Origin: Tubulanus polymorphus
Lineage: Eukaryota; Nemertea; Palaeonemertea; Tubulaniformes; Tubulanidae
Length of the DNA stretch: 64,000 nt
Direction: 5' to 3'
Assembly: GCF_964204645.1 (NCBI RefSeq)
Contig: NC_134030.1
Location: 20,403,110-20,467,109, forward strand
This document shows, in pieces, positions 1 through 64,000 of the stretch; positions within the stretch are counted from its first letter, which is position 1, and the number at the start of each line of letters is the position of its first letter. The notes under the pieces are model-generated. The model had not been told where the DNA came from and did no database searches. It was given only the letters and a program-made list of their open reading frames with translations. The position numbers were made by a program, and so were the translations under genes.

Positions 1-680
1 GATTTCTAACTCGGCCAAACATAAACTTACGTTCATTCTATGAAACGTAAATTGACGTAGGAATACTAGGGAAGATCTTTTTCACCCATTTCACGTGTCT
101 TGTTCGCATACGATAAAACGGCAGTCAACCGTTGCTTTTTATTCGAGGCCGATACTCGGGATTCGAACCTGCTTGTTCCGGGCCGTCCGGATAATGATTG
201 TAATAAGTCCGAGCTTATTTACAGATGTGCGAAAGGTGAAGAGAGGAACCCCGTGTAAGTGCAAGTCAAAAAAGGGTAAAGGTACATATTACTGGCTCGG
301 TAACCCTAAACCGGCGAATTGTTGTCCTAAGCCTTTCGGGGCTTGTTGTTATTAACACATGAGCTGTAGGGATGTGCAGATATTTAATAAACACGTCATA
401 TTTGTGACATTCAATGAGTTGAATAGAAACAGTCAACCTGTATGATTAAATACAACACATGCTCTGTGTTTGTTTCTTGTTTTCTTTTTGTCAACAATTG
501 AGGATGTGTGTCAGTCATTGCAAGCACTAACTTAAAAGGGTGCCCCGGGTTCGAATCCACTCAATTTCAGAGTTGTTCCAATGACAAATGGAGGGTAAAC
601 GGTCCGAGATGCTACGGGTCGTAACCCAGTCGCAGTGGTACTGCTCAATGACTCGGACGCTGAAGATTAAAAGTGACCCG
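1..680. repeat. Segmental duplication, copy 1 (toxin-like gene, 3' part)
   Basis: Nearly identical to about 6688-7358, an offset of 6687 bases. It contains the end of an intron, the last coding exon, the polyA signal (AATAAA at 386-391) and about 300 bases of 3' flank. Homology ends near 670, where copy 2 runs into a LINE tail. The window begins inside the duplicated intron, so the 5' half of this copy is outside. Confidence 0.9.
225..355 (+). CDS. Secreted six-cysteine peptide, copy 1 (last exon only)
   Basis: This is the last coding exon of a small secreted peptide gene; the signal-peptide exon lies before the window. A splice acceptor (TTTACAG) ends at 224 and the stop is at 353-355. The exon encodes a short propeptide ending in Lys-Arg, a likely furin-type cleavage site, and a 36-residue mature peptide with cysteine pattern CxC-x19-CC-x6-CC. 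CxC near the N-terminus and CC at the C-terminus recall the anemone type I/APETx toxin and defensin-like folds; that similarity is by pattern only. An AATAAA signal follows about 31 bases after the stop. The exon equals copy 2 (6912-7042) except for three bases in two adjacent codons, which change a Pro-Lys pair to His-Tyr. An antimicrobial peptide is equally possible. Confidence 0.8.
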
Positions 681-1055
681 GGTTCGAATCAAGAGTTCGG
701 ACACCAAGTTACTTCAAATGTTCTACACCTAGTGCAGTTTAATTCAAGACGAGTGAACACGATCAATTTGTATCTAATGAGTTTGACACAAGCCGGAACA
801 AACGATGCTACAAATATCAGACGCAATTAGCAGGTGACGATGGTCAAACTGGAAGTCCCGAGAACTGGAATGCAATCCATCATACGCAGTCGCTTACATT
901 CTGTATTACGTCACAAATATATTCATAAATAATGATACAAGTACTAATATCTATTCATAGTCCGTTACATAAAATAACTCAACTGATTTTAGAAATTCAA
1001 AATGATACAACAATTAGTTGTATCATCTTTTAATTAATTAATGGTGGGATAGGAA

Positions 1056-1070
1056 GGGAGGGAGGGAGGG
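1056..1070 (+). other. Potential G-quadruplex
   Basis: Four GGG runs are separated by single A residues, the tightest form of an intramolecular G-quadruplex motif on the plus strand. Confidence 0.6.
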
Positions 1071-1770
1071 AGAGTGCACGTTGACCGCGGCAAAGCATTC
1101 CAATGACACCGCAACAGCTCAAGAGCCTTAGAATAGTTGGCGGTTTATTGGTTCAAATGATTTAATTGCATTTAACAGTCAAGCACGGCCATCTGGAAGG
1201 TGTAAGAATAACGAGAACTGACGTCCCTAAGAAGGGCGTCCCTTTGATAAACGCGTGTTAATACTACAAAGAGTCTTTTTTTGTGGTAAATTTTGTTTGA
1301 TTTTTTGATTGAGTGCCCCTTACAGACCCACCACACCTGCCGGTAGCGAAACAGGGGGTTTGATTTTGAGATCAGAAATACAGATATAGTTGTGCGATCG
1401 GCGGTCGAGTTTACATAATTTTTTGTTTAAAAATCGAAGTACATAATTGGGAAATTCGGTTCCGGTTCATCCAAACAATCGTCCATTCAGTCTGAACCGG
1501 CAAGCGACTGATTGGGGTCAAGTTTTCTGGCTGCCTAATTTGATACATCGAAATTTTGGAAATAGTTATATTACAAGGTTGAAGATCATTTTGTCCATTT
1601 CTATATTTTTTTTGGTCGTTTTCGACGTGTAAATAGTCAGATAGTTAAGTTTTTTTCGGGTAGATGTTAATGCAGAAAGTCCTCTAAGTGTCTTTTTAAC
1701 CGATCTGACTTACTGACAAGTAATGGGGAAATCGGCAGTAGAACTACGTCACGCCACTCAGGATCTCACA

Positions 1771-1810
1771 CCTGACGATGATCTCCAGGGTGAGATCGAA
1801 ACGTTGTGTT
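1771..1810 (+). repeat. Dispersed conserved motif, copy 1
   Basis: The segment reads CCTGACGATGATCTCCAGGG followed by TGAGATCGAAACGTTGTGTT. Close relatives are at 48986-49022 (plus) and 60806-60836 (minus), and a weaker one at about 10826-10860. Motifs of the form GATGA...TCGAAACGT are common at retroelement ends in invertebrates; the parent element is not identified. Confidence 0.6.
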
Positions 1811-3045
1811 CTTTGAGTTGATCGATTGGATACATTTTCGATCTTTTAAAAATTTCTATAATCTGTACAATGAACTTTGGCTTTATTTGTCTGAAATGAA
1901 AAAAAAAAAAATCGAATACAACCTACTTCTGATTCGTTACCGATGATTAACCTAATTTACTTAAAAACATAAAATCAAGCTGTGACGAGGCGCCCGTCAC
2001 TAAGATTTCATCTAATTACATATTGTATACTCATCAGGGTCGGGAGATGATTTTTCTTGCAGTTTCAAGTAGGGAATACTGATGATCATTAGTTAGGACA
2101 TCGCACGCCATCTCTAATATCGAGAACTACTATGAACCGTCACTTGCTCAGAAGAGACGTCTTCTTCCAGTGTCGGGTGACTGAATGTCCTCACAAATCG
2201 AGTAAAACGAGCGCATAGTTACCAAAAACTGTGCCCAAGGAAATTAATAAGAGAATCATGAATACGTTTTATAGAATGTAAATCCTCTAGCTTTCTCTCC
2301 GACTGAGTCCAGCGCTACACGTATTTCTGGCCGACCTGCGCAGGCGTTGAGCTTAGAAGAGAAAAATAGATACCAACTAAATGAAACGAGGAGCATGCAC
2401 CGATTTTTGGCCTCTCCCACTAGAGGTAACCCTCACTGCTTTCCCGTTTTTGAAAGACTACTCGATGCCCTAAAACACTTCAACTCACCTCCAAGAAATC
2501 CGAGGCCACGGAATCCCATATCCACACGCTAAAATCCAGTCCTTCAGTGATAGTAAATCCGACACCACAAAAATAATTCGAAGAAGTCAATAATGTAATA
2601 TGTTTATGTATAAACACACCGTTTCCCGGGCTCGAATAACCAGATAGTTCGTCATTTCAAATAATCATTATCGAAAGCAAATAGCCAAATAGCCTACCCA
2701 CCCTATTTCAAAATTTTGGATGAAATAACTTTTTCAAAAATATATCCGTACGTATGTGGCCGACCGAGTACAATGCTCTCCATTCTCGTAAATATTGTTT
2801 TCTTTTAATCAAATCGTCGACATCATAGAAATATTTCATTACATCGGATGCCACCATTTGACTTTGGAAATGGTAAAGCTGGGTTGAAATATTGACGGTG
2901 ACCTTGGATTTTGATAATTACGGAATTCATGGACCGCCGTGCTATTTGCCAATTGCTTAAGTGGGAATTTGGTCCGGTAAAAACCGTTTACGACAACCTG
3001 CTCGTTGTCAGAAGATTTCTTTTCTGTAAAAAGAACACAAGAAAA

Positions 3046-4519
3046 TTAATTTAATAAATTATTTGACGCCTGCGAAAACAATGTACAATTTTTGGGATAA
3101 GCTAATGTGGAATTGCAAATTTGAAATCGAAGTTTTAAGAAATTAGAATAACAATGAGGAGAATCGAAAGAACATCTTTGTTCATCAGATTTCTTACATA
3201 AGTTTGTGAAATCAGTCGTGCAGTAGTTTTCACTATTACAGTGAACTGTAGGATTCACTGTAACATTCGGTGTTGAAAAATTCATTTTCTTCGAGGCTTC
3301 CGCTACAATCTACAACACCATCCCGATACAATAGAGAACTGATGCATTCACCTATGTTACAGAGAAACCCGTTGCAAAGTTGCGGACTGCATGCCCGCTC
3401 GTCGGAGCCGTCCTTACAGTTAACGATTTCATTACATCGGTACGATCTATCCACACATTGACCACTAGTACAGCGGAATTATTGGGGCAAACACGGTGGG
3501 TGTAAGCATGAGTTCTCATCGGAGATACGACACAATCTGGTTCAAAGTCGCAGAAACCACTTATCGATACAACCCGTCCATCTGAACAGTGGAACTGACT
3601 ATATAAGTTATACCCCGAACAATCGAGTTCATCTTCACCGTGTTGACAGTCGTTTCTGTTATCACATACGCGACGGTCGCTGATACATGGTCGATCGTTA
3701 CATTTAGTTAAACTGCCACGATTTACAACCGCTTATAGAATCCCACTCTTCACCAGTTACATTATGGGAACATAGCACGGAATGAACGTTGTTTGTCTGA
3801 TTATTCCACTGTTTTATCGACCATCTCAACGACTCGATAAAAGTGATTCCATCCCTTATCAAAACTGGTTCGATCACTTGAAACATTTTTCTAGCACCCA
3901 TAGTCAGTATAGCGCCATATTGGTGTTTAAAACTAAACTCGTCAATTAATGCTTTTATTTCATTTTCCACGTGGCGAGTTACAATACCTATTTCAGCGTG
4001 AAGGTCACGACACAATTCCGTAGCCCTTCAAATATCCAAACCTCGATTGTTGTTCCAATCTGTGAGAATTTGACAACACTTTTCGTCAAAACTTAAACAA
4101 CCTTTTTTTTACGAGTCGAGTTATTTGTTCTATTGGAATTTCGAACACTTCTATTTCCTGTGAAAGAATCGATATCGTCATGAGTATCAGTATTTTCTGT
4201 AATGCTCGTTGTATTTTGATTTTTAATTGCCGAAATTATCCACGCGTTCTGAATCGACGTCAATTCTATCCGATTCACAAATGAAAGTTGTTCGAGTCTC
4301 CTCGATTTGACACGGGAATCGAACCCAGTTCGCTGATCCTCGTGGATTATTCAGTATCATCGCCGTACACGGCATATTGACGTCATTTATCGGTTGTTTT
4401 CGTAGAGGAGATATCAATCCTCGAATAACTTCTGGTATCGTTTCGTTTATCATAGTAGGTTTAAACCACTCTGTGTAGCTCAATGGTTTCCCATCAGTCC
4501 ACGTGTAATAACCATCATT
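3046..4519 (-). pseudogene. C-type lectin / LDL-receptor-A domain gene, decayed
   Basis: Reading the minus strand from 4519 down, an exon starts after a good acceptor (TTTTTAAACAG) in phase 0. It encodes the second half of a C-type lectin domain: YYTWTDG, a YTEW segment, and a W...C...TFICES ending. A Thr/Asn/Ser-rich linker and a non-homologous segment (4015-3704) follow. Then come LDL-receptor class A repeats, including CISDRRVCDNRNDC...GEDELDC (about 3705-3620) and CVDRSYRC...CKDGSDERAC (about 3460-3400). The frame changes several times: after the lectin domain, before the first LDLa repeat, near 3520 where a single base is missing in an acidic DEN motif, and near 3285. There is also an in-frame TAA near 3480. 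The protein would have been secreted or cell-surface. Several independent breaks make a pseudogene the best reading, although assembly errors could mimic some. Confidence 0.7.
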
Positions 4520-4559
4520 CTGTTTAAAAATGAAATTCAGTTTCATTCATCGACCACAA

Positions 4560-6560
4560 AAATCTAAATTACGATTAACTTTAAAGACATTTTTGCTAAC
4601 TAAACAATCATTTAATAGTGCTTAGTATATACTCTTCTATTCAAGTTTCTCGTTTTGGCTTAATTTATTGTTGGATTTGTCGATGACGTCATATATAAAT
4701 GATGACATAACCACGTGCGTATACACCGTACCGGTACTCGCTTTTCGGTTAGAACGGTTGTGTAATATCCATTTCAACTTGACTTGAGTGTCACACGGAG
4801 AGTGACCAGAGGACTGAAATCCCTATTCGGAATAAAGGAACTGACAACTCCGAAGACTTGTTTTTTAAAATGAGATTTTATTCTATACACAAAACTGACA
4901 TATTTTTATACAGAAAACTGATGAAGTTCGGCGGGAAATGAAGAACCAATGAAACATTCCTTAGTGACCAAATTCATTAATTTACTGTGGTATTATGGAA
5001 AATGCCCATTAAACAATACAGTCTATTTCTCCTGTCTATTTCAGATTTCCCCTTTCAGTTTGTCATCATACATGTACGTGTTGCCAGGGTTCTTGTAACC
5101 TCATAACCATATGTTTTTTTACGCTTTATGCACCAGCAATTCCAAACCACAATACCAACGTGATGATATATATGTCTGGAATTGGATTGAAGCTGTTGGT
5201 TTTAAGATTGATATATGATTTAATCAGGGACGAGATCACACTAACCAGATTCAATGTACCGATTGCAAGCTGCGTACCACCAGAGTTAGCGCGGTGATTT
5301 GACTGTACGAGATTTAGCTTAGCTTAAACCTTATGGAATAAATCAACAAGGTTTATATTAGCGCTATACATTTCATTCATATGTAGCGGCATCCTTAGTC
5401 ACTGGATAGATAGGGAGGGCAGGGGGTGGGGGAAGGGGAGAATCGATCAATGGAACAACCAGGGCTATAATAAAACGGGCTGCTTGACTAATAATTACAT
5501 CATCTGAGCTTAGTATGTAGCAGCTCATGACTCTGGGTTGATCAAGCAGAATTTCAGGCTCATGCGGTCTCGATGCCATCAAGTTCGAATCCCTGCCACA
5601 GATGTCCTTTATCAAGTGCCATGGTTTTGGTTGGTGTGATAGCTTCGGTTGGCGAAGGAGGCAAAACATAGATGTGATTTCTTTTTTTTTCAGAAAATGG
5701 TATTCATCATCCTCGCTTGCCAGGGGTCCGGTATCGCTCCCGAACTCGCTTCCACCAGCCCCCTGGCCTCACGACGCGTGATTTCATTAATGGCGCTGTT
5801 GCGCATGACGTCATTTATCGATTTGCGAAATACTTCCTTGTTCAGTAAAACGTTCGCTGATTGGTCCATTAAACGGGAAACCAACAGAAGCCTAATGTTG
5901 TTTGTTACAGGCGCTGTGATTGGTACGAACGGATTCTGGTCGGCTAGTAACGACTACAACGACTCGTGAGGTTAAGGGGTTCGGGGAATGACTTTAACTT
6001 ATTGGGTTCGAATCCCTTGACGGGTGAAGATGGGTGTTTATAGGCCTGGCGCTTTTTCAAACCAACGCGCCGGACGTAAATTTGCTCGAGGCTTCCGACA
6101 AATGTCACTACCTCAAAATAGACATAAAGTGAAAGGTCTTATGTAGAAATCCACACCACCCGGTCCCAACAGGGTTAAGGGTTTGTATCACGTCGGGATC
6201 ATACCCCAACTGTAGTCATTATTCGAAATTGCGCGTGGAACTTGTATTTCAAACGCTGATAATATATCATATAACATCACACATTCATTTGATTACATAA
6301 GCCGCCATACTAAACCAGAGGTGGAAATTTAATAGATATTTATTATCAAAAGCCGCTAACATGTGCTACCAAAACGACTTCTATAAAGTGAGAACGATTT
6401 TGTTTACTATCGTGTCAACACACGTCAAACGAAGAACTCTGTTCGAGTGTATCCTCACTGGTAACGAGGTAAGTGAAGCTATAGACGACAAGCTCAAATA
6501 TTTCATTGCATAGTTACATGTAGATGTTACTCCGTAGATGTAACTCAGTAAATCTGATTG
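4560..6560. other. No gene recognised
   Basis: The short frames here (for example minus-strand 5669-5373 and 5884-5690) have no family I recognise. B-box-like GTTCGAATCCC pieces at about 5581 and 5986 may be remnants of tRNA-derived SINEs. A G-rich tract lies at 5413-5438. No exon of the neighbouring lectin gene was found here. Confidence 0.5.
5413..5438 (+). other. Potential G-quadruplex
   Basis: Successive runs GGG, GGG, GGGGG, GGGGG and GGGG are separated by one or two bases, enough for a quadruplex on the plus strand. Confidence 0.55.
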
Positions 6561-6576
6561 AATCATTTATTTCAGA

Positions 6577-7042
6577 ATGTTTACTAAAACTCTTTTCATC
6601 GCGTTGGCCTTGTTTATGGTCATCGGAGCCGTGGCGGCAACTGATGGTAGGTTTTAATAGTAAATCGATTCAATTGTTTAATTATGCATTTCTAACTCCG
6701 CAAAAAAATAAACTTACGTTCATTCTATGAAACGTAAATTGACGTAGGAAAACTAGGAAAGATCTTTTTCACCCATTTCTCGTGTCTTGTTCGCATACGA
6801 TAAAACGGCAGTCAACCGTTGCTTTTTACTCGAGGCCGATACTCGGGATTCGAACCTGCTTGTTCCCGGTCGTCCGGTTAATGATTGTAATAAGTCCGAG
6901 CTTATTTACAGATGTGCGAAAGGTGAAGAGAGGAACCCCGTGTAAGTGCAAGTCAAAAAAGGGTAAAGGTACATATTACTGGCTCGGTAACCCTAAACCG
7001 GCGAATTGTTGTCATTATCCTTTCGGGGCTTGTTGTTATTAA
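6577..7042 (+). CDS. Secreted six-cysteine peptide, copy 2 (complete, two exons)
   Basis: Exon 1 (6577-6646) encodes a 20-odd residue hydrophobic signal peptide after a Lys at position 4 and ends at a GTAGGT donor. Exon 2 (6912-7042) follows a TTTACAG acceptor. Joined in phase 1 they give a 66-residue prepropeptide: signal peptide, a short propeptide rich in Lys/Arg ending in KR, and a 36-residue mature peptide with CxC-x19-CC-x6-CC. The ATG was chosen because it begins the signal peptide; a further acceptor (TTATTTCAG) ends two bases before it, so a 5' UTR intron is likely. AATAAA lies at 7073-7078. The cysteine pattern resembles anemone-type channel toxins and defensin-like antimicrobial peptides; secretion is well supported, but target and activity are not. 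The copy at 225-355 differs in two adjacent mature-region codons. Confidence 0.85.
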
Positions 7043-7358
7043 CACAGGAGCTGGAGAGATGTGCAGATATTGAATAAAGACGTCATATTTGTGACATTCA
7101 ATGAGTTGAATAGAAACAGTCAACCTGTATGATTAAATACAACACATGCTCTGTGTTTGTTTCTTGTTTTCTTTTTGTCAACAATTGAGGATGTGTGTCA
7201 GTCATTGCAAGCACTCATTTAAAAGGGTGCCCCGGATTCGAATCCACTCAATTTCAGAGTTGTTCCAATGACAAATGGAGGGTAAACGGTCCGAGATGCT
7301 ACGGGTCGGAACCCAGTCGGAGTGGTACTGCTGAATGACGCGGATGCTGAAGATAAAA
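6688..7358. repeat. Segmental duplication, copy 2
   Basis: Matches positions 1-670 almost base for base, including the toxin-like intron, exon and 3' flank. The right edge stops where a LINE 3' fragment begins. Confidence 0.9.
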
Positions 7359-7360
7359 AG

Positions 7361-7667
7361 CTCCTACTTAACGGCAACATCTCCCTTTTCGACCTTCATA
7401 CCAACACTCAAATTCTACATAATGTTTCAAAATTTATTCTCAGTAACTACCAACAATTCCAACAATAGACTCCTACATATGTACAGTATCTGCTCTGTTA
7501 GCCTTTTCATATAAACCCAACCATCATGTAACATTTCTAAATTTATGTCTGGCTACGCCGAATTTGTAACTTGTAAATGTTTAACTTAACCCTTTTGCCT
7601 ATAATGTACTTGTAGCCTGGCACTGGTATTTATGTATATTAATATTCGGAATAAACATCTTTATAAC
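7361..7667 (+). mobile_element. LINE 3' fragment (ORF2 C-terminus and 3' UTR)
   Basis: An open frame from about 7361 to a TAG at about 7468 resembles the C-terminal tail of CR1/L2-type LINE ORF2 proteins (LLLNGNISLFDL, then a FIL segment and stop). It is followed by AT-rich UTR ending in GGAATAAACATC. The element lies between the duplicated toxin-like block and the CUB exon, and seems to have inserted into the CUB gene. Confidence 0.5.
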
Positions 7668-7835
7668 TTGGTAATTCGGTGAAACGATGTAACCGGACGT
7701 AGAATCGAGTGGGTACCAAGTGTTGTTACAAGACGAACTGACCGTCACAGAGTCAGACAGATCAGCGTGTGCGATGTTAACTCGCCAGACGATCAGCGAC
7801 GCTATAAACAGCGCTCTCAGTCGAGTGGGTACCAA
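7668..7835 (-). pseudogene. Signal-peptide-like plus CUB domain start, truncated exon
   Basis: The minus strand encodes a hydrophobic leader (ALFIASLIVW...AHA) followed by a cysteine and SGYIVSPNYQ, the conserved opening of a CUB domain. The rest of the domain is missing: the next bases belong to a LINE tail, and the only GT at the boundary (GTTATA) is a poor donor. No in-frame ATG precedes the leader; that region is instead a 23-26 bp copy (7818-7841) of a piece of the exon itself (7706-7728). It may have been the 5' exon of the decayed lectin/LDLa gene on the same strand at 3.0-4.5 kb, which is inference from order and orientation. Confidence 0.5.
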
Positions 7836-7841
7836 GTGTTG

Positions 7842-8538
7842 TTGAACATATAATCTACAACCGGAAGAGCAGAATCTCGGATCGATGATAATTTCCGACG
7901 TTGAAAAGTTGAAAAATCTTCAATACACGCATTTCGTACGTCAAATTAAAGTACATCATACCGTATCTTCGGTTACAGCGAATTTAATTCTAAGTTTCTT
8001 CCTCATCCAACGGCGCAAAATATAATCAGCATTTCATTCCAAAATTCACAAAATGTCGTTCAGGCTAGAATATTGTCTCGTGCCATTATCTGCTTAAGAA
8101 ACCGCGCTCAGATTTGGATTATGTTAAATTGAATTAAAGTGAATTCATTCAGTACAAAATAATGCGCTGTTTGTACCTCGTACGCGGTTCTCGGATGTTT
8201 CCATTCATTGTGTGAACTGCGCGGTTATATGGACCTTACAAATCACCGCTCCACTGACCACGTATACTAAACGCTGAGTGTGTCGGCTGATATCTGGTCA
8301 GACGGTGGTTGTTCGGTGTTAGGAGTGGTTCGCGTCGCTGTTAATTCAGTAGGATAAAACATAGGCCGTATTCGTGTAAGTTGATAATGTATTTCAGTTT
8401 GATTTACAAATCTACGCGTCGCGCATCCTTAAATAAAACATTTCGATTATTACTCCATTTACAAAAATGCTAAATTTCCTGAAATATAAGGACGCGGAAA
8501 ATGCTAAATTTGTTCCGACTTGTTCGGTTGACTAAATC
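7842..8538. other. No gene recognised
   Basis: AT-rich sequence without a supported exon. It is the 5' side of the truncated CUB exon and could hold its old promoter; no clear core element was seen. Confidence 0.5.
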
Positions 8539-8756
8539 TTGACTGAAATATTGAATCGATTCGAAACTCGGAGAACCTTCGTTTCTTACATTCATGTGTT
8601 TAGTCGCATACAAGTAGAGGTGCATTTCCGTGTTTTGAGTTCCATTTTCCGTGTTTTGGAGGCTTTGATATATTCCACTTTTTCGTTGTTTTTCTACACG
8701 TTCTGCTGGTTTATATTTTCCAGAAAGCCGTAATAACAGTGTGTAATCTATGATAG

Positions 8757-8844
8757 ATGTCTCAATATATCGACGCGAGTTGTTGCTACTTGGATCGTGG
8801 TCGCGTCGCCGACACGGCTTACACCAGAATGAATTGTACGAATT
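8757..8844 (+). CDS. Possible first coding exon of a small conserved protein
   Basis: The ATG opens a frame with CCYLDRGR...AYTRMNC and ends at a strong donor (GTAAGT at 8845). The inverted paralogue at 20175 on the minus strand encodes the same pattern (YLDRGR...AYTRMNC). The two differ by two indels of exactly three bases and several synonymous changes, which suggests selection on the protein. The next exon-like block is not conserved in frame between the copies, so the rest of the protein is unknown and one copy may be dead. No family recognised. Confidence 0.4.
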
Positions 8845-9547
8845 GTAAGTACGTATTGGTTGAATTCGGAGTTATTTGACCGTTTTATGCTCAATTGAGA
8901 AATATCATTTTTAATGAAAATAATGTTTAGAATAGCTACTTCTACATTGATTTAAACTAGCCAAAACTCGTGATCAATCTGGTCCAGTAATTTGTCATCA
9001 AATTCGGTCTGCATAATTCAAGATTACTGCATATACCGGTATATAAATATATTGAACATGGCTCTAAGTTTAATTTTCATAAACCGGGTTGACACCCTGT
9101 CTCAGGCATCAGGCCTTTACATAGATAATGATTCTTCTAAGTCGAATTAAAAATTTTCATGCGTTCAATTGTTGCTTTTTCAGTGACCAGCAGCCAAGCC
9201 TCACTTTCCTATCATCAGGATCTGATGGCTGCCAGTACTGTGAGGCTGACTAAACCAGCGTTAATTCCGGACCGTGCGAAATAATCCACGATGCTCCACA
9301 CAAAAATTGTCGGTGAGTAGATTTGCTGTTGTTTAAAACTGAATATAACAGTTTAAAATGTACATGAATCGAATCAAATTTTGATAGTGGTCGTTACATT
9401 TTTTTTCAGATAAGCTCTTCTTACCCAGGATCCGTTTGCCAAAGCCTGCTGCCGACAAAACACACAAATACCTAGTGGAGTTCCTCATCGTCAGAACATG
9501 ATTGCTGTTGATGATCGTCTATCTTCCATGGAAAAGATCGAAACAAT

Positions 9548-9755
9548 CCATAAAGCTGCACACTAAGATGAATTGGTGAGTAGACATTTTAACTGTTTGT
9601 TGTATCGGAAACTTAGGTCAGGCCGCGCTTAAGATCATTTATCAAACAGATCCATAAAGCTACACACTAAGATGAATTGGTGAGTAGACATTTTAACTGT
9701 TTGTTGTATCGGAAACTTAGGTCAGGTCGCGCTTAAGCTCATTTATCAAACAGAT
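9548..9755 (+). repeat. Tandem duplication, 2 x 104 bp
   Basis: Units at 9548-9651 and 9652-9755 differ at only a few bases. Each contains TGAATTGGTGAGTAGAC, a splice-donor-like site, so the duplication doubles the apparent exon end of repeat family copy A. Confidence 0.85.
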
Positions 9756-11590
9756 GGACCCACGTTACAGCAAACCCAGCTAAAATAGACTCCTAACTCT
9801 CCTCTCAACTCAAATTAATTTCCGATCAGTGATTTTTTGTTTTAAATGTTAATTGAAATGATAAAAATTTTACTGATATTCCCTTTCGATTGATCTAGAA
9901 ATTGTATTCGGGCTAAAGATGATAATTTAGATATGGAGGATTTGAGCTAAGATGATTTGTAACAGTTTTCAAAGCAAACTTCCGATTTATTCCGATCATT
10001 TGGATTATGAAATATTAATCGTAAAACCGATTTATAACCCGCTTATAACCGGTTCAATCGTCCGAGACATTTATACATTCTGTGTCATAGTTCAATAACA
10101 CGCTCAATCGTACATTCAATTCTGAACATATTTGAATTTAGTTCATAATCTGAAAACTTTTTACGGTAACAAAGTCATTCGTTGATAGTTTGAAAATTAT
10201 TTTCAAAAAATAAAGTTTTAATTTGCTTTCATCCATTATCTGGCGAAACACTTACATTTCATTCAAAAGTGTCCCGCCAGACCCGTCTGATCGTGAATGA
10301 AAATTGTCTTGAGGTTGAAATCAAACGTGTTCGTTCACATCTAAACTGACAATATCCAATTAAGCTGTATTTGGATTCGAACTCCCTGTAACTTCACGGC
10401 CGTCAACACGCGGATGTCAGTTGGTGGTATCCTGGCCTGAGTTTGGTGATTTTTGGGAGAGGCTCTGCCGATGCATCCAGACACGAGTTCAGAGTTCATA
10501 CAGAGCTCATTCCGACTTGTTCGGTTGACTTAAATCTTGACTGAAATATTGAATCGATTGGAAACTTGGAGAACCTTCGTTTCTCACATTTGAATTAAAT
10601 TAGACTAAATTTAAACTAAATTAGGGAGGCCCTGTTTATCAACGACCCTCTTTAAATCAAAAATTATTCCAAAACGGCTCATCCTTTATCTTGAATGTAT
10701 TCAAATAATTAGCTTGTAATTAAATACTTGGTTTGTAATTAGCCTAGAATTTAGCACTTGTAATTTTGTAACTTATGTTGTATATAAACCTGTAGTTTAA
10801 TCATTTGATTCACTTGTATTTCACCTGATGAGGGGGATATGATCTCGAAACGTTCGTGTCAATAAACTGTATTTACTCATTAGAAAATTACTATGTTTTT
10901 AGTGTTATCGCGTCTATGGTTATTCATACGAACATTTCGGTAGTATAGGAAGGGAGCTGGACTTGCTATCAAATGATTTTGAAGATTAGTTTTCCTAATC
11001 TCCTGTTGAAATTTGAATTCAAGTGAATGTAAGTCATCTCCCCCTAGGAAACCGCCTACAGCGCGACTTAACTCCTTGCAAATTTTAGATAAAAGCGCAA
11101 TAGAGCTGATAAAATAGTTATGTTCTACAGTCGTTACGGTGACTAGACAATCATTGTATAGGCTTATATCGCCTTACAAACGACAGGTCAAGGACGATTG
11201 ACCAGGTTATATCTGATATAATTTCTCTGGTCATATGAAAAAATCGGGTTTGACTTTTCTCGTAATGGCTTCTTATTGTAATGATGTCATGAAATGTACA
11301 GATCCGGGTTGGGGGATTGTGATTGCTAAAAAGGTGGTTCTAAACAACGCAATAGATGTCGCTTCCGCTAATTTACATTTGTTGTATAGTTTTCTCAGGA
11401 GACCTGCGAGGTTAACTCGGTGCGCGGGCACAGGGTGGCACACCGGTCGACCAGCCATTCCAACTACAATTTATTTCCGATTGTAATTTGCTAACCGAAT
11501 CCCGTGAAAACCACTTAGATGTAAACACCTTTTGGAACTTAGATGTGTAAAAAATCTAAATTTAAATTTGGCTAAATTCATCAAAATAGG
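9756..11590. other. No gene recognised
   Basis: Contains a second copy of the 85-bp segment at 10508-10592 and a LINE-like end with CACCTGATGAGGGGG...TCGAAACGTTCG and AATAAA at 10826-10870. The overlapping frames at 11235-11486 have no recognisable domain. Confidence 0.5.
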
Positions 11591-11785
11591 TCTAAATGTA
11601 TATGAATCCCTCCGGTAGTATATATGTATTGTAAATAGTATAATATGTACATAAGCCTGAGCCCAGTTTATTAAGTTTTAAAAGCTTTTATTTATGTAAT
11701 TATTTCAAATACTGTTTTCCCCCATTATACCATGGGAATGGTTGGAGTGTAATAAATATTTGTATTCATTCCATCTAACGACTGA
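11590..11785 (+). mobile_element. Retroelement 3'-end family, copy 1
   Basis: Shares with 35660-35880 the ordered segments ATCCCTCC, TATGTATTGTAAATAGTA, a pyrimidine run, ACCATGGGAATGGTTGGAG and GTAATAAAT. The second copy ends in a pentanucleotide tail. Conserved 3' segment plus tail is typical of a LINE or SINE; the family is not identified. Confidence 0.5.
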
Positions 11786-11849
11786 CATTTTATAGACTGG
11801 TTTTTTGCTAGTTCAAGTGGCCTTTCAACGAGGTACAACAGTCAGTATT

Positions 11850-12045
11850 TATTAGAGGAGGCATGAAGTATTATGTGCAATTGTCTGGAGCGAAAACATG
11901 TAAACGATTGGTTGTTTATTGATTAGTTTTTCGCCGTTTTCGTTTAAGTCTTTTTATCAGAGGAGTCATGAAGTATTTATGTGCAATTTTCTGGAGCGAT
12001 AACATGTTAACGATTGTTTTTGTATTGACTAGTTTATCGCCTCTG
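11850..12045 (+). repeat. Imperfect tandem repeat, 2 x about 105 bp
   Basis: The sequence from AGAGGAGGCATGAAGTATT (11854) recurs at about 11959 with scattered changes. It lies at the left edge of the 2-kb duplication that follows. Confidence 0.7.
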
Positions 12046-13796
12046 CCACCTCGTTCACTTGACCTTTCAACCAAGTTACGTATTACAAACATATTGTTTA
12101 CGTCGTATTGAAGCAAAATTATCTTTAAATACACTGATGTGTTGATTCACGGACAATATTCCGATACAAGAGCTAAACAGACTGATTTAAAGTGGAGCTT
12201 AAAAATAAACATGAAATAAAATAAACCTATTTCGCGTTGGCTCGTGCGTGATGGCCATCGTCGAGTTAGAAAGAGCATTCTCAGAAGATGATGGCACTGC
12301 TGAAATCGTTCATAAATTTCGAATAAAAGTAATGAGATTTTGTGTCAAGTTTGTGTATTAGGATGATTTTGTCAAATCAGTCACAGTGTAAATAGGAACC
12401 AATTGTCAAAACAGAAAATCAGCAGAGTTCAATGAAATGAAGCTCGCATTGGTGCTATTTAAGTTTGTCATCTCCACTTATAACTTAAAACATACCCTGT
12501 TATTTGGACATTGTATGGACGCTACCAATCTGATGCTATTGACCAATTGTCAAAACAGAAAATCAAAATAGTGTTCAATGAAAGAAGCTCGCATTGGTGC
12601 AATTTTAGTTTGCCATCTCCACTTATAACTCAAAACATCACACATCTATTGAGTTGTTAAGATCTACCCTGTTATTAGGACATTGTAAGGACGCTACCAA
12701 AAGGAATATTAAAGGACTTCTCTCCTGATGCCGAGTTTGAAAAATGCTGTTTCTTGTAGGTAGATGAATTCGTATTAGGTGAAATTATTTTTCAACCATG
12801 TGAACAACTATTTAACCAGTATCAGGCGTGTCCTTAGGCCATTGCCTTCCAGCCGTGATATCTGCCTGATAATTCTTATGTCCAGTCTGCTGATTGATTG
12901 CCTAATGTCTTGTATCTTTTCATCGTGCTTAAGTTTGGGGGATCCATGATTGATAAAAGAATGATAATGATTGGGTTTGTACACGGCTCACGCTACAGAC
13001 TGAAACATGCATTAATTCATAAGGTTAAACGTTTTAAATATAGTGTTTACTATAATACCGACCGCTATAGTAACTACGATGTAAATGTGTCCGTCTTAAT
13101 CGTTATAAGTTACAATAATTTTTCACGATTTCCGTTCGGGAAATGTTCCTCCAAGTTGCCCTTATTCATCGATCCGCAAAATTAGGCTCGCAAAATTAGG
13201 TTCGAACCCCACTGAAGCCCCTTCACAATCCGTACTTTGAAGATGACAACGTTCGAATCTGATCCGTCCAGCTTGCATGATCCATTCATGATTTCAGTAA
13301 CCACAACAAATTGTCATAGACAACATTGATAGTAATTTGTTTAAATTTTATTGAACATCAAGTAAAAACTGTAGTTTACAGTACAATTACGCCATCTTTA
13401 TCAATGGTTCTGACTTGACGCCAACATTTTCTGAGAAAAATTAGTGTAAATCTAATACGATGTCAATAAATGTATTACTATTTCATTATCAAATTCGTGA
13501 AATGCCATTATTGGGCGTATCGTTATATCTCGGCCAAATAACTACGTGGGTAACAACGGCAACTGATCTTTTTTAATTTATTTCGCTTTCATCGATAATT
13601 AGTATTGTGTATTAGTAATGCACTTATTGAAAATTTTAATTTTTCTGATAAACTGATGATAAACTGGAGCCTTATAAGGCAGTAGTCAATCAAGAGAAAA
13701 ATTAACGTAGTGTAGTTCTTTGGTCTTCAGAGTTAAAATATGATAATAAGAATGACATTCCCAATCATATACATGAACTGATGTGACCCTGGGGCC

Positions 13797-13885
13797 GGTT
13801 GCATAGTCATGGCTTAGACTTAAGACCAGTCTAAGACTATTTTAGTTCTATAGCTAATCTAACAGCTTATAAGCAGTCTTAAGTA
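13797..13885. repeat. Foldback/MITE-like element at duplication junction
   Basis: The sequence GGCCGGTTGCATAGTCATGG continues into GGCTTAGACTTAAGACCAGT and its imperfect inverse (CTAAGACT, GCAGTCTTA). Short palindromic elements opening with GGCCGGTTGCA are frequent in marine invertebrate genomes. The terminal repeat is imperfect and no target duplication was established. Confidence 0.45.
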
Positions 13886-14629
13886 TAACGATTGGTTTTT
13901 CATTGACTAGTTTTTGGCTGTTTGTCACGTCTCGTTCACTCTATGAGGCATAATATCAAATCGGTGAACTTTGGCCACGACCTAGAATTCGATTCCTGTT
14001 CAGGACAGCGATGATGAAATTATAAGCTTTCGACGATCACCAGCCTTTCATTTTTCAACTAACTCAGATGATATTTACGTCGTATGCACAATTTTCTTTA
14101 AATACACTGGAGTGTTGAGTAACGGACAATATTCCGATACAAGAGCTAAACAGACTGATTTAAAGTGAGGTTTAAAATAAACATGAAATGAAATAAACCT
14201 ATTTTGCGTTGGCTCGTGTGTGATGGCCATCGTCGAGTAAGAAAGAGCATTCTCAGAAGATGATGGCACTGTAGAAATTGTTCATAAATTTCGAATAAAA
14301 GTATTGAGATTTTGTGTCAAGTTTGTGTATTAAGATATGATTTTGTCAAATCTGCGACAAGTGTAAATAGGAACCAATTGTCAAAACAGAAAATCAGTAG
14401 AGTTCAATGAAATGAAGCTCGCATTGGTGCAATTTAAGTTTGCCATCTCCACTAATAACTTAATACATCACACATCTATTGAGTTGTTAAGAACTACCCT
14501 GTTATTTGGATATTGTAAGGACGCTACCAATCTACGACTCCTTTGCTGATGCCGAGTTTGGAAAATGCTGTTTCTTGTAGGTAGATGAATTCGTATATAG
14601 TTGAAATTATTTTTCAACCATGTCAAATA

Positions 14630-14702
14630 GTAAAACTCATTAGTTTTTTTTTGGTAACGAGGGTTCAATAAATGCAATGTAATAATAATAATAATAATAA
14701 TG

Positions 14703-14734
<32 letters not shown>

Positions 14735-14808
14735 TAGTGCTTATATAGCGCCTTTCCAATGAATGCTCAAAGCGCTGTCACTCAATTATGTAACGCAGGT
14801 ACGTATTA
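14630..14808 (-). mobile_element. SINE/LINE-tail insertion with (TAA)n
   Basis: Present only in the second copy of the 2-kb duplication. An (AAT)n tract (about 14680-14732) adjoins ATTAGTGCTTATATAGCGCC and AATGCTCAAAGCGCTGTCA, a combination that looks like the 3' end and tail of a short retroelement read on the minus strand. Confidence 0.55.
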
Positions 14809-15979
14809 GTCCGTGTCCTTGAACCATTACCTTCCAGCCGTGATATCTGCCTGATAATTCTTATGCAAAGTCTGCTGATTGATTGCCTAATGTCTTCTAA
14901 ACTTTTGATCTACTTGTGCTTAAGTTTGGGGGATCCATGATTGATAAAAGTATGATGATAATTGGGTTTGCACGGCCCACGCTACACACTGAAACATGCA
15001 TTAATTCGTAAGGTTAAGAGTGTTAAATATAGTGGCTACTATGATACCGACCGCTATAGTAACTATGATAGTGAAATCTGTCTGTCTTAATCATCAATTA
15101 CAATAACTTGTTCACGATTTTCGGTTCGGGAAATAATCCTCTAACTTGCTCTTACTCATCGATCCGCAAAAAAAGGTTCGAACCCCACTGGAGCCCCCTT
15201 CACAATCCGTACTTTGAAGGTGACAACGTTCGAATCTGATTGGTCCAGCTTGCATGATCCATTCATGATTCATTACCAACCAGTATCCACAAGAAATTAA
15301 TAAAGACAGAATTGATAGTAATTTACTTAAATTTGATTGAATATCAAGTACAAACTGTAGTCTAACAGTATGATCGGCAAATTACCATTACGCCATCTTT
15401 ATCAATACTGCTGACTTGACGCCAACATTTTCTGAGAAAAATTATTGTAAATCCAATTTGATGTCATTACATGTATTACTATTTCATTAGTTCGTGAAAT
15501 ACCATTATTGGGTGTATCGTTATATCTCGGCCAAATAACTACGTGGGTAACAACGGTTTTGAAACACCTGACAAACATATATATGACGTTAAGGCCATTC
15601 AAAGTTGATACCTTATTTCTCATCAAGTCGTGAAGCCGCCCACGTCACTCCCGATAGCCGATAGCCAAAATAAAAAGAAAAATATAAATGTCGAAACCCG
15701 CGTCAGATTTCTTACGATCGGTTCTTTTTTTTCTATAACACCTCACGCGCGCGTGATGACGCGTCGTATAGGGGATCTTTTTTAATGCATTTCGCTTTTA
15801 TCGATAATTAGTATTGTGTATTAGTAATGCACTTATTGAACATTTTAATTTTTCTATGATAAACAGTCAACGAAGTCGAAAAAACAGTCAACCAAGGTAA
15901 AAAATTAGCGTATATAATGTTCTTTGGTCTATTCAGAATTTAGATATGACAATAAGAATGGCATTCGCAAAATGATTGG

Positions 15980-16629
15980 GTATGTGACCCTGTAGATTAT
16001 ATGCAAATGTTTGAAATTGTGTAGGTTAGATGTTATAGATAAAGAAAATAAGCAAATGAACATGTCTTGATTCTGTACACTTAAACTTTAATGGATCGAG
16101 ACTCTGAAAAACTCCCGCTCTCGTATCATATAAGTTATACACAGTGAATGATCTTTGGATTTAAAAAGAAAAACCTCCCGCCCTCGTCTCCTTGGAATAC
16201 ATGAAAATACGAGTTTATTTCCACTTTTTTATTTTAACAAAGCTCATAACCAAAATATTCTCCCGCCCTCGTCATGTCTAGAACTGAGGTCTGGATGAGA
16301 AACAAGTTATTAACTTTGATGGGCCTGGCTATTAATACTTATTGTACATTTCGTGTTTTTGCGCTTGAAGATTTCGCTTCACTAATTTGTACTGTATTTG
16401 GTGATTGATGGGGGAAATTACGGTCAGCTGACAACCTCGTTCATCACATCTACCAAAAACATTACCATTACTTTCCTTCGGTTATCTGAAATAACGAATT
16501 AAATTGTAACTTAAATCAAACTTAGATTTGCTGTATGATTTCGACACATTATATCTATATTTATATGGTGCAAAATTCAAGAAAAACGCTTGAAGAATGA
16601 CACTTTATTTTGTGTGCATTTCAGCGGAT
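15980..16629. other. No gene recognised
   Basis: The phrase CTCCCGCCCTCGTC, or a close variant, occurs three times (about 16108, 16174 and 16260) in otherwise AT-rich sequence. Nothing else is supported. Confidence 0.5.
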
Positions 16630-18730
16630 CAACCGGGACCGGCGTGCTTCAACCGGGACGGTGTGTATTCAACCGGGACGGCGTGTATTCAACCGGGACG
16701 GCGTGTATTCAACCGGGACGGCGTGTATTCAACCGGGACGGTGTGAACCGGGACGGTGTCCATTCAACCGGGACAGCGTGTATTCAACCGGAGCGGCGTG
16801 TACTCAACCGGGACGGCGTGTATTCAACCGGGGCGGCGTGTATTCAACCGGGACGGTGTGTATTCAACCGGGACGGTGTGTATTCAACCGAGACTGCGTG
16901 CATTCAACCGGGACGGCGTGTATTCGACCGGGACGGCGTGTATTCGACCGGGACGGCGTGTATTCGACCGGGACGGCGTGTATTCAACCGGGACGGTGTG
17001 AACCGGGACGGTGTCCATTCAACCGGGACAGCGTGTATTCAACCGGAGCGGCGTGTATTCAACCGGGACGGCGTGTACTCAACCGGGACGGCGTGTATTC
17101 AACCGGGACGGTGTGTATTCAACCGAGACGGTGTGTATTCAACCGAGACTGCGTGCATTCAACCGGGACGGCGTGTATTCGACCGGGACGGCGTGTATTC
17201 GACCGGGACGGAGTGTATTCAACCGGGACGGCGTGAACCCGGGACGGCGTGTATTCAACCGGGACGGTGTGAACCCGGGACGGCGTGTATTCAACCGGGA
17301 CGGTGTGAACCCGGGACGGCGTGTATTCGACCGGGACGATGTGTATTCAACCGGGACAGCGTGTATTCAACCGGAGCGGCGTGTATTCAACCGGGACGGC
17401 GTGTATTCAACCGGGACGGCGTGTATTCAACCGGGGCGGCGTGTATTCAACCGGGACGGTGTGTATTCAACCGAGACGGTGTGTATTCAACCGAGACTAC
17501 GTGCATTCAACCGGGACGGCGTGTATTCGACCGGGACGGCGTGTATTCGACCGGGACGGAGTGTATTCAACCGGGACGGCGTGTACTCAAGTAGGACGGT
17601 GTGTATTCAACCGGGACGGTGTGAACCCGGGACGGCGTGTATTCAACCGGGACGGTGTGAACCCGGGACGGCGTGTATTCAACCGGGACGGTGTGAACCC
17701 GGGACGGCGTGTATTCGACCGGGACGATGTGTATTCAACCGGGACGGCGTGTATTCAAGTAGGACGGTGTGTATTCAACCGGGACGGTGTGAACCCGGGA
17801 TTCAACCGGGACGGCGTGTATTCAACCGGGACGGCGTGTATTCAACTGGGACGGCGTGTATTCAACCGGGACGGTGTGAACCCGGGACGGCGTGTATTCA
17901 ACCGGGACGGCGTGTATTCAACCGGGACGGTGTGAACCCGGGACGGCGTGTATTCAACCGGGACGGTGTGAACCCGGGACGGCGTGTATTCGACTGGGAC
18001 GATGTGTATTCAACCGGGACGGCGTGTACTCAAGTAGGACGGTGTGTATTCAACCGGGACGGTGTGAACCCGGGATTCAACCGGGACGGCGTGTATTCAA
18101 CCGGGACGGCGTGTATTCAACTGGGACGGCGTGTATTCAACCGGGACGGTGTGTATTCAACCGGGACGGCGTGTATTCAACTGGGACGGCGTGTACTCAA
18201 CCGGGACGGTGTGTATTCAACTGGGACGGCGTGTACTCAACCGGGACGGTGTGAACCCGGGACGGCGTGTATTAGAGATCCAACCGGGACGGTGTGTATT
18301 CAACCGGGACGGCGTGTACTCAAGTAGGACGGTGTGTATTCAACCGGGACGGTGTGTATTCAACCGGGACGGTGTGAACCCGGGACGGCGTGTATTCAAC
18401 CGGGACGGTGTGAACCCGGGACGGCGTGTATTCGACTGGGACGATGTGTATTCAACCGGGACGGCGTGTACTCAAGTAGGACGGTGTGTATTCAACCGGG
18501 ACGGTGTGAACCCGGGATTCAACCGGGACGGCGTGTATTCAACCGGGACGGCGTGTATTCAACTGGGACGGCGTGTACTCAACCGGGACGGTGTGTATTC
18601 AACTGGGACGGCGTGTACTCAACCGGGACGGTGTGAACCCGGGACGGCGTGTATTAGAGATTCAACCGGGACGGCGTGTATTCAACCGGGACGGCGTGTA
18701 TTCAACCGGGACGGCGTGTATTCAACCGGG
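16630..18730 (+). repeat. CpG-rich 20-bp minisatellite, about 2.1 kb
   Basis: About 100 units of CAACCGGGACGGCGTGTATT. Variants carry GGTGTG for GGCGTG, ACTGGG for ACCGGG, or a shortened AACCCGGGACGG unit. Blocks recur at a higher order: the run starting near 16756 repeats at 17011 (255 bp), and the run near 17985 repeats at 18427 (442 bp). The unit has no stop in any plus-strand frame, and since 20 is not a multiple of 3, a translation cycles through all three. This yields several overlapping long open frames (for example 16590-17594 and 17011-18327) that should not be taken as genes without transcript support. Confidence 0.95.
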
Positions 18731-18835
18731 AAATATGTCCGCAAATGTGTCAAGTATACCTCCCAGGGTAAGGTGTCACCCTGATATAAGTTGCATATTT
18801 TATAATCATATAGATCTACAACATATTATTATTTA

Positions 18836-18925
18836 ATAATAATTAGCATGCCACACTGAATCGAAGGCTTTACGAAGATCGATGAAGCAGGTGTATAAGT
18901 TTTTAGATGATGCCAGTTTTTAGTA
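18836..18925 (-). mobile_element. LINE reverse-transcriptase fragment
   Basis: The minus strand reads YTCFIDLRKAFDSVWHA, the conserved motif A region of non-LTR reverse transcriptases. A stop lies upstream and no further RT blocks are adjacent, so it is a short degenerate relic. Confidence 0.75.
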
Positions 18926-19069
18926 TATGATTTAACCCGACCGAACTTAAAGCGAATTTCAACAATAGAATATCAGCTGTATTTGCCGACTTTATCACCT
19001 TAACACAAATCACTGGTCACAAACTTATTCGATTTAGAAGCGGTGTTAGGAGCCTACTGTATCTCAGTA

Positions 19070-20960
19070 ACTGAGTATCTGTAACGAGGGTCCATATGTT
19101 AAAAACAAGCTTAAACCTGACGTAACCTAAGTTTCCGATACAACAAATTAGTTGAAATATCTACTCACCAAATCAGGAGTGAGGTTTCACGGATTATTTC
19201 GATCAGTTATCTTTTCCTTGGGTGATGTAACATCGAAGCTACAATTCTACAATAAGGATGACCAAAAAGCTACAATAAGGATGGTCGGTTTGGGCCAGGT
19301 TGGTTTAGCCAGCAATTAGGTCTTGATTGGGGACATTAGGAAGCGGGTTGAAGCTGTAGTTGCTGTAGCCATAAGGAGGAAGAAGGGCTTCTCTAAAAGT
19401 AAAAATTAAACAATCACCATTAAATCTGATGATTCAATTTCGATACATGACATTTTCAGTCAAAAACAAATCTACTCACCACCGATTTACTTCCGTGTTG
19501 AGCAACATGGATTACGTCTCGACTCGATCGCAGCGTTGGTGGAGTCAGCCTCGTGGTATTGGCAGCAATTAGGTCCTGGTGATGGAAGTGAGGAATAGCT
19601 GATCTGAAAAAAAACAACAATTCAAAACATAAACAGTTCTAATTCTGACTCGAAAACGATATTTATGATGCCCGAGTAAGACCTCGGGGACAGAGGAGCA
19701 ACCTGGATATCCATTCACATAGCATGCGAGCAAAACTTATTTTCAAAGTCAAAGTCATCATGCGTCGTTCGACATTTATTTCGGCTAAACGAGTAAATCA
19801 ACGCAAAAGCATTTTTTATGAGAATCAATTTTTCAAAAGCATTTTCAAACTAGACTTTTATGACTCGCATGCCACTGGCTGGAATCATTATAACAAATTA
19901 AAATGCATTCCTAAGATTTGCAGATCATAAAACACATTAATTTATAAACCACTATCCCCGTACACTTGGGAAAGTGGTCAATTACCTGAGACCGTCCAGA
20001 CTGGGAAATTGGTTGCATCGGGATTTTTTTCTTTAAGGGCAAATTTCATTTCGAACTCTAAACTAATAATTTGTATATAATTTGTATATACTTTGTATAT
20101 ACAATTCATTCTGGTATAAGCTATGCCGGTGCGACCCCGATCCAAGTAGCAAGTCATATCGTAATATTCAGACATCTATCATAGGATCCTAGGACAATTC
20201 CCCCCCGGACAACTGCCCCCGGATGATTGCCCCCCGGACAATTGCCCCCCTCCGAATAAAATCTGTTTTGATTTGGATTAACACCACCTAAATACTTTAC
20301 TTAGAAATTAATTTGTATATTATTGAATATAGATTTATAAGATATAGAATTACTGATGTCGTGTGCAGATCAAAAACTTTAAATCAGTCCTTGAGTTATT
20401 ATAATCCACTTACCAAATTAAAGAAAACTTAATAAGTCCATTTATTAGTGCATTAGTCAATGTTGGCTGATTTATTGGAATTAGTTTTAGCGTTACTTTA
20501 GCCAATCAAAAACTTTAAAGCAGTCCTAGAGTAATTAGCTAGATTTAGTTAAATTTGTCTAATTAATTTGAAGTAAATATCTCTTGTTACTTTAAGATTA
20601 AAAAGATTTAATTTGGGGGGCAATTATCCGGGGGCAAAATGTCATAGGGGGCAATTTTCCGGGGGCAGTTGTCCTGATACCCTATCATAGATCACACACT
20701 TTTATTACGGCTTTATGGAAAATATAAGCCAATAGAAACAAATCAAAATATTAAGAAATTTAAAATAAACAGTCCCAGGCAAACGAACGCTGGAATGGAA
20801 ATGGACGAGACCGACCCTGGTATGCGATTAAAAGATAAATGCGAGAAATGGAAGTTCTCCATAGTCTTTCATCGATACAATATTTCAGGTAATTTTTCGA
20901 ACCGATTAGATACAGCGTTTCCCACGTCTATACATTTCAGGTTTTTAAAATACTTAAATT
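19070..20960 (-). repeat. Low-copy repeat family, copy B (inverted relative to A)
   Basis: On the minus strand this copy follows copy A in order: the segment ending in GATCTATGATAG, a coding-like exon starting with the ATG at 20175, an exon-like block with CAGGACCTAATTGCTGCC (about 19575), GTGAGTAG donor-like sites, and a tail with CTTAGGTTACGTCAGG. It is interrupted by a 498-bp MITE at 20184-20681, exactly where copy A is uninterrupted. Confidence 0.75.
20184..20681. mobile_element. MITE with 8-bp target duplication
   Basis: CTATCATA flanks both sides (20176-20183 and 20682-20689). The ends are inverted repeats opening GGTATCAGGACAACTGCCCC (right end, read inward) and GGATCCTAGGACAATTCCCC (left end), with subterminal copies of GGACAATTGCCCCC. 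The paralogous site in copy A has the target once (8749-8756) and no insert. An 8-bp duplication fits hAT- or P-like transposases; no transposase is encoded. Confidence 0.9.
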
Positions 20961-21330
20961 ACGTAATAATCGATCAATATTATTAGCAAGCCGCATATCT
21001 AGCCTGTGCATTACTTTTTTGAGAAAACTTGGTCCCCGGGACTTGGTCAACCGGGCCATTACAGACCTGGAGCTGATTACAAATTTCATTGCAATTCAAA
21101 AAAGTGACCCGTTCATCCGACATGATTAATTCTAGCCTAAAAAACAGATTAGTATTTTCTGACCTTCATGCTCATTGGTTATTTCCGTATGAGGTTATAC
21201 CATTTGACGTAATGCAAAAAAAAATTTGTGCAATACCAATTACCCACAATGATATCGATCTAAGATAATAAATACAATTCCGTAAGCACTAAGGTATTTT
21301 CCGTTCGTTCAAAAGTCAAAAACACATTGG

Positions 21331-21632
21331 TTCAAGACATGTTATCTACGAGATATGATTTTAAAGTTCGAAATGAACTCTAGTAATATTTTACCTTTTA
21401 TACCAGTGGAAGCTTGAATTACAGATAAACCGGTATGACATTGTTTGGTTATTTAGGTGATACATGATTAAAAGATTCAAGTTCAAGACATGTTATCTAC
21501 GAGATATGATTTTAAAGTTCGAAATGAACTCTAGTAATATTTTACCTTTTATACCAGTGGAAGCTTGAATTACAGATAAACCGGTATGACATTGTTTGGT
21601 TATTTAGGTGATACATGATTAAAAGATTCAAG
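21331..21632 (+). repeat. Tandem duplication, 2 x 151 bp
   Basis: Units 21331-21481 and 21482-21632 appear identical by eye, which suggests a recent event. No coding content. Confidence 0.9.
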
Positions 21633-21869
21633 TTGCCCCAACGTAAGTCCAAGTTCAATAAATCAGCATAAAATTATTCACTGTCGATAAAAAGTGTTTC
21701 GTAATTTTCAGTAATGACAAAGGTAACATATTAGATACTAATGTATGATAGTGTAATTAACAGTAGTTATAATGATGATACTCAATGATCAAGAGAAGAC
21801 AAGCGATTGCAATAGGATATCAATTAATTCGATTTTCTAACTCAAACAGAAATCATAGGCTTCAGTTGA

Positions 21870-22710
21870 TTCCAGTAAGAAGCAGTTTACTGTATTTGTT
21901 TGCTGTTACGAGGGTCTGCTAAAACCTGACTCAACTTAAGTTTCATAAACAAAGTTATAATGTACACCAAGTGTAGAATGCGGTTAAGTGGTGAGTATCG
22001 GTGACGGTGGAGAGTGTATGCCGGCGGAGATTGTAGTGATGTTGTAGAGTAATGATCGAGAGGATGATGCTGGAACTGTATAGTCATGATGATGTAGATG
22101 GCGTGATGGTGATAATGGCGGGTCTTTGAAATGCGTCAAAATGAAAATCCGAAACTGACAACCAACGTATTATATGGAATAATTTTCCTACACCCTTGCA
22201 CTATTACCCAGTATTCCAATAAATTGTCTACTCACCAATTCATTAGTGCCTTCTTGGACTATTTCGATCAGTTATCTTCTACTTATGCATATCATCTGCA
22301 GCAATCAGATCTCTCGGGTCGGGTTGATTTAATCAGCAGCATGCACATTTGATGGAAATCAGGTTCTGGGTAAGTGACGATGGTCTACAGTACCGGTACA
22401 CAATGTTGCAATAAAGTCTTGGCGAGAAACTGAGGAATGGCCTGCAAAAAATGACAATTTTAAAACATTACAACTGACATTATATCGACTCGACGATCGA
22501 ATGGTTGAATAAAGGTTTTTCTAGATACCTGAGTGAAAATTCGACTCGCGTGAAAATCCTGTAGCAAGTTGTAGAGTTATGTAAACCTGCACCGCAGAGA
22601 AGCGTCACTTCGCAACATCGCTAATCCCTAATGAAATCATGGACTCTAAGACAGCTGGATCATTTCATCTCACACCGGTCCCTTCGTTTTAGAGTCCATG
22701 ATGAAATCTA
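21870..22710 (-). repeat. Low-copy repeat family, copy C (palindrome left arm)
   Basis: Read on the minus strand it matches copy D (59288-60330) closely, including AACTGATCGAAATAGTCCAA, the donor-like GTGAGTAGACAATTTATTGG, and a block with CCCTCGTAACAGCAAACAAA. Its start carries an inverted repeat, ATCATGGACTCTAA...TTAGAGTCCATGAT (22637-22694), shared with copy D. It marks the outer edge of the large palindrome. Confidence 0.75.
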
Positions 22711-23450
22711 GCTAGTGTGGACGCGATATAGGACTATGTGAATGGTTTAATCCTCAGAACTGGTGCTATTCAAACCGATATATTCATTGATTATTGCATT
22801 CAAAAATGACAATGTATCCCTATGAACACAAAGTGAAGTGGTTCCGTCATAAAGTGATTCAACCGACAGTGGGAATACTCTAGGACACTGGTGCGACTAG
22901 CTGGATAATGCCATATTGACCCTGTACATATTTTACAGGAAAATTGTTCAAATACGTACAATATATACTGGAAGAGGCTAGACCTGACCCTGTTTGAGGC
23001 AGAGTCTTTGCAAAATCCTTGCAGCTCCATTGCAATCGATTATCCTCGGCATTTTAAATTCTCACAATTCTGGTGAATATCAGGCACGAAAATTATGAGA
23101 TCATTCAAATGATACAATTAGTTACTCCAACAAAGAATTTCAGTCGTTAGACCGCTGCAGAATTTCCCGAATATGTCATCTATTGGTGATGACTAATCAG
23201 AAATATTGGAGAAATGAATTCCAAAAATCCAGGCAGGTTAAACATAAAATAAATTTAAAAAAATATATGAGCTAGTAGAAAATTAGGTTTGGTAATCATG
23301 ATTTTTCCGGTTGAGAAATTTGAGGGTATTTGGTCCTAGATAGACACCCCTCTTAAATGCATTAATACAATTATTCAAGCTAGCCTGTAAAGAGCATTTT
23401 CAGTTGTTGTTATCGGGTTTCAAACAATTTAACTCTCCGATGGAAATTTC
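22711..23450. other. No gene recognised
   Basis: Lies downstream of the minus-strand Ig exon and could hold its later exons, but no frame with Ig or membrane features was found. Confidence 0.45.
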
Positions 23451-23459
23451 AAAACTTAC

Positions 23460-23780
23460 ACGTTACGTCCATTTTACTTTGATTTTCTATTCTATGTTTT
23501 AGTGTTATATTGTTGTACGTCGCCAAACGACACAGAATAGCATCTGCAAAGACCATAGCCCATGGTTCTAACTCAATTGAGGTGATAACTCCATTCTCCA
23601 TCTTAGTTGAGTGAACTTGCATTTTACTTGTGAAGAAAGTATGTCGATCATCGTCATCGTATCCGTTATTGAGCCATTCCACTGTCATAGCTACATTACC
23701 AATTTTACTAACAACTTTACAAGTGCAAGCTAAAGATTGGAATTGAGCCACTTTACACGGGTCTTCAAGTATGTTTATGC
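23460..23780 (-). CDS. Orphan immunoglobulin-like exon
   Basis: A 321-bp exon with a polypyrimidine-CTAG acceptor at 23781 and a TGTAAGT donor at 23459. It is phase 1 at both ends, the usual phase of Ig-superfamily exons. The translation shows an Ig-like layout: ACTCKV in the B strand, VEWLNNG in the C strand, and ADAILCRLATYNN around the second cysteine. It differs from the [13 protein letters not shown] family in the same cluster. No signal-peptide or membrane exon could be attached, so it may be part of a gene with distant exons or a leftover. The acceptor tract is a (TCTATC)n simple repeat. Confidence 0.55.
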
Positions 23781-24874
23781 CTAGAGATAGAGATAGAGAT
23801 AGAGATCCATCGAAGTAGAAAATAATCAATGATTTAAAAAAATACATCTCAACTTGTAAGAAAAAACCTCTGATTTAGGCCTAGGCTACCATTATGTATC
23901 GTTGTCAAGATATCATCTGAATGTGAATCTTATTGAAACAGAAATGTGGTTTGATTTTGATTGTTCCTATAAAGGTTTTAAAGGCAATGTGTATCTATCA
24001 ATCTTCCCTCTTCATGGTGGGCGGAAGCAAGTTGACATTGGTGCGAAAAATTTGCGTCTGTTTCTTCAAGGAGTTCGGAGTACTTCCTCGGAGAAATGTT
24101 TCTAAATGGTTTCTAAATGGTTGTATTTAAAAGGCTCTTTGGGCTATGAGAATATAGTTTCATGATTCAAGATTGAGTCACTTTTATTAATGAAATTTGT
24201 AGCTTTTCTGTAGATCGCAAAACACGTTTTCGGTGATAGCTAAGGTTTTAAATAACATTCATTTGCTTGTCACAAATAAAGTGGTTCTTCAATAGATAAA
24301 ACAAAGTTTTCAGTTATTTTGCTCTCAATTAGCAGTACCGGCAATGTACTGACCAGATTTTACTCATGTAATTATAAATAAATCTGTTTAATTCTGCAAT
24401 TGATTGTAGTTATAATGGTAGATATAGCTTTATACTGTATGTAGTTTTAAAGGCTTTTGCAGCGAGTTTTATCCTCACGCTATCACAATTTAGAAATTTC
24501 ACCAGAAGTGGAAACCGAGATCTATTTCAACGGAATTCGAACCAAATGTTGACAACCATGGTCAACTCGATTATTTTGACTTGCTCCAGTTCATCATTGA
24601 AAAATTAATATGTTCAATAAATGCTCAATAAAAGCATACACTACATTAGTGTCACTGAAGGATTTTTACAGGAAAGATATAATATTAAGCCTCAGGAAAA
24701 TATTTCGTTGGAGATAGAATTAATTAAGATTACAAATATATTCTGAAGGCGATTTATTTTTCACTGCGTAATTGTTTCACTGCCCAATGACGAAATTGTT
24801 TTTTTGTCGAGTTATATTTTACTTATCAGATCAAGGCACGAGCATATTTGTTATCATATAGGGCAAGATACTCA

Positions 24875-24883
24875 TATATATAA
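24875..24883 (+). promoter_or_regulatory. TATA-like box upstream of Ig gene 1
   Basis: TATATATAA lies about 90 bases before the signal-peptide ATG at 24967. The equivalent position upstream of gene 2 (near 26310) has decayed to TATGTAAAT. Confidence 0.4.
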
Positions 24884-24966
24884 GACTGTGAAATTTTGTT
24901 TTTCATTACCCGTTTGGAATTCGAATGACCTCATTTCAATTGGTGCGCCATCGTAATAATATCATG

Positions 24967-25857
24967 ATGAATTTGTCATTGATGATCTTAGTGATTTTAC
25001 TGCTGGGGCCTGCGCTGACAAAGACAGGTAATGTTGAATTTATGAAATTATTTTAACTGTATCAATCTGTAATCTCAATGTGGGTTCGTTACATACCGTG
25101 AGCAATCTAAACACTCACTATTTGCTAGATAACTGATAAAGTTGGACCCGTGTGCCCGTTCATGTACTGTAAAATCCACTCAATCCAGATCCTAATGGAT
25201 CGAAGATTTTCGTGCGGATTATCCAAAATCCGGATTACTTGAATGGGGATTTGCATTCAAAAATATGACAAATCTTGCAGTTACGGTTGTTATTAGGACA
25301 TCGAGCTGCATATCTACATCGTGAAACGGTAAGGTTTTTAGAGGCGACTTCTCAAAATTGAATATCCGACTGGAGACAAGATGAAAAAGAATTCGAACTA
25401 ATTAAAGTGGACGCATAAGACGAAAATCCAGATAAATCCGATACGGATTAAGCGGATTTTACTGTAGTTCATTTTCAACAATGTCTCCGAAACGCATGCC
25501 AACACAATTGAAAAGCGAAAATTCATTCGCTCGTAAATCTAAAAATCTTTCAGAATTTCCTGTTTTCATCGATACTTACCCTGTAACAGTTGGACGGCCC
25601 GACATTAGATTCGAGGGGGTCGAGACACGGTACCTTTGTAGAACGATGGTTGGAAAATCGACGCCTACGTTGACGTTTCAACAGAGGAGACGAGATTCTG
25701 AATCATGGGGACCAGTTCTTGGGCATATTCGACTTCACAGATATGTTAAACAAAACGCATTTGTTTACGCGAAGTTAGAATTCAAGGCAGATTCCTAACT
25801 CCACAATGGAACGACTTTTAGATGTCGTGTAAAGGAAAATCCTACATATCCGGTACT
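24967..25857 (+). pseudogene. Ig receptor gene 1, truncated copy
   Basis: Exon 1 (24967-25027) encodes a signal peptide (LSLMILVILLLGPALT) and ends at a GTAATG donor. Exon 2 begins at 25554 after CTTTCAG and encodes the shared Ig domain ([35 protein letters not shown]). Relative to gene 2, an AAA codon has become TAA at 25796-25798. At about 25857 the exon is cut and joined to sequence that repeats the region upstream of gene 1 (24435 onward). It therefore arose by a tandem duplication of about 1.42 kb that left the upstream copy without a 3' half. It cannot make the full receptor, though a short secreted peptide is possible. Confidence 0.85.
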
Positions 25858-26389
25858 GTATGTAGTTTTAAAGGCTTTTGCAGCTAGTTTTATCCTCACG
25901 CTATCACAATTTAGAAATTTCACCAGAAGTGGAAACCGAGTTCTATTTCTGAACGGAATTGGAACCAAATTTTGACAACCATGGTCTACTCCATTATTTT
26001 GACTTGCTCCAGTTCATCGTAGAAAAATTGAAATGTCCAATAAATGCTCAGTAAGTGTTCAATAAAAAAACATATATTTCATTCATTGACACAGAAGGAA
26101 TATACGCCATAACATTGGAGAACGATTTCTGCATCCAATTTCATCAATAAGCGCGCGCAAAAGGAAAACCCGATATACATTCTGAAGGCGATTTATCTAA
26201 GTGACAAAAAGTTTTTTAATCGAAACATATTTTTATTGCCCTTATCAGATCTAAACACTAAACACCTTACCAGATTTAATAACATATCTGTTATCATATA
26301 GGGCAGAGTACTTATGTAAATACGACTGTGAAACGTACTTAATTATTTTCCGCTTGGAATTCAATCGGTGAATTTGTAATAACGTCATC

Positions 26390-28490
26390 ATGGGTTTCTC
26401 ATTGATGATCTTAGCGATTTTACTGCTGGGGCCTGCGCTGACAAATACAGGTAATGTTGAATTGATGGAATTCTTTTTAACTATAGGTATCTATCTGTAA
26501 TCCTCTGGGTTTTATCACATACCGTGAGCAATCTAAACACTCACTATTTGCTGGAGAGCAGATAAAGTTGAACCCATGTGCCCGTTTATGTACAGTAAAA
26601 TCCACTCAATCCGGATCCTAATGGATCGAAGATTTTCTTCCGAATTATCCGAAATCCGTATTACATGAATTGGGATTCAAAAGTATGACAATTCTGGAAG
26701 TTATGGTTGTTACTGGGACATTGAGCTACATATCTACATCGTGAAACGATAGGGTTTTTAGAGGCGACTTCTAAAAATTGAATATCCGACTGGAGACAAG
26801 ATGAAAAAAAATCGGACTTAATAAAGTGCATAAGACGAAAATCCAGATAAACTCGATACGGATTAAGCGGATTTTACTGTAGTTCATTTTCAGCAATGTC
26901 TCCGGTGAAGTCCTTAATGCATTGACGAAACGCATGCAAACACAATTGAAAAACGAAAACTCATTCGCTCATAACTCTAAATATCTTTCAGAATTTCATA
27001 TGTTCGTCGATACTTATCCTGTTACTGTTGGACGGCCGGACATTAGATTCGAGGGGGTCGAGACACGGTATCTTTGTAGAACGATGGTTGGAAAATCGAC
27101 GCCTACGTTGATATTTGAACAGAAGAGACGAGATTCTGAATCGTGGGGACCAGTTCTTGGAGATATGCGACTTCACAGATATGTCAAACAGAACGCACTT
27201 GTTTACGCCAAGTTACAATTCAAGGCAGATTCCAAACTTCACAATGGAACGACTTTTAGATGTCTTGCAAAGGAAAATCCTATAGATCCGGAACCTGCAC
27301 TATTTGACCCGATTGTAGTTCATAGTAAGTATCTGGGTATTCATAGCATCGATCATTTAAATATATAACTAATTTGAACTGCGCACCTTTATCTTTCCTG
27401 TGCCATATTAAATTCCCAAGTTGAGCTTTTCAAATGAAGTATGTGATGAAAAAAAGAAACAAGTCAAAATTAAGTTAATTTTTTCCCAGATAACTGGTTC
27501 AGACTAATCACGATTTCATATTCGTTAATCATAGAATTTGAGACGGATTTTTATTGAATCTAAAGAAAAGCGACTGATCTTTCATTACTTCGCTTACCTT
27601 TATATTATCTTGCCACGATCCTCAATTACCGCTTTTCTCAGTTGTATAGTTTTATCTAATTAACCATTATACAGTTAATAGCCGCCACTTTGATAAGGTT
27701 CCTTTGTCCCGTGTTGTTGTTTTTTTTCTCTAAAATGGTTTATTGTCTTGTGATAAAAGCGGTTTTTGAATATCTATCATATATTCAAGGACAGATAATT
27801 TGTTTCATGGTTGTTTTATCTCATTTTTCATTCGAGACCTCGCAACAGCTCGGTACTATAATGTATCTATAACTAGAAATGCAGAGACAAAACGACTAAC
27901 ATGTGACCCTCCAGCCAATGTTCAGAAAGAATCAAACGACAAATGGATTGTTTCGGTACTGATTGTGAACAGTATCAGAACTGATTATAGAGGGACGTGT
28001 TTGATAAATGGTAAACGCTTCATTGACATTCGCCGTCGTGATCTCGATCAATATGATGAACTATCAGGTTAGTTTCATTTATTACTAGGAATAAAATTCC
28101 CATTCGCTACGAGTATACTCGCTATATCTAACAAAATTAACAACCATTCATAGCAAAATGACTTCGATAAATGTCTGTCAGAAAAAGCTAGTCTGTGTTT
28201 GCCAACTCGTAATGTTGACATTATAATGAGATACTGATGTGGAAAGATCGTTGGTGGTTCCAGCAAAATATTTCAATCCTTATAATTTTCTATTGTCATT
28301 TTGTTTATTTTGCCTTTTATTCGAAGGGAAAAACAATGTCAATACCCATGATATCAATGCAAATGCAGTTAATGCAAATGGAACTAATGCAAATGGAGTT
28401 AATACTAACGGAGGATCTGGTAATGGAGTAAATGTTGCTGGTGGTGCATTCGGTGGACTCTTTGTATTTCTTTTGTATACTTTAATGTGA
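26390..28490 (+). CDS. Two-Ig receptor with GPI-anchor-like C-terminus (gene 2, intact)
   Basis: Exons 26390-26450, 26992-27324, 27849-28067 and 28327-28490 join in phase 1 throughout, giving 258 residues with no stop. Residues 1-18 are a signal peptide. Residues 21-131 are Ig domain 1 (YLCRTMVG...RRRD-like SESWGPVLG...FRCLAKENP). Residues 132-204 are a shorter second Ig-like domain (RLTCDPPANV...YRGTCLINGK). The last exon holds a linker of N-A-N-G type repeats, then GGSGNGVNVAGG and a hydrophobic tail ending directly at the stop, as in GPI-anchored proteins; a short TM tail is the alternative. Donors are GTAATG, GTAAGT and GTTAGT. AATAAA lies at 28829-28834. It faces the tail exons of transmembrane receptor gene 3. 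Ligand unknown; recognition at the cell surface is inferred. Confidence 0.85.
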
Positions 28491-28499
28491 TGCCGTGAA

Positions 28500-29750
28500 G
28501 CCCAACCCACGTGGGAGGGTAAAATGTACGGTGGCAGATTTGGGCATGGCAATATTTTTCCCATCCTCCATGAAAATGCGCAAAAACAAATCTTACCGCG
28601 CAAAGACAAACATTTAACGCGCAAGAACAAATCGTTTCGTTTTCGGGCGCTATTTATTTATCTGTTTTTGCAAAAAATTTTGCTACGCGCAAAACAAATA
28701 TTTGTTTTTTTTTGTTTTTGCGTGGAGCAATTTTTATTTTTTGGCGCGGTCCTGAAATTCAAGTATATTACGCGCACCATTATTGTTGATAATTATTATT
28801 TTTGAAATGCAAAATGGTTTTTGTTTTGAATAAACATAGCATTTTGTTTGATATTTAGTATCAAACAATTATTGAATTGTTAAGATGGATGCAGTCATTA
28901 TTCTCAGTCATTTTGAACGTTCTGGGCTAGATGCTTTAGAAAATTTTTTAAAATCCTCCGGAAAATGGCGGAATTTGACGCCATTTGAGCGATGGATTCT
29001 GACATAAAAACTATAGCCTGCTGAGTCATAGTGCCGCGGCCAGGACGAGGTGTTGGAATTTTTTGATACAGATTGGGAAATATTCAGATAATTTTGATTG
29101 GGAAAATGACCGTTTACTGGACACATAAACGGCCTAGCGGAACGAAAAAAGGTCATGATAACAATATCTGGTGGATCTGCACCAACACAATGTATAAATA
29201 TACGGCGTCATAGGTATATAATACTTACTTGTAATCAAGATGATTACTCGTAGACAGTGCTAAGTCGTTTCGTTACTGCTGGTTAAAACCCTATCGTTAC
29301 GTGGTACGCGGTCACCGGTGACCAGCAGTTCCAGCGAATTTTCATAATACCCATGCGCCATCTATCGCAAAACCGGCTGAGTACATACTTCAGCTTCCAA
29401 GCCGTCGTGAACTATTTGGATCCGCAAAAACAATCCCGGTACTATTAGTTGCTAGCCGCTTACAGTCGTTCTACCTTGAGGTTAGATGAGTAATCAAATC
29501 GAGCTGCGAAACTAAGATATAACCGTCATAGGCAAAATAAGGAAGGAAAACATGTATATCAAATAACATATACTTTTTCTGTTCTTAAGATATTTTTCCG
29601 ATGAATATTGGATTCTTGTATAAAAAGCTTTATATGACAAAATTACGAATTATCACAATACATTCTAATTATTTTTATATATTCTTATATCTAAGTCGCA
29701 ATTGTGCGTGATGAAATTCCAAATAGTGTAAAAGTGCGAAAGATTTAAAG
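28500..29750. other. Intergenic, mirrored at 55740-56690
   Basis: The 3' flank of gene 2 includes repeated GCGCAAAAACAAAT-like phrases (28578-28720). It and the segment 29330-29600 recur in reverse at about 56620-56470 and 56140-55900, as part of the large palindrome. No gene seen. Confidence 0.7.
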
Positions 29751-32700
29751 TCAAATATCACATTTCTGTGTGAACTCACTGCCTTCTAAACTTCCATCGT
29801 CTTGTCTGCTATCCCTGGATTCCGTATCCATGGTTGTCGCTACATCTTTCTCCAATCTTGTCCCCTTCACGGCTTCCATATCCATGTAAGGAGTTGTATC
29901 TATGTCCTTCCCGGCTTCCATATCCATGTAAGGAGTTGTATCTATGCCCTTCCCGGCTTCCATATCCATGTAAGGAGTTGTATCTATGTTCTTCCCGGCT
30001 TCCATATCCATGTAAGGAGTTGTATCTATGCCCTTCGCTGTTTCCATATCCACGTAAGGAGTTATATCTTTTCCTGCTTCAAAGTTCTTGGCATTATGAA
30101 TCGGTACGCTATGTACTAATCCAGTTTCAGTATTTCTAACTGGATTTTTGTTTGAAACATTATCGGAATCACTGTCATCATCAAGCTCTTCGTAGATACT
30201 TAACATCTCGTTTGCTGTGTCATCAACTCGTTGCTGCGGTGTTGGAGTATCCACATGACCTTCACCGGACGGTCGATTACATCTGAAATGGATAATTTAT
30301 TCTAGGATAGAATAGAAGCCAAACTTTTTACAAACTTTGATCGAAAAAGTGCATTAAGATCATATTTCGGTTGATTTGAATCCGTCATGTTATAATCAAA
30401 CATGGCCAAAGTGCTAAATTAACTCATTCATAATTATCAAACCTAGATCTTGATATCGTCCATCGCACAGGAGTTCCTTAAAATGTAGTCCCGATTTTTA
30501 CACGAATCCAAACTAGAAAACTAGGGATGTTAAAAGTAAGGTTCTTACATACCTATTGTAAAGTGAACTAGCAGAAAAAAACAACGAAGATTCCGAGAAA
30601 TCGCAAAAATATGATACGGCACAGATGTTGCGTATCTGCAAAATTGGAGCAGCGACGAACGGACGGACGGACGAACGCACGCACAAGGGTTTTTTATGGG
30701 TTATCGCTCGTCTTAACCGAGTTTAGACGTAGAACTAAAATAATGATTTGGAAATTTGCAGCTGTTATAACGGGATTCATGGTAGCGCTGTTCTTGTATT
30801 CATCAAATCTCTGGACATCTTAAAACGATGGGACTCAATGTATACGGATCTTTTCGATGGGGATAGATGGTAGATCATTACATTGGGGAATCGTGTATAA
30901 CAGAATGATTTCATACCTGCGCATGATGATTTCAGCGATTATAATGATTAAAATGCACCCAGTAACCACACTGCTGATGTACAGTATCAAACTGGTCTGG
31001 TCCGTTGTGGTCCGATCAGTTGGAGTGCGGTCAGTTTTGGTCCGATCAGTTGGGGTCCGGTCAGTTGTGGCCCGATCAGTGGTAGCCCGTTCAGTTATTT
31101 TACGATCGGTTGTGGTCTTGTTAGTTACTGTGGTGGTCTTATGAATTTTTGACCGTACAGGTGGGCTCTTGTAACGTGGACCCAGCGGAGCCTAAAAATG
31201 AACAAAACTCTGAGAATCATTACAATTTCAAAAGGTATAATAATGATTATCAATTGATTTAATTAGTCACCATTCATTCAGTTTGCTTAGGCTCATCTAT
31301 CTGTCTATCACCTTACTATATCAAAACAACAAGGGGTGAAACGGCTTCGCTTTTTCCTAGTTTAATTTGACTCTGGATCCAGTCCCACAGTTCTGTGGGT
31401 TTAATTTGAATCTGAATCCAGTTCCACAGTTGTGCGGGTTTAATTTGAATCTGAATCCAGTTCCACAGTTGTGCGGGTTTGATTTGACTCTGGATCCAGT
31501 TCCACAGTTCTGTGGGTTTAATTTGAATCTGAATCCAGTTCCACAGTTGTGCGGGTTTAATTTGACTCTGGATCCAGTTCCACAGTTGCGTGGGTTTAAT
31601 TTGACTCTGAATCCAGTTCCACAGTTGTGTGGGTTTAATTTGACTCTGGATCCAGTTCCACAGTTGTAGGGTTTAATTTGACTCTGGATCCAGTTCCACA
31701 GTTGTAGGGTTTAATTTGACTCTGGATCCAGTTCCACAGTTGTGCGGGTTTAATTTGAACCTGAATCCAGTTCCACAGTTGTGCGGGTTTGATTTGACTC
31801 TGAATCCAGTTCCACAGTTGTGCGGGTTTAATTTGAATCTGGATCCAGTTCCACAGTTCTGTGGGTTTAATTTGAATCTGAATCCAGTTCCACAGTTCTG
31901 TGGGTTTAATTTGACTCTGGATCCAGTTCCACAGTTGCGTGGGTTTAATTTGACTCTGAATCCAGTTCCACAGTTGGATGGGGTTAATCTGAATCTGCAC
32001 CCAGTTCTATAGTTGTGTGGGTTTAATTTGACTCTGGATCCAGTTCCACAGTTGTGGGGTTTAATTTGACTCTGGATCCAGTTCCACAGTTGGGTGGGGT
32101 TAATCTGAATCTGCACCCAGTTCTACAGCGGAGAGCGTTTAACACGACTCTGGATCCAGTTCTAAATTTGTCTTGGTTAAATATGACTCTTCAGCTTATA
32201 TCCAGATACTCACCGGTGCAGGGTCCAGATTAGAATGATCTGAAACAAAGTGTAACCAGCAGAATTAACTTTCAGCGTTTCTGGGTTTGATGCGACGTGT
32301 ATAGCGTTGTACAGAAGGAATAGTTACAGGTATTCCCTCGAGTTAAAAGTAACCAACAAGCAAAAATAAATAAATAACATTTCTAAAAATTCACCAGAGA
32401 TGGATCCAGCATTATTCAAGAAAAAGGTGAACTATTTATTCTAACGGAAGAATTGCGTGCACTGTAGTGCGGACAAATTTGGTGGCTACTTATTGATGGA
32501 TGTCGGTGGATTCGACACATTTTTAGCAATCTATTCAAAACACTATTTTGTCCAGGGGCTCATTATTCAAGCCGATAGACATAACTCATCACCATGAATT
32601 GCTGAATGACGTTAGTATAGATTCGCCAGTGACATAAACGGTTGTAAAAGAATAGGACTAGATAAATCAGCTGTCATTCACGAGGAAGTTCAAGGAATAC

Positions 32701-35700
32701 ACAATGCAACTATCATTAGCGTTTTGAATAGGTGTTATCTTATATTACCTTATCTCACCAATCAAAAATCTATTTTTGCAACAACTATCTCTCTAATTTG
32801 TTTATTTTACTTGCAAATTACATATATAATTCTAGAAGGTGGCCGACTAAACCGATGGACCAGGTGTCAAAATTTTCTATTCAAACAAGACATTAATTCA
32901 TCGGGCACATATCATCGTATTTAATAAAGTTATTATCTTGTCTTTGCTTTAACCATTTAGTCCACCATGTGCCGTTTGCCGACTACACTTTATACCAGAA
33001 TAATGTAAAATGGCAAAATTTTGACGAGCTACCCACATCCCAGCCAGTGCTTACAGATACAATTCCAACTGGCGATAAATACCCCATAGATAGATATCCC
33101 TGGTAAAAATCTTTCCAAATTCCAGATTTTTTATGGCACTTAGATAACGAGTAAATTGACAATAATTATGTTTTCCAAGAGGGTTATGTTAAGACGACTG
33201 TTTATTTGTTCGCTTTTGTGTAAGCGAAATAATTTGAAAAAATATATGAACGAATAAAAAAATATGAACGAATGAACGAATAATAAAAAAACACATCAGC
33301 TTTAAAGGAAACATTTTTCGGACTTCATCTTTCGTTTTATCAGTGCGGGATTCTCCACTATATATGAACGAATTTTTTTTCAAAAACAAATCTTCCAGCA
33401 AGTCTCCAAAAATCAAGTAAAATTGATGGAGTTTATTAAGAGGGTAAATTCTACAGATCGAGTTGAATAAAACCAAACAAAATAAAAAGCATTGTCAAAA
33501 TTTCCTGAATATGCGTTCGGTGATCACAAAGGTTTTTTTTCAAAGAATTCATTCCATCCCAAAAGGGCGCTAGGATGCGCATTGAGAACAATATTGGGCA
33601 CGTTACAGCTCTGAGGGGCTAATTATCTAATTGTGAAGAATTTTTACATCCCAAGAGGGAATCATATGTCAGAAAAGGTCATATTTACGGAGTCCAGGAG
33701 GTAATATGGTGAAAAATAAATGATAAAATAGCCACACTCGAACGTAGATAACAGCCCACTATAAAGATTACACGTTTAAAAATCGAGATCCAAAAATTAG
33801 TCGCAACGTTTCGAAAAAAGTAATTGTAATAATCTTGTTTCATATTGAAGCTTAAAAGGTCGAGCTCACAAAAATTAAAACAAATTCGAGCCTGAAACAT
33901 GTGGGAATTTATTATCACGTGAGCTCGACCTTTCGACCTTCGTTATGAAACAAGATTATAAGGGTTTTCTGTTTCATCACAGAAAACCTTATTGAAATAC
34001 GCGTGATTATTATAATTTTTTTCTCTTTTCCACTCAGTTTTTGTGAAAAGTGTAGAGGCTTCCTTACCTTACCGCTGTTGCCGATATGATATCCTTCAGC
34101 TCACTTCAATCTCCAGATACTGCATGGGAATTTTTTGATAAATCCTCGTTGGCACTCTCGCCGTAAAAATCGGAAATTTGGCCCCGTTCAATTAGTAGCC
34201 ATGTTGTGTTTTCTTCCGACATTTCTCTCCTCTTTTCGAGGAAAAGCTATCGAATTCAATTCAATTCAATTCAATATTTATTTCACGGAAAAGCAGAACA
34301 ATCAAATCATAAGAAAGCTAAACAAATTTGAAAAAGAACGAGAAAATAAATAATAATTCCCTCTCTTCTCCACAATCAATTTCAAAGTCAATTCTATGAA
34401 TTTATTGCTCAGCGGGTCCGAGTCAAAGAGTTTACGAACCCGACGTTCACGAGTCCGACAGGTTTACGGGCATTTGTTTTTTACCTCTTTTATATTGTTG
34501 ATTTCTTGTTATTCCGGTTATTTCATTTAAGTATATTGCTGATCAGTTCATGTAATCAAAAGCATCAATAAATACATTTTGAACTTATCAAGTTTAAATC
34601 AAGGTTGTTGAGTCACGGGTAGTCTAGTACCTAGCCGTCGTTCTACAAACTACGTCTAGGGCGAAAGTGCTCATATAAGTTATACATTTCATGTCAACCA
34701 GTATCTAAAGGCAGCTGTACAGTGTGTACACACTATATCTGAATACGAGGCTGGAATAACAGGCTCACTTCACGTAGGTTCATGATGAGGAGAAACTCGC
34801 AGCTGATCCCCGGAACGACGATGTAGTAACACACGTCGATTCGTCGATGTTTACGGCTCGACAGTGCTTTTAAAATCTAAAGTAGTAAATTTCCAGTGTA
34901 TCGGTAATATGATTTGATGAGGAAAATGGGCTATTGTTAAAATCACTGTTTGAAGACCGCGACTGAATGTGAAGTCTGCGGCAATAAATTAGTTCATTTA
35001 TACTTGAATTGATAATCGAAGTGACAGTCGGCCTGCGGGTTGATTTCGGGATGACGACTCGAAAAACATGTCGCCCCATTGAATGGGGCTAAATTTTCGA
35101 TGTTTACGGCACGACAGCGCTTTTGTAACGATGATTCGTGAAAAAACACGCGGGCTATTTGTAGATCTCAGTGAGCTGAACGATATTATATGGATTGTAT
35201 ATGAAACAGCGGTAAGGTAACAAAGCCTATGTTCTTTTGGTAAAAATAGTGTGGAAGAAAATAATAATAATAATAATCACGCGGATATCAATAGGGTTTT
35301 CTGTGAAATAACAGAAAACCCTAATAATAATCACGCGGATATCAATAGGGTTTTCTGTGAAATAACAGAAAACCCTAATAATCACGCGGATATCAATAGG
35401 GTTTTCTGTGAAATAACAGAAAACCCTAATAAGAAACACGCGAATCTCAATAGGGTTTTCTGTGATGTAACAGAAAACCCTAATAATAAGAAACACGCGA
35501 ATCTCAATAGGGTTTTCTGTGATGTAACAGAAAACCATAATAAGAAACACACGAATCTCAATAGGGTTTTCTGTGATGGAACAGAAAACCCTAATAATCA
35601 CGTGGATATCAGTAGGGTTTTCTGTGAAATAACAGAAAACCCTAATTAGCACAATTTATAAAAGATGGTTTAGATGTATATAGATCCCTCCTGTAGTCTG

Positions 35701-38700
35701 TCAATTGTAAATAGTACACTGTATTTGTATATATTGTAAATACTCTTGTGTATATTTTTAAAATATTTTTTATTTTTCTCTCGATATGTAAATATTTGTA
35801 AACAAAATCTTTTTTTTTTCTCAACGTACCATGGAAATGGTTGGAGAGTAATAAATTATCTTATCTTATCTTATCTTTTATGGTCCGTCACGTGGCGCCA
35901 CCTACTGTATTTTGATATGCTAATGAGCAGGTGATGACGTCACTGTAACGTTTCCGAGCGTCCACGGAGCGGATTCTCAGCATTACGCGAGCGTATGCCG
36001 AGTAAACTATCGCTCATAAATGAAAACAACAACAACTTTAGTAAAAATTGTTTATTTCTGAATGCAAATTCCTCACTGAACAAGTTGATGGTAATAAAGG
36101 TAGATAAACCGATTATTAACGAAATTACGGACCAAAACGTCGCACGGAGAGCAGGTGTGACAGAAGTAGGCTATTTGCAAATCAAATTTCATCCACAATG
36201 CAGTTACGTTCTGTGGCACAATGGGTAAATCACTGGATTACTACTGGATTTTTTTTTCGTTTGGTTTTAATCCCAATATTGCAAGTCTGAGCGTCAACGT
36301 ACTCACATACGGCTAACCTGTAGAAATCACCGTACAGTCACGTACAGGTAACAACAACGTTTGAAGTATTAAGTGAGTACCATGAGTACAATAAGCCTAC
36401 CATGCCTATGTACTACAAACACAACGTTTTACCTCTCGTCCGCCCTACAGTGATGTTACTAATAACTGGTGCCATTATAACATGGATAGGATTTGGTCAG
36501 GACTAGCCTAAAGTCTAATTCAGTCTGTACTAATTCACTCGATAGGCCTATTTTTAAGACAATACAGTGAAGTATTCACACGCAGAAAGGCTAATTGATT
36601 TGAGCCATGTGATTAAATTTTACTCAGGCCTTCTCTGACCTGCTGACATTAATAGTCAAACCTAGATCCAAAACGTTCATGTGGTCACGGCTTGTATACC
36701 AGAAATCATTGTAGGCCTGTACATTTTGCTGTTCGTAGGTTTGGTATACCGATTTCTCCATTTTTGACTGATAAGTGTACAGTATAGCGTACGCATTATA
36801 TAATTGTTCCAATGGGAATAGGGCCTATTGATTGTGATACCTGGAACTAGCTCGGAATAGTCACCAAACACAAACGATATTGAAATAATTTAAAGCTTGA
36901 TTTATTGTTGAAACGAGTCAAAGAGAAAAGAGCTCAGAGAGAGAACGAGAGCCAAAGAGAAAGAGAGCGAGGAATAGAGAGACATGAATTTATATTGCTC
37001 CACTAGACAATGGCCAGACACGTCAGTAGGACAAAGTCCGAATGACCAGTGCCGAGTGAAGTGGACGGTTGGGATTAAAGAGATAAAGACAATATTGCTT
37101 TTGAAATGATTAACATACGGAAATATAGTATAACATGTTTGTAATGAAAACTGAATAATGACTTAGATATTAAATAAATACTATCCTCTGTATCATATGC
37201 CCCACCTTCACTTGATTCGTCCTCGAATCTCAAAATTAAACTATACCGACGAAAAAACTATTGACAACGAGTGAAAAACCACTACTCGATAAAAGATCCA
37301 AACATGAAAAGTAACCATATATACTGCATGATATTCTTCCCTTTAAACACGCAATTATCAGTGGGATGAAAACCTGGAAGACACTTAAATTACGCGGATG
37401 ACACTAACGACTTATCATTGTAGCAAGAAGACGTAGACACACGGAAAAAATGTATACAGGTCCACCACTCAACAATTAAGCGTAATCAGGAGAAATAAAC
37501 AAAGATAGTACATGATTCATATGAATGGAATCTAACCCATATAAAGATAGGCGTATAGGTTGTCAATAATAGTAATGTGGTCAGTACGGCAGTAAATATC
37601 ATTGTCACTTCTAAAATAAATATCAAAGTCCAATAAGTGGACTGCACGCACAAAAATAAATGAAAACTATGGCGCGATAGTAACTAAGTAAGTATCAAGT
37701 TCCACATACACGATAATAAGTATATTAAATATTTCTAATAAAAGGCGGGCTGACACAGAGGCACGCGTTTTGTAAAATAAAAAAAAACATTAGCAACAGC
37801 CGATCCTCTTTGTTCTGTGTTGGGGAGAGGACTCAGAAAACCCCAAACGGTATCAACCATACATTAGCCCTTTTTCCTTGACGAGAGTGGGTTAACTCCC
37901 GGGTTATTTCTGTGCTGGAGGAACCACTCCAGAGAAAAAGCAAAGAGTGTTAGCCAAATATAGTTATGCAAAGGCTAGCATTTGATATAGTACACAGCGC
38001 ACACTTTGTTAGTCTCCGAGACATCAGGTTTAGACATCTATGCCGGACAACAGGCTTCGATACAGGTTTGTGGACGTCTCTCCATCGGATGTTCTTGAGA
38101 CTACAGGTTTGTGGACGGTTCGACATGACGTGTGTTGTTGGTTATTCGACATTGGGCTTACCACCTATGTTGACGCAGGTGGGGCCAGCAATGTCTAGTT
38201 GTCACGTTCACATCTACAGTCCATCTCGTAGTGAGTCTGACAAAGGTCAGCTTGGTGCGATAACTTCTTTAGATAGAGTTGATGACTTCTTACGATTTTT
38301 CATCGCTGTCTCCGGTGTAAACAATGTGGAGTACCGATACGTCTGGAAGAACTTGTTTGTGGAAGAGGCCTCGTATTCGAAGACCGCATTGTGGCACTTG
38401 GCGTCTGTGGTTTTCCTCAGAGACTATTTAGGGTGTGACTTCTGACGGAGATGTGACATCGACCTGAGACTATATCGCATGCGAGTCATTTACATAGATT
38501 ATAGATCAAATTGATATATTAAACTACCTCCATGCTTTCCCATATCAGACGCGCAAATGGATGATACCGATATTAGTTAGGAAAAGATAGTTAGCTTAAC
38601 GATAGCATAAAGCAAAAAAAAAAAAAACAAAAACAAGAAAAACTTAAGCTGTTGCACCTGCAAAAGAACGTTTTGGATTAGACAAAATAAAACATTGTAG

Positions 38701-41700
38701 GAAGCTCTCTCATAAAATTTTGTTATAGAATTTGAAAAATATGAGTAGTTTGATAAAAGGATATCTCTGAGCTAGTGTCGCAGCAGTAATGGATATTCAC
38801 GATCTGCAAAAGACTTTTGTGAGTACGTGTAACTAATGATTATTAAGGTTTAGTGGTTGGGTAAACTTAATCAAGTGTCGGAAGTGCAATCATTTTACCA
38901 TCCGTGAATGAAAGATATAGATAAGTATCATAATAGTTAGAGTTAATAATTTTTATTAATTGGATGTACGCGCACCATGACATTCTGGTTAATTCAGGTA
39001 AGTCGTGCCGCCGAGAATTTGCTATAATTTGACTGTTTCCCCAATAGGTCGAGAGATAAGGACTTAAAAGCTTGACCTGACTTGTTTTCCTTAGACCATT
39101 GGGGGCGTGATTGATATAATAGTGATGTGGACAGTCAGGAAGATTTAAAATAGTTATATTAACGCTATCGCTGATGTTAGCCAGTGAGAGGACTAAAGAA
39201 CAGCCGCTAGTACGTAACGGATATACCATTCGGAATATATTCTTTAAAATTAATAAAGACAACCGAAATAACACATAGCCGGCTAACAACAAAACGATGA
39301 AGTGTACGTTCTCCTGAATATGCGAAGAAATTAATTCAAAAGAGGATACAAAATCGGTTGTAGCATTGTCGGTAGCCGGATTGCTTTGTTCGTCAGGTGG
39401 ATAAAAGGCTAGTGTTTCATTTATCGTTATTTTAAATGAATTTGCCGACGGATTGCTGGTTGTTGCGAGAGGTGCAAACAAAGTTGCCGCTCTTCTTCGA
39501 TTAGTACAGAATAGATACAGCGAGAAAGTCAAAGCTAACAAACTTGAGATTAATGATGTAGAGGCAATAATTTGTGAGGAATCAATACTAAAAGAACTTT
39601 TATGCCACGGTGAGGCGAAGTTAGACCCAAAGGAACTCTACTGGGTGCAAGAACAGGCGTTACTTGGCCGTAAACAGGGACCGAATGAGCCGGTGAAATC
39701 ATACTCGGAGGACCTCACCTCTAAATTTGCGAAATTGAAAACACCTCCTCAGACGCGATTGCAAGTCTTTTTGTTAGGGTTACGAACGGATCTAAAGAAA
39801 TTTGTTTTGACTCAACAACCTCGGTCAGTTGATGAGGCTGTTAATCAGGCCCTTACGGCAGAGATTATTACGCAGCTAGATCCTCCTGCAACACACTCAG
39901 TTGCCGCCCTTAAAGGCCAGGAGCAGGATAAAATGGAATTGTTGATTAACGAAATAAAATCTCTACGAGCTGACCTCACTTCTCAATCAAATTTCCAAGC
40001 AAACAATAGGCCGGCATCAGAAATTCCTTACTGTAATTACTGTCAGAGATCAGGTCATTCTGAGCGTACTTGTGATCGCAGGTACAATTCAAGAGGTCAG
40101 CAGTCTAGTTATCGGGGTCAAGGGTTGCGTAGGCAAAATTATTCGAGGAATAATTACCGTCGGTTTAATCCTGATAACCCGACAAACAATCGAAACTATA
40201 CACATAGGGGTAATTACGATGTGATGGAATATGTCCATCAGTCGTTTTCTATGTTGTAACTGGAGGGTGCTGCCCTCTCTCTCTCGAAAATACAGAACAA
40301 TAGGTGATTGTGTTAATATCTTTTGTCCGCCTTTTTACTGGTTTTTGGGCTCGCAGAGTCGATATTTGGAGGAAACTTCTACTGTGGAACAGGCAGAATA
40401 GGACCTCGTTACATCTGGTGGCAGCGTAGTGGGATTTGATTGTGAAAAAACCCGTTGAAATTGAGTTGAAGCGGTGAACACGTTTTTCTCCGTTTAGTCT
40501 GTGTAAATTACGGTTACTTTTTGTGTGTACTTAACGTATTTTTTTTTTACCTACTTCGTAATTCCTAGTACATATTTAGTATTATTTAAGTGCCTGTTTC
40601 CCCTACATTTATTTGCGGTCCTGTATTTTCTGTGTCATTTATATAAAAGAAACCCTAATGCGAAACAACAACTACGCCGTGTTAGATGTCTACTGTATCC
40701 AGAGCCGAGAAGTTTGGAGCTTAATATACTATTATAAGGACTATAATTAAATTTGCGTAGATATTTTGACTATATATTCCTGTTCAAATAGGAGTTTGAA
40801 CAAGTTGAAGGGGGTAGTGTGATGGAATATGTCCATCAGTCGTTTTCTATGTTGTAACTGGAGGGTGCTGCCCTCTCTCTCTCGAAAATACAGAACAATA
40901 GGTGATTGTGTTAATATCTTTTGTCCGCCTTTTTTACTGGTTTTTGGGCTCGCAGAGTCGATATTTGGAGGAAACTTCTACTGTGGAACAGGCAGAATAG
41001 GACCTCGTTACAACGACAGGCAGCAGTTTCCCAACTCTACCTATCACACGAATCAGGGAAATTAGGCACGGCTTGTATCAACGTGGGTGATAACAGCCAA
41101 CCACATGCACATAACCCCACGAACCATTTACCAACATCCCCTCCTAACATTAATTTCGATACTTTTGCAGATGATTCCGCTAATTCTGACGTTTTTAGCA
41201 GTAAATTTCATATTGATTTTTGTGACTGTTTGCTCAGAATATTTTATGTTTTCATGGCGTTTTCCCTACTTATATTCTTTTTATGCAAAGACATCGTGTG
41301 TAGAGCCACTCCATTTCTTATCAATGTTTTCATCGTGCTATTCAAACTTGTACAACGGTCAGCACGTGGCAGTATAACCATATTTGCTAAGTCTCGTGTC
41401 TTGGGTGAGTCTCTCTATTGAATTATTTGTTATCATATTAGCCTATTTATGAACGGCATCAGTTTCCCGAAATGTGATGAAAAATGTAAACAGTCGCCGA
41501 TAGTGAGCGAAAATAGTCAAAAGTCTTATAAAATTTTAGCATCGGTCGCCAATTCAATTCCCGGAAAAGTTAGTGGAACAAATGTTACTATTTTAATTGA
41601 TAGTGGTAGTGACTTGACAGTCGTTAGTAAATCTCTGTTTGATAAATTAGACAGTTGCGAGCTAATTGACCCCGATAAAAGTATCAATGCCCATTCAGCT

Positions 41701-44700
41701 AATGGATCTAATATTCGAATGTTGGGCGTCACTGAATTAAAACTTAATATTGGGCTCTGTGATTATGATATAACTGCACATGTAGCGGCAGATTTGGCAT
41801 ACGACGTTATTTTAGGTATGGACGTTTTGATACCACAGGGAGTTATTATTGATTTAGGGGAAGGTACCGTACAATTCCCTGGTAGCGGTCCTCTGATATT
41901 ACAGAAGCAATACGATCTTGTAAATGATGCCCAACTGCGTGTCAAAGAAACCACTGTAGTTCCACCTTTTTCAGAAATAGTCATACCGGCAAAAATATCA
42001 CAATCCGTTTCAAATGGGACCGAATGCATAATTGAACCGAGTCTCAAATTACACAGAACAAATTTGATTGGTGCTAAAGTCATTGCTTTAGTCAAGAAGA
42101 ACTCAGTTCCATTTCGTATTTGCAATCCTACCGTTAAACCCGTGAAACTTTATAGAAACACAACACTTGGTCATCTATCTACAGGATCGTTTGACATCAT
42201 AGATACAGATGTACAAAACGAATCAGCAAGTATACCGGGACCCAACATTTGTAATCTTAATTGTCAGCCTGGGAACCTGAAGTATGAAGACCCACCTGAC
42301 GTCAACCTAGGTAAATCGCAACTTTCAGGCTCAGAGAAACAGCGTCTGCGTAAACCTCTCTTGAAGTACCGTGACGTTTTCGCCAATAGTGATGACGAAC
42401 TGGGTCATTCAACGTTAATAGAACATCATATCGATGTCCAAGGCCACCCTCCTATCAGGCAACGAGCCTATCGACGGACCCCAGACATGAGAAAAATCGA
42501 GGAGGAGGAAGTAGATAAGATGGCACGTGCCGGGATTATTCGAGAATCTAACTCGCCATGGAGTAGCCCGGTCGTGCTAGTTAAAAAGAAAAATGGCCAG
42601 ACTAGGTTCTGCGTAGACTATCGGAAGGTCAACGAGGTCACTCGGAAGGATTCATTCCCGATGCCTCGTTGTGACGATATAATCGACAGTTTAGGTAGTT
42701 CCCAGCCAAAATTCTTTCATCACTAGATTTGCGATCTGGTTATTGGCAATTAGAGGTTGACGAAGATTCGAAGCCAATCACTGCGTTTACCTGTAGTCGT
42801 GGCCTGTTTGAATTTAATTAATTCAGTTGGAAGATATGTCTAATTTACCTCGACGACGTTGTAGTATTTTCCAATTCATTTGAAGAACATTTGGAACATT
42901 TAGAGCAAGTTTTCCAACGGCTAAGAGAAGTTGGACTGACTCTGAAGCCGTCCAAATGCAACTTCGCTATGGCAAGCATTCTTTACTTAGGACACGTTCT
43001 CAGCGCCAAGGGAGTCGAACCCGATCCTGAAAAGTGCAAGGCAATTTTGGAGTACCCAATTCCAAGAACGTTGAAAGATCTAAGATCATTTGTAGGCCTG
43101 GCTACGTATTACAGGAAATTCATTCCCAGATTTAGCGAAATATGCTCACCTCTATATGCCATGACCAAGAAAAATGCAAAATTTGATTGGACACCTGAAT
43201 GTGACAAAGCCTTTAACACATTAAAACAACGACTCACGACTCCCCCCGTATTAGCATTTCCCGACTTTAATCTACCCTTTGAACTGCACACAGATGCCAG
43301 TGCAACAGCAATAGGGCTGGTATTGTGTCAGCGTGTGGATAATAATGAACGCGTTATTGCGTATGGGGGCCGGAACCTCCTCCCTAGGGAAAGAAATTGG
43401 GACACAACCCAACGGGAGATGGCTGCTGTCATGGAAGGCATCAAGAAGTTCAAGCCCTACCTCCACGGTCGTAAGTTCCGTGTCGTTACAGACCACAATG
43501 CACTCCGTTGGTTAATGACATTAAAAGAACCTCAAGGACGATTATGTCATTGGGCATTAGCATTGCAAGAATACGACATGGAGATTGTGCATCGTGCTGG
43601 TCGGGTACACAATAACGCGGATGCCTTATCACGTCGAAACTATATCAACACCATTGATTCAAATCAGGTTTTGAACATTTCAAATGAAGATAGGGTTGAG
43701 TATCCCTCTGTGTGCGTTTGATAAATGAGATATTGTCTGTCTTTGGTTGATACTCAACCCTATCTCATTTATCAAACGCACACAGAGGGATGACCCTTTT
43801 TCTTTAGATTTGATAAAGTACTTGAATGATAGAGAATTACCCGAAGACAAGAAGGCCGCTAGAAACATCATCCTCCAGTCTGAATTTTTCTGTCTACGCG
43901 AACACGGATTATTATGGCGCAAGTCCAAATTGAACCGATCAAAACATCCGGGACAAATTCTGTTTCAATTATATATCCCTCCATCATTGAGAGAGGACGT
44001 TCTCATAGCTTATCATGACGATGTTTTGGCTGGTCACTTTGGTTTTGATAAGACCTACGATAAAATACGAACGAAATACTACTGGCGAGGCATGTACGAA
44101 GATATAGCACACTGGGTCAGGTCATGTGTATTGTGCAATACCAAGAAAGTACCGAAACACAAGCTCACGGCACCCCAGATCCCTTTACCTGCAGTAGATT
44201 CTCCGTTCGATCGAATCGCAATTGATTGCGTAGGGCCAATCCATCGCAGTAGGAAAGGGAACCAATATATTGTAGTCATAACCGACTATTCGACACGTTG
44301 GGCCGAAGCCTTTGCCACCAAATCTATTTCTGCAACTGTGATTGCTCGCATTCTGTTTGATGAAATTCTATGTACCCACGGCGCACCACTCACAATTAAT
44401 TTTGAGTGACAGAGACCTTTCTGTCTTCTCTTGTAAGAGAACTATGTGAATTATGCAATACTACTCAGATCCGTACTTCCGCTTATCACCCATGTACAGA
44501 TGGACTTACTGAAAAGTACAATGGCACTTTAGTGCAAGGACTGAGCATGTTTTGCAATTCAAAACAGACTAACTGGGATGAATTCATCAAGCCACTCCTT
44601 CATGCCTATAGAACTACCATCGTCAAAAGCACGGGCTACACACCATTTTTTCTCATGCACGGTCGTGAAGCTAGGACACCAATAGACACCTCACTCCTAC

Positions 44701-47700
44701 CTCCTGAACATGAATTCTACTCAGCTGATGAATATGTCCAAGAAATGGGTAGAAAGTTGCAAGAAGCTCGCATTTGGGCCAAAACAAATCTGGAAAATAC
44801 TCAGGTGATCGCGAAATTGAAACATGATCAACGACACAAGGTCACAGATCCTGTCTACCAGGAAGGCGACTTAGTTTGGCTTCGGACTCCAAAGACAATA
44901 AAAGGGCTATCTAAGAAGTTGCTTCATCCATATTCTGGACCATTCATTATCTTCAAGAAAACATCGCCCGTTAATTATCTCCTTAAAACACGAGCTGGTA
45001 GAACCCTTAAATCTCCCGTGCACGCCAACAGACTTAAAATGCACACTGACCCTAATGCTCGACGTGTCGGAATTCAGAAATTTGATCGTGATTTGCAAGT
45101 TAAAGTACAACCCCAAATACCCAGGAAACAAGCACAGGTTGTCCCTCAACAACAGGGAGGTAGCGATAGCAATAAACCCAAGGATTCCGAGCCAACGGCC
45201 GCATCCGCGAATAATCCAACACCACCAACTACAACTGAGCACACAATCACAAAGAATCTTCCCGATCCCGAACTTAAATCCCGGAACAAAAAGCAATCAG
45301 ATGTCTTTCCCGTCGAATGCCTATTAAAATCACGGAAATCGAAAGGTCGCTTACAGTACCTAGTACAATGGGCTGGTAACTATCCTCCCTCATGGGAGCC
45401 ATCAAGAAACGTATCTAAAGACCTAATTGAAAAATTCCGGCTGGATAAAAGACAATGATCTTATCGTGTCGTTTTCCATCTATTTTTCAGACAATGATGA
45501 TTTATCCAATATTTTTCATACTGATGGTGATGGGTACAGGGACCGGTGCTGCGAGGGAAAGGTTGATACTCCGGAAAGATTACGGTGTCTTGTTTACGCA
45601 ACAGGGCCAGATCGACAACGCTGGGTCAGCATGGAGCCACACGTATGCTCTACCTTGGCTGCGTTATCCCCTGCCGCACATGACACCACCTTCCTGCCCG
45701 GGTTCTCCACCAATGATACCTAGAACTAGCTCGGAATAGTCACCAAACACAAACGATATTGAAATAATTTAAAGCTTGATTTATTGTTGAAACGAGTCAA
45801 AGAGAAAAGAGCTAAGAGAGAGAACGAGAGCCAAAGAGAAAGAGAGCGAGGAATAGAGAGACATGAATTTATATTGCTCCACTAGACAATGGCCAGACAC
45901 GTCAGTAGGACAAAGTCCGAATGACCAGTGCCGAGTGAAGTGGACGGTTGGGATTAAAGAGATAAAGACAATATTGCTTTTGATATGATTAACATACGGA
46001 AATATAGTATAACATGTTTGTAATGAAAACTGAATAATGACTTAGATATTAAATAAATACTATCCTCTGTATCAATTGGGCTTATTATTTCCTGCTTTAG
46101 AATACTGAAATAAGCCCAACGTTCATTGAAATATCCAACAACGGTGAAAGTTTGATTACTGTATACATGTACTGTAGGTTTTCATGTTGTATGAATATTT
46201 TGCAGTTCAAATGGGTATGATGCTGATTCCAATGTACAATAAACACATGAAGTTAAATGGTCAAGGACAGTCAACACCAAGATATCTCTCTTCGACCGAT
46301 GTTGTACCATAGAAGATCTGATTCTTTCAACTCAAGCAAAGTGATTCTACACGATCGACATAACACTGGAATAGGTTTGTAATGACTAACAGTTCATTTC
46401 ATTTAGTCCTATGCATTTTTTAGCCAATTTGGCTTTGATTGTAATTGAAACTCTAGTAAGACGATTTGAAAAAACACAAGTTATGCTTGATTCTCATATT
46501 CAAATTTAATTCAAATTTGTTCTATTACATCATATTTACAAAGCGTATCATTGGTTCATACAGTAATAAAAATTAGGACAGAACAAATATTATTATAGAA
46601 TTTTCAAAAAGGCAATGAAGTTCTATAACTAAATGAACACTATTTTTTAGCTCGGCTGTGACCGAAGGTCAGCGGAGCTATTGGGTTAGGGGTAAGCCGT
46701 CATCGTCCGTCCGTTCGTTCGTCTGTCAACTTTTTCTTCAAATCGCTACTAGTCGTGCAGTTTTAATCAGATCAATTCCAAATTTGGTATCAGTGTTCTA
46801 TGGACCTAGCCCTAAAAAGTTACTGAGCCATTTTTGATTCTTCTCCCAGAGGGCGCCTTATGGGGTTGGAGTTCCTATTTCTTCAAATCGCTACTCGTCC
46901 TACAGTTATAATCAGATCAATTCCGAATTTGGTGTGAATGTTCTATGGACCACGGCCTATGAAGTTACAGAGCCATTTTTTGATTCGTCCACCAGGGGGT
47001 GCCCCTGGGGGTGGAGTTTCTATTTCTTCAAAATTGCTATTAGTCATACAGATTTAAACAGATCAAGTTCAAATTTGGTATGAATGTTCTATGGACCAAT
47101 GCCTACAAAGTACAGAGCCCTTTTTGGATTTGGCCAAAAGGGAGCACCCCTGGGTATGCAGCTTCCATTTCTTCAAATCACACAGCGGAGCTATATAAGC
47201 CGATAGGCTCCTTGTCTCATAACTCAGATCGAGAGTGACTCTCCCGTTTATTAGGAAACACACGCAACCAGTGGAATAGGTTTGATTTACACACATGTTG
47301 CAGGTATCAATTGTTAATCACTATAGAATTTATAATCCATAAAAGCCAAAATCAGCCGGAAACCCAGACCAGATCAATTCATAATTTATTGATTGAATCT
47401 ACACTACAATATATGTATTTATTCAAATATTTCAATAAAAATATTAACTTCTTCAATCTATTCTAAATCATAATACGTTCTTATCTGTGAATTCACTCAA
47501 TCTATCGACTCAACAGGTGCTTAAGATGGGTTCTTAATAGGACAGATCCATTTTTAAGCGTGGTGATAATACAGTATCATGATGTTTGAATGCCAAAATA
47601 AATGCCTGGTCAAATAAATTAATATTTGTTGATTATACGTCCGCGTATGTTCGGTTTCAAAGCTGAATCACATTTGACGTTTACACAGTGGTTGCATATT

Positions 47701-48643
47701 AGGTTCGAATCTGTCAATGCATTTTATACTATGTATCGGTATTTCAATTTACTACAATTCCCATCATTCTGAATGGCTTTGCAGAAAACACGTCATCGCT
47801 GCTTCGCAGCTATATTTAAAATTACTGTTTTCGAACTAACTTGTTCCTATGGAAAATGAAATGGATTGGTGAATCTCATTCTTATCAAACCGAAGGGGAA
47901 TTATTACCGACATCCCAGGCATTCAAGGTTAGAGCAAATGACGACTCAATTTTAACTAATTTCTTACCGGTATCACGAACTACGATCAGATCAAGCTGAA
48001 CAGGTTCCGGATTTGTAGGTGTTTCCTTAACAAGACATCTAAATGATGATCCATTGTGAAGTTTGAAATCTGCCTTGAATGTCAGATTAGCGTAAACAAA
48101 TACGTTCTGTTTGATATATCTGTGAAGTCGTTTATCTCCAAGAACTGGTCCCCACGATTCTGAACCGCGTCTCCTCTGTTCAAACATCAACGTAGGCGTC
48201 GATTTGTCAGTCCTTGCTCTACACTTATAAAGCACATTCTCCCCTTGTTTCTTCTTGTCTGGCTGACCACTGAGATCAGGAAGCAGGTGAATAAATCGAT
48301 GGAAACCTGAAACATAGTGTCTCATTTAATCTGCATGTTATTTGAGAGATTCTCGCGGTTTCGCGTAAAAGTATAGAATATGGATTATTATAAGAACCAG
48401 AAATCGTCATGATTTGAACGTCGACATTTTTACAGCCAATTGTGAATAAATAAGTCAAAGGAAATAAGTACGTATGTAAAAGCGTTGTTTAATAGAAAGG
48501 CCATGTAACGACTTAGAAAGTTAGATGTTTTCGAGTTTGAGTAACTTACTTCTCTTTCCCTTCACTCCAGACAATTCTGCATTGTGTACGTTTCCCAGTT
48601 GCAGTAACACGATGCAGATCAGTACAGACCAGTTCCTCAACAT
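29751..48643 (-). CDS. Transmembrane Ig receptor with tandem YMDM tail (gene 3, intact)
   Basis: Minus-strand exons 48643-48550, 48306-47968, 32239-32214, 31191-30917 and 30282-29751 join in frame to 421 residues. Residues 1-22 are a signal peptide ([13 protein letters not shown]). Residues 32-144 are an Ig domain (YKCRART...[13 protein letters not shown]...FRCLVKE). A 26-bp mini-exon leads to a Thr-rich stalk of TTDRx pentads, then a TM helix at about 220-243 ([16 protein letters not shown]). The tail has SIYEELDD, then one YVDM and four YMDM motifs in a 14-residue repeat. YMxM is the consensus docking site for PI3K p85 SH2 domains, and YEEL resembles a Src-type or ITAM-half site. Intron 2 is 15.7 kb and holds the Gypsy element; the same intron in gene 4 is 1.6 kb. 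Joining across that gap is supported by matching phase, exon order and paralogy. Confidence 0.8.
29868..30077 (-). repeat. 42-bp coding repeat encoding YMDM motifs
   Basis: Five 42-bp units in the tail exon of gene 3, each encoding a 14-residue segment with [10 protein letters not shown] or a close variant. Gene 4 has three units (about 55497-55610). Unit length is a multiple of 3, so unit number can change without breaking the frame. Confidence 0.9.
31365..32160. repeat. 39-bp minisatellite in intron of gene 3
   Basis: About 20 units containing CCAGTTCCACAGTTGTG and GGGTTTAATTTGACTCTGGA. The same intron of gene 4 has about six degenerate units (53800-54050). The unit matches the terminal part of the foldback element at 58742-58975. 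The 39-bp unit gives stop-free frames on both strands that are not thought to be genes. Confidence 0.9.
33829..33960. repeat. Foldback repeat next to a lone hairpin unit
   Basis: ATAATCTTGTTTCATA...AGGTCGAGCTCAC (33829-33871) is answered by GTGAGCTCGACCTTT...TATGAAACAAGATTAT (33919-33959), giving arms of about 40 bases around a 47-base centre. A single unit of the AGGGTTTTCTGT hairpin follows at 33960-34012. Confidence 0.75.
34250..34277. repeat. (AATTC)n microsatellite, retroelement-tail-like
   Basis: Five AATTC units run into ATATTTATTTCACGG. Pentanucleotide tails next to AATAAAT-type sequence are common at LINE/SINE 3' ends, here read on the minus strand. Confidence 0.5.
35287..35645. repeat. 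Hairpin satellite array, 7 units
   Basis: Units start at 35293, 35347, 35398, 35452, 35509, 35563 and 35614. Each has the perfect inverted repeat AGGGTTTTCTGT / ACAGAAAACCCT around a 6-base loop, joined by spacers of AAT repeats plus CACGCGGATATCAAT or AAGAAACACGCGAATCTC. One unit has a broken stem (ACCATAA). Spacings are all multiples of three (51, 54 or 57), so both strands stay open. A unit in the opposite orientation lies at 33960-34012. This is not a CRISPR: spacers are near-identical and the genome is animal. Confidence 0.85.
35660..35880 (+). mobile_element. Retroelement 3'-end family, copy 2
   Basis: Related to 11590-11785. It ends with ACCATGGAAATGGTTGGAG, GTAATAAATT and a (ATCTT)n tail, as expected for a LINE or SINE 3' terminus. 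Confidence 0.6.
36214..36273 (+). mobile_element. Degenerate tRNA-derived SINE (internal promoter)
   Basis: TGGCACAATGG (36214-36224) fits an A box and GGTTTTAATCC (36263-36273) a decayed B box, at tRNA-like spacing. No tRNA cloverleaf remains. Confidence 0.4.
36835..37195 (-). repeat. Left LTR (functional 3' LTR)
   Basis: 361 bp. Preceded by target duplication ATTG. On the minus strand a purine tract (GTGAAGGTGGGGCATA, about 37211-37196) immediately precedes the LTR start, as a polypurine tract should. Confidence 0.85.
37216..38866. other. Element sequence between polypurine tract and env remnant
   Basis: A 159-residue plus-strand frame at 37966-38445 has no recognised domain and contains the phrase TACAGGTTTGTGGACG in two variants. 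It may be non-coding 3' sequence of the element. Nothing else is supported. Confidence 0.4.
38867..39455 (-). pseudogene. env C-terminal part (minus strand)
   Basis: The minus-strand frame contains a membrane-spanning segment (HFIVLLLAGYVLFRLSLLI) followed by a cytoplasmic part with SLANISDSVNITILNLPDCP and LSPYLSTYWGNSQIIANSRR, and ends at 38867. Membrane anchor plus tail at the 3' end of a Gypsy element fits an envelope-type protein; the assignment rests on position and layout. It breaks off near 39.45 kb, where gag begins on the other strand. The N-terminal piece is at 45455-45690 in the opposite orientation. The central part of env is not in the window. Confidence 0.55.
39453..41065 (+). 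pseudogene. gag: gag, 5'-truncated and split by a miniature LTR element
   Basis: The frame from about 39480 to 40219 has a retrotransposon gag core (LYWVQEQALLGRK, a QVFLLGLRTDLKKFV segment) and a CCHC zinc knuckle (CNYCQRSGHSERTC), then an Arg/Asn-rich tail. At 40220 a 793-bp LTR element is inserted with target duplication ACGA. Coding resumes at 41017 in the same frame after one duplicate is discounted, and ends at a TAG at 41063-41065. The N-terminal part of gag is missing at the inversion breakpoint. Confidence 0.8.
40220..41012 (+). mobile_element. TRIM-like miniature LTR element inside gag
   Basis: Direct terminal repeats of 194 and 195 bp (40220-40413 and 40818-41012) begin TGTGATGG and end GTTACA, differing mainly by one T in a T run. 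ACGA is duplicated at 40216-40219 and 41013-41016. TCTGGTGGCAGCGTAG directly follows the left LTR as a primer site, and AAGGGGGTAG precedes the right one as a purine tract. The 404-bp interior encodes nothing recognisable, so mobilisation must have used another element's proteins. Confidence 0.9.
41449..42726 (+). pseudogene. pol: pol part 1: protease and N-terminal reverse transcriptase
   Basis: Aspartic protease with DSGSDLTVVS near residue 52 and a later VILGMDVL strand, then the RT start (HHIDVQGHPPIRQRAYRR, SSPVVLVKKKNG, RFCVDYRKVN). The frame ends prematurely because one T is missing from a T run near 42713. The Gypsy-type RT block SSLDLRSGYWQ continues in the next frame. A hydrophobic frame between gag and this region (to 41421) is unassigned. 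Confidence 0.85.
42727..43721 (+). pseudogene. pol: pol part 2: reverse transcriptase C-terminal part and RNase H
   Basis: After SSLDLRSGYWQ (motif A) the frame meets a stop at about 42820. It resumes at LIYLDDVVV (motif C), so the intervening block that normally carries the MPFGL/NAPATFQ segment has been deleted; this RT cannot be active. Downstream are the RT connection (FVGLATYYRKFIPRF) and RNase H (LHTDASATAIGLVL, TDHNALRWL, NADALSRR). The frame stops at 43719 in a small inverted duplication. Confidence 0.85.
43689..43791. repeat. Small inverted duplication breaking pol
   Basis: The segments GATAGGGTTGAGTATC and CCTCTGTGTGCGTTTGATAA (43689-43731) recur in reverse at 43749-43791 but with the two blocks swapped in order, around a short centre. 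It interrupts pol between RNase H and integrase. Confidence 0.85.
43747..44409 (+). pseudogene. pol: pol part 3: integrase, N-terminal zinc and catalytic core
   Basis: HHCC zinc finger (H...H in AYHDDVLAGHFG, then CVLCNTKK) and the first catalytic Asp in IDCVGPIHRS, with the second expected Asp region near 44400. The frame is lost at THGAPLTI, where an AATT-like insertion shifts reading before the SDR segment. Confidence 0.85.
44406..45458 (+). pseudogene. pol: pol part 4: integrase C-terminus with chromodomain
   Basis: Continues with SAYHPCTDGLTEKYN, which carries the catalytic Glu, then a GPY/F-type module (LHPYSGPFIIFKK). After a Pro/Gln/Thr-rich linker comes a chromodomain (VECLLKSRKSKGRLQYLVQW, then SWEPSRNV). 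This 350-residue frame is itself open; the break lies at its upstream junction. Its TGA stop overlaps the env ATG (ATGA at 45455-45458). Confidence 0.85.
45455..45690 (+). pseudogene. env N-terminal part (plus strand)
   Basis: Starts at an ATG overlapping the pol stop by ATGA, a layout that allows reinitiation. It encodes a hydrophobic signal-like segment (IYPIFFILMVMGTGTG) and then LRKDYGVLFTQQG and a WSHTYALP motif typical of the start of Gypsy-type env proteins. It runs directly into leader and primer-site sequence of the opposite orientation near 45.69 kb, the second inversion breakpoint. Confidence 0.6.
45696..45712 (-). other. Primer-binding site
   Basis: On the minus strand TGGTGGAGAACCCGGGC follows the LTR end by one base. 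It begins with TGG, complementary to a tRNA CCA end. Its strand agrees with the LTRs and not with gag-pol. Confidence 0.7.
45714..46074 (-). repeat. Right LTR (functional 5' LTR)
   Basis: 361 bp, 3 differences from the left LTR, followed by target duplication ATTG at 46075-46078. On the minus strand it holds ATATAAAT and, about 100 bases on, AATAAA. Confidence 0.85.
46660..47180. repeat. 145-bp tandem repeat, 3 units
   Basis: CTTCAAATCGCTA-like starts occur at 46736, 46881, 47026 and a partial one at 47171, exactly 145 bases apart. Shared phrases include AATTCCAAATTTGGTAT, TGTTCTATGGACC and ACAGAGCC. It is bordered by AGCGGAGCTAT on both sides (46672 and 47184), so it may be the interior of a larger element. 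Confidence 0.85.
47181..47960. other. Intron 2 of gene 3, right part; nothing else seen
   Basis: AT-rich, no coding potential supported. A GGTTCGAATCTG piece at 47702 resembles a B box only. Confidence 0.5.
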
Positions 48644-48916
48644 CCTCAGATTTTAATTTCAAACTCCCTGATAAAACTTTACAGATTAGTACGGATCAGC
48701 GTCCCCTGCCATACCTGCAGAGTAGTAATGCTCGTATGACAGATACAAAACATTTAGTCCCGCATCGCTCAGGTGAAATTGATACGGAATATTTGGATAA
48801 TGAATGGTAAATACGATTAACTATATATAAATATATATGTAAATAGTACGATAACCTGTACACTCAAACGTGGTGAATAGATTATAAGATAAAAACCCAC
48901 TATTTACAAATAAAAA

Positions 48917-49071
48917 AGAATTCTAAAATCGAGAATTTAGTTATTAAAACAATCTAAAATATAATAACACGTTTCGATCATACATGACGATGATCTCTAG
49001 GGTGTGATCGAAACGTCGTGTTCTCATATTTTAGATTGTTTCAATAAATAAATTATCGATTTTAGAATTCT
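48917..49071. repeat. Foldback element at palindrome centre
   Basis: AGAATTCTAAAATCGA...CAATCTAAAATAT is mirrored by ATATTTTAGATTG...TCGATTTTAGAATTCT. Its middle is the dispersed GATGATCTCTAGGGTG...GATCGAAACG motif. The flank ACACTCAAACGTGGTGAA...CCCACTATTTACA (48855-48908) also occurs at 60738-60789, so this is a dispersed non-autonomous element. Confidence 0.7.
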
Positions 49072-50364
49072 TTTAATTTGTAATCAGGGGGATTATATCT
49101 TAATATAAAATATTCATATGAATGTAAAAATATCCTTACTGGGCATTGTTCAATTTGACTGGAGCTCTCGGTGAGGCGTGAACGCGGATATGCAAGAAAA
49201 AAGGCTGTATACGTCCCTCATCATACCGTGGACTCTAATACGTTTTAGAGTCCGTGATCATACGTAGCCGGGCAGTCCATATCGACGGAACAGGATTACT
49301 GGATGAATATCGGTAATGCGACTGCTATGCGCTGGGAAATACTAACTTTGTCAAATCATCCGACCGTGCAACAACGATTAATATTAACCCAGAGTGTAAA
49401 ACATTGATTAAACTTCAGAAGTCTATCGTAGGTTATAAGACGACCGTGTTGCCGTTACGGAATAGTTTTATTTTTCATACCGCACAAAATACGTATAAGA
49501 TAAGAGATATCGTAGTGAAGATGTTCATATCGTCCTCGTTCATTTCTATTGACAGTCCTTCGAACAAATAGCTGGTTTTGGACTCTGGCATATAACATCG
49601 TTCCATTTACCACTACCTCGATACATTTCAACACAACGTTCGACCATACGACGACGACCCTTCCATCCGGTTACACTCGGCTCCACGGGAGCCGAATTCC
49701 TGAAATCCTGCAAACAGATAAAAAAACTTCCTTATGAATCAAACCAGAATCAGTTATATTAATATCTAAGGATAAACCAAGGTCGGATCGAGGAGCAAAA
49801 TCGTTTAATCGCCAGTATAACTTAACTAACCCATTCTGTCGCGGTATTAACGATTTTGCATAAAAACATGTGCACTGAAAGTAAATATCGGTGAGGCTTT
49901 TTCGACACTTGACTCGTGGATGTGACCATTTTCGAGAACAGTTTTGATCAATAATTGGTCGTTTGTATACAATCAGTTAGCACGGTTAAAAATGACACAT
50001 TTTCATTTTGCACATAGATGTATGACAAACATTGCATATACATGCTTTTACACAACGTTCAATTGCTCAATTCCCAATCAAAAGCGAATACCAAAACCTT
50101 CCTTAAGCAGAGCTGAAAATCATAAAAGTACTGGAAATTGAATGAATGAATTCCTCTTTATTCGGGTTTGTCCAGTAATTTCTTGCTATATAATTTAGCC
50201 TCAAACCAGCAGATATAGGACATATTTTGCATGTACGAATATTGTACGAATGTCTTGCGTCAATTCCAGCGCCCACCGCCTGTTTCGACTAATAGATCTT
50301 GACTTCAGACTTTTTATCTATCGTGTAGATGCGAGTATGCAAAATTGAGTCGAAGTCCCGGTTC

Positions 50365-50585
<221 letters not shown>

Positions 50586-50769
50586 AAACATACTTCAATC
50601 AAACATACTACCAATCATTATCCAAATCTTCCGTATCAATTTCACATGAGCGATGCGGAACATAATGTTTTGTATCTGCCATACGAACAGTTTCGAATCA
50701 GGTATGGCAAAGAACTGATCCGTTCTTTTCTGCATAGTTTTACTGGGTGTTTGAAATCAAAACCAGAGA

Positions 50770-53700
50770 ATGTTGAGTAACTGGTCTGTACTGATCTGCA
50801 TCGTGTTACTGCAACTGGGAAACATTCACAATGCAGAATTGTCTGGAGTGAACGGAAAGAGAAGTAAGTTACTCAAACTTGAAAACATCTAATGACTTTC
50901 TTTCTTTGGTCGTTAGTTACATTTGCAAATATCTCACTGCGAACGACGAGTAGGCACTAGAGTTGATTTAAGAGAAAAAATTGTTTTATCGCGATAGAAT
51001 ACCTCATATGATGTATATATAGAAACATTACCAAATGTTTGCATAGTTTTTGATATGATAATGATATGATTTACTTTGTTGAAATAAATCTTACCAAATT
51101 AATAAGGTCATGGAAAACTTGTTTAAGATTAAATGTTAAGAACAACTTTGATGCATCGTTTAGCTTATACAAGAAAACAGAAAAAAATGAAGATAATAAT
51201 TAAAAATGAAAGGAAACACTGCATGGTACAGATCATATTATAACGGTTTTTTTCTGAAAATGCAGGCCTAAAATAGCTAAAGGCGTTTTGAATTAGTGCT
51301 AATTTAGTGATAATAAAAAAGATAAAAAAGGATTGTTGGCCATTTAAAAAAAACAATTTTTACTTTTTTTCATCTTAATCACACCACCATAATATATGTA
51401 TCTGTTTATTTATGTGATATGATTTTAGATTAATTATTAGAAAACTATACATGATACAGATCATATCATAACCTTTTTCTGGAACATGCAGGCCTATACT
51501 AACTCAAGGCGTTTTGAAATTAGTGGTAATGAAGAAATAACAAAAACGAATTGTTGGCTATTCAAAAAACACTTTTTAAATTTCTTAATCTAATCATACC
51601 ACAATAAAGAACCTAGATGTAATGAAAATCTGTTATCTGAAAATGCGGATATTTAAATCATGTAGAATTTGGGTTAAACGGCGGTGAAACTGATTTGTCA
51701 GAGCAGTTTTCATTCTACTGTTCAACGAAATGTCTCAAATAACGTGAAATCATTGGACAAACCATTATTTCCAGGTGCTCTACAGTTTATTGGCCAGCGT
51801 CCTGTTCCCGCAGGTAAGCCGAACAGGATAAACCAAGGACAAGAGGTAGAATATGTGTGTAGAACAAAACCTGGAAAGTCGGTGACAACGTTGATGTTTG
51901 AACAGAAGAGACGAGGTTCTGAATCGTGGGGACCAGTTCTCGGGGACAGGCGACTCGACAGATATGTTAAAGAGAACGTACTTGTTATCGCAAAGTTGCA
52001 ATTTAAGGCAGATTCCGAACTTCACAATGGAACGACTTTAAGATGTCTTGTAAAGGAAAATCCTACAGATCCGGAACCTGTTGAGTTTGATCCGATAGTA
52101 GTTTTCGACACCGGTAAGTAACAATTGAAATGCGTTAATCACGAACCAACCTAGAGAGGTGGTGGCTCGTCGAGATTGCGTTGCCACTCATCCAGGGGCG
52201 GATCCACAGGCTAATTTTGAATGTCTTGTCCCAAAATGGCACTTTGATGTTCAAATAGGAAATGTTAATGAGACTTCAGAAATGCACTTTCATTTTTGTT
52301 GACAAAATGAAAAAGTGCTCCAAGAAGATTTATGGACTTGTTCAAATCTCTAAAGTCCCCTTGGATCCGCTCTGTGAATAGCATAGTCAGCTAGGATGGA
52401 CTATTCATCTGCGATTTGGTTCGAGTTATAACGGCTACACGAACAGTTTCCGCGTAGGATCTGTGGCCACTTTCTATCATAAACGGAATTTACTTTGAGC
52501 TTTTATAAAATAGTGTCATTAATATCAAGGTATCTCTCGTAAACTATGATAGATAAATTGGTTAAACGGCAAAAATAGCTGTTTAGTCTTTGTTAGATTG
52601 TGTGTTCAAGTAAGGACCTAATCCATTTAACATAAAGCCATTGTATATCATCCATATTTAGCATATTTGCTTTGTCTAACAATAAAAATGGCGAATGTTA
52701 GATAGATAAATGTCATTTCGTTCTTTCAGTAAAATCATAAATTTGATTATCAGAGAAAATAAACAAACCGATTTTCCTCATTCTTCAAGTCGATGATATT
52801 TGATTCCCGTTTTGCTACGTGCATATTAAATAGAATAGAACTAAAAGCACAGTTTTAATCATCACTCGTAGTACATCACTCTATTATTTAGCCCGATTGA
52901 AATTCATCGATCAAGCAATTATTTTCAAAACGACAAGTTACCAGAGAAGCAAGACTTTGGATAAAAATGATAAGTTTGACGCTGGTCGGTAATTTTAGAA
53001 AAAGAAAACCAAATATTGCTTTTTTAGTAATAGCCTTAAAATAGAAAGTTTAAACTGTGATGGAACTATACCGCATTCGAGAGAAAAGTTGACGATTTTA
53101 GAGACCAGAGAGGCATTTCTGTGAAAGTGTAGATAGATGGAAGCGGGTCGAGCTCACTATTTGTGGGTTTTCATATCAGAGATCAACTTATCAATTAAAC
53201 CAATTCCTCTGAAGCAGTTGAGATAAGTAGAACAATATTGTATGTTTCGCATCCAATTTTGAGCTATTAGTAATTAGGAAAGCCTCTCTGATGGTCTCGA
53301 CCATATCAACAAAAAATGTTCTGAAGTTTTCAATTAATTCAGACGTATTTTCATGATCGGGCCAGTCAGTCTGAACGTGATCGTAAAGAAGGGCACTCAC
53401 TGATCTAAATAAATCTTAACCTAAACAAATCTAAACATTCGCAATGTTGTCAGAATTAATACATCAATAAATTCTGCAAATATCTCCGCTCTGCAGTATT
53501 GTAAGAATATCCAAATCTTTTGTTGCCGGTGTATGTTAGGAGTAATCTGTACAAATGATAGTGCGTTTTCGAAGAAGCGACCGGTTTTATTCTGAGTTAA
53601 TACTTGTTTCGTCTCTCTAGTTTTGCTACTTTTTGTACTTCGAGACAAATCGGTAACTTCCATATTCATAATGCTCAATTTTATACACGTCTGCAAACTA

Positions 53701-55690
53701 ATCAAACCTAAACACGCTGAAAGTTAATTCTGCTTGTAACACTTTATTTCAGATCATTCAACTTTGAATCCATCATCGGTGAGTACCTGGAGTCAAATAA
53801 AAAACACACATTTTGTAGAACTGGACCCAGAGTCAAATTAAACCCACATAACATTAGAACTGGATTCAGAGTCAATTTAAATCCACTTAACATGGAATTG
53901 AGTCCACAGTCAAATTAAACCCACACTTGATGGAAATGATCCAAAGTCAGATTAAACTGCGCAACTGTGGAATTGGGTCCAGAGTCAAATGAAATCCACA
54001 CAACTGTGGAACTGGGTCCAGAGTCAAATGAAACCTACACATCTGGGTTCGGTATCAAAAAATGCACAAGATGAGCTGAACCAAACAGAATTAATGATAA
54101 CTAAAGTCAATTGATCGTTTAAAATCGTAATAATTCTCAGATTTTTGTTTACGTTCAATAGCGTAGATACATCGATCAGACTACAGTGGGTCCCAGTAAC
54201 CGGGTCGCACCTGACCAGACCACTACTGACCGGACTACAACTGACCAGACCACTACTGACCAGACCACAACTGTTGGGACTAAAACTGACCAGATCCCAA
54301 CTGATCGGTCTACAACCGACTGGACCAATGTGATACTATACATCATCAGCGGAGTTACTGGATGCATTTTAATCATTATAATCGCTGAAATCATTATGCG
54401 CAGGTATGAAATCATTCGGTTATACAAGATTGTTCAGCGTGATGATCTAACCTTCGAAAACATAATATATGTCCCTTTTACCATCGTCTAGCTCATATCG
54501 GCGTCAAAAATTCACTGTCCAGACATTCGATTTCGCATATAAGCTTATTTCATAAGTTAGGCATTCGACAGTCATTCGATTTCTTAAATTAAATTTCATT
54601 AAATTTCCATATTATTATAAGCATTCTGGTTCCATTCGACTTTCTTGGATGCGCTACGCGAAACATAAATTATCTATTAGATGATTCCTTACTTTTGTCA
54701 TTTCTTGGAATATTATATATTCCAAGAAAATATATATCCAGAAAATCATATATTTCGATATTTTTTTTAAATTATCACACAGGAAAACGACTTTCCTAAG
54801 AAAGATGAATGATAACTATGTCCAGACATTCGACTCCCAAACAAAAGTTTTTGATTTCAGTACCGTACGACTCTGACGTCGTATCAGCGTCGTTGACGTC
54901 GAATGTCTGACATATTCCTGGACAGGGCGTGTCAGGATAGGTCCAAGACCAAATGGCACATAATGGATGTTCCGTCCTCAGAAATAACCCGATGTTGGGT
55001 TGGGGGTAGTGACTTATTTGGAGCTGACTACATCACGAATTCTAGTCACCGTTTCTTTTTAAATTCGACTTAGAGGACTCAACGACTTTAAGAATTTTTA
55101 AAACTCCGGTCCAAATGATTTCAAGATTTAGGTTTGATACTTATAAATGAGTTAACTTGGCCTGTTGGTCATGTTGGATTATCACATGACATGATTTGTA
55201 TCATCCGATAGATTATCTTAATTCACCCTTTCGATGGAAGTTCGTTAAAGTTGCTTGTTATTCTATCCTAGAATATATTACCCATTTCAGACGCAATCGA
55301 CCGTCCGGTGAAGGTCATGTGGATAATCCAACACCGCAGCAACAGGTTGATGAAACAACATGCGAGATGTTAAGTATCTACGAAGAGCTTGATGATGGCA
55401 GTGATTCCGATAATCTTTCAAACAAATATCGAGTTAGAAATGCTGAAACTGGATTACTGCATAACATTCACAAGGACTTTGAAGCCAGGAAAGATAAAAC
55501 TTCCTACATGGATATGGAAGCCGGGAAGAACATAGATACAACTCCTTACGTGGATATGGAAGCCGGGAAGGACATAGATACAACTCCCTACATGGATATG
55601 GAAGCCGTGAAGGGGACAAGATTGGAGAAAGATGTAGCGACCACCATGGATACGGAATCCAGGGATAGCAGACAAGACGATGGAAGTTGA
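50770..55690 (+). CDS. Transmembrane Ig receptor with YMDM tail (gene 4, intact)
   Basis: Exons 50770-50863, 51775-52113, 53753-53778, 54180-54403 and 55291-55690 join in frame to 360 residues, with the same phases and 26-bp mini-exon as gene 3. Residues 1-22 are a signal peptide. Residues 32-144 are an Ig domain ([10 protein letters not shown]...[13 protein letters not shown]...LRCLVKENP). A stalk of TTDQ/TTDR repeats leads to a TM helix at about 204-226 ([17 protein letters not shown]). The tail has SIYEELDD, then YMDM, YVDM, YMDM. A TGA replaces the TTA of gene 3 near the end, shortening the tail by about a dozen residues. It is divergent from gene 3 and convergent with gene 5. Tyrosine-based signalling and PI3K recruitment are inferred from motifs; ligand unknown. 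Confidence 0.85.
52130..53190. other. Intron 2 of gene 4; nothing else seen
   Basis: No second Ig exon was found between the first Ig exon and the mini-exon, so this receptor appears to have a single Ig domain, unlike gene 2. Confidence 0.6.
53191..53705 (-). other. Unrecognised protein-like frames antisense in intron
   Basis: Two consecutive minus-strand frames (53705-53421 and about 53415-53191) have protein-like composition ([36 protein letters not shown]) but are separated by a stop or frame change. They could be a fossil of an inserted gene or chance. No family recognised. Confidence 0.25.
53800..54050. repeat. Degenerate 39-bp minisatellite in intron of gene 4
   Basis: About six diverged units of the array seen at 31365-32160, in the mirror orientation and at the same place relative to the mini-exon. 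The array predates the gene duplication and expanded or was lost afterwards. Confidence 0.75.
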
Positions 55691-55699
55691 GAAGGCAGT

Positions 55700-56420
55700 G
55701 AGTTCACACAGAAATGTGATATTTAACTTTAAATCTTACGCTCTTTTACACTATTTGGAATTTCATCACGAACAATCGCGACTTAGATATAAGAATACAT
55801 AAAAATAATCAAAATGTATTGTGATAATTCGTAATTTTGTCATATAAAGCTTTTTTATACAAGAATCCAATTCATCGGAAAAATGTCTTAAGAACAGAAA
55901 AAGTATATGTTATTTGATATACATGTTTTCCTTCCTTATTTTGCCTATGACGGTTATTTCTTAGTTTCCCAGCTCGATTTGATTACTCATCTAACCTCAA
56001 GGTAGAACGACTGTAAGCGGCTAGCAACTAATAGTGCCGGGATTGTTTTCGCTGGATCGAAATAGTTCACGACGGCTTGGAAGCTGAAGTATGTACTAAG
56101 CCGGTTTTGCGATAGATGGCGCATGGAAACTAGGTATCATCACACAAGCACATATCGACAGTGACGGTTCGTCTGAAGTAAGAACAAAAAATGGAGTCAC
56201 AAGGCAACCCAGTTTCACGAAAAAGTTTAAGCCTAAAACGGTTAAGTTTGAAATGTTGTCCTCATTGAAAAAATGAAGTACCCAATAGCAATTACACCAA
56301 AAATTTGAGTTAAACTTTTGTGAAACTGGGCTCTGGCCGAAGAAATCACCACAACACATTAAGATATATTTAAAAATCATAAATTGCAAATCAAAGATTT
56401 TACGATGGCTGCAGGGAATG
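55700..56420. other. Convergent intergenic region, mirror of 29330-29750
   Basis: The 3' flank of gene 4 matches that of gene 3 in reverse, including TACTTTTTCTGTTCTTAAGA-type and GCGGCTAGCAACTA segments. No gene seen. Confidence 0.7.
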
Positions 56421-59085
56421 TCAGAGACAGGCGACCTTAAGTCGATAAAAAAAATTAGTTCCGCTTTTGCTCCGCGCAAAAACAAAAAAAAAACAAATAT
56501 TTATTTTTGCGCGGTGCAAAAGCAAATAAATAGCGCCAAAAAACGAAGCGATTTGTTCTTGCGCGTTAAATGTTTGTCTATCGCGGTAATATTTGTTTTT
56601 GCGCGTTTTTGTGGATGATGAAAAAAAAATATTGCCATGTCCCGAATCTGCCACCATACATTCACCTTGCCACGCGGGTTTGCGGGCTTCACTGCATAAC
56701 AATTGATTATACAAAAGAAATACAATGAGTCCACCGAATACACCACCAGCAACATTTACTCCATTACCAGATCCTCCGTTAGTATTAACTCCATTTGCAT
56801 TAACTCCAATAGCATTAACTGAATTGGTATTGGTATGATTGGTATTGACATTGTTTTTCCCTTCGAATAAAAGGCAAAATAAACAAAATGACAATAAAAA
56901 ATAAGGATATAAATATTATGCTGAAACAACCAACAAACTTTCAACATCGGTGTCTCATTATAGAGTCTACATTACGAGTTGGCAAACACGGACTAGCTTT
57001 TACTCAGGTTTGCTATTAGTAACTTTAAATTTCGGATGCATGTCAACACATCCAGTACTTTTGACAGACATTTATCGAAGTCGTTTTGCTATGAATGGTT
57101 GTTAATTTTGTTAGATATAGCGAGTATACTCGTAGCGAATGGGAAATTTTATTCCCAGTAATAAATGCAACTAACCTGGTTCATCATATCGACCGAGATC
57201 ACGACGGCGAATATCAATGAAGCGTTTACCATTTAGCAGACACCTCCCTCTATAATCAGTTGTGATACTGTTTACAATCGGTACCGAAACAATCCATTTG
57301 TCGTTTGATTGTTTCCGAAAATTGGCTGGAGGGTCACATGTTAGTCGTTTCGTCTCTGCATTACTGGGTATTAATACATTATAGTACCAAGCTGTTGCAA
57401 GGTCTTGAATGAAAAATGAGATAAAACAACCATGAATCAAATTATCTGCCCCTTGAATATAGATATGATAGATACCGGTATTCAAAACCGCTTTTATCAC
57501 AAGACAATCAACCATTTTAGAGAAATAAAAAACAACAACACGGGACAAAGGAACCCTATTGAAATGGCGGCTTTTAACTGTATAAAGGTTTATTAGATAA
57601 AACTATACAACAGAGAAAAGCTAAGAAGCTAAGAAGCTAATTGAGGATGGTGGCAAGATAATTTAAAGGTAAACGAAGTAATAAATGAGTCACTTTTCTT
57701 TAGATTCAATAAAAAATCCGTCTCAAATTCTATGATTAACGAATATGAAATCGTGATTAGTCTGAACCAGTTATCTGGGAAAAAGTAACTTGATTTGTTT
57801 CTTTTTTTCAACACATACTTTATTTGATAAGCTCAACTTGAGAATTTAATAAGGCACAGGAAAGATAAAGGTGCGCGGTTCAGCTTAATTATATTTAAAT
57901 GATCGATGTTACGAATACCCAGATACTTACTATGAACTACAATCGGGTCAAATAGTGCAGGTTCCGGATCTGTAGGATTCTCCTTTGCAAGACATCTAAA
58001 AGTCGTTCCATTGTGAAGTTTGGAATCTGCCTTGAATTTTAGCTGCGCGTAAACAAAGTGCGTTCTGTTTGACATATCTGTGAAGTCGCATATCTCAAAG
58101 AACTGGTCCCCACGATTCTGAATCTCGTCTCTTCTGTTCAAAAATCAGCGTAGGCGTCGATTTTCCAACCATCGCTCTACAAAGGTACCGTGTCTCGACC
58201 CCCTCGAATCTAATGTCCGGCCGTCCAACAGTTACATGATAAGTATCGACGAACATATGAAATTCTGAAAGATATTTAGATTTACGAGCGAATGAATTTT
58301 CGTTTTTCAATTGTGTTTGCATGCGTTTCGTCAATGCATTAAAGGACTTCACCGGAGACATTGCTGAAAATGAACTACAGTAAAATCCGCTAAATTCGTA
58401 TCGGGTTTATCTGGATTTTCGTCTTATGCACTTTATTAAGTCCGATTTTTTTTTCATCTAGTCTCCAGTCGGATATTCAATTTTTAGAAGTCGCCTCTAA
58501 AAACCTTACCGTTCACGATGTAGATATGTAGCTCAATGTCCAAGTAACAACCATAACTTCCAGAATTTTCATACTTTTGAATCCCAATTCGTGTAATACG
58601 GATTTCGGATAATCCGAACGAAAATCTTCGATCCATTACGATCCGGATTGAGCGGATTTTACTGTAACCGGGCACACGGGTTCAACTTCATCAGCTCTCC
58701 AGAAAAGAGTGGTGTTTAGCTTGCTCACGGTATGTAATAAAACCCAAGGCCCAGTTCCACAGTTCTGAGTTAAGATTTGACTCTGGGTTAAAAAATTGAA
58801 AATGAACTAACTTTAACTCAGAGTTAACTCTAACTCGCGACTGTGGAACTGAGTCCAGGGTCCAGTTCCACAGTTCTGAGTTAAGATTTGACTCAGGGTT
58901 AAAACATTGAAAATGAACTAACTTTAACTCGGAGTTAACTCTCAACTCACAACTGTGGAACTGGATCCTGAGGATTACAGATAGATACTTGTAGTTAAAA
59001 AGAATTCCATCAATTCAACATTACCAGTCTTTGTCAGCGCAGGCCCCAGCAGTAAAATCGCTAAGATCATCAACGAGAAACCCAT
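56421..59085 (-). pseudogene. Two-Ig receptor, broken copy (gene 5)
   Basis: Mirror-image paralogue of gene 2 with the same four exons: 59085-59025, 58264-57931, 57391-57176 and from 56860. The signal peptide is intact. In exon 2, GGA of [10 protein letters not shown] has become TGA (near 58095) and one T is inserted near 58055, so the exon is 334 instead of 333 bases. Exon 3 is open and encodes the second Ig-like domain (RLTCDPPANF...YRGRCLLNGK). In exon 4 the stop after the hydrophobic tail is lost (TGA to TTA) and the frame reads on to 56421. Three independent lesions indicate a pseudogene. Intron 1 contains the foldback element at 58742-58975. Confidence 0.85.
58742..58975. mobile_element. 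Foldback MITE, two adjacent copies
   Basis: Each copy runs from CCAGTTCCACAGTTCTGAG through TTAAGATTTGACTC to AACTGTGGAACTG, with inverted ends. The terminal 39 bases match the minisatellite unit in the introns of genes 3 and 4. Confidence 0.75.
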
Positions 59086-59287
59086 AATGACGTTATAACA
59101 ATGACATCGATTGAATTTCTAGCGGATAATGAATAAAAGTACGTATTTTGCCCTATATAATAACAGATATGCTCGTGCCTTGATAAGGAATATTTATCGA
59201 TAAAACATTTTGTTACGGAGCGCTTAGATAAATCGAATGGGTTTTCCCTTTGCTTATATTGATGAAATTGGACGCAGAAATCGTTAG

Positions 59288-60550
59288 CTAGATTTCATCA
59301 TGGACTCTAAATAGAAGGGACGTTAAACGCGGTGTGAGACCAAATTATCCAGCTGTCAAAGAGTCCACGATTTTATTAGGGATTTGCAATGTTGAGAAGT
59401 GACGGTTCTCTGCAACCGATACAATAACTCTACAACTTGATACAGGATTTTCACGCGACTCTGATTTTCACTCAGGTATCTAGAAAAATCTTTATTCAAA
59501 TATTAGATCGCCGAGTCGATATAATATCAGTTGTAATGTTTTAAATTTGTCATCTTTTCGGTAAGATTCAAGAATAGGGGACTAGTGGTTAGGATTAGGG
59601 TTAGGTTTAGTTCCCTAATCATCATTAATTACAATATACATTACTATCATTATATATCATCATTATCAATTACTGATATTATTACTTAATTGATAACTAT
59701 CACTACATATATATTGCTATAGTCCCCTATACTTGAATCGCACCCCCAGGACCTGATTTCCGTCAAATGTGCATGCTGCTGATTAAACTAACCTAGTCCG
59801 ATTGATCTGAATGCAGCAGATGATATTAATATGTAGAAGATAACTGATCGAAATAGTCCAAGAAGCTACACTTATGAATTGGTGAGTAGACAATTTATTG
59901 GAATACTGGGTAATAGTGCAAGGGTGTAGGAAAATTATTCCATATAATACGTTGGTTGACAGATTCGGATCTTCATTTCGACGCATTTCAAAGAGCCGCC
60001 ATTATCACCATCACGCCATCTACATCCTCATGACTATAATTTCCATCATCATCCTCCCCATCATTACTATCCTACATCACTACACTCTCCACCATCACCA
60101 CTACTCCTTTGAACCAGTCAGTCGTCCCGTCAGTCAGCAACCAGTTAACCGCGCAGCTGTGTAGATTGTTGTGCGGACGAATATGAATATGTGGTTCATC
60201 CTGGAACTACTTAACCGGAATCTACACTTCGTCCGTATTTTACCTTTGTTTGTAAAACTCAAGTCAGGTTCAAACAAACCCTCGTTACTTACAGCAAACA
60301 AATACAGTAGAGACGGCTTCTTACTCGAATCAAGCTGGGAGGTGAGAGTGACCAACTTCCCTGAATCAAGTGAGGCCAACGATTTTTGTTTTGAGTTAGA
60401 AAACCGAATTAATAGATATCCTACAGCAATCGTTTGTCAGCAATTTGTGATAATCAGGTCTTCTCTTGATCATTCATCATTATTACTATTGTTAATTACA
60501 CTATCATACATTTCTATTAATAGTAAATCATGTTTTGCTGATTTATAAAT
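59288..60550 (+). repeat. Low-copy repeat family, copy D (palindrome right arm)
   Basis: Closely matches copy C in reverse: the inverted motif ATCATGGACTCTAA (59297) with its partner near 59360, ACTGATCGAAATAGTCCAAG (59845), GTGAGTAGACAATTTATTGG (59881), and a block at 60180-60330. A CAT-rich simple-sequence stretch lies at 60000-60110. The short minus-strand frame 59986-59783 is shared with copy C but not convincingly coding. Confidence 0.75.
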
Positions 60551-60737
60551 AGGGGTGATCACGCTTGCATACTATCAAAATCGAATTTCAAAGCAAATAA
60601 ATAAGAAATGTTGAAGAATCAGGCAGTATTGAATTTGAGACTTACGTACATCAGGGCAGTTTGAATCTTTAAATCATGTATTATCTTAAATTACCAAACC
60701 TTGTCATATTTCCGAATTATCTAATGGTGGAACGATA

Positions 60738-60836
60738 ACCACACTCAAACGTGGTGAACGGATGATAAGAAAAAATCCCACTATTTACAGATTAAAAGAA
60801 TTTATGATCTCACCCTAGAGATCATCGTCAGGTGAA
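60738..60836 (-). repeat. Dispersed element with conserved motif, copy 3
   Basis: Shares ACACTCAAACGTGGTGAA and CCCACTATTTACA with 48855-48908, and ends in the reverse of the GATGATCTCTAGGGTGAGATC motif. It directly abuts the LINE fragment. Confidence 0.65.
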
Positions 60837-60879
60837 CTCGTTTGTCGATGATGTAATTGTCGACAAAAGATATCTCGTA

Positions 60880-61515
60880 AATGGAGTTCCAATAGACTTC
60901 CTCGCAAACGAACGCAGGCGATCAGCACTAATCCGTATTATCGAAATTCCAAACGTCAATTTATGCTCCAAAAATTGAATGAAATAGACCACTTGCAGAC
61001 CAGTAACCCAAAAGAATTTTGGAACCATATTAAAAAGCTAGGGCCGGGGAATAGAGATAACGCTATAAGAGCAGTGAGAACGGAAAACGGCACAATTTCA
61101 GAAAACAAAAACGATATCATGAAACAATGGAAATACGATTTTGAAAAATTGTACAATCCAGTTGCTAATGATAGTCCCATTAATTCGGATGAACAAGAAA
61201 TAAACTCCTTTTGGGATCATATTGATAATATGGAAGAAATTTATGATATAAATTATACTCTGAATAATTCAATAACACAAGCCGAAGTTATTCAAGCCAC
61301 GAACAAATTAAAAAACAATAAAGCAACTGGGCTGGATAAGATTCCAAATGAAGTTTTAAAAAGTCCTAATCTTTGTAAAATTCTGTGCATCCTGTTCAAT
61401 AAGATTCTCAGTGCCGGTAACGTCCCATCAATATAGAACCAGAGTATTTTACATCCTATTCATAAACAAGGTAAAGACGAACTTACACCACTTGGGTATA
61501 GAGGTATTAGTCTTA
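60880..61515 (+). mobile_element. LINE fragment (ORF2 linker to RT start), broken
   Basis: The frame from about 60890 encodes the region between endonuclease and RT of CR1/L2-type ORF2 (QFMLQKLNEI, FWNHIKKLGPG). It then reaches the RT start (ATNKLKNNKATGLDKIPNEV, NKILSAGNVPS). A TAG near 61434 replaces the expected Trp, and coding similarity continues to YRGISLN at about 61510, where a second LINE begins. The 5' part is missing. Confidence 0.85.
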
Positions 61516-61623
61516 ACTTCTTAGGCTTCGATTCAAGATGGCGGACTAGTGCGATCACGCATTCGTATATGTCCTGACAAAAATTATTTATCAAGTGTTT
61601 TCACTGTGGATTTATAACGAGTA

Positions 61624-62943
61624 ATGGGTTCATTGGATAGGAAGTGTTCTATCAAGTTTCCTCTGAATGAGGTAAACGGAAAAATTCTTCATCAAGATGT
61701 AATTAACGCTATAAAGGACAGTGCCGACGGTGACGTGAGTAAAATAGCAGCGATTCAAATAACGTCAAAATTTTGCATAATTACTGCAGTAGATGAAACG
61801 AGTAAAGATCTTCTGAAACAATCCGGATTAATCTTTCGAGGGAATAAAATCACTCCGGATGATGTAGATTTAACCTTTTTGTCTGTGAAAATAGTCGATG
61901 CTCCGTATGAGATGTCGGATCTGACCATTGTCAACTTTATTAAAAATTATGGTGATTATGTTGAAGGATCGGTAAAAAAAGGCGTGATAAGGGACACTCA
62001 AATATATACTGGGACCAGATATTTGAAATTGAAACAAGTCAATAAAGTTATTCCAAACTTCACATCAATCGATGGATTCCGCGTTAGAGTGTACTGTGAG
62101 GGTATAGGGTGTCAACATTGCCTTGGCGATCATCGCTCAGCTGACTGTCCGTCACGATTTAAGTGTTTCAAATGTGGCGCCGCAGAGCATAAAGCTCGTG
62201 ATTGTACCGTGACTCTGAGCGACACGATATCCAACGAAGCGCGTGACTATTGCGAGAAAACGTCAAGCGAACCGCTGTCCAATACTATTACAAATAATGT
62301 ATTAGTAATCGGTGATTCCAACCTCCGTGACTTCGAGTTTCCGAATGGCACGGTTATTTGCCAGCCTGGTGCTAGCGGTGAAAAGATTTCATCGCTTCTG
62401 AATAAAGCTGACAATCAGATTCTAGATCGATCGTCGATTACTGACGTTATTCTCCACTTAGGTACAAACGATATAAGTAACAACAAAAATGACAGTGACA
62501 CTGTAGTGGTGAATCTGTCCTTAGCCATGGCTAAAACGACGGAACATTTCAATGAAGCCCAGATTCACTTCTCTAGTATCATTCCAAGAAAAGGTAACTC
62601 CAACAACGTAAAAGAGTACAACAGCCTTGCAATAGCAGTTAACAACCATATCGGGAAACTATGCGCGGAACAGAATATCATGTTTATTGATAATGACACT
62701 ATATTGAAACTTAAACCGTCTGGTAAAGCTTTGGACCACTTTTATTCGCCGACCGATAAAAGTGGTATTCACCTCAGTGAAACCGGCAAGCTTGCATTGC
62801 TTAAACACTTTTGCGAGGCAATAGATGGCGTCACTAGTGATGCTTTCTGCACACCGACCTCGGCAAAACGAAAGGAGAGATCACTATCCGGAACACCACC
62901 TTCAATAGAAAAAACCAGGAAAAAACAATACGTTGAATATTAG
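61624..62943 (+). CDS. LINE ORF1: zinc knuckles and SGNH esterase domain
   Basis: A 439-residue protein. Residues about 161-195 hold two CCHC-type knuckles (CQHCLGDHRSADC and CFKCGAAEHKARDC), expected to bind element RNA. From about residue 225 there is an SGNH-hydrolase-like domain with block I GDSN (about 229), GTND (about 281) and a DKSGIHLS block (about 377). Esterase domains of this kind are known in ORF1 of CR1/L2-group LINEs. The N-terminus (residues 1-150) may contain an RNA-binding fold. It is uninterrupted and ends with TAG 25 bases before the ORF2 ATG. Confidence 0.9.
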   Translation: MGSLDRKCSIKFPLNEVNGKILHQDVINAIKDSADGDVSKIAAIQITSKFCIITAVDETSKDLLKQSGLIFRGNKITPDDVDLTFLSVKIVDAPYEMSDLTIVNFIKNYGDYVEGSVKKGVIRDTQIYTGTRYLKLKQVNKVIPNFTSIDGFRVRVYCEGIGCQHCLGDHRSADCPSRFKCFKCGAAEHKARDCTVTLSDTISNEARDYCEKTSSEPLSNTITNNVLVIGDSNLRDFEFPNGTVICQPGASGEKISSLLNKADNQILDRSSITDVILHLGTNDISNNKNDSDTVVVNLSLAMAKTTEHFNEAQIHFSSIIPRKGNSNNVKEYNSLAIAVNNHIGKLCAEQNIMFIDNDTILKLKPSGKALDHFYSPTDKSGIHLSETGKLALLKHFCEAIDGVTSDAFCTPTSAKRKERSLSGTPPSIEKTRKKQYVEY

Positions 62944-62968
62944 TCAAACACCATGACTTGTTATTTGT

Positions 62969-64000
62969 ATGAAAAGCTCAGTAACTGATATACCTTGTAC
63001 AAACAACAGTTGTTTGTACTTTAATGTTGACGAGGATTCTCCTCTTGAACGGGGAAGTCTATCCATCATTTCTCATAACATCAGAAGTGTCAACAAAAAT
63101 TTTGACAGTTTAACTGATTTTTTGAATTGTTGTAATGGTCAATTTTCGGTCATTGGTTTGACCGAGACTTGGACTAATTCAAATAATTCTAACTCCAATT
63201 TGTATAGAATTAACGGTTACACGAGTATTTTTAAATCCCGCGCCAATGGTCAACTTGGTGGCGGCGTAGCTCTCTTCCTAAAGGAAAATTTCAATTTCAA
63301 AGTACGGACAGACTTATCAACTAGGAATCATACTTTCGAATCTTTATTCATCGAAATTGTTTTAGATAAAAAATCCAATATTATTATTGGAGTAATATAT
63401 AGACCTCCAGGAGGAAAATTACCAACTTTTCAAGATGAATTTGAAGTTTTAACGGCAGAAATTACTCGCGAGAACAAACTTTGCTACCTGGTGGGGGACT
63501 TTAATATAGATCTTATGAAATATGATACGCACAAAGATACTGAAATATTTCTCGAATCTTTATTTTCTCATTCTTTTTCACCTTTGATTGACAAGCCAAC
63601 TCGAGTAACTTGTGACTCGACATCCTTAATTGACAATATTTTTTGTAACGATTTGCGACATGTTCACAAATCTGGGATTTTTATGACCGACCTTTCGGAT
63701 CATTACCCAATATTTACTATCTGCAGTGGTGATCAGCCTCTGTCTGACAGACAACCTTTTAAAACTAGAATTTTCTCGCAGCGCAATATTTCTAATTTCA
63801 ACAGATTACTTATGAATATTAACTGGAATGAAGTGTATTCATCTGATAATCACTCAGTTGCTTACACTACTTTCATTGAAAAAGTTTCTTTAGTTTTCAA
63901 TCAAGTTTTCCCTCTGGTACCAGTTAATCATATTAATCCCACATTCCATAAACCATGGATAACTCCTGGTATTATCGCAGCAATTAAAACAAAAAACAAC
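62969..64000 (+). CDS. LINE ORF2: apurinic-type endonuclease, N-terminal part
   Basis: Open from the ATG at 62969 to the end of the window. The endonuclease domain shows SHNIRSVNKN (about residue 37), LTETW (about 65), YRPPGG, LVGDFNIDL (about 174) and LSDHYPIF (about 243), which are the metal-binding and catalytic blocks of the exonuclease-phosphatase-endonuclease fold that nicks target DNA. The reverse transcriptase would follow beyond 64000. Confidence 0.9.
   Translation, partial: MKSSVTDIPCTNNSCLYFNVDEDSPLERGSLSIISHNIRSVNKNFDSLTDFLNCCNGQFSVIGLTETWTNSNNSNSNLYRINGYTSIFKSRANGQLGGGVALFLKENFNFKVRTDLSTRNHTFESLFIEIVLDKKSNIIIGVIYRPPGGKLPTFQDEFEVLTAEITRENKLCYLVGDFNIDLMKYDTHKDTEIFLESLFSHSFSPLIDKPTRVTCDSTSLIDNIFCNDLRHVHKSGIFMTDLSDHYPIFTICSGDQPLSDRQPFKTRIFSQRNISNFNRLLMNINWNEVYSSDNHSVAYTTFIEKVSLVFNQVFPLVPVNHINPTFHKPWITPGIIAAIKTKNN

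Follow-up and report, generated by a model that had tools for sequence, protein, structure and literature searches.

A Tubulanus polymorphus family of putative Ig-fold receptors with candidate PI3K-docking YxxM arrays in the tail

Introduction

The tails of the Ig receptors CD28 and ICOS and of the adaptor DAP10 recruit p85 through the motifs YMNM, YMFM and YINM, with one YxxM per tail. ErbB3 and IRS are PI3K docking proteins that bear multiple YxxM motifs. YxN is a Grb2 site, and ITIM and ITSM are sites for phosphatases or SAP-like readers; the BTLA tail carries Grb2, ITIM and ITSM sites. The broad ITIM consensus is [S/I/V/L]xYxx[I/V/L], and the consensus for AP-2 internalisation is YxxPhi. 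Tandem docking of PI3K is described for pY740/pY751 of PDGFR, and tandem pYXXM is reported to activate class IA PI3K far more than a single motif (PMC3613897). BCAP is likewise described as a multi-YxxM PI3K docking protein (PMC6937578). Among invertebrates, Botryllus FcoR and Hydractinia Alr form clustered, lineage-specific families of Ig-type transmembrane proteins, whose tyrosine motifs are described as ITIM, ITAM/hemITAM and Yxx[ILV] (PMC12065747). The strings PI3K and YxxM are absent from the main text of that review, which lists PI(3)K among expressed proteins.

Here we analyse a window of 64,000 nucleotides of the nemertean Tubulanus polymorphus (NC_134030.1, 20,403,110 to 20,467,109, forward strand; positions below are those of the window), together with the gene family to which it leads. 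This family resembles FcoR and Alr in being a clustered group of Ig-type transmembrane proteins with tyrosine-motif tails but carries YxxM arrays, and neither Hydractinia Alr nor Botryllus FcoR was among the matches of the family protein searches. Its candidate p85 sites are like those of CD28, ICOS and DAP10, but number up to 19 per tail. PDGFR, ErbB3, IRS and BCAP recruit PI3K multivalently through several pYxxM, as we propose for the T. polymorphus tails; in these proteins (kinases, pseudokinases or cytosolic adaptors) the sites are irregularly spaced, whereas the putative T. polymorphus receptors are kinase-less and carry near-exact 14-residue repeats. No description of such a receptor class was found in the open-licence PMC papers searched, which agrees with a sequence-only reading of the window that had called the class undescribed.

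Results

Gene structure and the inverted duplication

Gene 3 lies on the minus strand, where five exons form an open 421-aa frame with GT/AG at 4/4 introns. The product is identical in sequence to RefSeq LOC141906754, and the exon junctions proposed in the sequence-only reading hold. Exon 1 (48550..48643) encodes a signal peptide, as judged by eye, and the phase 1-1 exon 2 (47968..48306) encodes the ectodomain, which has an Ig fold in the predicted structure. A 26-base linker exon (exon 3, 32214..32239) precedes exon 4 (30917..31191), which contains the Thr-rich stalk (30994-31140) and the TM segment (30925-30993). Exon 5 (29751..30282) encodes the putative cytoplasmic tail, with SIYEEL at 30183-30200 and five Y[MV]DM repeats within 29868-30062.

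Gene 4 lies on the plus strand and its five exons also form an open frame, of 366 aa. RefSeq LOC141906755 (295 aa) corresponds to residues 72-366, its start being an internal Met at 51894, within the Ig exon. Exon 1 (50770..50863), with a signal peptide recognised by eye, therefore lacks independent support, and the five-exon structure proposed earlier stands in its open frame but not in RefSeq for its first exon. The ectodomain of predicted Ig fold is encoded by exon 2 (51775..52113), followed by a 26-base linker exon 3 (53753..53778), exon 4 (54162..54403) with the Thr-rich stalk (54213-54326) and TM segment (54327-54395), and exon 5 (55291..55690) for the tail, with SIYEEL at 55373-55390 and three Y[MV]DM repeats within 55499-55609.

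All four genes of the region are located within an inverted duplication (21798..60438). Gene 1 (LOC141906756, 276 aa; 24925..28490, plus strand) has the ectodomain type of genes 3 and 4 plus a second Cys-bearing domain, but no YxxM tail, and by eye its hydrophobic C-terminus is GPI-like. Its inverted counterpart, gene 2 (56709..59103, minus strand), is probably a pseudogene, as its ectodomain exon contains a frame change as well as a stop. An LTR retrotransposon (36835..46074, plus strand), labelled gypsy-like, lies in intron 2 of gene 3, and its LTRs (36835-37195 and 45714-46074) are 99.2% identical. In the distal tails, genes 3 and 4 share a tract of 95.6% identity that is probably due to gene conversion. 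The two genes are consequently not independent witnesses for the distal repeats, and we rejected their mutual confirmation. The earlier description of genes 3 and 4 as paired receptors fits an inverted-duplicate pair, but the pair does not stand alone and belongs to a family with dozens of loci.

Ectodomain and membrane topology

Assignment of the Ig domain from sequence alone failed. Pfam Ig gave no match among 17 family members (E up to 10), the profile of these members had no match in the PDB, and the best hit of a single-sequence PDB search was DCC at only E 0.14, the rest being weaker. Conversely, the predicted structure of the ectodomain contains an Ig beta-sandwich, which supports an Ig-fold outer domain in genes 3 and 4 and their classification as type I receptors. 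The fold is common to many Ig families among the matches listed, and the PDB searches revealed no sequence relation to the CD28 family. BTLA has an Ig domain among the listed fold matches and, like the T. polymorphus family, a mixed docking tail, but it has no YxxM array, and its fold match does not discriminate, with many other Ig domains matching too. One of the listed Foldseek matches is a bacterial S-layer protein rather than an Ig receptor.

Residues ~218-247 of gene 3 form a TM-grade hydrophobic stretch (Kyte-Doolittle 19-residue mean up to 2.7). The single TM segment and the Arg-rich end that follows it would place the YxxM tail in the cytoplasm. Thr accounts for 22 of the 72 stalk residues, and we infer that the stalk is probably O-glycosylated. 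TMEM154, glycophorin and protocadherin gave weak stalk/TM matches below the Pfam cut-off and were discarded. Of the layout proposed in the sequence-only reading, the stalk and TM segment are borne out, while the Ig domain comes from predicted structure and the signal peptide from inspection by eye.

Tail motifs across the family

The gene 3 tail carries five YxxM motifs (YVDM and four YMDM; shuffled tail mean 0.34) and the gene 4 tail three (YMDM, YVDM, YMDM; shuffled mean 0.31), the numbers first counted. In the 268-Mb genome, YMDMEA written as a degenerate DNA pattern matches exactly at 35 positions (reversed control pattern, 0), and about 41 tail-exon places belong to the family. We fetched and used 34 of these; the other seven are five of ten near-identical copies (C6 21.75-22.09 Mb) and C9 4.405 and 4.504 Mb. 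Several of the 34 loci are fragments or contain stops. The motif parse took 32 of the 34 tails (C10 0.77 and C9 4.907 were left out) and yielded 126 YxxM, 1 to 19 per tail, although the presence of YxxM in every tail is partly by construction, because the tails were found with YMDM-bearing queries. Successive YxxM are 14 residues apart in 72 of 94 pairs. The repeat unit is DTTPY(M/V/I)DMEAGKGK, or 42 bases in DNA, and the tail is probably disordered. Protein searches for relatives outside T. polymorphus found none (1412 candidates; the best 7998 candidates; 278 candidates), which provisionally suggests a family restricted to this lineage.

The same 32 tails hold 51 YxN and 53 Yxx[LVI]. Paralogue tails contain YMNM and YINM cores as well as VTYHQL, VTYINL, VTYMNL, YSYA[STL]V and TPYMN[VI], and +2 Asn is found in 18 of 21 distinct Tyr units without +3 Met versus 11 of 105 with it, although by clade this reflects few events. 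These features would suit a mixed SH2 scaffold, in which YxxM binds PI3K, YxN binds Grb2-type adaptors and ITIM/ITSM-like sites bind phosphatases or SAP-like readers, so that individual paralogues are activating or inhibitory. We consider this rather unlikely as the main account, since YxxM is the largest class overall and the sole repeated one in genes 3 and 4. The membrane-proximal Tyr is invariant (11/11 aligned members) and lies in YEEL, YEDP or YDEL. SIYEEL of genes 3 and 4 matches the broad ITIM consensus only, and the strict VxYxxL occurs in paralogues. The earlier argument that the tail has no ITIM and so activates is true of the narrow consensus only, and an activating sign for genes 3 and 4 is not established.

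YMDM, YVDM and YEEL also match YxxPhi, where Met, Val or Leu takes the Phi position, and the repeats could be AP-2 internalisation signals of scavenger or uptake receptors. However, AP-2 does not need long arrays, and 105 of the 126 distinct Tyr units have Met at +3, a position for which Leu, Ile, Val or Phe would be equally suitable. Endocytic sorting is thus highly improbable.

Selection versus neutral repeat spread

Flank-anchored repeat units were obtained from 30 loci; one overlapping locus, L030, was excluded. Of the 146 distinct units, 126 retain Tyr, with codons TAC (68) and TAT (58), which indicates turnover at the silent position. The +1 and +3 Met are both encoded by ATG. Outside locus 22.785, Met is lost at +3 in 19 of 124 units and at +1 in 35 of 124 (p = 0.02); in all units, which are not independent, the losses are 24 and 36 of 146, respectively (p = 0.11). 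At locus 22.785, FMNM and YMNV mostly alternate, and Tyr is gone from half of the units and +3 Met from many others.

A neutral minisatellite, in which the 42-base unit spread by unequal crossing-over through a permissive disordered tail and the motif has little function, would account for the exact 14-residue period, the copy number of 1 to 19, the putative conversion tract of genes 3 and 4, the degraded array at 22.785 and the stops in some tails. It is at odds with the retention of Tyr despite silent turnover, the +1/+3 contrast outside 22.785, a pooled dN/dS of 0.57 in the non-repeat tail, and the single YMDM that the diverged C9 group keeps after losing its array, and we regard it as very unlikely. 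Selection on the YxxM motif is only moderately supported, and part of the similarity among tails is explained by gene conversion and the spread of repeats. For the Ig exon, diversifying selection was rejected on a pooled dN/dS of 0.59, which does not exceed 1.

p85 in the same genome

A p85 gene that carries both SH2 domains is present in the T. polymorphus genome. Its iSH2 scores above the curated cut-off, whereas one of 14 control genomes matched, below the cut-off. The nSH2 and cSH2 exons lie next to the iSH2; among the SH2 exon pieces, two are above the Pfam cut-off, one is below and one is without a match.

Discussion

We favour, at a probability of roughly 60%, a reading of genes 3 and 4 as coding for single-pass, type I Ig-fold receptors whose tail is a multivalent PI3K dock. 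Tail phosphorylation, p85 binding, the ligand, the cell type and the sign of the signal are features that we infer for these receptors. Ligand-driven clustering would lead a tyrosine kinase to phosphorylate the tail. Each pYxxM would then bind one p85 SH2 domain, and adjacent sites would occupy both SH2 domains of a single p85. This double engagement would relieve the inhibition of p110, and PIP3 would be produced at the contact site, with signal gain set by the number of repeats. The membrane-proximal YEEL/YEDP/YDEL site, together with the YxN and Yxx[LV] sites of paralogues, may recruit other SH2 proteins.

More tentatively, and with the odds against it, the family could be a lineage-specific, tandemly expanded repertoire whose main signalling route is through PI3K arrays of variable copy number, in which repeat number tunes gain and point changes (+3 Met to Val/Ile, +2 Asp to Asn) switch single sites from PI3K to other SH2 readers. 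Such a repertoire could possibly serve allorecognition or pathogen recognition based on PI3K and not on ITAM/ITIM. Variable arrays of PI3K type would differ from the ITIM/ITAM-type tails that PMC12065747 describes for Ig receptor families of invertebrates. If this holds, the family would serve as a natural experiment in which to study how signal strength depends on multivalent SH2 docking. It would also be a candidate recognition system in nemerteans, a group about whose immune receptors little is known.

Gene structures and the inverted duplication

Within the 268 Mb T. polymorphus assembly (77 contigs), the window corresponds to C6:20403110-20467109. An inverted duplication (window 21.8-60.4 kb) contains the receptor genes 3 (29751-48643, minus strand) and 4 (50770-55690, plus strand) head to head, with about 2.1 kb between them. 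Each gene comprises five exons, and the GT/AG introns have the same order and phases in both. All eight donors fit 7 or 8 of the 9 consensus places, a score that no more than 3.6% of the window's GT dinucleotides attain. The spliced gene 3 product is identical over all 421 residues to the RefSeq protein of LOC141906754, which is itself a prediction, like the other RefSeq models here. The exon joins proposed in the sequence-only reading give an uninterrupted frame in both genes, with an exact RefSeq counterpart for gene 3. In RefSeq, the gene 4 model is without exon 1 and begins partway through exon 2. Gene 3 has an intron 2 of 15.7 kb because an LTR retrotransposon and minisatellites sit inside it. 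The retrotransposon (36835-46074), whose LTRs are 99.2% identical, was inserted recently; an internal open frame is similar to RT and RNase H families. Directly 3´ of exon 3, both genes carry a minisatellite with a unit of about 39 bases (31360-32190 and 53790-54045), in far higher copy number in gene 3.

Each arm of the duplication also bears a convergent neighbour with the ectodomain type of genes 3 and 4. Gene 1 (LOC141906756; 24925-28490, plus strand) has a second domain bearing Cys and a hydrophobic C-terminus that is GPI-like by eye. An extra Ig-type exon copy with an internal stop (25550-25852, plus strand) is located just upstream of its intact exon. Gene 2 (56709-59103, minus strand) is the gene 1 equivalent on the opposite arm; its ectodomain exon contains one stop and one frame change, suggesting that this gene is probably a pseudogene. 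Between genes 3 and 4, identity reaches 95.6% in the distal tail together with its 3´ flank, compared with 82-87% for the remaining coding blocks, which points to gene conversion. Elsewhere in the window, a long tandem repeat (16629-18731), probably a satellite, has several open frames and reads as STGTACIQPGRRVFNRDGVY-type repeats. Gene exons with LDL-receptor class A domains (3046-4546, minus strand; Pfam E 1.3e-10) adjoin a stretch that is lectin-like by eye.

Size and spread of the family

The spliced gene 4 protein retrieved 14 proteins, every one from this palaeonemertean ribbon worm; protein searches found no relatives outside T. polymorphus among the candidates scored. The gene 3 ectodomain gave at least 69 genome matches; several of these represent signal-peptide exons or the second domain of a gene already matched. 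The tail queries gave 66 and 73, frequently several within one exon. Grouped by place, the matches correspond to about 41 tail exons: 30 at C6 17.5-22.8 Mb, eight on C9, and one each on C10, C11 and C19. Some contain stops. Ten tail exons at C6 21.75-22.09 Mb share 96-100% identity with the query exon. Three RefSeq models that could be mis-joined carry the family module beneath other ectodomains. In P0018 (LOC141907020), the stalk-TM-tail module follows an ectodomain whose best match among the Ig members (E 0.20) is not significant, so that exon shuffling of the signalling module is possible. The P0013 and P0020 ectodomains weakly resemble those of Ig members, with the signal peptide contributing to the likeness.

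Tail motifs and the candidate PI3K partner

The motif census covers 32 tails parsed out of 34 fetched. YxxM occurs 126 times and at least once in all 32, partly by construction since the queries contained YMDM. The highest count in one tail is 19 (C6 22.814 Mb), and consecutive YxxM motifs are spaced by 14 residues in 72 of 94 pairs. A Tyr near the membrane, ahead of acidic residues (Y275), is kept in 11 of 11 aligned sequences.

The T. polymorphus genome has a p85 iSH2 match above the curated cut-off; one of 14 control genomes also matched, below it. Exons reading as p85 nSH2 and cSH2, with FLVR and FLLR motifs, adjoin the match. Of the four SH2 exon pieces, two score above the Pfam SH2 cut-off and a third scores below it (E 0.005), while the fourth gave no Pfam SH2 match when searched alone. 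According to passages of PMC3613897, tandem pYXXM activates class IA PI3K far more strongly than a single motif, and a standard activating peptide contains PDGFR pY740 and pY751, spaced 11 residues. The 14-residue Tubulanus spacing would be close to this arrangement. PI3K recruitment by the tails is the best-supported mechanism, with a probability of roughly 60%. Its main rival, a mixed SH2 scaffold with a signal of either sign, seems unlikely. The same 32 tails that hold the 126 YxxM also contain 51 YxN without +3 Met, 53 Yxx[LVI] fitting neither class and 96 other Tyr, and VTYHQL, VTYINL, VTYMNL or YSYA[STL]V is found in some paralogues.

Possible selection on the repeat core

Units were called from their flanks alone (6 of 11 flanking residues), with the four core residues left out of the score. 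This gave 182 units across 30 tails, representing 146 distinct 45-mers, of which 126 retain the unit Tyr even though both of its codons are frequent (TAC in 68, TAT in 58). Because both +1 and +3 are ATG in the common unit, they are equally mutable. Non-ATG codons number 36 at +1 and 24 at +3 among the 146 (p = 0.11), and 35 and 19 among 124 (p = 0.02) when locus 22.785 is left out, an exclusion made post hoc after the pattern was seen. Parsimony changes number 32 and 19 on a poorly resolved unit tree. As the units are not independent, support for selection on the YxxM core is moderate. The excluded paralogue, at C6 about 22.785 Mb, has a tail of about 670 residues in which mostly FMNM and YMNV units alternate; it appears that Tyr was lost in one unit and the +3 Met in the next, and that the pair was amplified together. 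Asn at +2 occurs in 18 of 21 Tyr units without +3 Met versus 11 of the remaining 105, reflecting few events by clade. The Ig exons and the non-repeat tail are both constrained, with pooled dN/dS of 0.59 and 0.57 over 19 chosen pairs.

A probably lineage-specific receptor family

Full-text searches of open-licence PMC found no description of an invertebrate Ig receptor family with a tandem YxxM tail, in line with the earlier proposal of an undescribed class, and open-licence nemertean immunoglobulin and immune-receptor literature yielded none. The full-text match for YxxM, immunoglobulin, invertebrate and PI3K is lamprey BCAP. Ig-fold receptors with phosphotyrosine docking tails are a known kind, and this family would be a lineage-specific form of it. 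According to passages of PMC12065747, the motifs of Botryllus FcoR and the Hydractinia receptors are of the ITIM and ITAM/hemITAM types. The departure from known docking-tail receptors is that the tails here are tandem PI3K-type arrays. From the structure of the family, we would guess at an immune or allorecognition role.
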